From contig NZ_CP036401.1 of NCBI RefSeq assembly GCF_004322755.1, positions 682,001 through 746,000 of the forward strand: 64,000 nt of DNA. The letters run 5' to 3'. Shown here piece after piece: positions 1 to 64,000 of this stretch. The position numbers and the translations under genes were made by a program. How positions within the stretch are numbered: position 1 is the stretch's first letter; every line of letters begins with the position of its first letter. Source of the DNA: Pseudoduganella albidiflava (GTDB lineage: Bacteria; Pseudomonadota; Gammaproteobacteria; Burkholderiales; Burkholderiaceae_D). The notes under the pieces were generated by a model. That model searched no databases. It was not told the DNA's origin and was given only the letters and a program-made list of their open reading frames with translations.

Positions 1-430
1 TTGGCCCCGGTGGCGCCACGTACACGGTGAAATCGTTGCTGGCCGGGTTGAACAGCGCCAGGCCGTTCTGCGTGCCGGCCCAGATTCGGCCCTGGCGGTC
101 TTCGTGGAGCGTGGAAACCCGGTCGTGCGGCAGGCTTTTCGGGTCGCCTGCCCGGTTCTGGTAGCGCACCGCCTGGTAGCCGTTGTAGCGGTACAGGCCA
201 TTCACGTGGGTGCCGATCCACATGAAGCCCTGGCGATCCTGCAGCAGCGACAGCATCGACGGTTCGTCGTTGCCGAGCGGCCCCAGCTTCTTGAAGCGCA
301 AGGTCGGCGGTGCGCCGGTGTCGGCCAGCGCCGCGGCCGGGGGCAGGGCAGCTAGCACAAGCAGCACCGTGAATGCTGTCATTGCGGCGGCCCGCAGCGG
401 CCGCGCCAGGTAGAAGAGATGAGCGCGCAT
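1..430 (-). CDS. Two-component regulator propeller sensor, N-terminal part (truncated by window edge)
   Basis: The reverse strand reads from an ATG at 430 to the window edge without a stop. A short basic start and a hydrophobic stretch (about residues 17-35) look like a signal peptide or anchor. Two repeats follow with the pattern D-R-Q-G-x-[IM]-W-[IA]-G-T and a Gly-Leu a few residues on, the hallmark of the periplasmic two-component regulator propeller. In that family such propellers sense extracellular ligands and are usually joined to a Y_Y_Y domain and a histidine kinase or GGDEF output. The output domain lies outside the window, so its nature is unknown. Confidence 0.75.
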   Translation of the reverse strand, partial: MRAHLFYLARPLRAAAMTAFTVLLVLAALPPAAALADTGAPPTLRFKKLGPLGNDEPSMLSLLQDRQGFMWIGTHVNGLYRYNGYQAVRYQNRAGDPKSLPHDRVSTLHEDRQGRIWAGTQNGLALFNPASNDFTVYVAPPGP

Positions 431-526
431 CCGGCGATTATGCCAGCAATCGTTTTCCCTTTATGCAATAAAATGCCGCTCTGTACGGCTATTCTGTGCG
501 TATCCCGCTTGAAACAGGTATTATTC

Positions 527-643
527 GAGGTTGGCCATTCCACCCTTGACAGGGTTGGTGTTCCAGCCTTGGCGTGGTTGGCCGTTCAGCCTCAGCGCGG
601 TTGGCCTCCCGGCCTCAGCGGGGTTGGCAGTCCCGGTTACAGC
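527..643. repeat. Tandem array, about 23-bp unit x5, upstream of the helicase gene
   Basis: Five consecutive units (527-550, 551-573, 574-596, 597-619, 620-643) share a GGTTGGC core and mostly end in CTCAGC or a close variant; units three and four are the most alike. The array fills most of the 256-bp gap between the sensor gene and the helicase gene and would lie in the helicase 5' leader if transcription starts upstream. There are no unique spacers, so it is not a CRISPR array. Confidence 0.85.
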
Positions 644-665
644 AGTAGTTATTTATCGGAAAGCA

Positions 666-679
666 TGGTCGTACGACCA
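666..679. promoter_or_regulatory. 14-bp perfect palindrome and 9-codon upstream frame before the helicase start
   Basis: TGGTCGTACGACCA is a perfect palindrome ending 7 bases before the helicase ATG at 687. An ATG at 665 opens a nine-codon frame (MVVRPIIYV) whose stop at 692-694 overlaps the first codons of the helicase gene. No good Shine-Dalgarno sequence precedes 687, so a regulator operator, an RNA hairpin or translational coupling are all possible. TGGT/ACCA ends occur in operators of GntR-family regulators, but this is only a resemblance. Confidence 0.4.
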
Positions 680-686
680 ATCATTT

Positions 687-2186
687 ATGTCTGACATCGA
701 AACAACCGCCCAGCCTGAGGCGCCCGCCCAGGTGCGTTTCTCCGACTTCGGCCTCTCTCCCGACATCCAGCGCGCCCTCACCGAACAGGGCTACGAACAC
801 CCGACGCCGATCCAGGCGCAGGCGATCCCGGTGGTGTTGCAGGGACGCGACGTGATGGGAGCGGCCCAGACCGGTACCGGTAAAACCGCCGGCTTTTCGC
901 TGCCCATCATCCAGCTGCTGCTGGCGCACGCCAACGCGAGCATGAGCCCCGCGCGCCACCCGGTGCGCGCGCTGATCCTCGCGCCGACCCGCGAGCTGGC
1001 CGTGCAGGTGGCGGAGAATGTCGCGAATTATTGCAAGCACACGCCGCTGCGTTCGACCGTGGTGTACGGCGGCGTCGACATCAAGCCGCAGGCCGCGATC
1101 ATGCGCGGCGGCGTCGAGATCGTGATCGCCACGCCGGGCCGCCTGCTGGACCACGTGGAACAGAAGAACATCTCGCTGTCGCAGGTGCAGATGCTGGTGA
1201 TGGATGAAGCGGACCGCATGCTCGACATGGGCTTCCTGCCGGACCTGCAGCGCATCATCAACCTGCTGCCCAAGCAGCGCCAGAACCTGATGTTCTCGGC
1301 CACCTTCTCGGCCGAGATCAAGAAGCTGGCGGCGACCTTCCTGAGCAACCCGGTCACCATCGAAGTGGCGCGCAGCAATGCCACGGCCGACAAGGTGACC
1401 CAGGTGGTCTACAAGGTCACCGAGGAAAACAAGCGCGACGCCGTCGCCCATATCCTGCGCCAGCGCGAGCTGAAGCAGGTGATCGTCTTCTCGAATACGA
1501 AGATCGGCGCCTCGCGCCTGGCGCGCGGCCTGGAACAGGAAGGCATGAAGGCTTCCGCGATCCACGGCGACAAGACGCAGCAGGAACGCATGGCCGCGCT
1601 GGAAGCGTTCAAGCGCGGTGAAGTGGACGTGCTGGTGGCCACCGACGTGGCGGCGCGCGGCCTCGACATCTCCGACCTGCCGTGCGTGATCAACTACGAC
1701 CTGCCGTACAACGCGGAAGACTACGTGCACCGCATCGGCCGCACCGGCCGCGCCGGCGCCTCGGGCGATGCGATCTCGATCTATTCGGACAAGGACGAGC
1801 GCCTGCTGGCCGATATCGAGAAGCTGATCAAGCAGACCATCAAGCGCGGCGAGCTGGAAGGCTTCCGCCCCGGCGCCCGTGCCAGCGAAGAGCGGGGCGG
1901 CAGCGACCGCCGGCCGCCGCGCCGCGGCGCCGAAGGCGAACGCCCGCAGGGCGGCGGCTATGCCGGTTCCGCCAACGGCGGCTATGCCGGCAATGGCCGC
2001 CCCGGCGCCGACCGCGGTCCGCGCCCGTCCGGCCCGCGCCGCGACAAGGTCGACCCGTGGTTCCTGAAGCCGTACGAGCCGAGCCGCCCGAGCACCGCCT
2101 CGACCACCACCACGCCTTCGTCGTCCGCGCCGTCGAAACCGAAGCCCCGGCTGGCCGCGCTGCTCGGCGGCCTGCGCAAGGAATGA
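687..2186 (+). CDS. rhlE: DEAD-box ATP-dependent RNA helicase, RhlE type
   Basis: A 499-residue cytoplasmic helicase that unwinds short RNA duplexes with ATP; family members act in ribosome assembly, mRNA decay and cold adaptation. In order: Q motif (about 17-47), Walker A AQTGTGKT (about 58-65), PTRELA, DEAD (about 173), SAT (about 203), and the helicase C motif HRIGRTGRAG (about 347). After residue 390 there is a basic Gly/Arg/Pro-rich tail ending in a Ser/Thr/Pro stretch, typical of RhlE. The start MSDIE at 687 is chosen because the Q motif follows at the usual distance. The frame stays open further upstream, but there it runs through a tandem repeat and does not look like protein. A 14-bp stem follows the gene. 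Confidence 0.93.
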   Translation: MSDIETTAQPEAPAQVRFSDFGLSPDIQRALTEQGYEHPTPIQAQAIPVVLQGRDVMGAAQTGTGKTAGFSLPIIQLLLAHANASMSPARHPVRALILAPTRELAVQVAENVANYCKHTPLRSTVVYGGVDIKPQAAIMRGGVEIVIATPGRLLDHVEQKNISLSQVQMLVMDEADRMLDMGFLPDLQRIINLLPKQRQNLMFSATFSAEIKKLAATFLSNPVTIEVARSNATADKVTQVVYKVTEENKRDAVAHILRQRELKQVIVFSNTKIGASRLARGLEQEGMKASAIHGDKTQQERMAALEAFKRGEVDVLVATDVAARGLDISDLPCVINYDLPYNAEDYVHRIGRTGRAGASGDAISIYSDKDERLLADIEKLIKQTIKRGELEGFRPGARASEERGGSDRRPPRRGAEGERPQGGGYAGSANGGYAGNGRPGADRGPRPSGPRRDKVDPWFLKPYEPSRPSTASTTTTPSSSAPSKPKPRLAALLGGLRKE

Positions 2187-2192
2187 ATCGCG

Positions 2193-2224
2193 CGGCCCAG
2201 GCAACGGTCCCGTTGCCTGGGCCG
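2193..2224 (+). terminator. Strong hairpin after rhlE
   Basis: A perfect 14-bp stem (2193-2206 with 2211-2224) and a 4-base loop begin 6 bases after the rhlE stop. There is no T tract, so it may stabilise the mRNA end or act with Rho rather than being a classical terminator. Confidence 0.6.
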
Positions 2225-2287
2225 TTCGCGGCACCGGTATAATCCGGCAATCTTCCATTCTTGCCACGCCTCGCCTGGAGCACGCCA

Positions 2288-3223
2288 GTGTTCGACCTTG
2301 CCAACCGGCGCATCGCGGTGCTCGTCCCCTGCTTCAACGAAGCGGCGACCATCGTTGCCATCGTCCGTGATTTCCAGGCCTGCCTGCCGGGGGCGACCAT
2401 CTACGTATTCGATAACAATTCCACGGACGATACCGCCCGCATCGCCGGGGCGGCCGGCGCCACGGTGCGCTCCGTGGCGCTGCAGGGCAAGGGCAATGTC
2501 ATCCGCCGCATGTTCGCCGATGTCGATGCCGACCTGTATGTGATGGTCGATGGCGACGCCACCTACGACGCAAGCGCGGCGCCGCTGATGGTGCGCAAGC
2601 TGCTGGAAGAGGGGCTCGACATGGTGGTCGGCAAACGCTGTCCGGACGAACAGGATGCCTACCGCGCCGGCCACCGCTTCGGCAACCGGCTGCTGACCAG
2701 TTTCGTGGCGGCCCTGTTCGGTGACCGGTTCTCCGACATGCTGTCCGGCTATCGCGTGTTTTCACGCCGTTACGTCAAGTCGTTCGCCGCGCATTCCTCC
2801 GGCTTTGAAACGGAGACCGAGTTGACCGTGCATGCGCTGCAATTGCGCATGCCGGTCGGCGAATTGCCCACGGTGTACAAGTCGCGTCCGGAAGGCTCGC
2901 TCAGCAAGCTGCATACCTACCGCGACGGGGCCCGCATCCTGTTCATGATCGTCCGGCTGTTCAAGAACGAGCGGCCGCTGCATTTCTTCGGCATCGGCGC
3001 CCTGGCAACGCTGCTGCTCGCGTTGTTCCTGGCCGAGCCGCTCTTCATGACCTGGCTGGAAACGGGCATGGTGCACCGGCTGCCCACGGCGCTGCTGTGC
3101 ACCGGCCTCGGTTTGCTGTCGTTCGTGCTGTTGTCCAGCGGCCTCGTGCTCGATACGGTCACCAAGGGGCGCATCGAGCAAAAGCGCTTCGCTTACCTGG
3201 CCGTGCCACCGCCGGCGCCATGA
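2288..3223 (+). CDS. Family 2 glycosyltransferase with C-terminal membrane segments
   Basis: A 311-residue GT2 enzyme. The GT-A nucleotide-sugar fold is seen in VLVPCFNEAAT near the start, DNNSTDD near residue 45 and the VDGDATYD acidic metal-binding motif near 90. Two hydrophobic segments in the last 90 residues anchor it to the inner membrane. Such enzymes move a sugar onto polyprenyl phosphate or a lipid-linked glycan on the cytoplasmic face. The GTG at 2288 is preferred because GGAG lies 7 bases upstream; a TTG at 2261 would add nine unlikely residues. Its stop overlaps the next gene by 4 bases (ATGA), so the two are co-translated. The exact sugar cannot be read. Confidence 0.85.
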   Translation: MFDLANRRIAVLVPCFNEAATIVAIVRDFQACLPGATIYVFDNNSTDDTARIAGAAGATVRSVALQGKGNVIRRMFADVDADLYVMVDGDATYDASAAPLMVRKLLEEGLDMVVGKRCPDEQDAYRAGHRFGNRLLTSFVAALFGDRFSDMLSGYRVFSRRYVKSFAAHSSGFETETELTVHALQLRMPVGELPTVYKSRPEGSLSKLHTYRDGARILFMIVRLFKNERPLHFFGIGALATLLLALFLAEPLFMTWLETGMVHRLPTALLCTGLGLLSFVLLSSGLVLDTVTKGRIEQKRFAYLAVPPPAP

Positions 3224-4845
3224 CGGCCGGGCAGGGGCAAGGCGGCACGCTGCCCGGCACGGCTGCCTGGCATGCCCTGGTGGCAGGGTCGCCCTGGCTG
3301 GTGCCGCTGCTGTGCGGCCTGCTGTCGATGCTGGCCGGGCAGGACCTGAACTGGGACTTGCAGAATTACCACCTCTACAATCCCCACGCATGGCTGACCG
3401 GCAGGCTCGGCATCGACCTGGCGCCGGGACAATGGCAAAGCTATTTCAACCCCGCCATCGACGTGCCGTATTACCTGGCCTTCACGTATCTGCCGGGCTG
3501 GCTGTGCAGTTTCCTGATGGGCGCCCTGCACGGCCTGAATTTCCCCCTGCTGCTGGTGCTGGTCCGGCGCCTGCTGCCGGAGGGCGGCGGCGCGCACCTG
3601 CCGTTCTGGCTGGCCGCCGCCGGCTGCGCCGGGCCGGGCTTCCTGTCCGGCCTGGGCAACACGATGGGCGACAACCTGACGGCACTGTTCGTGCTGGGCG
3701 CGCTGGCGCTGCTGTTGCGTGCGCCCTTGCGTGCGCCCTTGCCTGCACCTTCCCCTGCATCCTTGCCTGCACCGCTGTTCGTCCCGGCGACCGGCCAGAT
3801 ACTGCTGGCCGGCCTCGTGATGGGCGCCGGAACCGGCTTGAAGCCGACCAACGCCGTGTACGCTCTGGCACTGTGCGTGGCCCTGCTGGTGCTGGATGGT
3901 CCGCCGGCGCGCCGGTTGCGGGCCGCCTTCCTGTTCGGCGTGGCGGTACTGGCCGGCATCGCGCTGTCGGCCGGGCACTGGTACTGGACCATGTGGCACC
4001 AATTCGGCAATCCCTTGTTCCCGCAGTTTAACGACGTGTTCGGCAGCGCGCTGGCGCCACCCATCGGTGTCGGCGATACCGGCTGGCGGCCGCGCACCCT
4101 GATGGAAAAACTGGCGTGGCCGTTCCTCTTCACGCTGGACCCGCGGCGCGTGTGCGAACTGCCGCTGCGGCACCTGGCCTGGCCCGTGCTGTACACGGCG
4201 GGCATCGCCCTGCTGGCGGCGCTGGCGGCCGGCCGGCGGCGCCTGGCCGCCATTCCCCGCGAAGTGCGGCTGCTGATGGTCTTCGGCGCGGTGGCCTACC
4301 TGCTGTGGATGAACCTGTTCAGCATCTACCGCTACCTGGCGCCGCTGGAATTGCTGGCACCGGTGCTGTGCTGGCTGGTGCTCGCTGCGCTGCTGCCGGG
4401 CCGGCGCGTGCTGGCGGCGTGGTGCGTCGGCCTGTGTGCCTGTTCCTTCGTCACCGTGGAGAACTGGGGCCATGCCATCGGGGTCAAGCCCCTGTCGGTG
4501 GAGGTGCCCGCGCTGCCCGCGCCGGCGCGCAGCATCGTGTATATCGTGGAAGCGCCAGCCGGCTGGCTGGTGCCGTTCTTCCCGCCCGAAGTGGCGTTCG
4601 TGTCGCTGGGGGCGGGCTTTCCGGAATCGCCCGGGTGGCTGCGGCGGGCCGCCGCGATCCGCGCGTCGCGCCCCGGTCCGGCTTATGTGATGCTGCCGGC
4701 ACTGCGCGGCGAACCCGACCTGCAGCGTGCCGCCGCCACGCTGCAACGCTACGGCCTGGCGCTGGATGGCGACTGCCGCCCCTATCGGGTGAGTGCGGGG
4801 CGGGCCGTGCTGTCCTACGTGTTTTGCGGCGTGCAGCCGCGCTGA
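3220..4845 (+). CDS. Polytopic membrane protein, probable GT-C type glycosyltransferase-like
   Basis: A 541-residue protein with roughly ten or more hydrophobic segments and a soluble C-terminal part of about 90 residues. The N-terminal region contains an Asp-rich loop (QDLNWDLQNYH) between the first membrane segments, as in GT-C enzymes that use lipid-phosphate sugars, but no family motif allows a firm call. It overlaps the upstream GT2 by 4 bases, suggesting that the GT2 makes a lipid-linked sugar for this protein. Residues 166-185 are a run of 4-residue repeats of the LRAP/LPAP type, encoded by five 12-bp DNA units at 3715-3774. It ends 3 bases from the convergent GtrA gene, with no terminator between. 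Confidence 0.7.
   Translation: MTAGQGQGGTLPGTAAWHALVAGSPWLVPLLCGLLSMLAGQDLNWDLQNYHLYNPHAWLTGRLGIDLAPGQWQSYFNPAIDVPYYLAFTYLPGWLCSFLMGALHGLNFPLLLVLVRRLLPEGGGAHLPFWLAAAGCAGPGFLSGLGNTMGDNLTALFVLGALALLLRAPLRAPLPAPSPASLPAPLFVPATGQILLAGLVMGAGTGLKPTNAVYALALCVALLVLDGPPARRLRAAFLFGVAVLAGIALSAGHWYWTMWHQFGNPLFPQFNDVFGSALAPPIGVGDTGWRPRTLMEKLAWPFLFTLDPRRVCELPLRHLAWPVLYTAGIALLAALAAGRRRLAAIPREVRLLMVFGAVAYLLWMNLFSIYRYLAPLELLAPVLCWLVLAALLPGRRVLAAWCVGLCACSFVTVENWGHAIGVKPLSVEVPALPAPARSIVYIVEAPAGWLVPFFPPEVAFVSLGAGFPESPGWLRRAAAIRASRPGPAYVMLPALRGEPDLQRAAATLQRYGLALDGDCRPYRVSAGRAVLSYVFCGVQPR
3715..3774. repeat. In-frame tandem array, 12-bp unit x5
   Basis: Units at 3715, 3727, 3739, 3751 and 3763. The first two are identical (TTGCGTGCGCCC) and the others diverge at 2-4 positions. 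It adds a Pro/Ala/Leu linker inside a membrane-protein loop and keeps the frame because the unit is four codons long. Confidence 0.9.
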
Positions 4846-4848
4846 CAC

Positions 4849-5268
4849 TCAGCCCGCGCTGCCGCGGAACGTAAACGTCTTGTGCAGCACGTAGGTCAGC
4901 ACCGGCCCGCACAGCAGCACCATGCCGAGGCCGGCCAGGTAATGCCACTTCATCCATTCGGCCAGGCCGGACAGCAGCAGCGTCAATACCAGGCTCAGCA
5001 TCGAGACGGCAACGAACTTGCGATAGCGTTCCCAGCTGGGGCTCTGGCGGAATGTGAGCCTGCAGTTGGCGAAGTAGGAAAACGTATTGGCGAGCGCGAA
5101 CCCGGCGGCGTTGGCGGCCACCGGGTTGGCCAGGCCCGTTTCGACCAGCGCGATCACCGCGCCGGAGTGGAGCAGCGTGTTGAGCACGCCAATGATCCCG
5201 AAGGCCAGCAAGGCGCTGTGCCGCGCCAGCAGTGCCTTGAGCGCGTCCAGCCTAAGCGCGTTCAACAC
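4849..5268 (-). CDS. GtrA-family small membrane protein
   Basis: 139 residues with four hydrophobic segments and the GtrA-family pattern: GxxxTxxxxxxxxxL near the start, a central NTFSYFANCRLTF and a C-terminal KTFTF. GtrA proteins are thought to flip undecaprenyl-phosphate-linked glucose, or to act as partners of GtrB-type glycosyltransferases in O-antigen or teichoic acid modification. It overlaps the upstream GT2 gene (5252-6226) by 17 bases, the usual GtrA/GtrB pairing. It is the last gene of a reverse operon starting at about 15330. Confidence 0.88.
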   Translation of the reverse strand: MLNALRLDALKALLARHSALLAFGIIGVLNTLLHSGAVIALVETGLANPVAANAAGFALANTFSYFANCRLTFRQSPSWERYRKFVAVSMLSLVLTLLLSGLAEWMKWHYLAGLGMVLLCGPVLTYVLHKTFTFRGSAG

Positions 5269-6226
5269 GGTCCTCCGCCACGCCTGCCGCGCTCCCGGTG
5301 GTGTGCTCTTCGCGCACCAGGTAGACCGGGCGGCGCTTCACCTCATGGTAGATGCGGCCGACATATTCACCCAGCACGCCGATGCCGATCAGCTGCACGC
5401 CGCCGATGAACATCACGCTGGCCATCAGCGAAGCGTAGCCTGGCGTGTCGATGCCGAACACCAGCGTCTTGACGACGATGACCGAGGCATAGACCAGGGC
5501 CAGCAACGATACGACGAGTCCCACATAGCTCCAGATTTTCAGCGGTACGGTGCTGAAACTGGTGATGCCCTCCAGTGCCAGGTTCCACAGCTTCCACAGG
5601 TTGAAGCTGGAGACACCGGCCACCCGTTCGTTGGGCTGGTAGGGGATGGTCACCGTGCGGAAACCCACCCAGGCGAACAGCCCTTTCATGAAACGGTGGT
5701 TTTCCGGCAGCTGGCGCAGCGCGTCGACCACGCGGCGGTCCATCAGGCGGAAGTCGCCCACGTTCAGCGGCACCTTGACCTGCGAGATCTTGTTGTGGAA
5801 GTGGTAGAACGACACGGCGGACAGCTTTTGCAGCAGGCCGTCGCCCTGGCGGTCGACGCGGCGCGCCAGCACGACTTCGGCGCCTTTTTCCCAGTGCGCC
5901 AGCATGTCGGGCAGCAGTTCCGGCGGATGCTGCAGGTCGGAATCGATCGGCACGACCGCATCGCCGGTGGCGCGGTCCAGGCCGGCCGTGAGCGCCGCTT
6001 CCTTGCCGAAATTGCGCGACAGGTCGACCAGGTGCACACCGCTGTGCAAGGCTTGCGCCTGCAGCAGTTCGGACCAGGTCGCATCGCGGCTGCCATCGTT
6101 GACGGCGACCACTTCGAACTCGTACTGGGGCATGGTGTCGGCAATCTGCCGCACGCGCTGGAAAAATTCCAGCACGTTGCCGGACTCGTTGTAGAACGGC
6201 GCGACGAGCGTAACCCGTTTCTTCAT
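5252..6226 (-). CDS. GtrB/ArnC-like polyprenyl-phosphate glycosyltransferase
   Basis: A 324-residue GT2 enzyme that transfers a sugar from a nucleotide donor to undecaprenyl phosphate. APFYNESGNV (about 10-19), VNDGSRD (about 43) and DSDLQHPPEL (about 95-104) form the GT-A nucleotide and metal sites. Two C-terminal hydrophobic segments (about 230-290) are those of the DPM1/GtrB group. It overlaps GtrA downstream by 17 bases and the DUF6311-like gene upstream by 4. The three probably form one lipid-linked sugar transfer system: GtrB synthesises, GtrA flips, and the large membrane protein transfers. Confidence 0.9.
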   Translation of the reverse strand: MKKRVTLVAPFYNESGNVLEFFQRVRQIADTMPQYEFEVVAVNDGSRDATWSELLQAQALHSGVHLVDLSRNFGKEAALTAGLDRATGDAVVPIDSDLQHPPELLPDMLAHWEKGAEVVLARRVDRQGDGLLQKLSAVSFYHFHNKISQVKVPLNVGDFRLMDRRVVDALRQLPENHRFMKGLFAWVGFRTVTIPYQPNERVAGVSSFNLWKLWNLALEGITSFSTVPLKIWSYVGLVVSLLALVYASVIVVKTLVFGIDTPGYASLMASVMFIGGVQLIGIGVLGEYVGRIYHEVKRRPVYLVREEHTTGSAAGVAEDRVERA

Positions 6227-7944
6227 CGTTTCATCTCACTGGATTGTGGCTGTGGACGGCACAGGTAGGCGAAGTCGATCGTGGTGCAGCGGGTTGGCGG
6301 CACGGCCGCCAGGATCCGCTCGATCTCGCCCGGCTCGAATGCCGCGGTCTCGAACACGATCGCCGTGTGCGGCGTGAGCCGTGCGGCGATTTCCTGCGCA
6401 TAGTTATCGCACGGCTTGTGGGCACGCGAGATATACCCGGTCGACAGGGTGTAATGGTGCCGCACCGCGTACAGCATGGTCGGCAGCAGGGAATGGCCCG
6501 GCGTGGACTTCGTGGCACAACGGAACGGCGGATAGTAGAGCAGGTCCTTGACGCCAGCGCCAAGGAAGGCATCCCAGCGGGCGGCATCGATGGCGGGGCC
6601 CGGAACATTGGACACCGACGCCCGCACCCGCTTGTGATGCTCGCGCAAGTCCACCATCTGGATCACGCCCAGCAGCAGCAGTGCCGCGATGGCATGGCGG
6701 CGGTCCAGGTAGCGGTGCATCGTCAGCACGCCGAACACCACGATCGCATAGCCCACTGGCCAGAAGAAGCGGCCGGAGGAACGGAACATGTCCTTCAGTG
6801 GGCCGAGCAGGTTCAGCACGCTGAAGTCGTAGACATGCACCTTGCCGAAGTAGGCCGTATTGGAGACCGCATAGACCGTCAGCATGGCCAGCAGCACCAG
6901 CAGGGCGCGATGGCGCCGTGCCAGGCCGGGATCGCGCTGCCTGCGCATGCGCCATGCGAGGCCGGCCGCCACGAGCACGCCGAGCCCCAGGTAGTTGTAG
7001 CCTTCACCCTGGCCGTCATGCGGCAGGCTGGTGGGAATCGCCAGCACCGAGCCGCCCGTGAACGGCGCCATGATGTTCATCGAATAGTAGCCGAAGCCCC
7101 ATTCGGTGTTGCCGCCCTTTGCCAGCGGAAGCATGGTCATGCCCAGCGACAGTGCCAGCAAGCCGTAGACGGCAACCACCACGACCGCCATGCGGGCGGC
7201 ATTGGCGCGGTTCAGGTGGCGCAGCACATCGGCCAGGAAAATGGCCGACAGCATGGCGCACAGGTAGATGTTGATGTAGAACGCCATCGGGATCATGGCC
7301 AGCCACGCGCCGGCCGACAGGCGGCCCAGCCGCCCGCTGCGCAGATAGATGGCGATGCCGAACAGCAGCAGCCACTGCGCCATCAGGCTCAGGTGATTGA
7401 TGCGGATCGTCAGCGCGGGGAAGCTGGCCAGCAGGATGGCCAGCACCGACAGCGTCACCCAGCCGCGCACGCGTGCCTCGCGGCAGATCCACCAGGCGCC
7501 CACGCCCTGCAGGGTGAAGCACAGCGCGATCCAGATGCCGTACGGGTTGCGCATCGGCGTATCGGGACCGTGCTGGACCAGTTTCAGCAGCACCGCATAC
7601 AGGGGCACGGCATCGAGGAACGTGGCCAGCGTGCCTTCCGGCGCGTTCAGCGACGTGATGCGCAGGATCGGCCAGTGCCAGGGCTCGCGCACGAAGGCGT
7701 TGTAGCCGGCGATGTACTGGGTCAGGTCGGCGCTTTCCTGCAGCCAGAAGGCGCCGTGGCCGCGCAGGAACGTTGCCGAGAACAGCCAGCACGCATAGCC
7801 CAGCGTGATCAGCGCGGCCCAGGCCAGGCCGGCGGCGCCATCGGAACGGCGCCACCAGGGCTGCGCGGGATCGGTCAGGTGGACCGACCGGGCGGCGGGC
7901 TGGGCCGGAACGACCCGGCCGATCAGTGCGCGCAATGCGCTCAT
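6223..7944 (-). CDS. Large membrane protein, DUF6311-like (probable lipid-sugar-dependent transferase)
   Basis: 573 residues, about ten or more membrane segments and a soluble C-terminal part of about 130 residues. The early part (WLQESADLTQYIAGYNAF, then a region with LNAPEG) resembles the DUF6311 family; this is from memory and not checked. Placed directly before GtrB and GtrA, it occupies the position of the serotype-specific GtrC transferase, so the inferred role is transfer of the flipped sugar to a periplasmic glycan. 62 bases separate it from the GT4 gene upstream, so the operon may have an internal start here. Confidence 0.65.
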   Translation of the reverse strand: MSALRALIGRVVPAQPAARSVHLTDPAQPWWRRSDGAAGLAWAALITLGYACWLFSATFLRGHGAFWLQESADLTQYIAGYNAFVREPWHWPILRITSLNAPEGTLATFLDAVPLYAVLLKLVQHGPDTPMRNPYGIWIALCFTLQGVGAWWICREARVRGWVTLSVLAILLASFPALTIRINHLSLMAQWLLLFGIAIYLRSGRLGRLSAGAWLAMIPMAFYINIYLCAMLSAIFLADVLRHLNRANAARMAVVVVAVYGLLALSLGMTMLPLAKGGNTEWGFGYYSMNIMAPFTGGSVLAIPTSLPHDGQGEGYNYLGLGVLVAAGLAWRMRRQRDPGLARRHRALLVLLAMLTVYAVSNTAYFGKVHVYDFSVLNLLGPLKDMFRSSGRFFWPVGYAIVVFGVLTMHRYLDRRHAIAALLLLGVIQMVDLREHHKRVRASVSNVPGPAIDAARWDAFLGAGVKDLLYYPPFRCATKSTPGHSLLPTMLYAVRHHYTLSTGYISRAHKPCDNYAQEIAARLTPHTAIVFETAAFEPGEIERILAAVPPTRCTTIDFAYLCRPQPQSSEMKR

Positions 7945-8006
7945 AGCGTTGACTCCATGACGGCGGTGCCGGAAACGATATCAGTAAAGTGGTGCATGGG
8001 ACCGCG

Positions 8007-11000
8007 TCAGTTGGCCGCGGAGCCGGGCGCCCACAGGTGTTCGTCACGCCGGCCGTTGAGGATCTCGACCAGCTCGGCGGCATTCTGCTGCCATGTCAGC
8101 CACGGCATGCCGGCCGATGCGGGGGCCTGGCCGGCGCGCTGCAGCGCCAGCCATTGCTGGATCGCCCCGGCCAGGTCGGCGCCTTCCAGTCCGCTGAAAT
8201 AATACGCATGCGCGCCGGCCACTTCGCGGAACACCGGCAAGTCCCGCACGATGATCGGCAGGCCGTAGCGGGCCGCCTCGATCAGCGGCAGGCCGAAGCC
8301 TTCCGCTTCGCTGGGATACAGCAGGCAGGTGCTGGCCAGGTAGACCTGCTGCAGCTGCTCGTCGTCGATGCCCTGCAGCCAGAACAGGCGCTTGCCCAGT
8401 TCGGGATGGCCGGACAGGCGCCGCACGATCTCGGGAATGGTGCGGCGGTCGGCCGCCGCGAGCGGCACCCAGCCTTCCTTGCCGACGATGACGAGATGGG
8501 CGTCGACGCCGTCGCGCCACAGCTGCTCGAATGCCGCGAGCGCCTGCAGGTGGCCCTTGCGGGGCTCGATCGTGCCGACCATCAGTGCGCACGGGCGCGC
8601 GGCGATCCGTTCCAGCTCCGGGAATACCTGTGGATGACGCTCGGGCGGCGCGCTGCTGATGTCGGCGCCCAGGTGCAGCGTGCGGATGCGCAGTTCGCGG
8701 CGCGCCGCCGGGCGATGTTCCGCCAGCCAGGCAAGCATCTCCTGGGCCACGGCTTCGGAGATGGGCAGCAGGCGGTCGGCTTCGTCGGCGATGTTTTCCA
8801 GCCAGGCGGCATGGGGCAGGCCGGCGAACGGCGGGAAGAATTCCGGCCGCAATACCGGCAGCAGGTCGTACAGCACGAAGTTGACCGACACGCCGCTGCG
8901 GCGCCAGCGCCGGTAGACCCCGGCCGCCGCCGCCTGCTGCACGGTCGCGGGCGAGAAGTCGGCGCTGTAGTAGATGTCGCCGCCCACCACGTCGGCCACC
9001 GGGTCGGCGCTCTGGCCGGCGATGCCCAGCAGGCTGAACGCATAGTTGCGCGCATAGCGCAGGTGCCACTGGCCGCCTTCGTCCGTCATGTACACCGGTT
9101 CCACGCGCCAGCCCGGAATGTGCAGCTTGAGCAGTTCCAGCAGCTGGGTGCGCACCACCCGTTCGATGCCCGTCTTCAGGTCGTGGCGGGCGATCGCGCT
9201 GACGTCCACCAGCAGCTGGCGCGGGGCCAGCTTGTCCGGGTTGCGTGCGATGATCCAGGCCAGCTGCTGCAGCGATGCTTCATCGGCCGGCAATTCCGGC
9301 AGCGCCGCCAGGGCGCCCAGCAAGGCACGCTGGCTGCCGCCGCGTTCGCGCGCGGCCAGGTCCATGGCGCGCGTGTATTCGGCGGCGCAATGGCGCGGGC
9401 TGTGCACGGTGAGGATGCGCTCGAGCGCGCGCTGGCCCAGGTCGCGGCGCAGGCCGGCGTCGGCGCGCAGGGCTTCCAGCGCACGGCTCAGTTCCGGGAT
9501 GGTGAAGGCATCCGGCACCTTCCATACCACCTCGTCCGGCAGTTCGGCCATGGCGCCGTTGCCGTTGATGATGACGGGCAGGCTGTAGCTCATGCTGTCG
9601 AGGACCGCGCCGGAGGTCTCGCCGCGCGACACGCTGCGCAGCTGCACGCTGACATCGGCGGCGGCCAGGTAGCGGTGATACGTGGCGTCGTCGCTCCAGC
9701 CGGCAATGCGGATGCGCTTGCCCGCGCCGGAAGCCTTGATGGCTTCGGAGAGGCGCAGGCCATAGTCGCCGCCGTGGTTGGCGCCGACCAGCACCAGTTC
9801 GCAGCGGGCGTCGCCGTGCAGGGACGAGGCCATCCACGCCTGCACCAGTTCCATCGACAGCTTGGTCGGGGCGATGAAGCCGAAACTGCAGTACAGGATG
9901 GTGTCCTCGGCAATGCCCAGGGCGGCGCGGGCGGCGGCGCGGTCGGGATTGCGCGGCACCGCGCGCAGCAGCGGTGCCACGCTCCAGTTGCGGCCTGCTT
10001 CCGGGCCATACCATTCGTGCGCCATGCCGAGCGCGTGGCGCGAGTGGGCGATCACGCGGGTGGCGCCCTGCAGGATCGCCAGGTTGCTGGGGTAGCAGTC
10101 CTTGGCGGCTTCCACGCCTTCCGGCGCCTGGCTGGCCAGCAGGGCCGCGTAGCCGTGCGAATGCAGCAGGGCGGCGTTCCAGATGCCCGGCGCGGCGCCG
10201 CTCAGCTGTTCGTGCGACAGCATGCCGCTCATGAAGAAGTCGTGCATCACCACCACGCCCGGATGGCGCGCCAGCAGCGGCAGCATGAAGCTGTGGAACG
10301 GGCTGTTGCCGAACTGGTAGAGAATCTGGTCGTACTCGCGCGCATGCTCGGCGAACCAGGCCGGCGTGCGGCGCGGCAGCGCCGCCAGTTCCTCGGGCAG
10401 TACCACTTCCGGCTGGTCGATGACCAGGTCGATGTCGTACCAGCGCATCAGGTCCGGCAGCAGCATCACGGCATAGTCGGCGATGCCGGTGCGTTCCGGC
10501 GGCAGGGGGCACACATGCGCCAGGCGCGGCTTGGCGCCGATGCGTACCGGTTCATCCTCGTCCGGCACCGCGGCGGGCTGGCCGAAATGCTGCTCCAGCG
10601 CCCGCAATGCGCGCTGCGCCGTGCGGTCCCAGGAAAAACTGGCCGCCTGCACGGCGCCGTGCGCCCGCAGCCGTTCGCGCGCCGCCGGATCGCCCAGCAC
10701 TTCGGCGATCTTGGCGCACATCGCCTCGGTCGACGCGGTGGCGAACAGGCCCGCTTCGCTGCCGATCACTTCGGGAATGCTGGTGTTGTCGGCGCCGATC
10801 ACGGGCGCGCCGCAGGCCATCGCCTCCAGCGCCGGCAGGCCGAAGCCCTCGTGGCGCGACGGGAACACGAACAGCGCGGTACTGCGGTACAGGTCGATTA
10901 ACTCGCTGTCGCTGAGGTAGCCGGTCAGGATCAGTTCGCCCGCGGCGAGGCCGGCGCGGCGCGCATGGGCCACCAGGTCGTCGCGGTCGTTCTGCCCCAG

Positions 11001-11801
11001 CTTGCTGGCGATGACCAGCTGGTGTGCCGCGCGCAAGGGCGCCGGCAGCTGGCTGAAGGCGGTGATCAGGCCATCGATGTTCTTGCGTGCGTCGAAGCCG
11101 CCGGGCGCATACATCAGGAACGCCCGGTTGATGCCCAGCCGGGCATGGAGCGCGGCCAGCGCCTGCGGATCGGGCGAGCCCGGATGGAACAGTTCCTGGT
11201 CCACCGCCGTGGAAATCGACACGACCCTGGCCGGATCGAGGTCCAGCGTGTCGATGCCTTCCTGGCGCGAGTAATCCGAGATCGACAGCAGCAGCCCGGC
11301 ACGTTCGAGCGAGGCGATCTTGCGTTCGTAGTAGGCGCGCTGGCCGGGACCGGCAAGGTAGGCGGCCGGATTGAGCATCGGGATCAGGTCGTACAGCACC
11401 ACCGCGGTGTTGGCGGCGCCGGCAAAGGCGCCGACCGAGGTCACGGCATCGTCCACGAAACCCTCGAACAGGCTGGTGACCAGCACGGCGTCGGGCGCCA
11501 GCGCGGCGAGCGCCTGTTCGCGGATCAGTTCATTGGCGCGGGCCCGGGGGCCATTGGCGCCACCCAGTTCCGCGCTCGGCGTGGCGATATCGAACACGCA
11601 TATCCGCTCGGCGGGGACCAGGCCCCTGAATGCCTGGCGCAACTCCTCGATGGAATCGGCCAGCGCACCGTTCATGGCCAGCCAGATCTCGTGCTGGCCG
11701 GCGTTGCGGGCGATGCCCAGCGCCAGCGCCAGCGAATACCGCCCGACGCCGCGAAAGCGGCTTTCCGACTGGGCTCCCTGCATGTCGATCACGATGCGCA
11801 T
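8007..11801 (-). CDS. Three-module GT4 glycosyltransferase (polymerising O-glycan transferase)
   Basis: A 1264-residue cytoplasmic enzyme made of three GT-B modules. Module 1 (about 1-400) opens with MRIVIDMQG and carries the GT4 donor motif HEGFGLPALEAMACGAPVI near 310. Module 2 (about 425-800) begins near RTGIAD and has the weaker RGETSGAVLDSMSYSLPVI near 725. Module 3 (about 860-1264) begins RQLLVDVSA and has SEAEGFGLPLIEAARYGLPI near 1165. Multi-module GT4 proteins of the WbdA type build O-polysaccharide repeats in ABC-transporter-dependent pathways; three modules suggest up to three linkages per repeat. It starts directly after the methyltransferase stop with no gap, and Wzt and Wzm lie upstream in the same operon. 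Confidence 0.88.
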   Translation of the reverse strand: MRIVIDMQGAQSESRFRGVGRYSLALALGIARNAGQHEIWLAMNGALADSIEELRQAFRGLVPAERICVFDIATPSAELGGANGPRARANELIREQALAALAPDAVLVTSLFEGFVDDAVTSVGAFAGAANTAVVLYDLIPMLNPAAYLAGPGQRAYYERKIASLERAGLLLSISDYSRQEGIDTLDLDPARVVSISTAVDQELFHPGSPDPQALAALHARLGINRAFLMYAPGGFDARKNIDGLITAFSQLPAPLRAAHQLVIASKLGQNDRDDLVAHARRAGLAAGELILTGYLSDSELIDLYRSTALFVFPSRHEGFGLPALEAMACGAPVIGADNTSIPEVIGSEAGLFATASTEAMCAKIAEVLGDPAARERLRAHGAVQAASFSWDRTAQRALRALEQHFGQPAAVPDEDEPVRIGAKPRLAHVCPLPPERTGIADYAVMLLPDLMRWYDIDLVIDQPEVVLPEELAALPRRTPAWFAEHAREYDQILYQFGNSPFHSFMLPLLARHPGVVVMHDFFMSGMLSHEQLSGAAPGIWNAALLHSHGYAALLASQAPEGVEAAKDCYPSNLAILQGATRVIAHSRHALGMAHEWYGPEAGRNWSVAPLLRAVPRNPDRAAARAALGIAEDTILYCSFGFIAPTKLSMELVQAWMASSLHGDARCELVLVGANHGGDYGLRLSEAIKASGAGKRIRIAGWSDDATYHRYLAAADVSVQLRSVSRGETSGAVLDSMSYSLPVIINGNGAMAELPDEVVWKVPDAFTIPELSRALEALRADAGLRRDLGQRALERILTVHSPRHCAAEYTRAMDLAARERGGSQRALLGALAALPELPADEASLQQLAWIIARNPDKLAPRQLLVDVSAIARHDLKTGIERVVRTQLLELLKLHIPGWRVEPVYMTDEGGQWHLRYARNYAFSLLGIAGQSADPVADVVGGDIYYSADFSPATVQQAAAAGVYRRWRRSGVSVNFVLYDLLPVLRPEFFPPFAGLPHAAWLENIADEADRLLPISEAVAQEMLAWLAEHRPAARRELRIRTLHLGADISSAPPERHPQVFPELERIAARPCALMVGTIEPRKGHLQALAAFEQLWRDGVDAHLVIVGKEGWVPLAAADRRTIPEIVRRLSGHPELGKRLFWLQGIDDEQLQQVYLASTCLLYPSEAEGFGLPLIEAARYGLPIIVRDLPVFREVAGAHAYYFSGLEGADLAGAIQQWLALQRAGQAPASAGMPWLTWQQNAAELVEILNGRRDEHLWAPGSAAN

Positions 11802-13313
11802 TCAATGCTTCCTTGCTGGCGGATTCTGCGGCGCCTGGTTTTGCGTACCGGCTTGCGTGTTCTCTTGCATAACCGGCTGCATAACCGGTTGCGCGTTCCT
11901 GTGCGCCTGCTGCTGGACCTCCAGCTGCAGTTGTTCATAGATGCGCTGCGCGCGCGGCGACAGGGCGCCCGGCTGCTGCGGCATGAGCGGCGCATCCTGC
12001 TGCGCCGCAACCGTGTTGCTGCGCGACAGGATGCCGTACAGCCGCGCCTGCAGCGACGGGAAGTGGCGCAGCACCCGGCGCGCCGCATGCTTGACGCGCG
12101 GCCGCTGCAGCACGCCGCGGATCGCCGCGATCACGAACGGCAGCGCACGCCGCTTCAGGCCGGGCACGAGGCGCCCTTCGCGCACCGCCGAGCGGGCCCG
12201 GATCACCTGGCCGCTGGTCCAGCGCAGCGGCGCCGTGACGCGCCACGAACTGCTCGACAACAGCGCCACGATGCGCTGCTCGGCTGCCCCGGCACGCTGT
12301 TCCGCCTCGGCCATGCGCCGTTCCAGTTCGATGACGCGCCAGTCCACCTCGGACAGTTTCTGTACCGGATGGGCCAGCGACTGTTCGACATGGGCGCGCA
12401 ATGCCGCCTCCAGTGCCGCGAGCTGCTCCGCGCGCTCCGTCTCGGCCCGGGCGCGGGCCTGATGCAGTTCCTCCAGCGACCGGGCGTGCGCCTGGAGGTG
12501 GCCATGCACCTCCGATGCCACTTCCTCGAGGCGCTCGTGGGTCTTCTGGCGGGCGAGCCCCTGGGCGCGTTCCAGCTCGTCGTCGTAGCGCTCGGCCAGG
12601 AGGCCCAGCGTGACGCCATAGGGCCGGCTGAACGCCGCATCGAACGGTTGCTGCACGCTGGCCGGCGCGCCTTTCTGGGCCACCACCGCGTAGTCCGAAC
12701 TGGTGCCTTCCAGCACGTCGATGAGGCGCGGCCGTTCGCCGCTGCGCGCGCGCTCGTTTTCCTGCAGCCGGACCACCGCGGTGCGTGCAAAGCCCGTGAA
12801 GCCGGTGGCGAAATCGAGCAGCGCGGGCGGGATCGGATGCAGGTGCGACGGATCGAGATAGAAGCTGCTGGCGCCCACCGACAGGTTTTCCGGGTTCGGC
12901 GTTTCCAGGATCAGCAGGCCGCCCGGAACCAGCACGCGCAAGGCTTCGCGCAGCATGTCGCGCACCATGTCCCATGGCAGGTGCTCGACCAGGTGGAAGG
13001 CGGACACCAGGGCCACGCTGTCGTCCGGGCAGGCGCGCAGCACCGCCAGCGCATCGCCGGTGGCGACATTCAGGCCGCGTTCGCGGCAGGCGCTGAGCAT
13101 GCCGTCGTCGAGGTCGATGCCGCGCGCGTTGAAGCCGAGCGTGCCGGTCAGTTCCAGCCATTCGCCGCGGCCGCAGCCGAGGTCCAGCGCCGCGCGGGTG
13201 GGCAGGGCGGCCAGCGGTTCCAGGAAGGGCAGGTAGGCGCGCAGGCGTCCCGTGATCACCTCGCGGCTGCCGCGGTAGCGGTCTTCGAACGCCCGGTAGA
13301 ACAGGTCGCTCAT
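11802..13313 (-). CDS. SAM methyltransferase with long coiled coil, possible O-chain terminator
   Basis: 503 residues. A class I methyltransferase domain at the N-terminus shows motif I ALDLGCGRGEW near 41-51, HLVEHLPWDMV near 107 and a post-II PGGLLILETPNPEN. After about 220 comes a heptad-rich Glu/Arg/Ala/Leu region to about 330, read as coiled coil, then SSSWRVTAPLRW, a motif often found next to polysaccharide glycosyltransferases. In the WbdD system, a methyltransferase with a coiled coil caps the chain and measures its length for Wzt. No kinase domain is seen here, so only methyl capping is proposed. The ATG at 13313 overlaps the Wzt stop by 4 bases. The last about 30 residues are Gln-rich repeats from a 12-bp array. 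Confidence 0.82.
   Translation of the reverse strand: MSDLFYRAFEDRYRGSREVITGRLRAYLPFLEPLAALPTRAALDLGCGRGEWLELTGTLGFNARGIDLDDGMLSACRERGLNVATGDALAVLRACPDDSVALVSAFHLVEHLPWDMVRDMLREALRVLVPGGLLILETPNPENLSVGASSFYLDPSHLHPIPPALLDFATGFTGFARTAVVRLQENERARSGERPRLIDVLEGTSSDYAVVAQKGAPASVQQPFDAAFSRPYGVTLGLLAERYDDELERAQGLARQKTHERLEEVASEVHGHLQAHARSLEELHQARARAETERAEQLAALEAALRAHVEQSLAHPVQKLSEVDWRVIELERRMAEAEQRAGAAEQRIVALLSSSSWRVTAPLRWTSGQVIRARSAVREGRLVPGLKRRALPFVIAAIRGVLQRPRVKHAARRVLRHFPSLQARLYGILSRSNTVAAQQDAPLMPQQPGALSPRAQRIYEQLQLEVQQQAHRNAQPVMQPVMQENTQAGTQNQAPQNPPARKH
11845..11904. repeat. In-frame tandem array, 12-bp unit x5, at the methyltransferase 3' end
   Basis: Units at 11845, 11857, 11869, 11881 and 11893. 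The two central units read CAGCCGGTTATG and CAACCGGTTATG on the coding (reverse) strand and encode QPVM repeats. The unit is nearly the same as in the arrays at 18.0 kb and 42.4 kb. Confidence 0.9.
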
Positions 13314-14530
13314 CGCACGATCTCCACCTGCGGCTCGATCCAGCTGGAGCCGACGAATTCCTTGCGGTTCAGGTTCATCACAGTAAACAGGAGGGCCAGG
13401 TCGCGCCACTCATAGTTGTCGGCCAGGTGCGTTTCGGTGCTGGTCAGCGCCGTCGTCACCGAATAGCTTCCCGGGCCCAGGTTGAGGGGAAAACTGAAGC
13501 GGAAGCCGATCTCCGCGCCGGCTTCGAGATCCGCCAGCGGCATGTCCATCAACTGCGTATTGGTGCCGTACATCGCCTGGCCGAGCCGGTCCTTGATCAT
13601 GTAGCCCAGCACCAGCCGCGCCACCGGGCGCAGCACGCGCACCCGCACGGCCAGCGTGACGGGCGTGCCGACATTGACCGTGTCCAGCACGTCGCCGCTG
13701 GCGTTTTCCAGCACGATGCTGGTCACGGTCGCTTCGCCCGTGCCGGAGCTGGTGGCCACGCGGCCCGCTTCGGTGACCACCTGCTCGACGTGGGCCGAAC
13801 CCCGTTCGGACAGCAGCGCGTTGTAGTAGTCCATCACCTGTTCCGGCGTGCCTTCCTGGGCCAGGCGGCCGCTGTCGAGCAGGATCGCGCGGTCGCAGAT
13901 CGACTGGATCGCCTGGCGGTCGTGGCTGACGATCAGCAGCGTGGTGCCCTGGCGGCGGAATTCGCGGATGCGCTCGAAGCTCTTGTGCTGGAAGAACGCG
14001 TCGCCCACCGACAGTGCCTCGTCGACGATGAGCACGTCCGGGCGGCGCACCGTGGCCACGCTGAAGGCCAGGCGCATCTGCATGCCGGACGAGTACACCC
14101 GCACCGGCTGGTCGATGTAGTCGCCGATGTCGGCGAACGCCTCGATCTCGGCCATGCGGGCGCTGATCTCGGGCACGGTCATGCCCAGCAGCTGGCCGGC
14201 CATGTAGGCGTTCTGGCGGCCCGTGAAATCGGGATGGAAGCCCATGCCCAGCTCCAGCAGTGCCGCCACGCTCCCGGTGATCGAAACGCTGCCGTGGGTG
14301 GGCAGCGTGGTGCCGGTGATCAGCTTGAGCAGCGTGCTCTTGCCGGCGCCGTTGATGCCGATGATGCCTACCGCCTCGCCGGGGGCGAGCCGGAAGCTGA
14401 TGTCGCGGATCACCCACTTGAGCTTGTGCCGTGGGCCGCGGAATGGCAGCAGCCATTCCCACAGCCGGGTCCAGCGGGTGGGGTACTGTTTATAGGCCTT
14501 GCCGAGCTGGCTGACGACGATGCTGCCCAT
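13310..14530 (-). CDS. wzt: ABC transporter ATPase for O-polysaccharide export (Wzt) with C-terminal glycan-binding domain
   Basis: 406 residues. The nucleotide-binding domain shows Walker A GINGAGKST (about 58-66), signature YSSGMQMRLAFS (about 143) and Walker B VLIVDEALSVGD (about 165). Residues 250-406 form a second, beta-rich domain of the Wzt C-terminal type, which in known systems binds the chemically capped end of the polysaccharide. With Wzm (14530-15330) it exports the undecaprenyl-linked chain to the periplasm. Its ATG overlaps the Wzm stop by one base and its stop overlaps the capping methyltransferase start by four, so the three are translated together. Confidence 0.92.
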   Translation of the reverse strand: MGSIVVSQLGKAYKQYPTRWTRLWEWLLPFRGPRHKLKWVIRDISFRLAPGEAVGIIGINGAGKSTLLKLITGTTLPTHGSVSITGSVAALLELGMGFHPDFTGRQNAYMAGQLLGMTVPEISARMAEIEAFADIGDYIDQPVRVYSSGMQMRLAFSVATVRRPDVLIVDEALSVGDAFFQHKSFERIREFRRQGTTLLIVSHDRQAIQSICDRAILLDSGRLAQEGTPEQVMDYYNALLSERGSAHVEQVVTEAGRVATSSGTGEATVTSIVLENASGDVLDTVNVGTPVTLAVRVRVLRPVARLVLGYMIKDRLGQAMYGTNTQLMDMPLADLEAGAEIGFRFSFPLNLGPGSYSVTTALTSTETHLADNYEWRDLALLFTVMNLNRKEFVGSSWIEPQVEIVR

Positions 14531-15330
14531 CAGAGTTCATCCACCATTTCGCCGGAGCGCTTGCGGAACATGCGCATGCCCAGCACGCAGCTGCCGAGGC
14601 CCAGCAGGGTCACGGGCAGCAGCGAGCGCCAGTCGGGCATCTCGGCATGTACCAGGATTGCGTGATAGGCGCCGGCCAGCGCGGCCAGCGGGTTGTAGGC
14701 CATCAGGTCCTGGATGCCCGCCGGCAGGGCCGTGGCCACGTACACGATGGGCGTGAACCAGAACCAGAATTGCAGCAGGATCGAGAAGAACTGGCCGACG
14801 TCGCGGAAGAACACGTTGAGCACGCCCAGCACCATGCCCAGCCCGACGGCGAACAGGATCTGCACCAGCAGCACGGGCAGCAGGGCGAGGTAGATGGTGC
14901 CCGGGAAGTTGCCGGTGACGGCCAGGAACAGCGTGAACAGCCCGAACACGATGGCGAAGTTGACCAGGGCATTCAGCACCACGATCACGGGAAGGCACAT
15001 GCGCGGGAAGCTGAGCTTCTTGATCAGGTTGGCGTTTTCCAGGAACACGGTCTGGCCGCGGCTGGTGATCTCGGCGAACAGGCCCCAGGTCAGGATGCCG
15101 GCGCACAGGTAGATGCTGTACGCGAAGCCGCCGGGATTGCCCGGCAGGCGGCTGCCCATCACATTGGAAAAGATGACCGTGTACACCACGATCATGGCCA
15201 GCGGATTGAGGACGGTCCAGGCGGCGCCGAGCAGCGAATTGCGGTACTTGGCCTGGAATTCCCGCTTCACGCTTCCGAGGATGAAGCCGCGGTACGCCCA
15301 CAGCCCGTTCAACATGGCAGGCAGCTTCAT
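14530..15330 (-). CDS. wzm: ABC-2 type polysaccharide exporter permease (Wzm)
   Basis: A 266-residue permease with six hydrophobic segments and the ABC-2 family pattern: REFQAKYRNSLLGAAW near 20-35 and a central LAVTGNFPGT loop. It forms the membrane channel with Wzt. The ATG at 15330 is chosen because the family alignment begins just after it. An upstream open stretch to 15405 lacks the family pattern, and no clear ribosome site discriminates. It is first in the reverse operon. The 325-bp region upstream holds a nested palindrome (15546-15611), so the promoter must lie between that element and 15330. Confidence 0.9.
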   Translation of the reverse strand: MKLPAMLNGLWAYRGFILGSVKREFQAKYRNSLLGAAWTVLNPLAMIVVYTVIFSNVMGSRLPGNPGGFAYSIYLCAGILTWGLFAEITSRGQTVFLENANLIKKLSFPRMCLPVIVVLNALVNFAIVFGLFTLFLAVTGNFPGTIYLALLPVLLVQILFAVGLGMVLGVLNVFFRDVGQFFSILLQFWFWFTPIVYVATALPAGIQDLMAYNPLAALAGAYHAILVHAEMPDWRSLLPVTLLGLGSCVLGMRMFRKRSGEMVDEL

Positions 15331-15545
15331 GCACTGCCTGCAGGAAGGGTCATCGTGGTGGGAAAATCGTTCATTCCGTGCCGAAAAAAAGCGGAAGTAT
15401 AGCATGGCACGCTGGCTATTTGATAACGCGCAAGTGTTGCCATTGGTAACAATGAACTGTCAGAATTGCCGGATTTCCATGCTGACGGAATGCAGTTGTC
15501 CGGAGAGAAGCGGGGTGATTAAGTCCAATGCGGTTCAGACAAGCC

Positions 15546-15611
15546 CACCCCAAGTGCAAGACCCGGGGTCAGACCCGCCGGGTCTGACCCCAGCAGTCAG
15601 ATTTTGGGGTG
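15546..15611. repeat. Nested palindromic intergenic element, copy 1
   Basis: The inner hairpin at 15565-15591 has perfect 12-bp arms (GGGGTCAGACCC and its complement) with loop GCC. An outer inverted repeat CACCCCAA (15546-15553) and TTGGGGTG (15604-15611) flanks it. Related copies lie at 46057 and 58846. This copy sits 3' of the Crp-type gene and 5' of wzm. Confidence 0.9.
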
Positions 15612-15655
15612 AACGCAGATGTGTCGATAGTCCGACGGAGTGCCGCCACGCTTCC

Positions 15656-16420
15656 CTAAGTCTGGGCGAGCTGCTTCAGCGCTTCCGGCTTGACGATGAT
15701 CAGCCGGTGCGAACCCTTCTTGATGATGCCCTGCTGGACCAGCGTCAGCAGGGTGCGCGTGACGGTTTCGCGGCTCGTGTTGATCATGTTGGCGATGTCC
15801 TGGTGGGTCGGCATGTTCTTCACCACCTCGACGTCTTCGCCTTCCTTTTCCTTGATGAGATCGATGAACGAATAAATCCGCTTGGCCGTGTTGTGGATGC
15901 TGAGCAGGGCGCGGAATTGCGAGTCGCGCTGGACTTTCTCGGCCAGGAACTTGAGCATCTGCATCGCCACGGAAGGGGAGTGGGAGAACAGGTGCAGCGC
16001 GGTATTGCGCGGCAGCAGGGCTACCAGCACGGGCGTCAGGGCCACCACGGATGCCGAGCGTACGGAACCGTTGATGACGGCGATCTCGCCGAAGAACTCG
16101 CCGGGCGACAGCAGCCGCAGCCCGATCGCGCGGCCATCCTCGGTGATGTCGATGACCTGCAACTGGCCCGACAGCAGGAACAGCAAGGTATCTCCCACGC
16201 CGCCTTTTTGCAGCACCACGTCGCGCCGCGCGTACTGGCGAATGCGCAGGTCGGCGCGCACGCGCGCCATTTCCTCGTCGTTCAAGTCCTTCAGCAGCGG
16301 GATCTGGCGCAGGTGGATCTGCAGGTTGAACTGGCCATTGGCATCCGGCTCATCCGCGGCGGCGGGATCGTCCGGCTTGTTGGTCCGTTCGACGATGCGT
16401 TTTTTCTTTGGTTCGTTCAT
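15656..16420 (-). CDS. Crp/Fnr-family transcription regulator with CRP-type DNA recognition residues
   Basis: 254 residues. A cyclic-nucleotide-binding beta roll (about 40-150) carries the phosphate-binding cassette GEIAVINGSVRSA (111-123), with the Glu and the Arg-Ser that bind the cyclic phosphate in E. coli CRP. The C-helix keeps the Ser that matches CRP Ser128 but has Asp where CRP has Thr127, so ligand choice may differ. The winged helix (about 200-245) has recognition helix SRETVTR, identical to CRP at Arg180, Glu181 and Arg185, which predicts TGTGA half sites. Three perfect TGTGA-N6-TCACA sites lie 4-11 kb away. The ATG at 16420 precedes a charged N-terminal extension of about 30 residues. 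It is the last gene of the operon headed by an adenylate cyclase. Confidence 0.9.
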   Translation of the reverse strand: MNEPKKKRIVERTNKPDDPAAADEPDANGQFNLQIHLRQIPLLKDLNDEEMARVRADLRIRQYARRDVVLQKGGVGDTLLFLLSGQLQVIDITEDGRAIGLRLLSPGEFFGEIAVINGSVRSASVVALTPVLVALLPRNTALHLFSHSPSVAMQMLKFLAEKVQRDSQFRALLSIHNTAKRIYSFIDLIKEKEGEDVEVVKNMPTHQDIANMINTSRETVTRTLLTLVQQGIIKKGSHRLIIVKPEALKQLAQT

Positions 16421-16443
16421 GGCAATCACTATAAAGAATCTGG

Positions 16444-16770
16444 TCAGCCGTGCGGCAACAGCGCAAGGCAGGCGCCCGCGCACAGCACGCCGCCCAGGTT
16501 GGCGGCCATGTCGCGCCAGCAGAAACGCCGCCCCGGCACCAGGTTCTGCAACACTTCGATCACCCAGCTGGCCGCCAGCACCGCCAGCAGTACCAGGATG
16601 ATGTGCAGCGGCGTCGAGACCAGGCGCCCGCCCAGCAGGGCCATGCTGCCGAATGCCGTGAAGTGCAACAGTTTATCGTTGGGCAAGGCCCGCAGCCACG
16701 CGAACGGCAACAGGCAACCCAGTGGAATGGCAATCATGCCAAGCAAGAAAAGCACTAACTCCCAGCGCAC
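16444..16770 (-). CDS. VanZ-like small membrane protein
   Basis: 108 residues with four hydrophobic segments. NDKLLHFTAFG near 32-42 and a C-terminal WRDMAANLGGVLCG fit the VanZ-like family, whose role is unclear outside teicoplanin resistance. It lies 2 bases after the Slam-like gene and 23 bases before the Crp-type gene, so it is co-transcribed with them. Why a VanZ protein sits in this operon is unknown. Confidence 0.8.
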   Translation of the reverse strand: MRWELVLFLLGMIAIPLGCLLPFAWLRALPNDKLLHFTAFGSMALLGGRLVSTPLHIILVLLAVLAASWVIEVLQNLVPGRRFCWRDMAANLGGVLCAGACLALLPHG

Positions 16771-16772
16771 CG

Positions 16773-18059
16773 TCAGAATCCGTTCCAGCGCCAGTAGAGT
16801 TGCACGGCATTGCTATCATATTGGAACAATGTAATGTTCTCCTTGTTGTCGACGTGGCGCAGTTCCAGCACCGCGCTCTGCCTCGCGTCCAGCCGGTACA
16901 CCAGCGCGAGCCGCGCCTGGCGGGTGCTCTGCCGGCGCGCGATGTCGATCAGGTCCGGCGCATACACCCGGGCGCTGTTCCAGTCCTGCCGGGTCAGCCC
17001 CGCTTCGGTGCCGAACCGGTCGTTGTGCTGGTATTGCCATTGCAGGCTGCCATACCAGCCATGCCGGTCGCCGCCGAGCCGGTCCGCCCGGCCGTGCTCG
17101 ATCAAGCCGCCGGCGGCCAGCTGCACCACGTTGGCCTTGCCGCGGTAGGCCAGCTGCGCGCCCAGTTCGCCCGTGTTGGCGTCGAAATTGCGGCGCGTCA
17201 CATACTGGGTGCGGCCGAACGAGCCCGTCAGCGTGAATTCGGTCTGCCAGGGCAGGCGCAGCGGCGGTATCACCCGCCCCTGCACCTGGAACTGGCGCTG
17301 GTACAGCGAGCCGCCCAGGCTGAGGAAGCTGGTGCTGAGCGTGGCATCGCCATTCCAGTTGCCGATGCGAAAGCCCTTGTCCACGCCCAGCAGCAAGCCC
17401 ATCGTGTTCTGCTCGCTGACATCGCGATGGTGGCGGAAGCGCACATGGGCGAACGCCACGGCACCACTCCGGTCGAGTTCGCGGGAATAGCCGAAGGTGC
17501 CCTGCACGAAACTGTCGGGCTTGGGCAGGAACTCGTCGGTCAGTGGCTTCTCTTCCTGGTTCTCGCCGCTGCCGATCACCAGGATCGGGTTGCTGGCACC
17601 CTGGTTGACGTTGTCATCGTATCCCGCGCTGAGCGACAGGTTGCGGTAGCTGCGCGCTTCCCACGGCTTGCAGCCGGTGCGGCGGTGGTTCTCGATGATT
17701 TCCAGGATGCCGGGCGATGGCATGAAGCGCACCTCGATCTCGCGGAACAGCCGTTCCGCGTCGGCCGTGCGCCCCATCGTGCAGTGGTTGATGGCCAGCT
17801 CAAGCCAGGCTCCCGCGTGCAGCGGTTCCAGCTTGATCAGTTCCTCGAAGGCCTTGGCAGCCTCTTCGTGGCGCCCCTGGGTCATCAGTTCCACGGCGCG
17901 CAGGTAGCGGGCCTCGATCTCGTCGGTCGCACTGTCGCCGGCACGTGCGCTACCCGCCGCGAGCAGCAGCAGGACGATGCCCGCCAGCAGGCGCCGGACC
18001 GGTCCGTTCCAGCGCAACCGTTTATGGAACCGTTTATGCAACCGTTTGTACAACCTCAT
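16773..18059 (-). CDS. Slam-like outer membrane protein (TPR plus beta barrel, SlipAM family)
   Basis: 428 residues. A basic start, then a hydrophobic signal (about 20-40). TPR-like helices follow (about 45-125; for example GRHEEAAKAFEELIKLEP). From about 135 to the end, alternating aromatic strands form an outer membrane barrel that ends in Phe. The TPR-plus-barrel order and the end pattern NITLFQYDSNAVQLYWRW resemble surface lipoprotein assembly modulators (Slam, DUF560), which move TbpB-like proteins to the cell surface. The FecR-domain gene 2 kb away has a possible TbpB-like C-terminal barrel and could be its substrate. The start overlaps the cyclase stop by 4 bases. The first residues (KRLHKRFHKRL) come from a 12-bp repeat array. 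Confidence 0.75.
   Translation of the reverse strand: MRLYKRLHKRFHKRLRWNGPVRRLLAGIVLLLLAAGSARAGDSATDEIEARYLRAVELMTQGRHEEAAKAFEELIKLEPLHAGAWLELAINHCTMGRTADAERLFREIEVRFMPSPGILEIIENHRRTGCKPWEARSYRNLSLSAGYDDNVNQGASNPILVIGSGENQEEKPLTDEFLPKPDSFVQGTFGYSRELDRSGAVAFAHVRFRHHRDVSEQNTMGLLLGVDKGFRIGNWNGDATLSTSFLSLGGSLYQRQFQVQGRVIPPLRLPWQTEFTLTGSFGRTQYVTRRNFDANTGELGAQLAYRGKANVVQLAAGGLIEHGRADRLGGDRHGWYGSLQWQYQHNDRFGTEAGLTRQDWNSARVYAPDLIDIARRQSTRQARLALVYRLDARQSAVLELRHVDNKENITLFQYDSNAVQLYWRWNGF
18006..18053. repeat. In-frame tandem array, 12-bp unit x3-4, at the Slam-like gene start
   Basis: Units at 18018 (CCGTTTATGGAA), 18030 (CCGTTTATGCAA) and 18042 (CCGTTTGTACAA), with a degenerate unit at 18006. On the forward strand it reads CAACCGTTTATG, matching the array at 11845-11904 on the opposite strand relative to coding. 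It encodes a basic KRLH run just before the signal peptide. Confidence 0.9.
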
Positions 18060-19882
18060 GCGGCCGGCTCCAGGGTATACAGCTGCACGGCCTTTTCCTT
18101 GCCGCGCAAGCGCGTTTCGCCCAGCGACAGGAAACGGTGGCGCCGGGCCCGCTGGACGGTGCCTTCGCCGATGATCACGTCATGCGGCCAGTCGCGGGCA
18201 GCCTGCTCCAGGCGCGCCGCGGTATTCACGCTGTCGCCCACCGCCGTGTAGATGCTGCGCAGCGAACTGCCGTAGTCGCCCGCCATGGCCGGGCCGCTTT
18301 CGATGCCGATGCGTACCCGCAGCGGCGGATGGCCCTGCTTCATGCGGGCCTGGGACAGCCGCGCCACTTCACGCAGGATGTCGCGCGCCGCATCGAGTGC
18401 CAGGTCGGCATGCGCCGCGTTGGGCAGGGGCGCGCCCCAGAATGCCACCAGGCCGTCGCCGGTGTACTTGTCCAGCGTGCCGTGGTGGCCGATGACCGGG
18501 CGGGTCAGGCAATCGAGGAAATCGCTGGTCAGGCGCGCCGCTTCCTCGACCGGCAGGCTTTCCACCTGGCTGGTATAGCCTTCCATGTCGGCGATCAGCG
18601 TGGTGACTTCGCATTGGCGCGGCGCCAGCGGATCCTTGAGGTTGCTGCGGAGCAGCTCCGTCACCACCGAGGTTGCCACGTACTGGCGCAAGGTGCCCAG
18701 CAGGCGCCGCGAGTTCTGCTGGGCCAGCTGCCAGTGGAACGGCACCGAAACGGCCAGCAGGAACAGGATCGAGAACAGCGGTGCCGCCGGCGCGAAGTCG
18801 GGGTCGTGCGGCACGATCGCATACGCCAGTGCCAGCCACAGCACGGCCATCGCCGCCAGCAGCAGCACATTGTAGGCGGCGGCCAGGCGCGGGAAGGTAT
18901 AGGCGCCGGCCACCGCCACGGCGATGCAGAACAGGGTGGCGATCACGGCGCCCGGCCACGTGGCCGGCGCCAGGCCATCGCGGCGGTCGAGCAGGCCGGT
19001 GAGGATGGAGGCGTGGACCAGCAGGCCGGCGAACGAGGCGCCCATCGGCGTGGCGATGCGGTCGCCCACGGACAGGGCCGACGAGCCGACCAGGACCAGT
19101 TTGCCGCGCACCGTGGCTTCGTCGATGCGGCCCTGCAGCAGGTCGTCCGCCACCACCCGGTGGTAAGCCTGGGGCGTGCGGGTGAACGGCACCCGCATCA
19201 GCGGCTCCGTGGCCGGCGCGCCGCCGCCGCAGCAGTGCATCAGCGCCAGGGCCAGGCTGGGGTAATTGCGCCCTTCGAACCAGGCGGTCATCGGCACGCG
19301 GCGCAGCACGCCGTCGGGATCGGGCGTGACGCCGATATTGCCGGCATGGCGGGCACCGGCCAGGCCGGCGTGGTTGGCCAGGTAGCCGGTGGCCGCGATC
19401 GCGCCCGGAACGCGGGGGCCGGGACGCCCGCCGGCCAGCACGCCGGAGCGCAGCGGTTCGCGCGCGGCGTTGTAGTCGAACAGCTGGGCCAGTACGAGCG
19501 GCGCGTGCTGCGCCAGCATGGCCATGCGCAGGTCTCCCTCGGCGTCGCCCGGCTTGAGCATCACGATGTCGAGCGCCACGCCGCTGGCGCCCAGCTCGAA
19601 CAGGCGTTCGACCAGTTCGGCCATGCGGGTGCGCTGCCACGGCCAGGGATGGCGTTCCAGCGTCTCTTCGTCGATATCGACCACCACCATCCGCTGTTCG
19701 GGGCTGTCGCTGGCGCGCAACTGGACTATGCGGTCGCGCAGCAGCTCATCGGCAACGCTGGCCGGCGACGCGCTGCCCGCTCCCTGCAGCAGTACCGTCA
19801 GGAGGACGGCACACGCCGGGATGCCAATACCCAGCAGAGTCGCGGAAGAGAAGAGTGCGCGCAGCGCCGGATGCTGGTTCAT
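18056..19882 (-). CDS. Membrane adenylate cyclase: CHASE2 sensor plus class III catalytic domain
   Basis: 608 residues. An N-terminal membrane segment, a periplasmic CHASE2 sensor (about 40-330), three more hydrophobic segments (about 335-415) and a class III cyclase domain (about 425-595). Catalytic features are all present: metal Asp in LIADMEGYT (about 430), the adenine-selecting Lys and second metal Asp in LDKYTGDG (about 470), and VGDSVNTAARLE with the adenine-contacting Asp and transition-state Asn and Arg (about 547). The Lys/Asp pair predicts ATP, not GTP, so the product should be cAMP. It heads the operon cyclase-Slam-like-VanZ-Crp and is divergent from the FecR gene. The ATG at 19882 follows a TTG; no strong ribosome site is visible. 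Confidence 0.9.
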   Translation of the reverse strand: MNQHPALRALFSSATLLGIGIPACAVLLTVLLQGAGSASPASVADELLRDRIVQLRASDSPEQRMVVVDIDEETLERHPWPWQRTRMAELVERLFELGASGVALDIVMLKPGDAEGDLRMAMLAQHAPLVLAQLFDYNAAREPLRSGVLAGGRPGPRVPGAIAATGYLANHAGLAGARHAGNIGVTPDPDGVLRRVPMTAWFEGRNYPSLALALMHCCGGGAPATEPLMRVPFTRTPQAYHRVVADDLLQGRIDEATVRGKLVLVGSSALSVGDRIATPMGASFAGLLVHASILTGLLDRRDGLAPATWPGAVIATLFCIAVAVAGAYTFPRLAAAYNVLLLAAMAVLWLALAYAIVPHDPDFAPAAPLFSILFLLAVSVPFHWQLAQQNSRRLLGTLRQYVATSVVTELLRSNLKDPLAPRQCEVTTLIADMEGYTSQVESLPVEEAARLTSDFLDCLTRPVIGHHGTLDKYTGDGLVAFWGAPLPNAAHADLALDAARDILREVARLSQARMKQGHPPLRVRIGIESGPAMAGDYGSSLRSIYTAVGDSVNTAARLEQAARDWPHDVIIGEGTVQRARRHRFLSLGETRLRGKEKAVQLYTLEPAA

Positions 19883-20044
19883 CAAAAATCACTGACGGGC
19901 GTGGGCGCCAGGAGCGCTGGGGGGAGATTGAAAGTGGGGCATCATATCGCAAAATATTCTTGGATGCACTAATTTGGCCCGCCGGCCATGGGCCGGTCCG
20001 CGATGGTGCACGGCAGTTGGATACTTTGTAACAGCGTATTACCA

Positions 20045-20060
20045 TGTGATGCATATCACA
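20045..20060. promoter_or_regulatory. CRP-type operator upstream of the FecR-domain gene
   Basis: TGTGATGCATATCACA is a perfect TGTGA-N6-TCACA site centred 55 bases before the FecR ATG. A weak -10 (GAAAAT, 20083-20088) lies 22 bases downstream, near class II spacing, giving a very short leader. The site also lies in the divergent gap 160 bases before the cyclase start, so feedback on the cyclase operon is possible. Confidence 0.75.
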
Positions 20061-20107
20061 CTCATTCTACCTCCCGCTGGCGGAAAATGCGGCTTGAGGA
20101 GAAATCT

Positions 20108-21493
20108 ATGTTACGAGCATTATTGTTAACTGTCGGCTTGTCGAGCATCTCGCTGTTGCCTGCGCTGGCGTTCGGCGCCCAGGCGGGCAAGGTCGTCTTC
20201 GTCACCGGCGCGGCGCAGCTGGCCGACAAGGCCGTCACCGTGGAGCAGGCGGTGGAAGAAGGCGACGAGATCAGCACCGGCGCCGATGGCTACGTCTATG
20301 TGAAGACCGTCGACGAGGGTTTCCTGATCCTGCGCCCCAACAGCAAGGCGCGCGTGGTGGCTTACCAGATCGACGAAGCCAATCCGGCCAATACCCGCGT
20401 CAAGCTGGAATTGCTGCAGGGCGTGGCGCGCAGCATTTCGGGCAAGGGGGTCAAGCGGGCCCGTAATAATTTCCGCCTCAATACGCCGGTCGCCGCCATC
20501 GGCGTGCGCGGTACCGATTTCATTGTCTATACCAACCAGCAGACTTCCTGGGTATCCGTGGTGTCCGGCGGCGTGGTGATGAGCGGCTTCAGCGGCACTT
20601 GCGGTCCGGAAGGCGGCGGCCCCTGCGAAGGCGTGACCAGCCGCGAACTGTTCGGCGGCCGTGCCGATACGATGCTGCAGATCCAGCGCGGCCAGTCCGT
20701 GCCGCAATTGCTGCAGGGAGGAACCGTTGCACCGGAGTTGAGCACGCCGCCGCGTAACGACGAACCTGTCGGCAAGGTCGCCATCAACCAGGCCAAGGTG
20801 AATCCCGCCGTGCTGGAAGTGATCAACCTGGAACCGGTCAACGTCAAGCCTATCACCGACATGAAGTCGACCAACAATGTTTCGCCCGATCCGGGTACCG
20901 GTGGCGGAACCAATGTGCCGGCGCTGCCGAGTTTCCCCCAGGATCCACCCCTCGTGGTGGTCGAGCCCGAGCCGGCTCCGCTGGTGAAATCGGAAGTGAT
21001 GTGGGGGCGCTGGCAGCCGGCGGCCGGCAATGGCATCTCGCGCGAGCAGGTGGCCAGGATCAATGCGGAAGGCACCAAGGTGCAGGTGCTGCTGGGCCCG
21101 TACCTGATTGCCCGGCCGGACAATTCGGCCTTCGTGCTGCCGCGCGAGGGCACGGCCGGATTCGCGCTGACCGGCGGCGAAGCCGTGCTGGCCGCGAAAG
21201 GCGGCACGTTCCAGCCTGCGAAGGTCGAGAATGGCAGCTTGAATATCGACTTTGCAAAAAGGACATATACAACGGCGATTTCCGTTGTAAATGCCCAGGG
21301 GCAAGCGAATCTTTCTTCGTATGGCGACATTACCAAGACGGGCACGATGGTCAATTCATTCATGTCGCCGGGCATGACGGTGCGCGGAGTGCTTGGCGGT
21401 ACCAACGCCAACGAGGCGGTTTATTCGTTCAAGACGCCGGATGATGCCGACGTTCGTGCGCAAGGCATCACGACCTGGAACAAGAAGCGCTGA
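20108..21493 (+). CDS. Secreted FecR-domain protein with C-terminal beta-rich (TbpB-like?) domain
   Basis: 461 residues. A signal peptide (about 1-24, no lipobox), a FecR domain (about 45-160; VEEGDEISTGADGYVYV and TPVAAIGVRGTDF), a Pro-rich linker (about 240-295) and a C-terminal beta-rich domain (about 297-461). The last part has VRGVLGGTNANEAVYSF, which resembles the barrel of TbpB-like proteins carried by Slam; this is a weak likeness. Stand-alone FecR proteins are periplasmic or surface proteins of unclear function, often encoded beside CHASE2 cyclases, as here. GAGGAG lies 8 bases before the ATG at 20108. A perfect CRP-type site precedes it and a classical terminator follows. Confidence 0.85.
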   Translation: MLRALLLTVGLSSISLLPALAFGAQAGKVVFVTGAAQLADKAVTVEQAVEEGDEISTGADGYVYVKTVDEGFLILRPNSKARVVAYQIDEANPANTRVKLELLQGVARSISGKGVKRARNNFRLNTPVAAIGVRGTDFIVYTNQQTSWVSVVSGGVVMSGFSGTCGPEGGGPCEGVTSRELFGGRADTMLQIQRGQSVPQLLQGGTVAPELSTPPRNDEPVGKVAINQAKVNPAVLEVINLEPVNVKPITDMKSTNNVSPDPGTGGGTNVPALPSFPQDPPLVVVEPEPAPLVKSEVMWGRWQPAAGNGISREQVARINAEGTKVQVLLGPYLIARPDNSAFVLPREGTAGFALTGGEAVLAAKGGTFQPAKVENGSLNIDFAKRTYTTAISVVNAQGQANLSSYGDITKTGTMVNSFMSPGMTVRGVLGGTNANEAVYSFKTPDDADVRAQGITTWNKKR

Positions 21494-21535
21494 GGCCATC
21501 GCCGGCCCTGCCGGCAAGGCATTACAGCCGTCCGG

Positions 21536-21564
21536 AATGCCCCGCCAAGCGGGGCATTTTTTTT
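21536..21564 (+). terminator. Rho-independent terminator after the FecR-domain gene
   Basis: Stem AATGCCCCGC with GCGGGGCATT, 3-base loop, then a T tract to 21564. It separates the FecR gene from the surface-protein gene, so the latter needs its own promoter. Confidence 0.92.
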
Positions 21565-21987
21565 GCGCGCAGGAATTGAACGACGGGCTTCCCGAGCAAT
21601 GGCTTGCAGCGATAGGGCGGCGCTGTGCGGCTGCGGGCATGGGCGTGAGCCAACTGGCCATGTACTGGACGATGCAGCCTGATGTGCCACGCCATGGCCG
21701 CGAAATTACGGCGACAGCAGTGATGACCAGGCCGACGCACCACGGCAGGCATGAAAAAAACACCCGCCAGACGCTCCGCATACCGTGTCGGTGTTGCTGT
21801 CACGCTAATAATGCACAGCCGCCATGGTTGAATTATTTAATCTTTGTAACACAAACCCAACACGATTCAACAACTCGCATATAATCTCGCGCGCCTCCTT
21901 ATTCAAGCGTGGTGATGCGAATGCGCAAACAAAAGTTTGATCAAAGTCTCGACCTTCATCGAGAAATATTGTGAAAAGCTCGAACTT

Positions 21988-22032
21988 TGTGATGGTCGTC
22001 ACAACGCCGGGGTGAGGTTGTGGCAATATACT
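21988..22032 (+). promoter_or_regulatory. Predicted class II CRP-activated promoter of the surface-protein gene
   Basis: TGTGATGGTCGTCACA (21988-22003) is a perfect TGTGA-N6-TCACA site. A -10 hexamer TATACT lies at 22027-22032. A start near 22037-22039 puts the site at about -41.5 to -43.5, as in class II CRP promoters, and no good -35 is present. The leader would be about 80 bases, with a small CCGGG/CCCGG hairpin at 22052-22066. The rest of the 555-bp gap (21565-21987) holds no convincing gene. Confidence 0.75.
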
Positions 22033-22119
22033 CCAAGTTCCGCTGATGGCCCCGGGCAAGTCCCGGTTCAGAACGCAGGAAACCTGGTTAAATTTTGTTT
22101 ACCTTTAAAAGGAAGAATC

Positions 22120-25100
22120 ATGGCTGTTGCCGATTACTACCCGCTCGTACAAACCCTCTACGTATCGTACTTCGGCCGTCCTGCTGACCCGATCGGCCTG
22201 GACAACTTCTCCAAGCAACTGGAAGCCCTGGGCGCGCCGACCACGCTGGCAGAACTGAACGTTGCGGCACGTGACAACGCAGGTATCAAAGCCCTGGTCA
22301 ACACCTTCAGCGGCTCGCAAGAGTCGGCCGACCTGTACGGCACGGGCTCGACCCTGTCGTTCGTTCGCGCAATCTATGAAAACCTGCTGAACCGTGCTCC
22401 TGACACGGACGGCCTGAAGTTCTGGGTCAACGCAATCGAAGGCGGCGGCCTGAGCCGCGCTGACGCATCGCTGGCCATCGCTGACGCAACCGCAAGCAAC
22501 ACCACCGACCAGGGCAAGGCTGACGCCGCTCTGATCAAGGCTAAAGTCGCTGTCGCCGGCGCCTTCACCACCTCGATCGACACCGCCGACGAATTCGAAG
22601 CCTACCAGGGCGCCGCAGCGATCGAAGCTGCCCGTGACCTGATGGCAACGGTGACCGGCGCGTCGACCCCGGCCAACACCCAGACCCAGATCAACACCGT
22701 GCTGGAACAGCTGGTTGAAGGCACCGACGGCGGCAACACGTCGTTCACGCTGACCGACGGCATCGACAAGGTCTCCGGCAACGCACAAGACAACGTGTTC
22801 GCGGCACCGGTCGTGCAGAACCAGAACGGTGAACTGGTCAACACGCTGGAAACCGGCGACTCGATCCAGGGCGGCGCAGGCGTGGACACGCTGAACGCAG
22901 TGCTGACCAACCCGCAAGGTACGGACGGTGGCGTTGGCCAGGCTCCGGCAATCTCCGCGATCACCAACGGCGTTGAAGTCGTGAACTTCCGTTCGCAGTA
23001 CTTCACCGAAGGCGGCGTGAACGGCTCCAACATCGACGCTGAACTGATGGCTGGCGTGACCCAGTACTGGTCCGACAACAGCCGTACCGGCCTGCAGATC
23101 GAAGACGTGCGCCAACTGCCGGAAGAACTGACCTTCGGCATGCGCCAGACCGACCCGGCCGCTGGCCTGAACGTGTACTTCGACCCGGCACAACTGGCCG
23201 ACGGCCGCAGCAGCGCCGGCGATTCGACCCTGACGCTGACCCTGGTGGACAACGCCAACCCGACCGCTCAACTGGCCAACTTCCCGGTCAACGGCGTGGT
23301 CTTCAAGCTGGGTGGCGTGCAGTTCACGGTGACGTCCGAAGCCATCGGCAACGCCAAGACCTACGTTGAATTCGAAGCCGCTCTGGAAGCAGCCCTGACC
23401 GCCAACGCCGCTCTGGCTGGCGTGACCGCCGCAGTGAACGCCAACAACACCATCACGCTGACCGACGCGCAAGGCCGCTCGTTCGAAGCCGTGGGCTACA
23501 CCTGGGTGGACAACATTGTTCCTTCGGGCGGTAACCTGGCATGGAACCAGCAAGTCGGCGCAGCAGTGCAAACCGACCTGCCGATCGAAACCGACGTGGT
23601 GCTGGATGCCGTGGGCCGTACCGCCCAGGGTGGCTCGCTGGATATCGGCTCGATGGCTGATGGCGGCGTGGCAACCTTCAACGTGTCCGTCGACCGCAGC
23701 AGCTGGCTGACCGCCGCTGAATCGCGCGAAGATTTCGGCGCCGGCGACCGTCACCTGGAAACCGTCAACCTGACCAGCATCGGCGCCAAGGGCAACCTGG
23801 CTGTCGGTAGCGACACGGATCGTCTGGACGAGCGCGTCGTCGCCGGCCTGACCGATGTGCGTCAAGTGCTGAACAAGGGCTTCGAAGGCAAGCTGAACAT
23901 CGGCGTGGTCCTGACCGGCGAAAGCGTCGATCGCTACCTGGCCGCTGCTTCGGGCGAAGTGCAGTTCACCTACGAAGGTGGTGCTGGCGCCGACAACTAC
24001 ACGATCGTTGTTGACGATGCCCTGTCGGAAGATTCCGACTTCGCACTGGATGCCAAGCTGGGCGCCGGCGACGACCGCCTGAACATCTCCGTGGAAACGG
24101 CAAGCAACGTCGTCGTTGACGGCGGCACGGGCAGCAACACCATCGCTGTTGCACGCAGCCATGGCACCAACGCTCAGAACACCTTCGAAGGCTTCACCAA
24201 CTTCGCCACGTACGAAGTCGAAGCCACGACGAACACCGAACATGACTTCACCAGCATGGTCGGCGTGACGCGCGCTGTCGTTGCTACCGAAGGCGTGGTC
24301 AACACGGTCTTCACCGATCTGGAAACGGCTGCCGCTGTGGAAATCTCGGGCAAGAACCAGACCCGTCAAGCTCTGCAGAGCAACGCAGACCAGGCCTTCG
24401 GCGAAGTGCACGTGCTGGGCGCCGAAGGTGCCGCACTGACCGTGACCCTGTCGAACACCGCACGTTCGACCGGCGAACTGACGGTCAACCGCCTGCTGGT
24501 CGATGCAGCTGCCGCCAACAACCTGAGCGCTGTCCGCACGCTGAACATCGTGTCGAACGGTGCCCGTGACACGGCCAACTTCATCGGCGACGTCGATGCG
24601 AAACTGGTCAACACGTTCAACCTGACCGGCACGCAGAACCTGACGCTGGCCATCACCGACGCTGCCAACTTCGACGCGTCGAACGTCAACAGCATCGGTG
24701 ACCTGGTGGTGACGGGTGCCGCCCTGACCGGCGACCTGGACCTGTCGCTGGCTTCCGGCCTGGTGACCGCAGTTGACCTGACCGGCGGCGAAACCGTGAC
24801 CCTGACCGGCACGGCTGGCACGGCTGACCGCGTGACCTTCACCGGCGGCGCTCTGGACACCAGCGAAAACACCGGCATCTCGGCATTCGAAACCGTGCGT
24901 TTCGTGACGGCTGACGGCGAGTTCGACGCAACCAATGTTTCCGGTGTCACGCTGTACGACATCGAAAGCACGACCGGCGATCTGGAACTGATCGAGCTGA
25001 ACGGCCAAGAGCCGATCCGCATCAACACCGACGTGCAGGGCGACGTTGCTGGCGACAACCTGACGTTCTCCGCTGAAGGCGAATCGTCGGCCAACAGCCT

Positions 25101-25839
25101 GAACCTGCAGTTCCGTGACCTGGATACCGCTGTCGACACCGACGTGGACACCGCGTTCGGCGTCGCCGAAATCCGCGTGCAGAACTACCGCACGATCTCG
25201 CTGGACCTGGGCAGCGCTGGTACCGTGGACGAAGCCTACACCTTCGACTTCGACCTGCTGGACCAGGACGGCCGTCAGCGTGAAGATGGCGCGTACGAAG
25301 CCGATTCCGTGTACGCTCGTTCCCTGGTTGTCACCGGCGGTGGCGATCAAGGCGCAGCAGGCGATGCCGGTGGTGTTGACAGCGTGGACCTGGGTACCGT
25401 GACCAACGTGCTGAGCGACATCAACTTCGGTGGCTTCGTTGGCCGCGTAACGGCAGCCCTGGACGTCATCGACGTGGCCCTGGCTGACAGCGTGGACCGC
25501 AACACCATCGTGACGGTCAACGGCTACGGTCTGGACTTCACCGAAACGACCGCTGGTACCGACAGCCACATCACGACGTTCAAGTTCACGGTCGACGCAG
25601 TTGCCGACACCGAAGACTGGATCATCACCGGCTTCGACGCCTTCGGCGTGACCGATCTGCAGACCCTGTCGATCCTGGACCTGTCGGCTCTGGGCGTGGA
25701 AGGCCTGGCCGATCTGAACATCGCTGATGACGGCGCCGGCAACACCGTGGTGACCTCGAACGACAATCTGGACTTCCAGATCATCCTGAACGCCGTGGCT
25801 CCAGCCGATCTGTCGAACGAAAACTTCCGCTTCGCTTAA
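22120..25839 (+). CDS. Large secreted surface-layer-like protein with DUF4214 (type I secretion substrate)
   Basis: 1239 residues, acidic and without a single cysteine. Residues 1-110 form a DUF4214-like domain (YVSYFGRPADPIGLDNF, then NLLNRAPDTDGLKFWVNAI). RTX-like Gly/Asp motifs appear near 246 (GGAGVDTL), 617 (GGAGADNY) and 647 (GAGDDRL). The rest is Thr/Asn/Asp-rich repeated beta structure. The C-terminus ends ENFRFA, a hydrophobic tail typical of type I substrates, and there is no Sec signal. These traits and the downstream SapC and ABC-HlyD-TolC genes argue for an S-layer or giant surface protein like Caulobacter RsaA. GGAAG lies 6 bases before the ATG. GCT, GTT and CGT codons are more common than in neighbours, as in highly expressed genes. 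A double hairpin follows. Confidence 0.85.
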   Translation: MAVADYYPLVQTLYVSYFGRPADPIGLDNFSKQLEALGAPTTLAELNVAARDNAGIKALVNTFSGSQESADLYGTGSTLSFVRAIYENLLNRAPDTDGLKFWVNAIEGGGLSRADASLAIADATASNTTDQGKADAALIKAKVAVAGAFTTSIDTADEFEAYQGAAAIEAARDLMATVTGASTPANTQTQINTVLEQLVEGTDGGNTSFTLTDGIDKVSGNAQDNVFAAPVVQNQNGELVNTLETGDSIQGGAGVDTLNAVLTNPQGTDGGVGQAPAISAITNGVEVVNFRSQYFTEGGVNGSNIDAELMAGVTQYWSDNSRTGLQIEDVRQLPEELTFGMRQTDPAAGLNVYFDPAQLADGRSSAGDSTLTLTLVDNANPTAQLANFPVNGVVFKLGGVQFTVTSEAIGNAKTYVEFEAALEAALTANAALAGVTAAVNANNTITLTDAQGRSFEAVGYTWVDNIVPSGGNLAWNQQVGAAVQTDLPIETDVVLDAVGRTAQGGSLDIGSMADGGVATFNVSVDRSSWLTAAESREDFGAGDRHLETVNLTSIGAKGNLAVGSDTDRLDERVVAGLTDVRQVLNKGFEGKLNIGVVLTGESVDRYLAAASGEVQFTYEGGAGADNYTIVVDDALSEDSDFALDAKLGAGDDRLNISVETASNVVVDGGTGSNTIAVARSHGTNAQNTFEGFTNFATYEVEATTNTEHDFTSMVGVTRAVVATEGVVNTVFTDLETAAAVEISGKNQTRQALQSNADQAFGEVHVLGAEGAALTVTLSNTARSTGELTVNRLLVDAAAANNLSAVRTLNIVSNGARDTANFIGDVDAKLVNTFNLTGTQNLTLAITDAANFDASNVNSIGDLVVTGAALTGDLDLSLASGLVTAVDLTGGETVTLTGTAGTADRVTFTGGALDTSENTGISAFETVRFVTADGEFDATNVSGVTLYDIESTTGDLELIELNGQEPIRINTDVQGDVAGDNLTFSAEGESSANSLNLQFRDLDTAVDTDVDTAFGVAEIRVQNYRTISLDLGSAGTVDEAYTFDFDLLDQDGRQREDGAYEADSVYARSLVVTGGGDQGAAGDAGGVDSVDLGTVTNVLSDINFGGFVGRVTAALDVIDVALADSVDRNTIVTVNGYGLDFTETTAGTDSHITTFKFTVDAVADTEDWIITGFDAFGVTDLQTLSILDLSALGVEGLADLNIADDGAGNTVVTSNDNLDFQIILNAVAPADLSNENFRFA

Positions 25840-25854
25840 GTTGTAGCGTAAAAC

Positions 25855-25874
25855 CAGGGAACTCCGGTTCCCTG
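25855..25874 (+). terminator. First hairpin after the surface-protein gene
   Basis: A perfect 8-bp stem CAGGGAAC with GTTCCCTG begins 16 bases after the stop. It lacks a T tract and probably protects the mRNA 3' end or works with the second hairpin. Confidence 0.7.
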
Positions 25875-25876
25875 CA

Positions 25877-25906
25877 AAGGCTGTGCCCCCGGGCGCAGCC
25901 TTTTTT
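25877..25906 (+). terminator. Rho-independent terminator between the surface-protein gene and sapC
   Basis: Stem GGCTGTGCCC with GGGCGCAGCC (one U-G pair), then six T. With no promoter seen before sapC, partial read-through would give much structural protein and little SapC. Confidence 0.88.
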
Positions 25907-25937
25907 CATTTGCAGGACAACAACTCGAGGAGCCACC

Positions 25938-26735
25938 ATGTTCAAGGAACTCAAAGCACTGGACCGTATCCAGCACCGCGCGCTGCGCCTGGCGCCGGAC
26001 CAGCCCTATCATTTTGCCGCCGGCCTGATGGTATGTCCCATCATGGCTGGCGAAGTGGCCCAGGTAGCCCGCGATTACCCGATCGTGTTCAGCCGGTCCG
26101 CCAACGGCTTGCCGATGGCCCTGCTCGGCGTACGGCAGGACGTGAACGCCTATGTCACGCCCGACGGCGTGTGGACCGCGCGCTACATCCCCGTCCATGT
26201 GCGCCGCTATCCGTTCATGCTGTCCGACAGTGCCACGCCGGGAGGCGAGGGCGGCGAACGGGCCTTTACCGTGATGTTCGACAGCGCGGCACCGCACCTG
26301 GCCGGGCTGGCAGGGGCGCCGCTGTTCAATCCGGCCGGCGAACCAACCGCGCTGCTGCAAGGCGTGCAGAAACTGCTGATGACGCTGCAGCGCGACACGG
26401 TGGCCACGGAAAAGCTCGTCCAGCAGATCGATGCGGCCGGCCTGCTGGTCGAGCGCTCGCTGAAGGGCCAGCCCAAGAACGGCAAGCCGTTCGCGCTGGA
26501 AGGCCTGCGGATGGTCGATACGCAAAAGCTGGCGGAATGCGCACCTGAAACCTTGCAGGAACTGGTGAAATCAGGTGCAATGCGACTGGTGTATGCCCAC
26601 TTATTGTCGATGGTCAACTTGCAGGATGGTCCCCTGATGCAGTCGAACGATCGCAAGCCGGCGGCCGCGCAAGCCCCTGCGGAGCAGGCCGCGGCGCAAA
26701 TGGGTGATACGATCAGCTTTGCCGGCCTGCGCTGA
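25938..26735 (+). CDS. SapC-family protein
   Basis: 265 residues matching the SapC family, named for the S-layer locus of Campylobacter fetus; its biochemical function is not known. It has the usual early YPIVFSRS and the central RYPFMLSD segment of the family. No signal peptide is seen. GAGGAG lies 7 bases before the ATG. It sits between the surface protein and its exporter, which supports a role in surface-layer production, perhaps as a cytoplasmic partner. The last about 35 residues are Ala/Gln-rich and variable. Confidence 0.87.
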   Translation: MFKELKALDRIQHRALRLAPDQPYHFAAGLMVCPIMAGEVAQVARDYPIVFSRSANGLPMALLGVRQDVNAYVTPDGVWTARYIPVHVRRYPFMLSDSATPGGEGGERAFTVMFDSAAPHLAGLAGAPLFNPAGEPTALLQGVQKLLMTLQRDTVATEKLVQQIDAAGLLVERSLKGQPKNGKPFALEGLRMVDTQKLAECAPETLQELVKSGAMRLVYAHLLSMVNLQDGPLMQSNDRKPAAAQAPAEQAAAQMGDTISFAGLR

Positions 26736-26781
26736 CCCGGCCTTTCGCACGCAGCGGCAGCAATGCCGCGCGTGACCTGGC

Positions 26782-26837
26782 CCGCATCGTGCAGCCCGCA
26801 TCGTGCAGCCTGCATCGTGCAGCCCACGCCGTGCAGC
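26782..26837. repeat. Tandem array, 14-bp unit x4, after sapC
   Basis: Units at 26782, 26796, 26810 and 26824. The first two are identical (CCGCATCGTGCAGC) and the others differ at 1-3 positions. It begins 46 bases after the sapC stop, in the 337-bp gap before the exporter operon. Confidence 0.9.
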
Positions 26838-26957
26838 CACCCGTACCGCCTTCGCGGTACCGACTGCATCCACACCGATGGGGCCGGTTCCAATGACCTT
26901 CTTCCTTACCGACAAACAACGGCTTGCATGTCGGTAGCGACGATATCCCCGAAAATT

Positions 26958-26998
26958 TGTGATACAGGTCACATTTTTTACATGTTTTAAGCGATAAT
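26958..26998 (+). promoter_or_regulatory. Predicted class II CRP-activated promoter of the type I secretion operon
   Basis: TGTGATACAGGTCACA (26958-26973) is a perfect TGTGA-N6-TCACA site, followed 19 bases later by GATAAT (26993-26998) as a -10. A start near 27005 places the site near -40. The leader to the ATG at 27073 would be about 68 bases. The arrangement matches the surface-protein promoter. Confidence 0.75.
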
Positions 26999-27072
26999 GT
27001 GCGATCTGTAAAACCGCGGCAATATTGCTTGTCGCTTACAAGCCAGTCTTTCGTCGCATCGTCCCCACGCCA

Positions 27073-28824
27073 ATGAAAATCAAACTACCCAGTGCCAAGA
27101 ACGAGATCGAACGGGTCCTTGCGCAATTCAAGTCCACCTTCTTCACCGTCGGCACCTTCAGCGCCATCAGCAACCTGCTGATGCTGGTCCCGTCCATCTA
27201 CATGTTGCAGGTCTACGACCGCGTGCTGTCGAGCCGCAACGAAATCACGCTGCTGATGCTGACCTTGCTGATGCTGGGTGCGTTCGCACTGGTGGCCGGC
27301 CTGGAAATCGTGCGCAGCTTCGTGCTGATCCGCGTGGGCGCGAAGTTCGACATGACGCTGAACAAGCGTGTCTACACGGCCTCGTTCGAACAGAACCTGC
27401 GCCGCTCGGGCGGCAATCCCTCCCAGGCCCTGATGGACCTGACCACGCTGCGCCAGTTCCTCACCGGTAATGCGCTGTTTGCCTTCTTCGACGCGCCGTG
27501 GTTCCCCATCTACCTGATCGTGATCTTCCTGTTCGACTGGCAGCTGGGCCTGTTCGCGCTGTGCGGTACCGCCATCCTGATCACGCTGGCCTACGTGAAC
27601 GAACGCGTCACTCGCAAGCCGCTGGAAGAAGCCGGCACCACGTCGATCGCCGCCAACAACCTGGCCTCGAACAACCTGCGCAATGCCGAAGTCATCGAAT
27701 CGATGGGCATGCTGCCGAGCCTGATGGACCGCTGGTTCAAGCTGCATGGCAAGTTCCTGATGCTGCAGGCCGACGCCAGCCAGAAGGCCGGCGTCATCGG
27801 CTCGATCACCAAGTTCTTCCAGTCGTCGCTGCAGTCGCTGATCCTCGGCATGGGCGCGCTGCTCGTGCTGGAAAACCACATCACGCCCGGCATGATGATC
27901 GCCGCGTCGATCCTGGTGGGCCGCGCGCTGGCGCCGGTGCAGCAGGTGATCGGCGTGTGGAAGAGCTGGAGCAGCACCCGCAGCGCGTACACCCGCCTGT
28001 TGAAGCTGCTGGAAGACAATCCGGAACGCCCGGCCGGCATGCCGCTGCCCAAGCCGGCGGGCAGCGTGACGGTCGAAGCGGTGACCGCCGCGCCGCCGGG
28101 TTCGCAGGTTGCGGTGATCAAGAACCTGTCGTTCGCCATCATGGCCGGCGACGTGGTGGGCATCATCGGCGCCAGCGGCTCCGGCAAGTCGACCCTGGCG
28201 CGCCTGCTGGTGGGCGTGTGGCCTGCCGCCATGGGCAAGGTTCGCCTCGATGGCGCCGACATCTACACCTGGAACAAGGGTGAGCTGGGCCCGCATATCG
28301 GCTACCTGCCGCAGGACGTGGAACTGTTCGGCGGCACCGTCAGCGACAATATCGCCCGCTTCGGCGAAGTCGACCCGGCCAAGGTGGTGGAAGCGGCCAA
28401 GCGCGCCGGTGTCCACGACATGATCCTGCACCTGCCGAAAGGCTACGATACCGTGCTGGGCGAAGCCGGCGCCGGTTTGTCCGGCGGCCAGCGCCAGCGG
28501 CTGGGCCTGGCACGTGCGATGTATGGCGACCCGTCGCTGATCGTGCTCGATGAACCCAACTCGAACCTGGACGACGTGGGCGAAGCGGCCCTGGTGACGG
28601 CCATCAACGACCTGCGGCAGCACGGCAAGACCATCGTGCTGGTCACCCACCGCACCAGCGTGCTGAGCGTGACGAACAAGCTGCTGCTGCTGCGCGACGG
28701 CATGGCCCAGTCGTTCGGCCCGACCAGCCAGGTCATCGCCTCGCTGAACGAGGCGAACCAGAAGCAGGCGGCGCAGAACCGCCTGGCGGCGGCTCCGGCG
28801 CAACCGACAACCTCTACCGTTTGA
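27073..28824 (+). CDS. Type I secretion ABC transporter (PrtD/RsaD type)
   Basis: 583 residues. The membrane domain (about 20-300, six hydrophobic segments) includes the family sequence YMLQVYDRVLSSRNE near 45. The nucleotide-binding domain has Walker A GASGSGKST (about 366), signature LSGGQRQRLGLARA (about 469) and Walker B LIVLDEPNSNLD (about 489). There is no N-terminal C39 peptidase, so the substrate is exported uncut from a C-terminal signal, fitting the RTX and surface proteins here. The ATG at 27073 has no clear ribosome site; an upstream TTG at 27025 is less likely. The HlyD gene follows by 5 bases. Confidence 0.93.
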   Translation: MKIKLPSAKNEIERVLAQFKSTFFTVGTFSAISNLLMLVPSIYMLQVYDRVLSSRNEITLLMLTLLMLGAFALVAGLEIVRSFVLIRVGAKFDMTLNKRVYTASFEQNLRRSGGNPSQALMDLTTLRQFLTGNALFAFFDAPWFPIYLIVIFLFDWQLGLFALCGTAILITLAYVNERVTRKPLEEAGTTSIAANNLASNNLRNAEVIESMGMLPSLMDRWFKLHGKFLMLQADASQKAGVIGSITKFFQSSLQSLILGMGALLVLENHITPGMMIAASILVGRALAPVQQVIGVWKSWSSTRSAYTRLLKLLEDNPERPAGMPLPKPAGSVTVEAVTAAPPGSQVAVIKNLSFAIMAGDVVGIIGASGSGKSTLARLLVGVWPAAMGKVRLDGADIYTWNKGELGPHIGYLPQDVELFGGTVSDNIARFGEVDPAKVVEAAKRAGVHDMILHLPKGYDTVLGEAGAGLSGGQRQRLGLARAMYGDPSLIVLDEPNSNLDDVGEAALVTAINDLRQHGKTIVLVTHRTSVLSVTNKLLLLRDGMAQSFGPTSQVIASLNEANQKQAAQNRLAAAPAQPTTSTV

Positions 28825-28829
28825 ACAGC

Positions 28830-30182
28830 ATGAAACTCATTACCAAGAACGCGAGCGACGTCGTCGCTCATGATGTGACTCCGCTCGAGGTGGATACCGA
28901 CGCGCGCTCGTTCAGCCGGATCGGCTGGCTGGTCGTGCTGATCGGCTTCGGCGGCTTTTTGCTGTGGGCGATCTTCGCGCCCCTGGACCGGGGCGTGCCG
29001 ATGTCCGGCTACGTCGCCAAGGAATCGAACCGCAAGGCGGTGCAGCACCTGACCGGCGGCGTCGTGCAGGAAATCCTCGTCAAGGACGGCGACGTGGTCA
29101 AGGAAGGGCAGGTGCTGGTGCGCATGAACGAAGTGCAGGTCAAGTCCCAGGCCGAAACCACGCGTACGCAGTACTACGCGGCGCGCGCCGCCGAGGCACG
29201 CCTGCTTGCCGAGCGCGACGGCGCCAAGTCCATCACCTACCCGAAAGACCTGCTCGACAACGCCAGCGATCTGCGCGCCGCGACCAACATGGAAGTGCAG
29301 CGGCAGCTGTTCACCTCCCGCCAGGGCAGCCTGAACAGTGAGCTGAGCGCCATCGAGGAAACCATCCGCGGCCTGCAGGCGCAGGTCAACGGCCTGCAGG
29401 AAGCACGCAAGAGCAAGAAAGCCCAGCTCGCGTCGATCCAGGAACAGCTGGTGGGCATGCGCGACCTGGCCAAGGAAGGCTTCGTGGCGCGCAATCGCTT
29501 GCTGGAACTGGAGCGCATGTACATCCAGGTCGGCGGCCAGATTTCCGAAGACGACGGCAACATCGGCCGCTACCAGAGCCAGATCATGGAATACCGCCTG
29601 CGCGCCATCCAGCGCCGCCAGGACTACCAGAAGGAAGTGCGCACCGAACTGTCGAACATCCAGCGCGAAGCCGATGCGCAGGGCGCCCGCCTGGCGGCCA
29701 ACGACTACGAGCTGCGCAATGTCGAGGTGAAGGCGCCGGTCAGCGGCATCGTCGTCAACCTCGCCGTGTTCACCGAAGGCGGCGTGGTGGCCTCGGGTTT
29801 CCGCATGATGGATATCGTGCCGAGCGGCGACGCCATGGTGGTGGAAGGGCAGCTGCCGGTCAACCTGGTCGACAAGGTGCATGCCGGCCTGCCGGTGGAG
29901 CTGATCTTCTCCGCGTTCAACACCACCAAGACGCCGCATCTCCCTGGCGAAGTGATCAACGTGTCGGCTGACCGCACCGTCGATGAACACACCGGCCAGC
30001 CGTACTACAAGGTGCGCGCCAAGGTCACGCCGGAAGGCCAGAAGCTGATCGCCGAGAAAAAGCTGGTGGTCCAGCCGGGCATGCCGGTGGACCTGTTCGT
30101 GAAGACGGGCGAGCGCTCGATGATGAGCTACCTGCTCAAGCCGCTGACGGACCGTGCCAAGTTGTCGATGAGCGAGGAATGA
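28830..30182 (+). CDS. Type I secretion membrane fusion protein (HlyD/PrtE family)
   Basis: 450 residues. A cytoplasmic N-terminus, one membrane anchor (about 30-52), a first lipoyl half near 80 (GGVVQEILVKDGDVV), a long alpha-helical hairpin (about 110-275), a second lipoyl half (VKAPVSGIVVNLAVFTEGG, about 297) and a beta domain. It bridges the inner-membrane ABC protein and the TolC-type channel. The ATG at 28830 is preferred to the TTG at 28821 that overlaps the ABC stop. Its own stop overlaps the TolC start by 4 bases. Confidence 0.92.
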   Translation: MKLITKNASDVVAHDVTPLEVDTDARSFSRIGWLVVLIGFGGFLLWAIFAPLDRGVPMSGYVAKESNRKAVQHLTGGVVQEILVKDGDVVKEGQVLVRMNEVQVKSQAETTRTQYYAARAAEARLLAERDGAKSITYPKDLLDNASDLRAATNMEVQRQLFTSRQGSLNSELSAIEETIRGLQAQVNGLQEARKSKKAQLASIQEQLVGMRDLAKEGFVARNRLLELERMYIQVGGQISEDDGNIGRYQSQIMEYRLRAIQRRQDYQKEVRTELSNIQREADAQGARLAANDYELRNVEVKAPVSGIVVNLAVFTEGGVVASGFRMMDIVPSGDAMVVEGQLPVNLVDKVHAGLPVELIFSAFNTTKTPHLPGEVINVSADRTVDEHTGQPYYKVRAKVTPEGQKLIAEKKLVVQPGMPVDLFVKTGERSMMSYLLKPLTDRAKLSMSEE

Positions 30183-31543
30183 TGAGCGTGAGCCGAATCT
30201 TTCATTCGAAACTGAACCTGAAACTGCTGGCCGGCGCCGCGCTGCTGGCCTGTGCCGGTGGCGCCCATGCGCTGTCGTTCCAGGATGCCTACGATGCCGC
30301 GTTGCGCAACGATCCCACTTACCGGGTGGCCTTCTACGAGAACGAGTCCGGCAAGGAAAACCGCGTGCTGGGCCGTTCGGCCCTGCTGCCGTCGGTGTCC
30401 GCCAACTCGTCGGTGAACCGCAACTTGCTGGACCGCACGATCCGCCAGCCGAACGGGCGCGAAACCACCGACAACCCGCGCTACCTCAGCAAGTCCCATT
30501 CGATCTCGCTGCGCCAGCCGCTGATCAACATGGATGGCCTGGCCCGCTACAAGCAGGGCAAGGCGCAGTCCGAGATGAGCGAGGCGATCTTCGACGTGCG
30601 CACCGGCGAAGTGGCGATCCGCGTGGCCGGCGCCTATTTCGATGCGCTGCTGGCGCGCGACCAGCTGCGCCTGGCCAAGGCCCAGCGCGACATGTATGCC
30701 GAACAGAGCACCGTCAACCGCCGCATGTTCCAGGCCGGCCAGGGGACCCGCACGGACATGCTGGAAACCCAGGCGCGCCTGGACGTGGCGCAGGCCGCCG
30801 TGCTGGAGGCCGAAGACCAGGTCACGATCATGCGCAATACGCTCGAAGAGATCGTTGGCACGGAGGTGGGCAACCTCGACGAACTGAACGCGGACTTCCG
30901 CTTCCTGCCGCTGAGCCCCGCCACCTACGAGGACTGGAAGGCCATCGCCTTGCAGAACAATGCCGACGTCAAGGCGGGCAAGCTGGCCACCGAGGTATCG
31001 CGCCAGGAAATCAACAAGGCGCGCGCCGGCCACCTGCCGCGCCTCGACCTGGTGGCTTCCTACAGCAAGGCCGATTCGGAAACCATCAACACGCTGAACC
31101 AGGACACCAACAACAAGGCGATCGGCGTGCAGCTGACCGTGCCACTGTATTCCGGCGGCGCCGTGTCCGCGCAGGGCCGCCAGGCGGTGGCGGGCTTCGA
31201 GCGCGCCAAGGCCGACCTCGAAGTGCGCACCGACAAGGTGCTGGTGGAACTGCGCAAGGCGCACAGCCAGGTCGTCAGCAGCGTCACGCGCATCGAAGCG
31301 CTGAACAACGCCGTCAGCTCGGGGCATGCGCTGCTCAACGCCACCACGCAAAGCATCAAGGGCGGCGAACGCATCAACCTCGACCTGCTGACCGCCCAGC
31401 AGCAGCTGACCACCTCGCAGCGCGACCTGGCCCAGGCGCGCTACACCTACCTGCTGGCCACGCTGCGCCTGCGCAATGCGGCGGGCGTGCTGAGCCGGTC
31501 CGATATCGAGCAGGTGGCGGGGTTCTTCCGCAAGCAGCAGTAA
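30179..31543 (+). CDS. TolC-family outer membrane channel
   Basis: 454 residues. Signal peptide with cleavage near AHA-LS (about residue 32), then two OEP repeats rich in long helices, as in TolC. FQDAYDAALRNDPTYR at the mature start and GERINLDLLTAQQQL near 400 are characteristic. It completes the secretion system with the ABC and HlyD genes. A second ATG is one codon later. GAGGAA lies just upstream. A strong terminator follows. Confidence 0.93.
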   Translation: MMSVSRIFHSKLNLKLLAGAALLACAGGAHALSFQDAYDAALRNDPTYRVAFYENESGKENRVLGRSALLPSVSANSSVNRNLLDRTIRQPNGRETTDNPRYLSKSHSISLRQPLINMDGLARYKQGKAQSEMSEAIFDVRTGEVAIRVAGAYFDALLARDQLRLAKAQRDMYAEQSTVNRRMFQAGQGTRTDMLETQARLDVAQAAVLEAEDQVTIMRNTLEEIVGTEVGNLDELNADFRFLPLSPATYEDWKAIALQNNADVKAGKLATEVSRQEINKARAGHLPRLDLVASYSKADSETINTLNQDTNNKAIGVQLTVPLYSGGAVSAQGRQAVAGFERAKADLEVRTDKVLVELRKAHSQVVSSVTRIEALNNAVSSGHALLNATTQSIKGGERINLDLLTAQQQLTTSQRDLAQARYTYLLATLRLRNAAGVLSRSDIEQVAGFFRKQQ

Positions 31544-31572
31544 GCTCGCCGGGAATACCCGATCTGAAAACA

Positions 31573-31601
31573 AAATGCCGGCGCAATGCCGGCATTTTTT
31601 T
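31573..31601 (+). terminator. Rho-independent terminator after the secretion operon
   Basis: Stem AAATGCCGGC with GCCGGCATTT, 5-base loop, and seven T. It also lies at the end of the convergent reverse operon. Confidence 0.92.
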
Positions 31602-31636
31602 CGAAAGGCGGACAGTACCCGCCTCGAATTGCCCGC

Positions 31637-32377
31637 TTACTGCCCTTCCGGCGACCGCTCCAGGAACGCCTGCAGCTCCGCTGGCGTGCCCAGCACGTGC
31701 ACCGTGGCCGGATCGAGGTCGGCGATCGAGATGCGCCCGCCGTCGCGCAGCAACTGCTTGTAGAGAGGCGCGACATAGCGTTCGCCCCGCACCAGGTTGG
31801 CCGGATCGGCAAAGAAGCGCTCGTAGGCGCTGGCATAGTCGGCCGCGCGGGCGAACCAGTACAGGCCGATCGAGGCGAAGTCCGAGATGCGCTCCTTCTC
31901 GGCCAGGTCGGTGGCCCAGCCATCCTCGCCGAGCCGCACGAAGCTCCAGTGATCGCCCGGCACCTGGAAGCAGGGTACCCAGCCATCCGATCCCGGGCGG
32001 ATATCGGCCGGCGCCAGCGCGCGCGGTTCCACATAGGTGTCGATGTTGTAGATCAGCAGCGGCGCATCGGCCTGCCACAGGGCGCGCGACAGCCAGGCGC
32101 TGGTGGCCTGGCCATCCGTCACCGCGTCGAGTTCCAGCACATGCACGTCCGCCAGGCCCAGGGCCGCGCAGCGTTCGCGCACGTAGGCGCCCGAATCGTT
32201 CTCCTTCAGGCAGACGAAGATCAGCCGCGCCGGCTGTTCCAGGAACTGCTGGAGCGACAGCATCGACCAGTCGAACAGGCTGCGCCCGTGCGCCATGATC
32301 TCGTATTTCGGCACCGTGTAGCCGGCGTCGTAGAAGCGCGAGCCGCGGCCCGCCATCGTGATGACAATGTTCTGCAT
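31637..32377 (-). CDS. Nucleotidyltransferase-like protein of capsule/LPS modification type
   Basis: 246 residues with a GT-A-like nucleotidyltransferase fold. The start NIVITMAGRGSRF resembles the Gly-rich nucleotide loop, GYTVPKYEI gives the substrate-binding Lys, and NIDTYV near 107 the metal Asp. Relatives activate sugars or small phospho-alcohols with CTP or UTP. It is the last gene of a reverse operon, after a HAD protein and a kinase-like protein, so the three may make and activate a phosphorylated decoration. The ATG at 32377 has GAGG 9 bases upstream; a GTG at 32392 overlaps the HAD stop. Confidence 0.75.
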   Translation of the reverse strand: MQNIVITMAGRGSRFYDAGYTVPKYEIMAHGRSLFDWSMLSLQQFLEQPARLIFVCLKENDSGAYVRERCAALGLADVHVLELDAVTDGQATSAWLSRALWQADAPLLIYNIDTYVEPRALAPADIRPGSDGWVPCFQVPGDHWSFVRLGEDGWATDLAEKERISDFASIGLYWFARAADYASAYERFFADPANLVRGERYVAPLYKQLLRDGGRISIADLDPATVHVLGTPAELQAFLERSPEGQ

Positions 32378-32388
32378 CGGTACCGGCC

Positions 32389-32787
32389 TCACTCGTGGCC
32401 CAGCAACTGGTGGATTTCCTGCTCGGACAGGCGCAGGAATTCATCGGGACGGACGGCCCGGTCGTCGATGTAGAACCCCTTGGTGCGCGGCCAGGGCTTG
32501 CCGAACAGGATTTCGTCGTACGGCACGTCCCAGCGGGCCAGCCAGTCGAGCAGCACGGGGGCGGTGTGCTTGTTGATCAGGCCCAGGTTATGGTTGTGCG
32601 TCTTCATGTTGCGCGACGTGTACAGCATGATGCGGTAGCCCCGTTGCTGGTATTCGCGCAGCTTGGCCAGCATGTCGGCCCGCGGCACCAGGTCCGCATA
32701 GGATTGATCGGCCGTCTTGATGTCGCAAAGGGTGCCGTCGATGTCGACCACCAGCATCGCGTCATCGTGGGAAATTTCAGTCGTCAT
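32389..32787 (-). CDS. Small HAD-superfamily protein of capsule-biosynthesis type
   Basis: 132 residues. MLVVDIDGTLCD (about 11-22) is HAD motif I with both catalytic Asp residues. YTSRNM (about 56) gives the motif II Ser/Thr region, GKPWPRTKGFYIDDRAV the motif III Lys and IDD motif IV. No large cap domain is present. Such proteins are annotated as capsular biosynthesis phosphatases or kinase-phosphatase relatives. It overlaps the kinase-like gene by 11 bases. Confidence 0.78.
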   Translation of the reverse strand: MTTEISHDDAMLVVDIDGTLCDIKTADQSYADLVPRADMLAKLREYQQRGYRIMLYTSRNMKTHNHNLGLINKHTAPVLLDWLARWDVPYDEILFGKPWPRTKGFYIDDRAVRPDEFLRLSEQEIHQLLGHE

Positions 32788-34267
32788 GTTCCACCTCGTT
32801 CAGGATCGCGTGCGCCTTCAGCAGGAAGGCCAGCACTTTATTCGGTACATCGATATGCAGCGGCAGCATGGACAGGAACAGCGAAGCCTCGCCCAGCCGC
32901 ACGATGCGCGGGTCGTAGCCCTGCGTGCGCAAGTGGCGGGTGAAGAGCGGCTTCAGCGCGGTCTGGCCGCCCAGGTTGAGGTGCAGGCGCAACGCGTTGT
33001 CGTCCGTGAAGCCGACCCGGTACTGGCTGTTGTTGATGAAATCATAGTCGCCCAGCACGCTGTGCGAGATCTTGCACAGGTCATACATCGGGTGGGTCCA
33101 CAACTCGCCGGCGCTGAGCGCGCCCTTCGGGTCGATCAGCTTCATCAGGTAGCGCTGCTGGTCGTACAGCACGTTGGAGAAGCACGGGTCGCCGTGGCCG
33201 ATGGCCATGTGGTCGCACTGGAACTGGCGCTCATGCTTGCGGTACAGCCGCAGGTAGCGTTCCAGCTGGCGTTCCAGCGCCAGCTCCGGCGTGCCCGCGG
33301 CGGCCAGCGCGTCGATGCGGCGGCCTTCCGGCATGGCGAGGAATTGCCTGGCGCGCTGCTCCACCTTATCGACGAACAGGCTGCGCGCGGCCTGCGCCGA
33401 CTCGGCGGCGGAACAGGGCTGGCGCGGCCGGCTGGCGATGAAGAACAGCAGCCGTTCCACGAAGGCCTGGAAGCTTTCCGCGTCGAAGGCATCATGTACC
33501 CACTGCAGGGCCACGTCGGCCAGGTAGTAGCGCATCATCCGGTACGAGGCGCGGCCGTTGCCTTCCTCGTAGCCGAAGGGCTGGATCAACCAGGGCCGCA
33601 TCTCTTCCGGCACCAGCGAATGGAACAGGTACTCGGCCTTCATCTTGGCCTGGTCGGTCGAGCTCTTGGTATAGAAATACGTGTCGATATCGACCTGGTT
33701 GAAGTGGCGCGCGGCCGTCGCGCCGGTGGTCAGCGACAGGAAGCCGCGCATGGTCGAGATGTCCAGCGGCTGCAGCGATTGCACGCGTTGCGCGTCGCGC
33801 CAGCCCTGTTCCCAGCCATGCACGGGGCCGGCCGCGAACGCCGGCCAGTATTCCAGCAACTGGTGCGCGTGGCGCAGGAACAGCAGCAGCGGCTTGTAGG
33901 GCCGGTCGGTGAAATCCTCTTCCGCGTAGGGCAGCCGTTCGACCAGCATGGCCAGGCGGTCCGGGTCGGGAAAGCCGGCCCGGCCGGCGATCACGCACAC
34001 GGCGCATTCGTCGTCGCTGGCTTCCAGCCGGGCGCGCAGGGCGGGCAGGTCGCCATCGTCGCGCAGGTGCACCAGCGCGTGGCGCGCCCACGCGGGCAGG
34101 GCGGCACGGAAGTGATCCGCCAGCGGCTGGCGGCGCACGATGATGTCGCCGTAGTGGCGGCACCCGACCAGCGAAAGCAGTTCGCCATCGGTCAGTTCGC
34201 GGTCATCGAGAACAATCAGTAAATTCGGCAGCAGATTCGGCGGCAAAGTCGGGGAAGGGGAGGGCAT
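32777..34267 (-). CDS. Kinase-like protein (aminoglycoside/choline phosphotransferase fold)
   Basis: 496 residues. The C-terminal half has the phosphotransferase loop GHGDPCFSN (about 353-361) with catalytic Asp and Asn, and LIDPKG (about 376), the Mg-binding Asp, as in APH and choline kinases. The N-terminal about 180 residues look like a small nucleotide-binding or sugar-nucleotide-like domain (CRHYGDIIVRR, ERLPYAEEDF), so it may be bifunctional. With the HAD and nucleotidyltransferase genes that follow, it suggests synthesis of a phosphorylated group for the glycan made by this operon. The substrate is unknown. Its N-terminus carries NLLPNLL repeats from a 12-bp array. Confidence 0.65.
   Translation of the reverse strand: MPSPSPTLPPNLLPNLLIVLDDRELTDGELLSLVGCRHYGDIIVRRQPLADHFRAALPAWARHALVHLRDDGDLPALRARLEASDDECAVCVIAGRAGFPDPDRLAMLVERLPYAEEDFTDRPYKPLLLFLRHAHQLLEYWPAFAAGPVHGWEQGWRDAQRVQSLQPLDISTMRGFLSLTTGATAARHFNQVDIDTYFYTKSSTDQAKMKAEYLFHSLVPEEMRPWLIQPFGYEEGNGRASYRMMRYYLADVALQWVHDAFDAESFQAFVERLLFFIASRPRQPCSAAESAQAARSLFVDKVEQRARQFLAMPEGRRIDALAAAGTPELALERQLERYLRLYRKHERQFQCDHMAIGHGDPCFSNVLYDQQRYLMKLIDPKGALSAGELWTHPMYDLCKISHSVLGDYDFINNSQYRVGFTDDNALRLHLNLGGQTALKPLFTRHLRTQGYDPRIVRLGEASLFLSMLPLHIDVPNKVLAFLLKAHAILNEVEHDD
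34217..34252. repeat. In-frame tandem array, 12-bp unit x3, at the kinase-like gene start
   Basis: Units CAGTAAATTCGG (34217), CAGCAGATTCGG (34229) and CGGCAAAGTCGG (34241), degenerate. They encode residues 6-17 of the kinase-like protein. Confidence 0.7.
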
Positions 34268-34268
34268 G

Positions 34269-35159
34269 TCAGCCTTTCATCGATTTCAGGCGGCTGGCGA
34301 GGATCACGGCACCCGCGAAGATCACGGTCAGCAACACCAGCGCCAGCGACTGGTACAGGCCGAATTCGCTCAAGTCCTTGCCCGGCAGGGAGGCCAGCAG
34401 GCCGGAGGCGAAGATGGCACCGAACGCTTCGTCGCCCGAGGCGACACCATTGTTCATCCCATCGATGACGCGGATGAACAGGGCCAGGGCACCGATCTCC
34501 AGCAGCCAGATCAGCGCGGACAGCAGCAGGAAGGCGGTGATGCGGCCATCCAGGCAGCGGTAGATATCCATTTCCATCTGCCGCACCGCGTGGCTGATGC
34601 GCAGCAGCTGCAAGCCGTGGCGGCTGTGGCTGACCAGCACCAGGTGGCGGTTCAGGTAGACGAAGGTCTTGGCCACCGCGAACAGCACGAACAGCGCGGC
34701 CAACCCGACCACCAGGAACAGCACGAAGACCGTGCGCATGGTGTCGGGCACGTTCACATCGAACAGGTACATGCCGAGGATGACGGTGCTGAGCACGGCG
34801 ATGTCGCCGAAGCGTTCGGCCGCCCACAGCGCCAGCGCCTTGCGCTTGCGGCGGTATACGAAGGCCAGCGCGGCCAGGCGCAGCAGCTCGCCCGCCTTGA
34901 ACGGCAGGAAGCTGCTGGGGAAGGCCGTCAGCGCGTGCGCCGCCGCCAGCTCGAAGGCCTGGTCGCGTTCTTCCAGCGACAGCAGGGCCAGCCGCAGCAT
35001 GCGGAACAGGTGCGAAGCCATGTACAGCGCGGTCACCGCCGTCAGCACCGCCAGCTCGGTGCGGGCCACGGCTTCCGACAGCGCATCGGCGCGCAGCAGG
35101 AGCCAGCCGGCCACCAGCGTGGCCAGCAGCGCCAGGTAGATGCGCACCGCGCGTGTCAT
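34269..35159 (-). CDS. LPG-synthase-type transmembrane protein (UPF0104 family)
   Basis: 296 residues with about seven to eight hydrophobic segments. FLPFKAGELLRLAAL (about 82-96) is the conserved segment of the lysylphosphatidylglycerol synthase transmembrane/AglD group, and LPGKDLSEFGLYQSL near 258 is the second. These proteins are seen beside glycosyltransferases and may move or flip lipid-linked intermediates. It overlaps the GT2 gene by 4 bases and lies 1 base before the kinase-like gene. Confidence 0.78.
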   Translation of the reverse strand: MTRAVRIYLALLATLVAGWLLLRADALSEAVARTELAVLTAVTALYMASHLFRMLRLALLSLEERDQAFELAAAHALTAFPSSFLPFKAGELLRLAALAFVYRRKRKALALWAAERFGDIAVLSTVILGMYLFDVNVPDTMRTVFVLFLVVGLAALFVLFAVAKTFVYLNRHLVLVSHSRHGLQLLRISHAVRQMEMDIYRCLDGRITAFLLLSALIWLLEIGALALFIRVIDGMNNGVASGDEAFGAIFASGLLASLPGKDLSEFGLYQSLALVLLTVIFAGAVILASRLKSMKG

Positions 35160-36007
35160 TGCCGCGCTGGGTCCTGCTGTACTTCTTGCCGCGCCGGATC
35201 CTGTTGTCCTTCTTGCCGATAGACGATCTGGCCGCTGTAGCGCTCGAACGGCCTGGCGCGCAGCGGTTCACGCAGGAACGCGCCGCGGCGCACCATGAAG
35301 CCGCCCAGCAGCGACAGGACCTTGAACGCCTGGCGGAACAGCCGCACGTTCGATACCTGGTCTTCCTCGCGCCAGCTGATCGGGAAGAAGCGCACCCGCT
35401 GGCCCGCATGGTAACTGCCCAGCAGCATCACGTAGTTGAAGGTGAGGTCGTCAGGGAAGGTCTTGTAATAGAAATCCTGGAAGGCCGCGAGCCGGTACAT
35501 GTTCAGCCCCGAACCCAGGTCGTAGATGCGGCGCCCGGCCACCGCCGAGAACAGCAGGTTGTAGACGCGGTTGCCCAGCGTGCGCACGAAGGAATAGCCG
35601 ATCAGCCGGCTGCCCGGCATGAAGCGCGCGCCCATCAGGCAATCGACTTCGCGGTGGCTGCCCCGTTCCAGCTCGGGCACCAGGTCGCGGATATCGGCCT
35701 GGTCGTCGCCATGCAGCACCACCAGGTAATCGAAGCCCTGCTCGATGGCGTAGCGGAAGGCGGCCTTGTGCGAACCGCCCAGGCCGTAGTTGTCGTCGTT
35801 GCGCCAGCCGATGAAGCGCAGCGACGGCAGCCGCGCGCGGGCGTGCCCGATGGCCGCGTCGAGGGTATTGTCCGGCGAACGGTTGTCGACGACGATCACG
35901 GTATCGACCCAGCGCCGTACGCTGTCGTCGAACTGGTCCAGTACGCGCGTGACCTGGCTGGCGCAGCGGTAGGCGGGAATGAAAACGAGGATTCGCTGGT
36001 CGGCCAT
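35156..36007 (-). CDS. Family 2 glycosyltransferase
   Basis: 283 residues without clear membrane segments. FIPAYRCASQV (about 9), VDNRSPDNT (about 41) and HGDDQADI (about 98-105) form the nucleotide-sugar site of DPM1-like GT2 enzymes. It is followed by the flippase-like gene and preceded by GtrA, so it probably makes a polyprenyl-phosphate sugar. The last 19 residues repeat QQDPARQ twice, from a duplicated 27-bp stretch. Confidence 0.87.
   Translation of the reverse strand: MADQRILVFIPAYRCASQVTRVLDQFDDSVRRWVDTVIVVDNRSPDNTLDAAIGHARARLPSLRFIGWRNDDNYGLGGSHKAAFRYAIEQGFDYLVVLHGDDQADIRDLVPELERGSHREVDCLMGARFMPGSRLIGYSFVRTLGNRVYNLLFSAVAGRRIYDLGSGLNMYRLAAFQDFYYKTFPDDLTFNYVMLLGSYHAGQRVRFFPISWREEDQVSNVRLFRQAFKVLSLLGGFMVRRGAFLREPLRARPFERYSGQIVYRQEGQQDPARQEVQQDPARQ
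35161..35214. repeat. In-frame duplication, 27-bp unit x2, at the GT2 3' end
   Basis: 35161-35187 and 35188-35214 match at most positions. They encode the repeated QQDPARQ end of the glycosyltransferase. The duplication reaches to within one codon of the stop. Confidence 0.85.
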
Positions 36008-36008
36008 A

Positions 36009-36425
36009 TCATCGCGGGCGCATCGAGCGCGTCAGGAATTTCATGAAAAGGAAGTTGGTTATCAGGTTCAGGGGGGTGACCAGGATCTTGGCGGCCAGTC
36101 CGCCGGCACTGCGCAGCGCCACGGGCAGGTCGGTCGTTGCCAGCATGCCGGCCAGTGCGCCCGCCACCGCCTGGAGCAGTTGCGAGTAAGCCATGATCGA
36201 CACCAGCTGGTAGGTCCAGTACATGGCCAGCGCCTGGCGCGACCCGCTGCGGTAGAACACCGTCTTCAGCGAGGTGAACCAGACGAACGTGACGCCGACG
36301 TACGACGACACGACATTGGCCGCGAACGGCGACATCCCGAAGCCCTGCGACAGCAGGGCAAAAGTGGCGAAGTCGCACAGCCAGCCGAGGCCGGACAGCA
36401 CCAGGAAACGCAGGAACTGGTTCAT
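36009..36425 (-). CDS. GtrA-family small membrane protein
   Basis: 138 residues, four hydrophobic segments, start FLRFLVLSGLGWLCDF, and the central SSYVGVTFVWFTSLKTVF of the GtrA group. Second GtrA/GT2 pair in the window. It lies 1 base before the GT2 gene and 13 bases after the large membrane protein gene, in one operon. The inferred role is flipping of the lipid-linked sugar made by the GT2. Confidence 0.85.
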   Translation of the reverse strand: MNQFLRFLVLSGLGWLCDFATFALLSQGFGMSPFAANVVSSYVGVTFVWFTSLKTVFYRSGSRQALAMYWTYQLVSIMAYSQLLQAVAGALAGMLATTDLPVALRSAGGLAAKILVTPLNLITNFLFMKFLTRSMRPR

Positions 36426-36438
36426 CGCGCGTGACGGC

Positions 36439-38049
36439 TCATCGGTGTATGCCCTTTTCCTGCATGTAGCGTGCCGCGACCTTGCGCACCGCGTCGTCGA
36501 GCTCATTGCCATCGTAGAGCCACACTTCATTGCCCGTCTGGCAGACATGCACGCGGCTCGGCTGTGGCAGGTTCTTGCCGGTCGTCTCGGCCGTGTAGTT
36601 GAAGCCCGAGGTATCGCCACGGGGTCGCAGCAACGCGAAATTGTACTTGATCTGCGGATAACGCTCGGGCCGCAGCAGGGGACCGATGGTGGTCACCCAG
36701 AAGTGCGGTACCAGGTCGTTGTAGGTGTCGAGGATGTGCAGCTTCTTCGGCATGAACTGCCGCACCTGCGGGCCGGTCCAATAGTCCGAGATGCCGCCGC
36801 GCAGCGTGAAGTTCTGCCGTTCCACATCCATCAGGCAATCGGCGATCGGGTTGGTGGTGGCGATGGGCGTGGCGGTGCGTGCGGTGTTCAGGCAGCCGGC
36901 CAGTGTCAGCGCGCCACCCGCCAGCAGCACGGCATCCCAGACGAAGCGCGGCACGCCCCGGTCGAGCAGCACGATCGCCAGCACCGCCGCCAGCAGCAGC
37001 GGGAAGGTGAAATAGCGGTAGGCGTACTCGTCGCCGAAGCGGCCGGCCAGCAGGGCGCCCAGCAAGGTGAGCAGCAGGGAAGCGCCCAGCATGGCGCCCG
37101 TGACGGCGATGCGCGGGCTGTCCTGGAAACCGGCGCGCAGCCCGGTGGCATCGGCCGTGACGCTGCGTGCGAAGTGGAACAGCACGAACAGCAGCGAGGC
37201 GGCCAGCAGCACGGCGAGGCTGAACGTGTACGGGTTGGCCAGATCGAAGGCGGCGAGCGTGGCGGCGACGAACAGCGTCATCGCGCGGCCCGCCGGACCG
37301 GGTGCGATATTGTCGATGCCGCCCAGCGGCTTGTAGTGCACCAGCACTTTCAGCAGCAGGTCGGCGGCGATCAGCCCGATGACGATGCAGCCGGCCAGCA
37401 GCAGCACCCGGCGGCGCGCCTGGGCCATGGCAGCCCCGCGCAGCATCAGCCACGAGCAGGCCAGCAGCAGCAAGGCGGGCATGACCACGGTGAGGTAGAA
37501 CAGGCTGGTGGAAATGCAGCCGGCAATGGTGATCGCCACGATCGCCAGGGCCGCCCGGCGCGATCCGGTGGCCACGTAGCGCATCGCCATGGCCAGTCCC
37601 GCCAGGCCGAACAGCACGGCCGGCAGGTGGTTGTTGGTACTGTAGAAGTACAGCCACATCGACGAGCGGGCCGCTGTCAGCGTGAGGAATGCCATGCCCA
37701 GCACCATCACGGCAGCCGCACGCCGGCTCAGCGCCGGGTAGATCTGCCAGCTGAACCACAGCACGGTGCCGGTGAGGATCGCTGCCTGGGCAACGGAAAC
37801 GGCGAAGATGCGCGTTGCCGCATCGGGCAGGGCCGGATACAGGGCGAAATACAGCAGCATGTCCGGCACGAAGGCGGGGGCGACCGGGAATTTCCAGTCG
37901 ATCCAGCGGCCGCCATCCTGCACCAGGTCGACCACCAGCTGTTCCATGAAGAGCGAATCGCCGCTCAGGATGGTCTTGAACCGCAGCAGGCTTGCCGCCA
38001 GGCCCAGCAGCACCACGGCGGCTACAAGCCAGAGTTTATCCAGTTTCAT
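36439..38049 (-). CDS. Large polytopic membrane protein, possible transferase, function unknown
   Basis: 536 residues with about ten to eleven hydrophobic segments and a soluble C-terminal domain of about 130 residues. Early residues FKTILSGDSLFMEQLVVDL contain an acidic loop after the first membrane segment, as in GT-C transferases. It heads the seven-gene reverse operon and stands where a lipid-sugar-dependent transferase would be expected beside GT2 and GtrA. The ATG at 38049 is chosen as the last start before the first membrane segment. No family is recognised with confidence. Confidence 0.65.
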   Translation of the reverse strand: MKLDKLWLVAAVVLLGLAASLLRFKTILSGDSLFMEQLVVDLVQDGGRWIDWKFPVAPAFVPDMLLYFALYPALPDAATRIFAVSVAQAAILTGTVLWFSWQIYPALSRRAAAVMVLGMAFLTLTAARSSMWLYFYSTNNHLPAVLFGLAGLAMAMRYVATGSRRAALAIVAITIAGCISTSLFYLTVVMPALLLLACSWLMLRGAAMAQARRRVLLLAGCIVIGLIAADLLLKVLVHYKPLGGIDNIAPGPAGRAMTLFVAATLAAFDLANPYTFSLAVLLAASLLFVLFHFARSVTADATGLRAGFQDSPRIAVTGAMLGASLLLTLLGALLAGRFGDEYAYRYFTFPLLLAAVLAIVLLDRGVPRFVWDAVLLAGGALTLAGCLNTARTATPIATTNPIADCLMDVERQNFTLRGGISDYWTGPQVRQFMPKKLHILDTYNDLVPHFWVTTIGPLLRPERYPQIKYNFALLRPRGDTSGFNYTAETTGKNLPQPSRVHVCQTGNEVWLYDGNELDDAVRKVAARYMQEKGIHR

Positions 38050-38344
38050 CGGTTTTGCAGCTTGGGAAAACTGCAAGTATAAACTCTACGGCAGTATTTT
38101 GAAGTTAACAATCTCCCCGCGACTTGCCAGGCCTGGTAACTGTTATTTCGTTGAGGCCATTAACTAAAAAGAAATTCCCTTGAAGGGTAATTCCACGGGC
38201 CGGCACGAGCGGTATCGTCAGGCGAATATTGGAAGGGGATAATGGCGGCGAATATGCCGTGACTATTATCGAAAGCCGCGCCGTTTCCGGTTCCAGGAAT
38301 TTTGCCGCGAGCGCTACGCCATAATCCGGCGCAGCGCCCGGCAT
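38050..38344. other. Intergenic region upstream of the glycan operon, no gene seen
   Basis: Relatively AT-rich DNA between the operon start (38049) and the array next to trhO. It should hold the operon promoter, but no -35/-10 pair of usual spacing is convincing. Short open frames here lack a ribosome site and family resemblance. Confidence 0.5.
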
Positions 38345-38402
38345 GCTTCACTGGCACGCTTCACTGGCCCATTCACTGGCACATCACTGGCACATTCACT
38401 GG
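38345..38402. repeat. Tandem array, 10-13-bp unit x5, at the trhO 3' end
   Basis: Five copies of a TTCACTGGCACA-like unit with slight length variation. The last copy reaches into the final codons and stop of trhO (38396), so the array seems to have grown out of the gene end. Confidence 0.85.
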
Positions 38403-39310
38403 TCCTGCGCCTTGCCGTGGCAATGTGGGCAAGAAACGCCGTACACATATTCCGGCGCCAGTTGCTGGCGCGGAGTGACGATGGCGCGGCAGGCGAAGCA
38501 TTGCACGGTTTCCGTGGGTTCCAGCCTGGGATTGAGCGCGGTACGGTAGTCGAACACGAAGCAGTCGCCCGTGTAATGGGCGCCGCCCACTTCCTCGAAA
38601 TACTTCAGGATGCCGCCTTCGAGCTGGTACACGTTGTCGTAGCCGATATTCTGCATGTGGATCGCCGCCTTCTCGCAGCGGATGCCGCCGGTGCAGAACG
38701 TGACCACGGTCTTGCCGTCGAAGTCGGCCTTGTGTTCCTCGATCACCTGCGGGAATTCGGTGAATTTGCGGATGCGGTAGTCGACGGTATTGTCGAACGT
38801 GCCCACGTCCACCTCGAAATCGTTGCGGGTGTCGACCATCACCACCGGCTTGCCCTGGTCGTCATGGCCCTGGTCCAGCCAGCGCTTCAGGGTTTTCGCG
38901 TCCACGAACGGCGCGCGGCCTTCTTCCGGCTTGATCAGCGGCATGCGCATCGTAATGATCTCGGCCTTGATCTTCACCAGCATGCGCTTGTGCGACTGCT
39001 CGGCCGACAGGCTTTCCTTCACTTCCAGGTCGGCCAGGCGTGGATCGGCGCGCACCCAGGCCAGGTACTCGTCGATGTTTTCCCGGGTACCGGACAGGAA
39101 CATGTTGATGCCCTCCGGCGTCAGCAGGATGGTGCCCTTCAGGCCGAGGCGCTGCGTGATTTCCTGGTATTGCGGCCGGAGCTCCTCGAGATTCTCCAGC
39201 GTGATGAACTTGTAGGCGGCGATGTTGACGAAGGGGGCGGCGGCAGTTACTGCCGCATGTGACGGTACGGCGCCGGCCTGGACGGGGGCGCCGAGAGTGC
39301 TAGCTTGCAT
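38396..39310 (-). CDS. trhO: tRNA uridine(34) hydroxylase TrhO (rhodanese-domain protein)
   Basis: 304 residues. TrhO makes 5-hydroxyuridine at the wobble position of certain tRNAs. An acylphosphatase-like N-terminal domain (about 25-120) precedes a rhodanese domain (about 140-235) with the active-site loop [10 protein letters not shown] (Cys near 206). Four cysteines in the last 35 residues form two Cys-x2-Cys pairs. The first about 26 residues (Ala-rich) extend beyond the usual FVNIAAYKF start, so translation may begin later, though no better start codon is evident. Monocistronic. Confidence 0.92.
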
Positions 39311-39442
39311 AGGGAGTCAGAGTGGGAATAGCGGAACAGCCGACATTATAAGCCCATCGGCGTGCATTTCCACGCTTCCCCGATGCGGAGGAAACCGGCG
39401 AAATTCCGCGGAATGTCGCCTGCCTTGCTCGGGACCGGGCGG

Positions 39443-40060
39443 CTATCGGGCATAGACCCGATCCACCGTGTGCACGCTGCCTGCCGGCGACATGATGTAG
39501 AGCTTGCCGCCGTTGATCATGAACGCCCTGCTCTCGGGTTGCTGGGCTGGAATGATGTACTGATCGACAATGAGGGTTCCCGAATCGCCGCCGAAATCGA
39601 TGTGCCACATCCACTGGTTATGCACCAGCGCGTACGTCACGGCCGTTCCTGTGACCGTAATACGGTGGGCGGGCATGGTGGCGGACACGGCATCATAAGT
39701 GCTCGGTACCGCCGCGGCGCCCTCGCTGAACACCACGCCGCCATTGGTGGAGCCGGTGATCTCCACCTGCATGCCGGGCACATTCACACTTTTCGTGGCA
39801 ATGATGGCGCCCGTGCAGCCCGGGTTCGCGTAGTAATCGGTCCTGGTCGACATCAGCGCCCTGTCGCCGCCAGCCGGATCCTGCGTGACTGAAATTCTTT
39901 CGACCGTTCGCCCACCGCAGGCGGCACTCCACTCGCCGAGATATGGCGTGACTTTTGCCGAGAGCACGGGCGAGGAGCCCCCGCTGCTGTCACTGCCGCC
40001 ACAAGCGGCAAGGCAGGAAGCGAGAAGCGAGGACAGGAAAAACTTGCTGGAAACGCGCAT
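39443..40060 (-). CDS. Putative lipoprotein of unknown function
   Basis: 205 residues. A lipoprotein signal with lipobox LAAC at about 17-20, then a Ser/Gly-rich linker and a beta-rich body. No known domain is recognised. Two further cysteines (about 48 and 81) could form a disulfide. It is flanked by trhO and by the left side of the IS element, with no operon partners. The ATG at 40060 immediately precedes the signal peptide. Confidence 0.75.
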   Translation of the reverse strand: MRVSSKFFLSSLLASCLAACGGSDSSGGSSPVLSAKVTPYLGEWSAACGGRTVERISVTQDPAGGDRALMSTRTDYYANPGCTGAIIATKSVNVPGMQVEITGSTNGGVVFSEGAAAVPSTYDAVSATMPAHRITVTGTAVTYALVHNQWMWHIDFGGDSGTLIVDQYIIPAQQPESRAFMINGGKLYIMSPAGSVHTVDRVYAR

Positions 40061-40447
40061 GAAAGGCTTGCCCTGGAGGGTGAAAGACGTGATTGGTGGA
40101 TGATGTTGAATGCCTCGCCAGGATTGTATGGTTGCACGCCATCGCTCGTCCATGCGGTGGCGTTAAAAATTTGCTACTTGTTGCACATTGCGATTTCCTG
40201 GCCCTGCGGTGCCACGGATTCGCAGGCGGCGAGATCGATCGGGGGCGTGGCGGTGCGTGCCGTCGAACGTGACGGCAGGTGCGCGCGTGGACGCTGGCGG
40301 AAGAACACGGTGCTCCCTCCCTTTTCCGCATGAGCGCCCGGAGGAATTGCCCGAGATCAGGCACGTCGGGTGTGCCTGATTTCCGGTGATGTCGTGGCCG
40401 GCGCGGGAACGGCGGAGCGGCGGGCCTTGGCGGTGCCGTGACCGCGG
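40061..40447. other. Intergenic region left of the IS element
   Basis: No convincing gene. Before the IS arrived, the part next to it was the 3' flank of the PEP-CTERM gene now at 41580-42155, as shown by the target duplication. It contains a hairpin at 40356-40380 that may be that gene's old transcript end. Confidence 0.6.
40356..40380 (-). terminator. Hairpin stranded from the PEP-CTERM gene by the IS insertion
   Basis: A perfect 9-bp stem ATCAGGCAC with GTGCCTGAT and a 7-base loop. No T tract. Removing the IS would place it about 80-100 bases after the PEP-CTERM stop codon. Confidence 0.45.
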
Positions 40448-40455
40448 TGCTTAAA
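40448..40455. repeat. Target site duplication, left
   Basis: TGCTTAAA directly precedes the left IS end; an identical copy lies at 41577-41584. Eight bases is the length typical of IS1595-family elements. Confidence 0.95.
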
Positions 40456-41576
40456 GGCGCTGTGAGCGGTAATTAAGCGAACTTCCCGCCGGAATTACGG
40501 TCTGACTTCCTGTTGAGATACTTCATGTATATCAGGAGGCGACATGGGCACGGCGGAGGTTCGAGTACTGATCGAAGCGTTGATGCAGCAACAGCTTTCA
40601 GAAGATCAGGTCGCATTGCTGCAGGGCTTTCTTGCCTGCGCCGAACAACCAGGGCGGTGTCATCGCCTCATCGAGGACGCCGCCGGAAAGCCGCCGTGTC
40701 CGCATTGCGGCCGCGAGAAGTCTCACCGTTGCGGACAGGCTAGTGGCTTGCAGCGCTATCGCTGCGTGGCGTGCCGGCGCAGCTTTAACGCCCTGACCGG
40801 CACACCGCTCGCCCGTCTGCGCCTGCGCGACAAGTGGCTGCAATACTTTCAATGCCTGATCGAGTCGACCCCTGTGCGCTCGGCGGCCAGCCGCGTCGCG
40901 GTGGCAAAGTCGACCAGCTTTCGATGGCGCCACCGTTTCATCGCCGCCGTGCTCGGGGCGCCCCGTCCGCAGCTGTCTGGCATCGTCGAGGCCGATGAAA
41001 CCTACCATCTGGAATCACAGAAGGGCTCGCGCCACCTGGATCGCCCGCCCCGCAAACGCGGCGGCAAGGCCAGCCGGCGCGGCATCAGCAGCGAGCTGGA
41101 CTGCATCCTCGTTGCCCGTGACCGCAACCGGCAAACCTGTGACTTCGTCACGGGCCGCGGCCCGGTCAGTGCTGGCCAGCTGATGCAACACCTGAAACCA
41201 GTGCTGGCGCCAGATGTGCTGCTGGTGACCGATGCCGCCAAGGCGTACCAGGCATTTGCGAAGCAGGCCGGCATCACGCACGAAGCGATCAATGTGCGTG
41301 CCGGCATCCGGGTGCGCGGCGCACTCCATATCCAGGGTGTCAACGGATGGCATAGCCGCTTCAAGACCTGGCTGCGGCGATTCAATGGTGTTGCCAGCCG
41401 CTATCTCGCCAATTACACCGGCTGGCAGCGCGTGCTCGATGCCGCCGAGCTGACGACGCCGCGCCAATGGTTGCACATTGCCGTGGCGTCAGACTAGCTG
41501 ATCAGCTCTTTTGTCGCGCTCGGCATGCAAGAAAGTTTCGTGCTCAACGGCAAAGCTACTCAACGCGAACAGCGCC
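40456..41576 (+). mobile_element. Complete IS1595-family insertion sequence (1121 bp)
   Basis: Imperfect terminal inverted repeats begin with GGCGCTGT at both ends (about 15 of the first 20 bases match). The element is flanked by the 8-bp direct repeat TGCTTAAA and encodes one intact transposase. The intact reading frame and exact duplication suggest a recent insertion. It landed at the stop codon of a PEP-CTERM gene without breaking it. Confidence 0.93.
40544..41497 (+). CDS. IS1595-family transposase
   Basis: 317 residues. An N-terminal zinc ribbon with CPHCG and CVACRRSF (about 47-78), a helix-turn-helix-like region (SAASRVAVAKSTSFRWRHRF), and an ISXO2-like DDE domain: first Asp in EADETYH (about 149), second in VTDAAKAY (about 228), and Asn/His in VNGWHSRF (about 267), the DDNH set of this family. 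AGGAGG lies 4 bases before the ATG. It is the only gene of the element. Confidence 0.94.
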   Translation: MGTAEVRVLIEALMQQQLSEDQVALLQGFLACAEQPGRCHRLIEDAAGKPPCPHCGREKSHRCGQASGLQRYRCVACRRSFNALTGTPLARLRLRDKWLQYFQCLIESTPVRSAASRVAVAKSTSFRWRHRFIAAVLGAPRPQLSGIVEADETYHLESQKGSRHLDRPPRKRGGKASRRGISSELDCILVARDRNRQTCDFVTGRGPVSAGQLMQHLKPVLAPDVLLVTDAAKAYQAFAKQAGITHEAINVRAGIRVRGALHIQGVNGWHSRFKTWLRRFNGVASRYLANYTGWQRVLDAAELTTPRQWLHIAVASD

Positions 41577-41584
41577 TGCTTAAA
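41577..41584. repeat. Target site duplication, right
   Basis: TGCTTAAA, identical to 40448-40455. It contains the TAA stop (41580-41582, reverse strand) of the PEP-CTERM gene. Confidence 0.95.
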
Positions 41585-42155
41585 CCACGGCGCGGCGTGC
41601 CTTGCGCCGCCAGGCCAGTGCCGCCAGGCCAGCGCCGGCCAGCAGCAGCGTGGACGGCTCGGGGATGGCCTGTTGCTGGTCCGGCAACCGGTTGTGCACC
41701 GACCAGTTCGCATAGGTGATCTTCGACGAGCTGGCGCTATTGCCCGTCGTGGCGTAGATGGCGCTCACGTCCAGGTAGCGGGTCGCCGTGTTGGTGAATG
41801 CCGTGCCGCTGAGCAGGATGCGGCCGACATCGAACGCCGTCACGATCGAGCAGGTGAGCGGGTTGCCGCAACCGTTGGTGAGGGCGGGCGACATGTCGTA
41901 CACGCCCTGGAATACCAGCCGGTCGAGGGCGTCGGAGGCGGCATAGCTTTCCGAGAACGAGTCGAACAGCAGGTTGCTGGCTTGCGGGCGGGTGTCCGAG
42001 AACAGCACGTCATACTGTTCCCCGTTTACTTCGACGGCTTCAGCACCCATCAGCACGCCGTTCGACACCAGCAGGATCGGTGCTGCCTGGGCAGCGGCCT
42101 GCACACCCAGGAGCAGGGCGCCTTGCAGCAGGATATTTTTTACGAAGGTTCGCAC
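41580..42155 (-). CDS. PEP-CTERM sorting-domain protein
   Basis: 191 residues. A signal peptide (about 1-25), a secreted body with two cysteines in NGCGNPLTCS (about 94-103), and the C-terminal sorting signal: PEPST, a hydrophobic segment and the basic end RRKARR. Exosortase would cut this tail in the inner membrane; no exosortase gene is in the window. The body matches no known enzyme. An IS1595 element sits directly at the stop codon, leaving the protein intact. A sigma-54-like promoter lies about 60 bases upstream. Confidence 0.88.
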   Translation of the reverse strand: MRTFVKNILLQGALLLGVQAAAQAAPILLVSNGVLMGAEAVEVNGEQYDVLFSDTRPQASNLLFDSFSESYAASDALDRLVFQGVYDMSPALTNGCGNPLTCSIVTAFDVGRILLSGTAFTNTATRYLDVSAIYATTGNSASSSKITYANWSVHNRLPDQQQAIPEPSTLLLAGAGLAALAWRRKARRAVV

Positions 42156-42213
42156 AATGGCTCCTGAAGGTAAATGATGTGTAGCGACTTGAGTTACGTA
42201 GTGCCACCAAGCT

Positions 42214-42230
42214 AAGCAAGGTTGATGCCA
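42214..42230 (-). promoter_or_regulatory. Sigma-54 (-24/-12) promoter of the PEP-CTERM gene
   Basis: On the reverse strand, TGGCATCAACCTTGCTT fits TGGCAC-N5-TTGCW with the exact GG-to-GC spacing. It lies 59 bases before the ATG at 42155. PEP-CTERM genes in related bacteria are reported to be controlled by RpoN with the PrsK/PrsR pair, which fits. Confidence 0.7.
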
Positions 42231-42251
42231 GATCGATAATTTTGAGAAAAA

Positions 42252-42310
42252 TCAACGCTGTCGTTGAGCTGGCTCAAATACCCGGCCGGAAAATGTAAAG
42301 TTTCTCGACA
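42252..42310. promoter_or_regulatory. Candidate enhancer-binding sites upstream of the sigma-54 promoter
   Basis: Two abutting inverted repeats, TCAACGCTGTCGTTGA (42252-42267) and TTGAGCTGGCTCAA (42264-42277), and the imperfect dyad TGTAAAGTTTCTCGACA (42294-42310) lie 22-80 bases upstream of the -24 box, where activator sites are expected. The region is shared with the divergent dnaE promoter. Confidence 0.45.
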
Positions 42311-42402
42311 GCGCTGGATGAGCAGGCGCGTTGGCCGCCAGTACCTCAACGGCGGTAAAATAGCGCCTTCGCCGCACGAAGCCTCACCGCCCAATCGATC
42401 CC

Positions 42403-45987
<3,585 letters not shown>

Positions 45988-46056
45988 TCGCGGTGGGGAA
46001 GACGGTAAAGCTCGACTGAAAATCGGAGGCGGACCATGCTGCAATCAAGTCCAGTC

Positions 46057-46122
46057 CACCCCAAGGGCAAACCCCGGGGTCAGACCCGGCGGGTCTGACC
46101 CCAGCCTTTCGCTGTTGGGGTC
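46057..46122. repeat. Nested palindromic intergenic element, copy 2
   Basis: Inner hairpin 46076-46102 with perfect arms GGGGTCAGACCC and complement, loop GGC. Outer CACCCCAA (46057-46064) pairs with TTGGGGT (46115-46121). It lies between the convergent ends of dnaE and a glycosyltransferase gene. Confidence 0.9.
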
Positions 46123-46169
46123 AATGCATGCGTTTTCACATTCTGGCGCGTTGCGGTCTATCCCTATTT

Positions 46170-47207
46170 TCAGCTTGCGCGTGGGGCGCGCACGGCGGCG
46201 ACCAGGTTGCGCACGAAAGCCTTCATGTCGAACCGGTTGTCGAACGCATCGAGCGCCCGGTCGGCCATCTGCGCGGTGTAGGGCGCATCGTCCAGCAACC
46301 GCACGATGGCGGCGCGCATCGCGGCAGCGTCGCCTTGCGGCACCAGCACGGCCTCGTTGCCGTCGCTGACATAATCCTCCACCGTCAGCGTGCGCGTGAT
46401 GACGGTGGCCTTGTTGAAGGCCATCGCCTGCAGCAGCACCATCTGCCCGGCCGAGATATCGGCCACCCCCAGCGGCACCACCACGAAGCGGGCGTTCTTC
46501 AACTGGTCGACATAGTCGCCGTCATAGCAGTTGCGCAGCACCTTGACGTTAGGGGGAATCGCCAGGCCGGCCAGCGGCTTGTCGTTGTCGCACACCACGT
46601 GGAGCTCGATCGGCAGGCCGGCCACCGCGTCGAACAGCGTGCCGTAGTCGCGGCCGGAGCGCCCGGCGGTGAGGATGTACGGCGAGTTCGACGCCTCCGG
46701 CAATTCTTCGCGGCCATAGATATGGGTGCCGTGCGGGATGTAGAACACTTCGGTGCGGCCGTTCGCGAACAGCTCGCTGTAGCGCTCGCGCTCTTTTTTC
46801 GAGTGGCAGATGACCTTGTCGACGAACGACATCACGAAGCGGAAGTAGAGCAGGCGCAGCCGGTTGAGCAGCGGATGCTGGCGCGGCGTGAGGATGAAAC
46901 CCAGCAGCACGATCTGCGTGCGGCGCGAAAACAGGGCGCGCAGCGGCGCGAAAATCAGTACTTCGATGTCCGAACCCAGCACCACCGCCTCGGGATTGGT
47001 ACGGCTGGTGACCAGCGAGCGGATCCCGGCGCGCAGCGCGAACCAGGCCAGTTTCGGCCAGCCGACGAACAGCAGCTTGAGGCGCGAGTGGTAGCGGAAG
47101 CGCACGTCGTCGGCGAACAGCCGGTAGTCGACGCCGAGTTCCTTCAAGCCGAGGGCGAACGGCGAACGCGTGCCGTCCTTGGTATAGGTGGGAAAGAAAT
47201 GGATCAC
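46170..47207 (-). CDS. GT-B fold glycosyltransferase
   Basis: 345 residues. A GT4-like protein: MIHFFPTYTKDGTRSPF at the start, CHSKKERERYSELF near 145, then the C-terminal donor half with ILTAGRSGRDYGTLFDAV (about 178-195) and a conserved acidic region GQMVLLQAMAFNKATVI (about 263). It is predicted to act in the cytoplasm on a cell-surface glycan. Monocistronic; the nearest glycan genes are downstream (47863-51060). Confidence 0.8.
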   Translation of the reverse strand: MIHFFPTYTKDGTRSPFALGLKELGVDYRLFADDVRFRYHSRLKLLFVGWPKLAWFALRAGIRSLVTSRTNPEAVVLGSDIEVLIFAPLRALFSRRTQIVLLGFILTPRQHPLLNRLRLLYFRFVMSFVDKVICHSKKERERYSELFANGRTEVFYIPHGTHIYGREELPEASNSPYILTAGRSGRDYGTLFDAVAGLPIELHVVCDNDKPLAGLAIPPNVKVLRNCYDGDYVDQLKNARFVVVPLGVADISAGQMVLLQAMAFNKATVITRTLTVEDYVSDGNEAVLVPQGDAAAMRAAIVRLLDDAPYTAQMADRALDAFDNRFDMKAFVRNLVAAVRAPRAS

Positions 47208-47317
47208 GGCGGGCCCTGTCGCGGTTGGGAATCAAGGAGTTACCAATCTGTTAATTGTAACCCGTTGAAACCGCCTGTGACCGCCGCGGCGGCACGCGAC
47301 AAAGCCCGGCGTTGCGC

Positions 47318-47392
47318 CAGCACAGCAGCCGGCAGCACGGCAGCCGGCAGGGGAGTAGCCGGCAGGTCAGCAGCCGGCAGGACAGTAGCCGG
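47318..47392. repeat. Tandem array, 15-bp unit x5
   Basis: Five exact-length units (47318, 47333, 47348, 47363, 47378), each starting CAG and ending AGCCGG with a variable middle. It lies in the 261-bp gap between the glycosyltransferase start and the DUF6139-like gene. Nothing else is recognised in this gap. Confidence 0.92.
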
Positions 47393-47468
47393 CAAACATG
47401 CGGCCCGCCGAAGCTTGTCCGCTGCCCGGCATCGGCCGGGCGCCGCGGACCGCATGCCATGCACCGCC

Positions 47469-47699
47469 TTACATGTCCTTCAGGCCGGTGATGGCGTAGC
47501 CCTTGGTGCCGATTTGCTCGGGCAGGTGTTCGATGTGGAACTCGGGCAGTGTGTCGGCGTCGTCGTCGACTTCCAGCGCTTTGGCTTCCGGTTCCCAGTC
47601 GGTATTGATTGCTTCCTGGGGGATCGGCTTTCCTTCCGGCACTGCCAGATACGAAAAGATGCCATCGTGTTCGGGTCGTCGGTAAATATCCAGGCGCAT
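47469..47699 (-). CDS. Small conserved protein, DUF6139-like
   Basis: 76 residues, acidic, without signal or membrane segment. The start MRLDIYRRPE and the middle FSYLAVPEGKPIPQEA recall a small family (DUF6139) of Burkholderiales; this is from memory. The function is unknown. GAGGAA lies just before the ATG. Not in an obvious operon. Confidence 0.7.
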   Translation of the reverse strand: MRLDIYRRPEHDGIFSYLAVPEGKPIPQEAINTDWEPEAKALEVDDDADTLPEFHIEHLPEQIGTKGYAITGLKDM

Positions 47700-47862
47700 T
47701 GCGGTTCCTCCTTGGTGGTTTGCTCAGTCGCCAGCTTGGCAGTACCAGCATGCAAGATCAGTTCGGTACCGCACACGCCGCCGATGCCCGACTGATTGTA
47801 CTCCGGGGCCGGACGACCGCAAGTTCCGGATGGGAGGGCCCGATCCTGCCATCCTGGCCGGC

Positions 47863-48705
47863 TCAGGCGTGCGGGGCCAGTTCCGCGGCAAGCTCCTGCA
47901 GGCCGGCGGTGGCCACCCTGGTGCCGTCCGCGGCCCGCCGAAGCACGATCTCCCGGTTCGAGGTTTCCTGGTCGCGCCGGTTTTCGTGGTGCCACAGGTG
48001 ATACACCTCGGTGGCGAAGGCGCCATCCTTGCGGTGCACGCCGGCGTTGAACAGCCGCACCACCAGGTCGGAATCCTCGTGTCCCCAGCCCTTGAAGCTC
48101 TGGTCGAAGCCGTTCACCCGATCCAGGTCGCTGCGCCACACGGCCAGGTTGCAGCTCTTGATGCGGCGCCAGCTGAACTTGCGCCGCTCGCGGCCAGCGT
48201 CCGGCAACACCATCACGGTCTGCAGGAACTTGTTGAAATCGCCGCCCAGCCGGAGCTTCAGGCGGTCGATCGCCCGGAGCCGGTGCAGGTTCACGTGCGT
48301 TTCCAGCAGCACGCGGGTGTACCGCTCCGACAGCAGCACGCGGCTGCCGGATACCAGGAAGCCGGGCCGCGCCAGCCTGCGGTGCTGCGACACGAAGTTC
48401 TTTTCCGGGATGCAGTCGCCGTCCAGGAACACGATGTAGTCGCCGCTGGCGGCCAGCGTGCCCAGGTTGCGCACGCGCGCCGCGCGAAAACCTTCATCCG
48501 GCTGCCACACGTGCCGCAGCGGCACCGGTGAGCGCCGGCGCAGCGCTTCCACGCAGTCCCGTGTGTTGTTCGTGGAGCCGTCATCAGCGATAATGAGTTC
48601 GAAATGCGGATCATCCTGTGCAAAGCAGGCTTCGATCACGGCCGTCAGCGCATCCGGGCGGTTGTAGGTTGTGACAATGACAGAGATTTTTGACGCTGGT
48701 TGCAT
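47863..48705 (-). CDS. Family 2 glycosyltransferase with galactosyltransferase-type C-terminus
   Basis: 280 residues. ISVIVTTYNRPDAL (about 7-20), IADDGSTNNT (about 39) and FLDGDCIPE (about 93) form the GT-A core. KSCNLAVWRSDLDRVNGFDQSFKGWGHEDSDLV region (about 184-216) is the acceptor-side motif seen in GT2 enzymes with a Glyco_transf_7C-like end, with Trp-Gly-x-Glu-Asp. It probably acts on LPS core or O-glycan. The start at 48705 is only 28 bases from the divergent ligase start, so promoters must overlap coding DNA. Confidence 0.87.
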   Translation of the reverse strand: MQPASKISVIVTTYNRPDALTAVIEACFAQDDPHFELIIADDGSTNNTRDCVEALRRRSPVPLRHVWQPDEGFRAARVRNLGTLAASGDYIVFLDGDCIPEKNFVSQHRRLARPGFLVSGSRVLLSERYTRVLLETHVNLHRLRAIDRLKLRLGGDFNKFLQTVMVLPDAGRERRKFSWRRIKSCNLAVWRSDLDRVNGFDQSFKGWGHEDSDLVVRLFNAGVHRKDGAFATEVYHLWHHENRRDQETSNREIVLRRAADGTRVATAGLQELAAELAPHA

Positions 48706-48733
48706 GAAGTCGGCGCGCACCACAAGAACATTG

Positions 48734-50008
48734 ATGAATAAAAATATTGCCAGGCAAGCCGACGACGTAAACCCTGTAGCCGCTGTTTCCACCGTTGCCG
48801 CTGTTACCGTCAATTGCCTGGTCTTCCTCCTGCCGTTCCTGACCCTGATCACCAATGCCGGCGTGGGCCTGTGCAGCTTTGGCTTCCTGTTGGCGGCGAT
48901 CTGGTGCCACAGGCAAGGCTTGCCGGAGTTCCGGCGACATCTTAACGACATCCGCGGCGTTTTGACAGCTTTCGCCGCGGCCTGCCTGTTTGCCGGCCTG
49001 ACCGTGCTGCTGCACGACGATATCTACCTGCGCAGCTGGGAAAAGCCCAGCCGCATGCTGCTCGCCGTCACGGCGCTTATTGCCGTGCTCGCTTGCCGGC
49101 CAAGCCGCATGGCCCTGTGGTGGGGCCTGATCGGCGGTACCGTGGGCGGCGCCTGCGTGGCCGGCTACCAGCGCTGGGTCCTGCACATCGACCGGCCGGG
49201 CGGCCTGATGAACGCGATCACGTTCGGCGACATCGTGCTGTGCATGGGCCTGATGTGCCTGGCCGGCGTACTGGATTTCCGCGGCCGGCAACGGATCTGG
49301 CCGGCCGTCGGCGTGGTGGCGGGCCTGATCGGCATGCTGGCCACCGGCACGCGCGGCGGCTGGGTCGCGATCGCGTTCGCCGCGCTGCTGTTCCTCAAAT
49401 ACGGGCATTACCTGCGCGGCAGGTTCGCCAAGGGCGCCGTCGCGCTGGTGGCGGTGCTGATGATCGGCGGCTACTTCGTGCCGCAGACCGGCATGAGCGA
49501 ACGGGTGGAGCAGGGCATCAGCGACGTGCGCACCTATTTCACGGGCGGCAGCGCCTTCACCAACGTGGGTGTGCGCCTGGAACTGTGGAAGGGTGCCGTG
49601 CTGCTGGCCACGCGCCATCCCTGGGCACCGAGCAGCCAGGAGCAGGTCAAGGCCGAACTCGGCGAACTGGTGGCCGCCGGCACCCTGCAGCCGTTCGTGC
49701 TGGAAGTCGAACATTTCCACAACGATGCGTTGCAGGCGCTCGTATTCGGCGGCGTGCTGGGCCTGGCGTGCTGGTTCGGCACGCTGCTGCTGCCATTCCT
49801 GTTTTTCCTGCGCCTGCTGAACGCCCATGAATCGGCGCCGCCCGCGCTGGTGGCGCCGGCGCTGGCCGGGCTGCTGCTGGTGCTGAGCTATTTCAGCTTT
49901 GGGCTGACGGAGGTGATCTTCTGGTCCGTGCGCGGCGCCATGTTCTATGTGCTGATGCTGTTCGTGGTGATGGGCCTGTGCCTGAATGCCCGCGAGGGAG
50001 CACGGTGA
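48734..50008 (+). CDS. O-antigen ligase/polymerase family membrane protein (WaaL-like)
   Basis: 424 residues with about eleven to twelve hydrophobic segments and a large periplasmic loop (about 275-335) carrying NVGVRLELWKGAVLL and HNDALQALVFGG, the Wzy_C/WaaL pattern with conserved Arg and His. It joins O-antigen to lipid A-core in the periplasm, or polymerises it. Starts at 48704 and 48734 are possible; 48734 is preferred as nearer the first membrane segment, but no ribosome site decides. It overlaps the heptosyltransferase gene by one base. Confidence 0.85.
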   Translation: MNKNIARQADDVNPVAAVSTVAAVTVNCLVFLLPFLTLITNAGVGLCSFGFLLAAIWCHRQGLPEFRRHLNDIRGVLTAFAAACLFAGLTVLLHDDIYLRSWEKPSRMLLAVTALIAVLACRPSRMALWWGLIGGTVGGACVAGYQRWVLHIDRPGGLMNAITFGDIVLCMGLMCLAGVLDFRGRQRIWPAVGVVAGLIGMLATGTRGGWVAIAFAALLFLKYGHYLRGRFAKGAVALVAVLMIGGYFVPQTGMSERVEQGISDVRTYFTGGSAFTNVGVRLELWKGAVLLATRHPWAPSSQEQVKAELGELVAAGTLQPFVLEVEHFHNDALQALVFGGVLGLACWFGTLLLPFLFFLRLLNAHESAPPALVAPALAGLLLVLSYFSFGLTEVIFWSVRGAMFYVLMLFVVMGLCLNAREGAR

Positions 50009-51060
50009 TGGCCGCCAACCTGCCACGCATCCTGGTCATCTCGCCGAACTGGATCGGCGACGCCGTGATGGCGCAGCCGCTGCTGCAGCGGCTGCGCGCC
50101 CTGCATCCGGACTGGCCGATCGATGTGCTGGCACCGCCCGCCGTGGCCCCCGTGTGGCGGCAGATGCGCGAAGTCGACGAGGTGCTGCAGACGCCGTTCC
50201 GCCACGGCCCGCTGCAGTTGCGCGAGCGCTGGCGCTACGCGCGCCTGCTCAAGCAGCGCGGCTATGCCGAAGCGTATGTGCTGCCGAACACGCTCAAATA
50301 TGCGCTGATTCCGTGGCTGGCCGGCATCCGGCGCCGGGTCGGCTACAAGGGCGAGAGCCGTTACGGGCTGATCAACGTGATGCACCATGACGACGTGCCG
50401 CCCCGTCCGATGGTGCCGTTCTATGCGGCGCTGGCCCACCCGCCGGAGGCGCCGCTGGCGCCCGCGCCGAAACCGGCGCTGCGGGTGACCCCGGAACAGG
50501 TGGCCGCCGCCTGCGCCAAGGCCGGCCTGGCGCCGGAGCGGGCGCTGGTGGTGTTTGCCCCGGGCGCGGAGTTCGGGTCGGCCAAGCGCTGGCCGCCGGG
50601 CCATTTCGCGGCGCTGGCGCAGTTCGTCGTGGAGCGGGTGCCGGGCGCGCAGATAGCGCTGCTGGGCTCGCCCAAGGACCGCCCCGTGTGCGACGAGATC
50701 ATTGCCACCGTGGCCGGCACGCCGGCCGCGTCCGCCGTGCTGAATGTCGCCGGCCAGACCAGCCTGGCCGAAGCCGTGGCGCTGATCGGCCACAGCGACG
50801 CCGTGGTCAGCAACGATTCCGGCCTGCTGCACGTGGCGTCCAGCCTGGACCGCCCGGTGGTGGCGATCTACGGCCCCACCGATCCGGATCACGCGCCGCC
50901 GTTCTCGACGGTGGCGGCGGCACTGTCGCTGCGCCTCGAGTGTTCCCCGTGCCGCCAGCGCGAGTGCCCGCTGGGCCACCACGACTGCATGCGCAAGCTC
51001 GACGCCGGCACCGTCTGGCGGACCCTGCAGCCGATGCTGCCGGCAGCCACCTCGGCTTGA
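50008..51060 (+). CDS. waaF: LPS heptosyltransferase II
   Basis: 350 residues, GT9 family. ILVISPNWIGDAVMAQPL near the start, PGAEFGSAKRWP (about 185-196) and SNDSGLLHVASSL (about 269) are the core heptosyltransferase motifs; the Ser-x-Asp-Ser-Gly loop binds ADP-heptose. It adds the second heptose to the inner core. The ATG at 50008 shares one base with the ligase stop; GAGGGA lies upstream. Confidence 0.9.
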   Translation: MAANLPRILVISPNWIGDAVMAQPLLQRLRALHPDWPIDVLAPPAVAPVWRQMREVDEVLQTPFRHGPLQLRERWRYARLLKQRGYAEAYVLPNTLKYALIPWLAGIRRRVGYKGESRYGLINVMHHDDVPPRPMVPFYAALAHPPEAPLAPAPKPALRVTPEQVAAACAKAGLAPERALVVFAPGAEFGSAKRWPPGHFAALAQFVVERVPGAQIALLGSPKDRPVCDEIIATVAGTPAASAVLNVAGQTSLAEAVALIGHSDAVVSNDSGLLHVASSLDRPVVAIYGPTDPDHAPPFSTVAAALSLRLECSPCRQRECPLGHHDCMRKLDAGTVWRTLQPMLPAATSA

Positions 51061-51109
51061 GCGGAGCAACGGCGATGAAACGCCTGCACCGAAGCGCCTG
51101 AGGCGCGGC

Positions 51110-52147
51110 TTACTCCACCAGCGCCAGTGGCAGTTCCCAGGGCCAGACCAGGCGCCGGCCCACCGTTTCCCGCTGCACCACGATGGCGGCGGACAGGCTG
51201 TCGTCGATGCGGGCAGTCAGCTCTTCCACGCGGGCCAGGAGGTCGCCCCGTTTATCGGGATCGGTCTCCCACAGCAGCGCTTCGCGGCAGGCCATGACCG
51301 AGGCGCGCTCGATCATCACTTCCGGATGGTTGAACAGCCAGTGCATGAACGGCCGATGGCTGGTGTCCGCCTGCCACATGGCTCCATAGGCATCGATGTA
51401 CGCGCGTGCCGCGTCCGGCAGCGTGGTGTCGTCGGGATGCCAGGCCACGTGCGGTTTGGGATCGGGATTGCCGCCAAGGATTTCCGCGATGTAGGGATTG
51501 GTGACGAAACCGCGCCGCAAGGCCGTGGCGGCGGCGGCCCACCGGCCTTGCTGCAGGTGGGCAAGCGCCAGCTCGTACCAGTAGGGCGGATAAGTCTCGG
51601 CATGTTCCGCGAGCACCCCGATCACGCGGTCGTGCTCCTGCACGGTGCCGGCCTGCGGCTCGATGCGCAGCGCCTCGGAACCCAGCAGGTAACGCACGCC
51701 CTGGTTGTCGCTGGGGTTGCGCAGCAGCATCTGCTCGATCAGCGCCGTGGCATCCCGGTGGCGGCACAGGCGCACGTGGGCCAGCACCGCGACATGCATC
51801 ATGCGCAGGTAGGCGCGATTGTCGACGTTGTGCCACGCGATACGGCCGGCAAAGCTTGGCGGGATTTGCCGGTTGGCGATGGCCAGGCCCGCCTGTGCGG
51901 CGTCGAGCGCCTTTTCCGGCTTGCCCTGCCGGTACCAGTAAAAGGCGATCTGCGTGTGGGCATCGATGAAATCCGGTGCCTGGGCCAGCAACTGCTGCAG
52001 CGCCGCCAGGTATTCCGTATCGCTCAGCTGGCCGGTTTCATGGCCGTCGAGGATGGTGTTGAACTGGCCCAGCAGTGGGCCGTATCTGTCTTCCGTGTAG
52101 CCGAATTCGCCCGATTCGGCATCGATGGCTTCGAATTCCAGGGGCAT
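51110..52147 (-). CDS. Tetratricopeptide-type repeat protein
   Basis: 345 residues, soluble and Ala/Leu-rich. Helical repeats are visible at about 40-85 (DTEYLAALQQLLAQAPDF and KALDAAQAGLAIANRQ) and at about 175-230 (WYELALAHLQQGRWAAAATAL). Distant similarity to ST7-like TPR proteins is possible. No signal peptide. It probably serves in protein contacts; no partner is evident. The ATG at 52147 is preferred over one at 52219. Confidence 0.7.
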   Translation of the reverse strand: MPLEFEAIDAESGEFGYTEDRYGPLLGQFNTILDGHETGQLSDTEYLAALQQLLAQAPDFIDAHTQIAFYWYRQGKPEKALDAAQAGLAIANRQIPPSFAGRIAWHNVDNRAYLRMMHVAVLAHVRLCRHRDATALIEQMLLRNPSDNQGVRYLLGSEALRIEPQAGTVQEHDRVIGVLAEHAETYPPYWYELALAHLQQGRWAAAATALRRGFVTNPYIAEILGGNPDPKPHVAWHPDDTTLPDAARAYIDAYGAMWQADTSHRPFMHWLFNHPEVMIERASVMACREALLWETDPDKRGDLLARVEELTARIDDSLSAAIVVQRETVGRRLVWPWELPLALVE

Positions 52148-52490
52148 GTCTTGGAAAGGGCGTGGTGGATGAGGCTTGCATGATAGCAGTCCCGATATGT
52201 CTTCCTGCCCGCTGCTCAACTGTCACGCCGCTAGCGTCGCCAATCGGCGACGTGTCACCGGACCGCGTCTTGAAGTAGGACTGATCCTACATCATCAAGA
52301 GCTATTTTCACCTGATGCGTGCAAGTACCTGTTTACACGGGCATTTCGCTGGTTCTTTGCAACGCGGATTTGTACCTGCGGCAAAAGTGACAATTTGTAA
52401 AACCCGCTCCAGCCCCTGTTTTCGAACAGACACTATTTGCTACTTTGTCAGCACTTCGGCGGCCTCATCAATTTCAATTTAGGAGCAAAC
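52148..52490. other. Intergenic region upstream of the second PEP-CTERM gene
   Basis: No gene seen. It contains the inverted repeat GTAGGACTGATCCTAC at 52275-52290, about 200 bases before the PEP-CTERM start, a possible operator. No sigma-54 box with correct spacing was found here, unlike the gene at 41580-42155. Confidence 0.5.
52275..52290. promoter_or_regulatory. Inverted repeat GTAGGA-N4-TCCTAC
   Basis: A perfect 6-bp dyad with 4-base spacer between divergent genes (TPR protein and PEP-CTERM protein). It has the form of a dimeric regulator site, but the factor is unknown. Confidence 0.4.
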
Positions 52491-53024
52491 ATGACGAACA
52501 TGAAGAATATCGCGGCCTCGCTGGCGCTGGCCTGTGCGGCAATGGGCGCGCAAGCAGCGGATATCAGCCTGCCTGCCGGCAGCGTCGACATCATCGATGG
52601 CGCGGGTGCCTTCAGCCGCCTGATCACCGGCAACCACTCGGGCGACACCTTCACCGACACGTATGCGTTCGACGTGGCCGGCCTGTCTTCGTTCACGGCC
52701 AACCTGTACTCGAGCGCGGGCAATGCCCGTGTCGGCCTGGACATCACGGGCTTCAGCCTGTTCGCCAACGATGGCTCGCTGGTCCGCGCCGGCACGCAGA
52801 TCGAAACCGGCAAGTACGATGAGTGGAGCCTGGACCTGTCCAACCTGGCCTCCGGCGCCGGCTACTATGTGGCGGTGACGGGTTCGGTGGTATCGCAGGC
52901 AGCGGGTGCCTACAGCGGCCTGGTGTCCGTCTCGGCGGTACCGGAACCGGCCACCTACGGCATGCTGCTGGGCGGCATGGCCCTGCTGAGCGTTGCGGCA
53001 CGCCGCCGTTCGCTGGCGAAGTAA
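52491..53024 (+). CDS. FxDxF-type PEP-CTERM protein
   Basis: 177 residues. Signal peptide (about 1-22), then a short beta-rich domain with FTDTYAFDV (about 54), the FxDxF-like signature of this PEP-CTERM subgroup. It ends with PEPATYGMLLGGMALL and a basic tail RRRSLAK. It is expected to be processed by exosortase and exported with exopolysaccharide. AGGAG lies 5 bases before the ATG. Confidence 0.88.
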   Translation: MTNMKNIAASLALACAAMGAQAADISLPAGSVDIIDGAGAFSRLITGNHSGDTFTDTYAFDVAGLSSFTANLYSSAGNARVGLDITGFSLFANDGSLVRAGTQIETGKYDEWSLDLSNLASGAGYYVAVTGSVVSQAAGAYSGLVSVSAVPEPATYGMLLGGMALLSVAARRRSLAK

Positions 53025-53239
53025 CAAAGACAGCAGGGGTCGGCAAGAGAACTCTGCAACAGCAAGACAGCAAGCCGGCAAGGGCAGTCCCGCCACCGCG
53101 CGCCGCACCGCCATCGGGCCGCCGAAGAACGCGCGCGGAGCTTCCATCGGTGGTGCTGCCCTTGTCCCGCATCCGCTGTCGACTACCGGCCGCCATTGGT
53201 ATATCGGTAAGATTTGCTTTTCCACGACGGAGCGTTGCA

Positions 53240-53818
53240 ATGGGCGACTATAACCAGGCGTTCATCGACCACGAAGTCGCCAGCGAAGAACAGGCCCGCG
53301 CTCTGGCGGACGCCATCGTCGCCTGGCTGGTCGACGAGCGCATCATCGAAAACCGGCACTGCGACCGGTGCAATGGCGCTGAAGGCGAGTGCTACCCGGC
53401 GGGACCCGGCTTCACGAAAGCCTGCACGGATGTCGAGCCGGAAAAGTTCGACTACTTCCGGGAGCAGTTCGAGAGCTTGTCGCCCAATGGCTTGCGGGTC
53501 GTGGCCACTCGCGGCCTGGTCATGAACGATCAAGGATGCGAAGACTCGATCACCTGCCCGCGCTGCGGCACGGTGTCGTCCATGGGTGATTACTGGAACG
53601 TCGGCGGTCCCTGGTATATGCGGGAAGAGGAGGCCGGCCTGATCGGCTGTGCGCATTGCAGCCAGGCCAGTCCGATCTGGCAGTGGGCCCGTCCGGACGG
53701 CGGCTTCGTGATGCTGGCCTTTGAATTCTGGAACTGGTGGCCTCTGTCGGAAGAGTTCATCGCCGAATTCGGCCGCAGGCTCGGTCACCGGTATACTTTT
53801 TTCAGCGGCAAGAGCTGA
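53240..53818 (+). CDS. Cysteine-rich protein of unknown function (possible zinc-ribbon)
   Basis: 192 residues, soluble and acidic. Cysteine pairs occur at CDRCN (about 41-45), CPRCG (about 111-115) and CAHC (about 139-142), enough for two metal sites. The C-terminal half is unusually rich in Trp and aromatic residues (FEFWNWWPL). No family is recognised. GGAG lies 7 bases before the ATG at 53240. It ends 47 bases from the convergent rng gene. Confidence 0.7.
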   Translation: MGDYNQAFIDHEVASEEQARALADAIVAWLVDERIIENRHCDRCNGAEGECYPAGPGFTKACTDVEPEKFDYFREQFESLSPNGLRVVATRGLVMNDQGCEDSITCPRCGTVSSMGDYWNVGGPWYMREEEAGLIGCAHCSQASPIWQWARPDGGFVMLAFEFWNWWPLSEEFIAEFGRRLGHRYTFFSGKS

Positions 53819-53864
53819 CCTGGCCGCTGTATTGCCGGCACAGGCGCTCCCACCGCGAAACCGG

Positions 53865-55328
53865 TTACATCAAGATCACGTCGTACTGCTCCTGGTGGTA
53901 CGACGTCTCCACCTGCAGCGAAATCTTCTTGCCGATGAAATCGCCCAGCATGGCGAGATGCTGCGATTCTTCTTCCAGGAACAGGTCGACCACTTCCTGC
54001 GAGGCGAGGATGCGGAATTCGCGCGGGTTGAACTGCTTGGCTTCGCGCAGCAGTTCGCGCAGGATCTCGTAGCAGATGGTGCGCGAGGTTTTCACCTGAC
54101 CCTTGCCGCCGCAGGCGGGGCAGGGTTCGCACAGGATGTGGGCCAGCGACTCGCGGGTGCGCTTGCGCGTCATTTCGACGAGACCCAGGGCAGAGAAGCC
54201 GCTGACGGACACCTTGGTGCGGTCGCGCGCCAGGGCCTTCTTCAGTTCGGCCAGCACGTTGCCGCGGTGCTCGGCGTTTTCCATGTCGATGAAATCGAGG
54301 ATGATGATGCCGCCCAGGTTGCGCAGCCGCAGCTGGCGCGCGATGGCATGCGCCGCTTCCAGGTTGGTCTTGAAGATCGTGTCGGCGAAATTGCGTCCGC
54401 CCACGTAGCCGCCCGTGTTGACGTCGATCGTGGTCATGGCCTCGGTCTGGTCGACGATCAGGTAGCCGCCCGATTTCAGGTCCACGCGCCGGCCCAGGGC
54501 GCGCTGGATTTCCTCTTCCACGCCATACAGGTCGAACAGCGGGCGCTCGCCCGTGTAATGGTGCATGCGCGGCAGCACGCTGGGCGTGTAGGTCTTGCCG
54601 AATTCGGTGAGGCTGACGAAGTTCTCGCGCGAGTCGACCTGGATGGTGGCCGTTTCATCGTGCACGAAGTCGCGCAGCACGCGCTGGGCCAGCGAAAGAT
54701 CCTGGTGCAGCAGGGAAGTCGGTGGCCGCGTGCGCGCGCCGTGCGTGATCGCGGCCCAGGTCTTGCGCAGGTAGTCGATATCGGCGGCCAGGTCGCCGTC
54801 GCTGGCATCCTCGGCCTGCGTGCGCACGATGTAGCCGCCTTTTTCTTCCTTCGGCAACAGGCCCTGCATGCGCGTGCGCAGCGCTTCGCGCTCGCTTTCC
54901 TTCTCGATCTTCTGCGAGATGCCGATATGCGAATCCTGCGGCAGGTACACCAGCATGCGGCCGGCGATCGAGATCTGCGTCGACAGGCGTGCGCCCTTGG
55001 TGCCGATCGGATCCTTGATCACCTGCACCGTCAGCACCTGGCCATCGAACAGCAGCTTTTCGATCGGCGTCGGCGTGGCGTTGGTGCCGTCGTGCGGGCG
55101 CGCCTCCCAGATGTCCGCCACGTGGAGGAAGGCGGCGCGCTCCAGGCCGATGTCGATGAATGCCGACTGCATGCCGGGCAGCACGCGCACTACCTTGCCC
55201 GAATAGACGTTGCCGGCCAGGCCGCGCGTGAGCGTGCGCTCGATGTGCAATTCCTGGACGGCGCCCTGCAGCACCAGGGCCACGCGGGTTTCCTGCGGCG
55301 TGATGTTGATGAGGATGTCTTCGCTCAT
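53865..55328 (-). CDS. rng: Ribonuclease G
   Basis: 487 residues. An S1 domain (about 35-115; GNVYSGKVVRVLPGMQSAFIDIG), an RNase E/G catalytic core (about 120-400) with the DVNTGGYVG and ILDFIDM metal-binding acidic residues (about 298 and 341), and the zinc-link cysteines CEPCPACGGKG (about 397-407). It processes 16S rRNA 5' ends and decays mRNA. Length fits RNase G rather than RNase E. The start overlaps the maf stop by 4 bases, in the conserved nadD-rsfS-rlmH-maf-rng order. Confidence 0.95.
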   Translation of the reverse strand: MSEDILINITPQETRVALVLQGAVQELHIERTLTRGLAGNVYSGKVVRVLPGMQSAFIDIGLERAAFLHVADIWEARPHDGTNATPTPIEKLLFDGQVLTVQVIKDPIGTKGARLSTQISIAGRMLVYLPQDSHIGISQKIEKESEREALRTRMQGLLPKEEKGGYIVRTQAEDASDGDLAADIDYLRKTWAAITHGARTRPPTSLLHQDLSLAQRVLRDFVHDETATIQVDSRENFVSLTEFGKTYTPSVLPRMHHYTGERPLFDLYGVEEEIQRALGRRVDLKSGGYLIVDQTEAMTTIDVNTGGYVGGRNFADTIFKTNLEAAHAIARQLRLRNLGGIIILDFIDMENAEHRGNVLAELKKALARDRTKVSVSGFSALGLVEMTRKRTRESLAHILCEPCPACGGKGQVKTSRTICYEILRELLREAKQFNPREFRILASQEVVDLFLEEESQHLAMLGDFIGKKISLQVETSYHQEQYDVILM

Positions 55329-55945
55329 GGCAGTCTCAGGCCGGCACGGCGCAGCAGGTCCGCCGTCTCGAACAGCGGCAGGCCCATGATGCCGGAATGG
55401 CTGCCTTCGATATGCTCGATGAACATCGCCGCCAGGCCCTGGATGCCGTAGCCGCCGGCCTTGTCGTATGGTTCCGTGGTGGCGCAGTAGGCCGCGATGT
55501 CGGCCGGCTTCAGCTGCGCGAAACGCACTTGCGACACCTGCGTGAAGCTGTCCGCGAAATCGTGGGTGCGCACCGCCACGGTGGTCAGCACGTCGTGCGT
55601 GCGGCCGGACAGGCGCTGCAGCATCGCCTGCGCCTCGTCCTTGCCGGCCGGCTTGCCGAGGATGACACCGTCGACGGCCACCGTGGTATCGGCCGTCAGC
55701 ACGGGGCGCGGCCGCAGGTGGCGGCGGCGCGACAGGTCGAACGCGACGTCGGCCTTCTCGTTGGCCACGCGGCGCACGTAGACGTCGGCCGGCTCGTCCG
55801 GCAGCACTTCCTCCGTCACGTCCGCTCCGCGCGGGCCATCGCTGCGCAGCAGCAGCAACTCGAAATCGACGCCGATCTGGCGCAGCAGTTCGCGGCGGCG
55901 CGGGCTTTTCGACGCCAGGTAGATTTTTCGTTCGACCGGTTTCAT
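55325..55945 (-). CDS. Maf-type nucleoside triphosphate pyrophosphatase (YhdE-like)
   Basis: 206 residues. IYLASKSPRRRELLRQIG (about 7-24) is the Maf phosphate-binding start, ADTTVAVDG (about 88) carries the catalytic Asp, and YDKAGGYGIQG (about 162) is the family motif. It hydrolyses non-canonical or pyrimidine NTPs (dTTP/UTP for YhdE). The ATG at 55945 fits the family start. Confidence 0.92.
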   Translation of the reverse strand: MKPVERKIYLASKSPRRRELLRQIGVDFELLLLRSDGPRGADVTEEVLPDEPADVYVRRVANEKADVAFDLSRRRHLRPRPVLTADTTVAVDGVILGKPAGKDEAQAMLQRLSGRTHDVLTTVAVRTHDFADSFTQVSQVRFAQLKPADIAAYCATTEPYDKAGGYGIQGLAAMFIEHIEGSHSGIMGLPLFETADLLRRAGLRLP

Positions 55946-55998
55946 CGTTGTTGTTATCGTCGTCTTGTCACTGGGCGGAGCCCCGGCACGGGCCGGGA

Positions 55999-56469
55999 TC
56001 ACACCCGATGATAGGGATGGTTCTGGGTAATGGTCCACGCACGGTAGAGCTGTTCGGCCAGCATCACCCGCACCACGCCATGCGGCAGCGTCATGCTGGA
56101 AATGCGGATCAACCCTTCGGCCCTGGCCTTCAGGCCGGGATCGAGGCCGTCGGCGCCGCCGATCAGGAAAGCCGTGTCGCGGCCATCTTGCTGCCACAGC
56201 TCGAGCTGCTGCGACAGGCCCACGCTGGTGAGATCCTTGCCGCGTTCGTCGAGCGCGATGATGCGCACCGATTTCGGCAGCGCCGCCTCGATACGCTCGC
56301 GCTCGAGCGCCATCGCGGTGGCGGCGGTCTTGCTGCCGGAGCGCTCGACGGGCTTGATTTCCTTCAGCACGATGCGCAACTCGGGCGGCATGCGTTTCAC
56401 ATATTCGGCAAAGCCGGTTTCGATCCAGGCGGGCATCTTGTGCCCGACGGCAGCGATGATCAGCTGCAT
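55999..56469 (-). CDS. rlmH: 23S rRNA pseudouridine(1915) N3-methyltransferase
   Basis: 156 residues, the usual length of the SPOUT enzyme Rlm[19 protein letters not shown] (about 76) and [11 protein letters not shown] (about 103) form the SAM knot, and the C-terminus ends [17 protein letters not shown] as in the family. It methylates helix 69 of 23S rRNA in 70S ribosomes. It lies 8 bases after rsfS. Confidence 0.96.
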
Positions 56470-56477
56470 GGGTCAGG

Positions 56478-57185
56478 TCACTCTTCCGCGGCCGGCTTCT
56501 TGATCCGCTTGATGACGGTCTTGGCCGGCGCGGCCGGTTCCTTGGCCTTGGCTTCCTTGGCGGCCTTCGCCGAAGCGACAGCGGCCTTCGGCGCGGCGAC
56601 CTTGACCTTCTTGCCTTCTGGAACTTCGACCTTCGGCGCGGCTTTCTTCGCGGCGGCCTTCTTCGCCACGGCGCCCGCGGCGGCGGCGGCCTTCACGGTG
56701 CCGGGCTTGCGGGCCGGGGCTTTCTTCTCGATGACCGGTTCCGCTTCCTTGGCAACCTTGTTGGCGGCCAGGTGGCCGGCCTTCTTCTTCGGCGCGGCGT
56801 CGAGCGCTTCGGCAGCCTTGCCTTCGGCGGAAGTCTTGCGCTTGGCGGCGCCCAGCTTCACCGGCTTCTCGCCCCAGATTTCCTCGAGGCGGTAGTAGGC
56901 GCGGATCGGTGCCTGCATGATGTGGACGATCATGTCGCCCAGGTCCACCAGCACCCATTCGCCGGTGTCCTCGCCTTCCACGCCGATGACGTCGCCGCCG
57001 GCTTCCTTCACCTTGTCACGCACCGAAGCGGCCAGCGCGCGGGTCTGGCGGTTCGAGGTACCGGAGGCGATGCAGATGCGGTCGAACAGGCTGGTCAGGC
57101 CGGTGGTGTCGAACAGGACGATGTCCTGGCCCTTGACGTCTTCCAGGGCGTCGACGACGAGGGCTTGCAGTTTTTTGATATCCAT
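56478..57185 (-). CDS. rsfS: Ribosomal silencing factor with long Lys/Ala-rich tail
   Basis: 235 residues. The RsfS core is residues 1-112 (IVLFDTTGLTSLFDRICIASG, then DTGEWVLVDLGDMIVHIMQ), which binds uL14 and blocks subunit joining. Residues about 115-235 are a low-complexity Lys/Ala/Pro-rich tail not found in the usual 105-140-residue proteins. It lies between nadD (6 bases) and rlmH (8 bases). Confidence 0.94.
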   Translation of the reverse strand: MDIKKLQALVVDALEDVKGQDIVLFDTTGLTSLFDRICIASGTSNRQTRALAASVRDKVKEAGGDVIGVEGEDTGEWVLVDLGDMIVHIMQAPIRAYYRLEEIWGEKPVKLGAAKRKTSAEGKAAEALDAAPKKKAGHLAANKVAKEAEPVIEKKAPARKPGTVKAAAAAGAVAKKAAAKKAAPKVEVPEGKKVKVAAPKAAVASAKAAKEAKAKEPAAPAKTVIKRIKKPAAEE

Positions 57186-57191
57186 TCAGTT

Positions 57192-57881
57192 TTACTTCTT
57201 ATAAAGATTATGTTGTTCGATATAGTCTAGCACCGGCGCCGGAATCGGCGAGCCGCTATCGTATTCATAGTTTCCGCCCGCCAGCCATTGCCGGATGCGG
57301 GTCGAGGAGATATCCACCGCCAGGTCGGCCGCGATGCAGGTATTTCCGGCCGGCCGGCTGCACAGTTGTTCCGGCGCCACCAGGCGGCCACGGAACTCGG
57401 CCGCCACGGCGGCCGGGATGTCCGGCCCGTCGAGCGAGAAGCCGGGGCGGGCCGCCACGCACAGGTGCGCCAGGCCGAACAGCTCCCGCCAGTCGCGCCA
57501 GGTATCGAGCCGCTGCAGCTGGTCGGCACCCATCAGGAAGCACAGCGCAGTCTCTTCGCCGTACTTCGGTCCAAGTTCCGCACGCAGCGCGCGCAGCGTC
57601 TCGACCGTGTAGGTGGGCCGGCCCCGGTCGATCTCCTGCCGGTCGACCACCACCCGGTACGGCTGGCCGGCAAACGCCAGCGCGGCCATGTCGGCGCGCT
57701 GGGACGGTGTCGCCACCAGGCTGCTTTTCTGCCACGGCACGGTCGGGATCACGCGCAGCTCGGCGGCGCCCAGCAGGCGCACGAACGTGGCGCCGAGCGC
57801 CACATGGCCGTTATGGATCGGATCGAAGCTGCCGCCCAGCAGCAGGACACAGCGGGGCACGGTGGAGTGCTGCGCGGTCAC
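57192..57881 (-). CDS. nadD: Nicotinate-mononucleotide adenylyltransferase
   Basis: 229 residues. [12 protein letters not shown] (about 15-26) is the nucleotidyltransferase (T/H)xGH site, and [11 protein letters not shown] near 197 is the ISSTxxR motif. It makes deamido-NAD from NaMN and ATP. The GTG at 57881 overlaps the hemF stop (GTGA); a start further upstream would lie inside hemF. Confidence 0.93.
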
Positions 57882-58786
57882 GCCAGCCAGTCGCGGTGCG
57901 GCAGGAAGTCGGTGTACAGCGCCGCCTCCGGCGTGCCCTCCGCCGGGTGCCAGTCGTAGCGCCACTTGACGATCGGCGGCATCGACATCAGGATCGCCTC
58001 GGTGCGCCCGCCCGACTGCAGGCCGAACAGCGTGCCGCGGTCGAACACGAGGTTGAATTCCACGTAGCGGCCGCGCCGGTAAGCCTGGAAATCGCGCTCC
58101 CGTTCACCGTACGGCGTGTCCATGCGGTTGCGCAGGATCGGCAGGTAGGCGCCCAGGAAGCCGTCGCCCACGCTCTGCACCATCGCGAAGCTGGTGTCGA
58201 AATCGCGCTCGTTGAAATCGTCGAAGAAGATGCCGCCGACGCCGCGCGCCTCCTGGCGGTGCTTCAGGTAAAAGTACTCGTCGCACCACTGCTTGAAGCG
58301 CGGGTGCAGGTCGTCGCCGAACGGCGCCAGCATCTCGCGGCAGCTGCGGTGGAAATGGCGCACGTCCGCCTCGTTGCCGTAATACGGCGTCAGGTCCATG
58401 CCGCCGCCGAACCACCAGACCGGCGTGCCATCCTCGGTGGACGTCGAGAAGAAGCGCACGTTCATGTGCACCGTGGGCGCGTACGGGTTGCGCGGGTGGA
58501 GCACCAGCGACACGCCCATCGCTTCCCAGGCACGCCCGCCGATGCCGGGGCGATGCGCCGCGGCCGATGGCGGCAGCTTCGCGCCCGTCACGTGCGAGAA
58601 ATTGCAACCGCCCCGTTCCAGCACATTGCCTTCCTCGACGAGACGCGAGATGCCGCCGCCGCCTTCGGGGCGCTGCCAGGCGTCGCGCAGGAACGGCGTG
58701 CCGTCCGCCTCTTCGAGGGCGGACACGATGCGTTCCTGCAGGTCGATCAGCCAGGCCTTGACGGCTTCGGGGTTGGGGGTGGTCAT
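57878..58786 (-). CDS. hemF: Oxygen-dependent coproporphyrinogen III oxidase
   Basis: 302 residues. [24 protein letters not shown] region (about 43-66), [12 protein letters not shown] (about 126-137), and [19 protein letters not shown] region are hallmark HemF segments. It converts coproporphyrinogen III to protoporphyrinogen IX in haem synthesis. Followed by nadD with 4-base overlap; the third nested palindrome lies upstream. Confidence 0.96.
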
Positions 58787-58826
58787 TGGCTTGTTCTTTT
58801 TTTGAAGCGTCGACGAATTTGAAGAA

Positions 58827-58890
58827 AACCCAGGGGCAGAAACCTGGGGTCCGACCCGGCGGGTCTGACCCCGGCATTTGCGCTTGGGGT
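58827..58890. repeat. Nested palindromic intergenic element, copy 3
   Basis: Inner hairpin 58846-58872 with arms GGGGTCCGACCC and GGGTCTGACCCC (one mismatch), loop GGC. A right outer arm TTGGGGT (58884-58890) is present while the left outer arm is degenerate. It lies in the 133-bp gap between purD and hemF. Confidence 0.85.
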
Positions 58891-58919
58891 AAATGATTGG
58901 AAGAACTAAGCTTTAAGCC

Positions 58920-60188
58920 CTAGTGCTTCAACCCACGCCAGCCGATATCGCGGCGGCACTGCATGCCGTCGAAGCGGATTTCCCCGACCGTTTCATAGGC
59001 CTGCTTCTGTGCCAGCTTGACCGAATCGCCCAGGCCGACCACGCACAGCACGCGGCCGCCGGAAGTGACCAGCTGGCCATCCACTTCGGCCGTGCCGGCG
59101 TGGAACGTGACCGACTCCGGCGTTTCGGCCGGGATGCCCTCGATGACGTTGCCCTTCACGGGATCGTCCGGATAGCCGGCCGCGGCCAGCACCACGCCGA
59201 CCGCGGTGCGGCGGTCCCATTCCAGGCCCACGGCGTCGAGCGTGCCGTTCACGGCATGTTCCATCACGGTCACCAGGTCCGTCTTCAGGCGCGCCATGAT
59301 CGGCTGGGTTTCCGGATCGCCCATGCGGCAGTTGAATTCCAGCGTCTTCGGATTGCCGGCCGCGTCGATCATCAGGCCCGCGTACAGGAAGCCGGAGAAT
59401 GGAATGCCATCCTTGGCCATGCCGGCGATCGTGGGGTTGATGATCTCGCGCATCACGCGCGCATGCATCGCCGGCGTCACGATCGGCGCGGGCGAGTAGG
59501 CGCCCATGCCGCCCGTGTTCGGGCCCTGGTCGTTGTCGAGCAGGCGCTTGTGATCCTGGCTGGTGGCCAGCGGCAGCACGTTCTTGCCATCGCACATGAC
59601 GATGAACGATGCTTCCTCGCCGGCCAGGAATTCCTCGATGACGATGCGCGCGCCGGCGTCGCCGAAGCGGTTGTCGGACAGCATGTGCTCGACCGCCTGG
59701 TGCGCTTCCTCGAGCGTCATCGCCACCACCACGCCCTTGCCGGCGGCCAGGCCATCGGCCTTGATCACGATCGGCGCGCCTTTCGCGTCGATGTAGGCGT
59801 GCGCCTGCGCCGCATCGCTGAACGTTTCATACTCGGCGGTGGGAATGCCGTGCCGCTTCATGAACGCCTTGGCGAAGTCCTTCGACGATTCCAGCTGCGC
59901 CGCTTCCTTCGTGGGGCCGAAGACCTTCAGGCCGCGCGCGCGGAACAGGTTGACGATGCCGCCGGCCAGCGGCGTCTCCGGGCCCACCACGGTCAGGGCG
60001 ATATGTTCCCGCGTGACGAATTCGGCCAGCGCGCCCAGGTCCGTGACCGGCAGGTTCTGCAGGCGTGGATCGCGTGCCGTGCCACCGTTGCCGGGGGCGA
60101 CGTAGACGATCTGCACCCGTTCCGATTGGGCCAATTTCCAAGCCAGCGCATGCTCGCGGCCGCCGGAGCCGACTACCAGAATTTTCAT
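58920..60188 (-). CDS. purD: Phosphoribosylamine-glycine ligase
   Basis: 422 residues. MKILVVGSGGREHALAWKL is the GARS N-domain start, ADGLAAGKGVVVA (about 143-155) the ATP-grasp loop, and FNCRMGDPETQ (about 287-297) the Mg/ATP site. Second step of purine synthesis. The ATG at 60188 gives the family start; an upstream ATG at 60227 adds 13 unlikely residues. Confidence 0.96.
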   Translation of the reverse strand: MKILVVGSGGREHALAWKLAQSERVQIVYVAPGNGGTARDPRLQNLPVTDLGALAEFVTREHIALTVVGPETPLAGGIVNLFRARGLKVFGPTKEAAQLESSKDFAKAFMKRHGIPTAEYETFSDAAQAHAYIDAKGAPIVIKADGLAAGKGVVVAMTLEEAHQAVEHMLSDNRFGDAGARIVIEEFLAGEEASFIVMCDGKNVLPLATSQDHKRLLDNDQGPNTGGMGAYSPAPIVTPAMHARVMREIINPTIAGMAKDGIPFSGFLYAGLMIDAAGNPKTLEFNCRMGDPETQPIMARLKTDLVTVMEHAVNGTLDAVGLEWDRRTAVGVVLAAAGYPDDPVKGNVIEGIPAETPESVTFHAGTAEVDGQLVTSGGRVLCVVGLGDSVKLAQKQAYETVGEIRFDGMQCRRDIGWRGLKH

Positions 60189-60371
60189 AAGGATCTTCGG
60201 TTGGTTTTTTAGAAGCTGTTTCCGCATGCGCCTGCGCGCGCATGGGGAAAGAACCTCGGAGACTGAAACAGCGGCCCGCGGGCCGCTGCTGCTTCATGCG
60301 ATCAATTTTTTGCCGCACCGGGTGGCGCAGGATGCCGCCTGAAGACCGGTACCGCCATGTTGCCCGCTGCA

Positions 60372-60506
60372 AATTATCCGATCACTGCGATTCCATCACC
60401 GCGGTTCGATCACTGCGTTTCGATCACTGCGGCCCACGGTGTTCGATCACTGCTGTTCGATCACTGCGCTGGAATGACTGCTCTTCGATTACTGCTCTTC
60501 GATCAC
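60372..60506. repeat. Tandem array, 14-bp unit x9, growing out of the yebC 3' end
   Basis: Units on the reverse strand are variants of GTGATCGAANNGCA. The first unit (60493-60506) holds the last codons before the yebC stop; the next (60479-60492) carries the TAA. Others follow at 60465, 60451, 60428 (longer), 60414, 60400 and 60386, with a last partial copy. It fills much of the purD-yebC gap; nothing else is recognised there. Confidence 0.92.
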
Positions 60507-61217
60507 GGCGTTGGTATAGACTTCCTGGGTATCGTCCAGGTTTTCCAGCGCGTCCAGCAGTTTCTGCATCTTTACCGCGTCGTCGCCGGTAAACACGGTC
60601 TCGGTGGCAGGCTTCATCACGATCTCGGCCACTTCGGCCTTGAAGCCGGCCTTGTCCAGCGCATCCTTGACGGCGGCGAAATCGTTCGGCGCGCACAGCA
60701 CTTCGAAGCCGCCTTCCTCGTCCGCGACCACGTCTTCGGCGCCGGCTTCCAGCGCCGCATCCATCAGCTTCGCTTCATCGGTGCCGGGGGCGAACAGGAA
60801 CTGGCCGCAGTGCTTGAACAGGAACGACACGGAATTTTCCGTGCCCATGTTGCCGCCGAATTTGCTGAACGCGTGGCGCACTTCGGCCACGGTACGCACC
60901 CGGTTGTCGGTCATGCAGTCGACGATGACCGCCGCACCGCCGATGCCGTAGCCTTCGTAGCGGACTTCCTCGTAGTTTGCGCCGTCTTCGCCACCGGTGC
61001 CGCGCGTGATCGCGCGTTGCACGTTGTCTTTCGGCATATTGGCATCGGCCGCCTTGTCCACCGCCAGGCGCAGGCGCGGATTGGTCGAGATGTCGCCGCC
61101 GCCCATGCGCGCGGCAACGGTGATTTCCTTGATGAGGCGCGTCCAGATCTTGCCGCGTTTCGCGTCCGTTGCAGCCTTTTTATGCTTGATATTGGCCCAT
61201 TTGCTGTGTCCAGCCAT
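60489..61217 (-). CDS. yebC: YebC/PmpR-family protein
   Basis: 242 residues. [20 protein letters not shown] region starts all members, and [20 protein letters not shown] region (about 105-124) is the second signature. The family acts as DNA-binding regulator or, as recent work shows, in relief of ribosome stalling. Its last residues (VIEEQ) are part of a 14-bp repeat that continues past the stop. It is followed by purD in the conserved order. Confidence 0.95.
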
Positions 61218-61336
61218 GTTCGCTTTTCCTTAGACGGTATGCAATCGAGGGCGGTATTCTAGCATACCGCCCCCTGCCGATCGCACCGCCGCGGCCCGGG
61301 CCCGGGGTTATTCAGCCACTGGCTGGCCACTGCTGG

Positions 61337-61396
61337 AGCGAGTGCTCGAGCCACCGGTCGAGCCATTGATCGAGCCGCTGCTCGAGCCACTGCCCA
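61337..61396. repeat. Tandem array, 12-bp unit x5, between the RTX gene and yebC
   Basis: Units at 61337 (AGCGAGTGCTCG), 61349 (AGCCACCGGTCG), 61361 (AGCCATTGATCG), 61373 (AGCCGCTGCTCG) and 61385. It lies 40 bases after the stop of the RTX/DUF4214 gene. It reads as EP[LI]-type repeats but is not in a recognised gene. Confidence 0.88.
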
Positions 61397-61436
61397 GCCG
61401 CCGCCCGGATGCCGTCGGCCAAGGCTCAGCTGTGCC

Positions 61437-62261
61437 TTAGCCGGCGAACGGAATGTATTCGATACCGTCCTGGATGCTGCCGATGACCGCTGCGCGATTT
61501 TCCGTGCTTTCCGAGAAGCCGATCAGCAGTTGCTCGCGGGTGGCGCCGCTGTCCATTGCGCCGAGCCAGAAGGCGAAGCCCGCCGCGTCCGGTTCCCGGT
61601 GCAGCGCATTCAGGTACAGGTTGGTGAGGAACAGTTCGTCGGTCGATTCCCGGCCATACAGGCGCGCCCATTCCGCGCTGCCGGTGAAGCCTGCCGCCAG
61701 GCCCTCCAGGCTCCCGCCATTGTCCGCTACCTTCAGCCAGAATCCCAGGCCTTCCTTGTCGGGCGTGCGGTTCAGCGCCGCCTGGTACAGGCGGTACATC
61801 TTGCCGGCGTTGCCGTCGATATCGTAGGCGATCGAGACATCCGAGAAGTTCAGGCGCTCGACGGACGTCAGCGTGTCCCTCGGACCCTCGGACGCGAACA
61901 CGGCGCCCGGCAGGCCATCCTTGGACGCCAGCGTGTAGTCGCCGCGTTTGCCCGCGTAGACGGCGGTGTCGATGCCATCACCACCGATCAGGTTGTTGGT
62001 GCCGGCACCGCCGATCAGAAGGTCGTTGCCGGAGCCGCCCGTCAGCTGGTCGTTGCCGCCACCGCCGTCGAGCCGGTCGCCAACCAGGTCGGGCTGTGAA
62101 CCGGTGGTAACGTTGAACTCGCCGCTGTACAGGCCGTCGTTGCCGTCGCCGCCGATCAGCGTGTCCGCGCCGCCCTGGCCCGAGATGACGTCTTGCCCGG
62201 CACCGCCGGTCAGGGTCTCGCTGGCGGCGGTGCCGCTCTGGAAGGTTGGTGAGTCTGCCAT
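61437..62261 (-). CDS. RTX calcium-binding protein with DUF4214 domain (type I secretion substrate)
   Basis: 274 residues. Residues about 15-110 hold RTX nonapeptides of the GGxGxDxLxGG type (GGAGQDVISGQGGADTL; GGSGNDLLIGGAG) that bind Ca2+ outside the cell. Residues about 150-270 are a DUF4214-like region (YRLYQAALNRTPDKEGLGFW, then YLNALHREPDAAGFAFW). No Sec signal is present. It shares DUF4214 with the large surface protein at 22.1 kb and could use the same exporter. The ATG at 62261 is preferred, since the frame upstream has no typical sequence. No CRP-type site was found upstream. Confidence 0.85.
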   Translation of the reverse strand: MADSPTFQSGTAASETLTGGAGQDVISGQGGADTLIGGDGNDGLYSGEFNVTTGSQPDLVGDRLDGGGGNDQLTGGSGNDLLIGGAGTNNLIGGDGIDTAVYAGKRGDYTLASKDGLPGAVFASEGPRDTLTSVERLNFSDVSIAYDIDGNAGKMYRLYQAALNRTPDKEGLGFWLKVADNGGSLEGLAAGFTGSAEWARLYGRESTDELFLTNLYLNALHREPDAAGFAFWLGAMDSGATREQLLIGFSESTENRAAVIGSIQDGIEYIPFAG

Positions 62262-62473
62262 GATGATTTCCTTGTATTCCTGATTTTCAATTGCTGGATG
62301 CCACGTGTCGCCGTGGCCGAACTTGTCTAATGAAGATAACAAAAATGCATTGTCAAGACTACAAGGAAATTGCTGAGTTGTCGATGGTGACTTTCAACCG
62401 TGCGATGGCGCGACCCGATCCGGTGTATAGGCCGGGGCCGCAAGGAAGCCGGTTTTGCCCGTACAATGACCCG

Positions 62474-63400
62474 ATGGACAAGACCATCACGACTCCAGCC
62501 CCGTCCTACCTGGGCGGTCTGGCGCTGGCCATCGGCGGGGCCATGCTGTTTTCCGCCAAGGCCGTCATCGCCAAGCTGCTGTACCGCTATCACATCGATG
62601 CCGTCACGCTGATCGCCTTCCGCATGCTGTTTTCGCTGCCCGTGTTCGCCGCCGTGGCGCTGTGGAAGATGCGCGGCGCCGCGCCGCTGTCGGCCGGCGA
62701 CCGCTGGCGCATCGTGGGGCTCGGGCTGGTCGGCTATTACCTGTCCAGCTTTCTCGATTTCCTCGGCCTGCGGTACATCACCGTGGGCCTGGAACGGCTG
62801 ATCCTGTTCCTCACGCCCACGTTCGTGCTGCTGATCTCGGCCACCTGGCTGCGCCAGCACATCGGCCGCCTGCAATGGCTGGCGCTGGCCGTGTCGTATG
62901 CCGGCATCGTCCTCGTCTTCGTGCACGACCTGCAGGGCGGCGGCCCCAACGTGCTGCTGGGTTCAGCGCTCGTGCTGGGGTCCGCCGCGGCCTACGCGGC
63001 CTATCTTCTGCTGTCCGGCGAGATGGTCAAGCGCCTCGGCGCGCTGCGGCTGGTGGCCTACGCGATGTGCGTGTCCAGCGCCGCCTGCCTCGCGCAGTAC
63101 TTCCTGCTGCGCCCCGCGGCGGGCCTGCTTCAGCCGCTGCCGGTGTACGGCCTGTCGCTGGCGAACGGCCTGCTATGCACCGTGGCGCCGGTGTTCATGA
63201 CGATGACCGCCGTGCAGCGCATCGGCGCCGGCGCGGCGTTGCAGGCGGGCATGATCGGCCCCGTTTCCACGCTGTTCCTCGGCGCTGTCATCCTTGCCGA
63301 ACCCGTCACGAGCTGGCAACTGGCCGGCACCGCGCTGGTGCTGGCCGGGATCTACCTGCTCTCGAATGCCCATGCGGCCAAACCAAGAAATGGAAATTGA
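62474..63400 (+). CDS. EamA/DMT-family transporter
   Basis: 308 residues with ten hydrophobic segments in two EamA repeats (about 12-140 and 155-297). It is an inner-membrane metabolite exporter of unknown substrate. The ATG at 62474 is 6 bases after TACAAT, which could be a -10 giving a leaderless mRNA. mgsA follows by one base. Confidence 0.88.
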
Positions 63401-63401
63401 C

Positions 63402-63815
63402 ATGACTTCCTCCGCAGCTCCCCGGATTGCCCTGATCGCCCACGACAAGAAGAAAGACGACATGATCGCCCTGGCCGGCGAATATGCGGCGTTCCTGCGC
63501 CGCTGCACGCTGACCGCCACCGGCACCACGGGCGGGCGGCTGGCCGCCGAACTGGGCCTGACGGTGGACCGCAAGCATTCCGGCCCGCTGGGCGGCGACC
63601 TGCAGATCGGCGCACTGCTGGTGGAAGACCGTATCGACGCGGTGATCTTCCTGCGCGATCCGATGACGCCGCAACCGCACGAGCCGGACATCAATGCGCT
63701 GGTGCGCGCCTGCGACGTGCACAACGTGGCCTGTGCCACCAACATGGCGACGGCGCACCTGGTACTGTCGCAGCTGCAGGCGGCCAGCGCCGCATCGAAC
63801 GGGGAGGAACGATGA
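63402..63815 (+). CDS. mgsA: Methylglyoxal synthase
   Basis: 137 residues. [14 protein letters not shown] near the start, TGTTGGRL (about 40) for phosphate binding, [10 protein letters not shown] (about 63) and [15 protein letters not shown] (about 83-97) with the catalytic Asp/His region. It turns dihydroxyacetone phosphate to methylglyoxal as a bypass under phosphate limitation. It overlaps the next gene by 4 bases. Confidence 0.94.
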
Positions 63816-64000
63816 GCAAGGCAATACGGATGAGCCGCACCGGCGGCCCGGAGGTGATGGAGTACGTGGATGTCGACGTCGGTCCGCCGGGCCCCGGCGA
63901 AGCCACCGTGCAGCACGCGGCGATCGGCCTGAACTTCATCGACGTGTATTTCCGTACCGGCCTGTATCCGCAGCCGCTGCCGAACGGCCTCGGCATGGAA
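63812..64000 (+). CDS. NADPH:quinone reductase/zinc-type alcohol dehydrogenase family, N-terminal part
   Basis: The first 63 residues, cut by the window end. The sequence [21 protein letters not shown] and then [15 protein letters not shown] match the N-terminal domain of quinone oxidoreductases (QorA type). GGGGAGG lies just before the ATG. Overlap with mgsA suggests co-translation and a possible role in carbonyl or quinone detoxification. Confidence 0.88.

Follow-up and report, generated by a model that had tools for sequence, protein, structure and literature searches.

Escherichia coli CRP, which is paired with a class I cyclase, is a global regulator, and cAMP-CRP is the textbook example of such regulation. 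Can a signal of this kind be confined to one task? The question is raised by a 64,000-nucleotide stretch of the Pseudoduganella albidiflava genome (the window), where a Crp-family regulator, a cyclase and CRP-like palindromes lie among genes for a surface protein and a type I exporter. Judged from its sequence, a signal usually seen as cell-wide seems in this soil-type bacterium to be reserved for the cell surface, and we consider it probable that a pathway-specific cyclic-nucleotide/Crp circuit controls the making and export of the surface protein.

Gene content of the locus

The minus strand carries a run of genes for a CHASE2-cyclase, a TPR protein, a VanZ-like protein and Crp, in agreement with the initial annotation, which placed cyclase and regulator in one reverse-strand operon. 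Class III adenylate cyclases possess two metal Asp residues, a purine-selecting Lys with Asp or Thr, and a catalytic Asn and Arg. The cyclase (18056..19885, minus strand) was assigned by its Pfam CHASE2 and Guanylate_cyc domains, alignment with 1wc1 and conservation, and has the whole of this signature (D432, K472, D476, T546, N553 and R557); its best alignment is with an adenylate cyclase. Its selecting pair had been described as Lys/Asp, which has to be corrected to Lys472/Thr546, making it a class IIIb enzyme; among distinct ortholog rows, K472 is kept in 92/93 and each other signature residue in 93/93. Next to it, the TPR protein (16773..18059, minus strand; Pfam TPR) has a predicted 14-strand outer-membrane beta-barrel (AlphaFold model, pLDDT 88) with Foldseek matches to BcsC and CymA, and is a candidate signal-input partner of the cyclase. 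The VanZ-like membrane protein (16444..16770, minus strand; Pfam VanZ) is found in only some relatives' loci. Divergent from the cyclase gene is that of a 461-aa, presumably exported FecR-domain protein (20108..21493, plus strand; Pfam FecR).

Downstream on the plus strand lies the gene for a 1239-aa surface-layer-type protein (22120..25839) with a DUF4214 N-terminus and a C-terminal beta-roll, recognized by Pfam DUF4214, homologues, a structural model and fold searches. The body of the model is closest to the Caulobacter S-layer protein RsaA, which is the top fold match; at E<=0.001 Foldseek returned RsaA chains alone, with 12–17% identity in the structural alignment. The RsaA-like fold lends model-based backing to the surface-layer reading proposed earlier, and it is by fold only that the protein would count as an S-layer protein. 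A SapC-family protein (25938..26735; Pfam SapC), matched in few relatives' loci, separates it from an exporter comprising a PrtD-type type I secretion ABC permease/ATPase (27073..28824), an HlyD-type periplasmic adaptor (28821..30182) and a TolC-type outer-membrane channel (30179..31543), which score above the cut-offs of TIGR01842, TIGR01843 and TIGR01844, respectively. On the other side, beyond the Crp gene, are situated Wzm/Wzt-like exporter genes.

The regulator and its paralogues

The regulator (254 aa; 15656..16420, minus strand) was characterized by Pfam and by alignment with E. coli CRP and relatives; it combines a cNMP-binding domain (PF00027) with a Crp-type HTH (PF13545, HTH_Crp_2), both above the Pfam cut-off, and presents a G-E...R-S pocket and an S-R-E-T-V-T-R recognition helix. 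In E. coli CRP, R180, E181 and R185 read TGTGA. The alignment agrees with the initial annotation in showing this R-E-x-x-x-R: the three positions are kept in 113, 114 and 113 of 114 distinct rows, and the window's protein has R, E and R (duplicate rows were removed, and the original alignment held one 22% paralogue, L065). It does not qualify as an E. coli-type global CRP ortholog, scoring 73.6 bits against the cut-off of 266 for that equivalog (NCBIfam PRK11753) and sharing 25% identity with E. coli CRP over 191 residues; Clr (7pza) is a distant match at 73 bits.

A second cAMP-type Crp was sought among the ten HTH_Crp_2 matches above the cut-off in the whole genome, six weaker ones lying below it and outside the count. 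Nine of the ten resemble Crp/Fnr, while the tenth (L015, 176 aa) resembles another kind; within the nine, only the local Crp has both a cyclic-nucleotide pocket and R-E-x-x-x-R, and no second Crp/Fnr protein with such a pocket was found.

Sites and putative promoters

The initial annotation had listed three perfect palindromes before the FecR, surface-protein and secretion genes, and all three stand, on the plus strand: TGTGATGCATATCACA at 20045..20060, in the intergenic region from which the cyclase and FecR genes diverge, ending 47 bp before the FecR start codon (20108); TGTGATGGTCGTCACA at 21988..22003, ending 116 bp before the start codon (22120) of the surface-protein gene; and TGTGATACAGGTCACA at 26958..26973, ending 99 bp before that of the PrtD-type gene (27073). 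All other TGTGA-N6-TCACA matches in the window have two mismatches.

Each predicted site is followed by a -10-like hexamer of an inferred promoter. The two hexamers already proposed, TATACT (22027..22032, plus strand) for the surface protein and GATAAT (26993..26998, plus strand) for the type I secretion operon, begin 23 and 19 bp past the ends of their sites; a third, GAAAAT (20083..20088, plus strand), which that proposal did not list, follows the FecR site at 22 bp. By arithmetic, a gap of 21 bp between site end and -10 would place the site center at -41.5.

The complete 7.44-Mb genome contains just these three exact sites, all within 6.9 kb, a closeness expected of random placement with a probability of ~2.6e-6, whereas sites with at most one mismatch (29, versus 35 for the backwards pattern) are at background. 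The genome scan that had been called for thus rejects an equal density of exact sites elsewhere.

Conservation in relatives

Across 74 genomes of the genus, the Crp ortholog is present in 65 and the CHASE2 cyclase in 64, both occurring in 64, neither in nine and Crp only in one, so that the two are concordant in 73/74. The exception, G063, lacks a cyclase ortholog although Crp, exporter and site are all retained, which indicates that the local cyclase and Crp are separable.

The site-gene pairs were compared in 63 genus loci, i.e., 62 relatives and the window, after dropping L053 (same genome as L075), L060, L065 and L119 (no locus), and L079, L100 and L107 (short contig ends). An exact site precedes the surface gene in 62 of them (including L087), L106 having no such gene, and precedes prtD in 60, the stretch having no prtD ortholog in L075, L087 and L113. 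Among 62 loci with both cyclase and fecR, the intergenic region has an exact site in 37, a site differing only in its last base in 22, and none within two mismatches in three. Outside the genus, 28/29 ortholog-type loci have at least one exact site, and 2/19 family loci have a prtD ortholog but no exact site before it. Since a class-level search returned one relative among 368 other genomes, the ortholog group appears largely confined to the family; its members outside the family are metagenome-assembled Nitrosomonas, Gallionella and gammaproteobacterial records.

The spacing is conserved as well. The set of 94 loci used for it left out, in addition to those dropped above, 11 loci (L120, which is a short contig, and 10 duplicates or short fragments of other loci), a low-identity group of 11 (L187–L197), and L203 and L204 (both G255). 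The gap from site to -10-like hexamer is 19 before prtD in 67/82 loci, 20 before fecR in 57/85, and 21, 22 or 23 before the surface gene in 19, 29 and 24 of 84; a shared -10 was also sought in the cyclase direction from the FecR site, as a sign that this site autoregulates the cyclase operon, but there the best offset (a gap of 34) is common to only 17/85. In short, the same three transcription units are each preceded by a site, and the distance from site to -10 is fixed and class II-like.

Without exception, the 251 sites from these 94 loci show Y at position 6 and R at position 11. Their half-site identity, near 1.0, is so by construction because rows were chosen by motif, and only the flank figures inform: upstream flanks are just 27–33% identical between loci. 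It is here that chance matches, or functionless leftovers of common descent, can be weighed; the shortness of the motif, and nothing else, speaks for them, yet despite such diverged flanks almost every locus with a surface gene or prtD has kept the site in front of it, leaving this reading practically no probability. A chance origin in particular is rejected by the three-in-7.44-Mb clustering, the background one-mismatch counts and the diverged flanks.

Conversely, G030, G041 and G073, in which Crp and cyclase are missing and prtD is kept at 71–72% identity, have no exact or one-mismatch site within 1.5 kb; as they form one clade, this loss control counts as one event. The conservation of site-gene pairs, which the initial annotation had proposed to check, holds in relatives, and sites are absent where the regulator is absent. 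The same clade bears on a further reading, in which the main reader of the palindromes is a different Crp/Fnr protein of the genome or the palindromes serve repression. In its favor, the paralogue L013 (G000:C1:6988428) has F-R-E-L-V-S-R in its recognition helix; against it, that paralogue by eye has no G-E...R-S pocket, the clade without the local Crp has no sites, and the sites stand at class II-like spacing from -10-like hexamers. We regard this reading as very improbable.

How local is the circuit?

The sites of 62 genomes with an intact locus were counted, leaving out G025, G046 and G053 (short contig ends) and the nine Crp-less genomes, and joining the sites of L053 and L075 for G003. 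Of 214 exact sites, 160 are inside the 20-kb locus and 54 outside, the latter amounting to 0.87 per genome against 1.2 in Crp-less genomes and 1.5 for the backwards control; with the refined motif, 160 of 178 are inside and 18 outside. These per-genome counts are complete, while out-of-locus sites were placed among the matches listed; there, 5/5 refined sites of Crp-bearing relatives stand just before genes, so that "local" is not absolute. In G020 the remote site precedes a second DUF4214 gene. In G022, G024 and G025 it lies before lipoprotein genes that are related to one another, and a -10-like hexamer follows at a gap of 21–22 (one of the three lipoproteins has an NHL-repeat above the Pfam cut-off). 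By sequence, some relatives likely have remote targets.

These observations allow for a circuit in which the local Crp reads the sites but which is not private: both CHASE2 cyclases would share a cAMP pool, remote surface proteins would belong to some regulons, and the clustering would stem from transfer of the genes as a unit and not from insulated signaling. No class I cyclase was found in the genome, and of its two class III cyclases the second, located elsewhere, is also a CHASE2 enzyme that could feed the same pool; the Crp of G063 has no local cyclase, and four relatives (G020, G022, G024 and G025) have the remote sites just described. Against this stand the lack of any exact site elsewhere in the window's own genome, the small share of refined sites outside the locus (18/178 in 62 genomes) and the concordance of cyclase and Crp in 73/74 genomes, and we deem it unlikely, though deserving of attention. 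Overall, 91 loci (63 of the genus, including the window, and 28 from other genera of the family) suggest that this CRP-type regulator has been narrowed down, in the main, to a single task.

Identity of the messenger

Most pocket positions of the regulator are conserved, with G71 and E72 in 114/114 distinct rows, R82 in 111/114 and Ser or Thr at 83 in 113/114. Position 127, a Thr in E. coli CRP, is Asp in 101/114 rows (101/103 when the low-identity group is omitted). A C-helix Asp favors guanine in cGMP-gated channels. The same circuit might therefore use cGMP, or either nucleotide, as the messenger of Crp, in the manner of Rhodospirillum CgrA or Sinorhizobium Clr: in the part of the source available, CgrA is activated by cGMP and Clr by both nucleotides, and Thr127 of E. 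coli CAP is one of the residues involved when that protein responds to cAMP (PMC10127613). However, the co-encoded cyclase has an ATP-type pair (Lys in 92/93 rows, Thr in 93/93) and aligns best to an adenylate cyclase, and Ser128 of Crp is kept in 109/114 rows; this alternative accordingly appears improbable, and cAMP remains the preferred messenger.

Proposed mechanism

The computed basis of the circuit comprises gene content, site exclusivity, site-gene conservation, promoter spacing, site absence without the regulator and the RsaA-like fold; that the cyclase is active, which ligand is used, that Crp activates and does not repress, how the signal is sensed and that feedback occurs are what we infer. 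Probably with input from the TPR/outer-membrane-barrel and FecR-domain proteins, the CHASE2 cyclase would make cAMP, which would charge the co-encoded Crp to bind TGTGAYGNNCRTCACA-type palindromes. As a class II-type activator, Crp would then switch on fecR, the RsaA-like surface protein and the PrtD-HlyD-TolC exporter together, so that a single signal from the envelope would govern both coat synthesis and export; feedback to the sensor side may come from the FecR product.

More tentatively, and somewhat short of even chances, the system may be an insulated, single-purpose cAMP-Crp line: the barrel protein (with its TPR part) and the FecR protein would inform the cyclase about the condition of the S-layer or outer membrane, cAMP would serve essentially one regulator and locus in homeostatic control of the coat, and the unit would have spread and been lost across Burkholderiaceae, with Crp-site-exporter pieces passing into other groups. 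With its defined motif, three putative promoters and candidate sensor chain, the system offers a compact test case for local versus global second-messenger signaling. A prediction that follows is that Massilia/Duganella-type bacteria bear an RsaA-like S-layer whose production is regulated.

Comparison with known systems

With E. coli cAMP-CRP the circuit shares the half-site TGTGA, R-E-x-x-x-R, the GE..RS pocket and class II-like placement, whereas the number of exact sites (three in 7.4 Mb), the CHASE2 class IIIb cyclase and Asp at 127 set it apart. RsaA leaves the cell through a PrtD-like type I system and is anchored to O-antigen. The present locus parallels this in its RsaA-like fold, the PrtD-type exporter adjoining the surface gene and the Wzm/Wzt-like genes beyond the Crp gene, and differs in the DUF4214 N-terminus of the surface protein and its putative Crp-circuit control; a single literature search on this point found no report of such control for RsaA.

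The wider literature searches, which most subscription papers fell outside, turned up work on Sinorhizobium and Campylobacterota but, in the accessible text, nothing on this circuit. In the Campylobacterota, a cluster likewise joins a CHASE2 cyclase with FecR and TPR proteins, but it includes a phosphodiesterase, and the part of the source available makes no mention of a neighboring Crp, of a binding site or of an S-layer as target (PMC9239204).

By analogy, the locus also resembles the Clr-CyaD1-FecR module of Sinorhizobium meliloti, a system described, as far as the available parts of the sources go, as comprising Clr, CyaD1/CyaD2/CyaK, SMc02177 (FecR) and NsrA (PMC5498481, PMC7529298, PMC13001267). 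There too, a CRP-family regulator, a CHASE2 cyclase (cyaD1) and a FecR gene lie close together, and the FecR gene is Clr-activated, again in the part of the source available (PMC5498481); the initial annotation thus overstated its case in calling a dedicated cyclase and effector beside their targets unusual. Here the gene content of that module is matched and a site stands before fecR, whose control is putative. According to the same partial sources, the Clr box is TGTTN8AACA, as opposed to the TGTGAN6TCACA palindromes found here; Clr, whose genome encodes 28 class III cyclases, has broad regulatory reach (polysaccharide, motility); and the named Clr targets include no type I exporter or S-layer gene, both of which are at the locus here. 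The present circuit may thus be seen as extending the CHASE2-FecR-outer-membrane-protein theme of Sinorhizobium to the assembly of the cell surface.

A Crp-family regulator beside a surface-layer-type locus

Domain profiles place four minus-strand genes in one tight run, namely those for a CHASE2-cyclase (18056–19885), a TPR protein (16773–18059), a VanZ-like protein (16444–16770) and a Crp-family regulator (15656–16420). Divergent from the cyclase lies the plus-strand gene for a FecR-domain protein (20108–21493), followed on that strand by those for a 1239-residue DUF4214 protein (22120–25839; the surface protein), a SapC-family protein (25938–26735) and a PrtD/HlyD/TolC type I exporter (27073–31543). 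A motif scan of the window recovered the three perfect TGTGA-N6-TCACA palindromes reported in the initial annotation, at 20045, 21988 and 26958, ahead of fecR, the surface gene and prtD, respectively. Downstream of Crp, minus-strand genes for an ABC-2 permease and Wzt-type ATPase (an O-antigen exporter), a methyltransferase and a triple glycosyltransferase occupy 8007–15405; because the S-layer protein RsaA is anchored to O-antigen, a glycan anchor may thus adjoin the coat genes. Glycan genes also stand beside Crp in metagenome relatives.

Concentration of sites at the locus

The initial annotation had proposed a genome-wide scan for site clustering and a check on the conservation of site-gene pairs in relatives, and both speak for a local circuit. 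The whole-contig scan of the genome (one contig, 7,437,157 bases, completeness 100%) found exactly three exact sites, all at this locus and none remote, against eight matches to the backwards pattern used as a control; the chance of three random points falling inside 6.9 kb is ~2.6e-6. Allowing up to one mismatch gives 29 sites versus 35 for the backwards pattern, and with the exact ones removed 26 versus 27, so the weaker sites are at background.

In a genus set of 74 genomes, which takes in Duganella, Rugamonas, Pseudoduganella and Massilia species, a Crp ortholog (E ≤ 1e-40) occurs in 65 and a cyclase ortholog (E ≤ 1e-60) in 64: 64 carry both, one (G063) Crp alone, and nine neither, including one genome (G055) of only 60% completeness. 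Genes and sites were located in stretches of up to 20 kb about Crp or the sites. Among the resulting 63 loci, the window included, an exact site precedes the surface gene in 62 (counting L087, where it lies ~110 bp ahead), the exception, L106, being without that gene; prtD is preceded by one in 60, and the other three (L075, L087, L113) have no prtD ortholog in the stretch, the prtD site being present in L053 from the same genome as L075. In the cyclase-fecR interval of the 62 loci with both genes, 37 have an exact site, 22 have one that differs in the last base alone, and three show no site within two mismatches. Where the locus is intact (62 genomes), it contains 160 of the 214 exact sites; the 54 outside it amount to 0.87 per genome, versus 1.2 in the nine Crp-less genomes and 1.5 for the backwards pattern.

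L106 (in G063) keeps Crp, the TPR/barrel protein, the exporter and the prtD site; the genome has no cyclase ortholog, and the 20-kb stretch gave neither a FecR nor a DUF4214 match. Second Crp copies occur with the locus absent in L119 (G069) and L204 (G255). Two identical sites, TGTGATGCCCGTCACA, at 8186 and 11488 after fecR in L083 (G052), perhaps stand before two successive surface genes, and L095 (G059) has a tandem pair before prtD, at 12985 and 13094.

Motif and promoter geometry

A motif built from 251 sites at 94 loci, 63 within the genus and 31 outside it, reads TGTGA-Y-G-N-N-C-R-TCACA, with C or T at position 6 and A or G at position 11 in every site, the rest of the spacer being a preference. 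The refined form, TGTGAYNNNNRTCACA, has 178 matches in the 62 genomes, 160 of them at the locus and 18 elsewhere, against 34 for the backwards control, and among the nine Crp-less genomes five have one each and four none. Because the flanks 11–60 bp upstream are only 27–33% identical between loci, the sites have been conserved while the surrounding sequence has not.

The preferred gap between site end and −10-like hexamer is 19 bp before prtD (67/82 cases) and 20 bp before fecR (57/85); before the surface gene it is 21, 22 or 23 bp in 19, 29 and 24 of 84. By arithmetic, these put site centres at about −39.5 (prtD), −40.5 (fecR) and −41.5 to −43.5 (surface gene). Since class II CRP promoters have theirs at −41.5, the sites would sit around the class II position, given the predicted −10 elements.

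Five remote refined sites were examined among the matches listed for Crp-bearing genomes. One precedes a second DUF4214 gene (G020), three precede similar lipoprotein genes (L230, L231 and L232, near 3001, in G022, G024 and G025), and one, with a poorer hexamer, a glycine-zipper protein gene (G009); given these neighbours, further surface proteins are probably under the circuit's control in some species. The lipoprotein genes, at class II-like spacing (hexamer at gap 21–22), are a recurrent, probable remote target in three relatives; divergent genes flank two of the three sites, and one of the three proteins has an NHL match above the Pfam cut-off.

Reach beyond the genus and a natural deletion

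A family search at E ≤ 1e-45 covered 294 genomes from 44 genera and matched 86 genomes from 18 genera: 74 with clear orthologs (at least 63% identity; one genome with two) and 12 of a 37–43% group. Of 40 loci taken, 29 belong to the ortholog type. At least one exact site is present in 28 of them, the lone exception being L204, which holds an additional Crp copy and lacks the locus; an exact site precedes the prtD ortholog in 17 of 19 family loci. Each of the 11 low-identity loci combines matches to Crp, FecR and the cyclase, and six have a site. At class level, a search of 368 other genomes gave one match. Crp, site and exporter follow one another in Nitrosomonas and gammaproteobacterial metagenome records; a record from Gallionella carries Crp plus the cyclase, with no exact site.

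Three genomes (G030, G041, G073) without Crp and cyclase keep prtD at 71–72% identity; neither an exact site nor one with a single mismatch lies closer to it than 1.5 kb. A tree of prtD groups them as a single clade (support 1.0) that branches from within the site-bearing relatives; they therefore represent one event, in the expected direction.

Ligand, cyclase and input

Crp paralogues and other cyclases were counted, as suggested in the initial annotation. Ten HTH_Crp_2 matches exceed the cut-off in the genome, nine of which look like Crp/Fnr proteins; by eye, only the local Crp combines the G-E...R-S pocket with R-E-x-x-x-R, one other having R-E-L-V-S-R without the pocket. Aligned to E. coli CRP (114 distinct rows, E. 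coli numbering), G71 and E72 are each present in 114/114, R180 in 113/114, E181 in 114/114 and R185 in 113/114. Asp stands at position 127 in 101/114; T127 and S128 of CAP have a part in the cAMP response (PMC10127613). cAMP is likely the ligand.

The Lys/Asp purine pair originally assigned to the cyclase did not hold: alignment to adenylate cyclase 1wc1 gives Lys and Thr, the class IIIb pair, retained in 92/93 and 93/93 distinct ortholog rows, respectively. The genome has one further class III cyclase, also with CHASE2 (L004, G000:C1:1283441), and no class I cyclase.

In the model of the TPR protein (pLDDT 88), a barrel of ~14 strands follows the TPR domain; the best structural matches are BcsC, which exports cellulose, and the channel CymA. 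As Sinorhizobium CHASE2 cyclases need the outer-membrane protein NsrA to respond (PMC7529298, PMC13001267), we infer that a similar chain, from outer-membrane protein to CHASE2 cyclase, might operate here; envelope sensing is a plausible input. In Campylobacterota, most CHASE2 cyclases are clustered with a phosphodiesterase, FecR and a TPR protein (PMC9239204).

Relation to known systems

Taken together, the sequence comparisons strongly support a Crp circuit that acts locally on an S-layer-type locus. It is of the same kind as the Clr-CyaD1-FecR module and differs from it in its DNA motif and its dedicated S-layer/type I secretion output, which are what is new.
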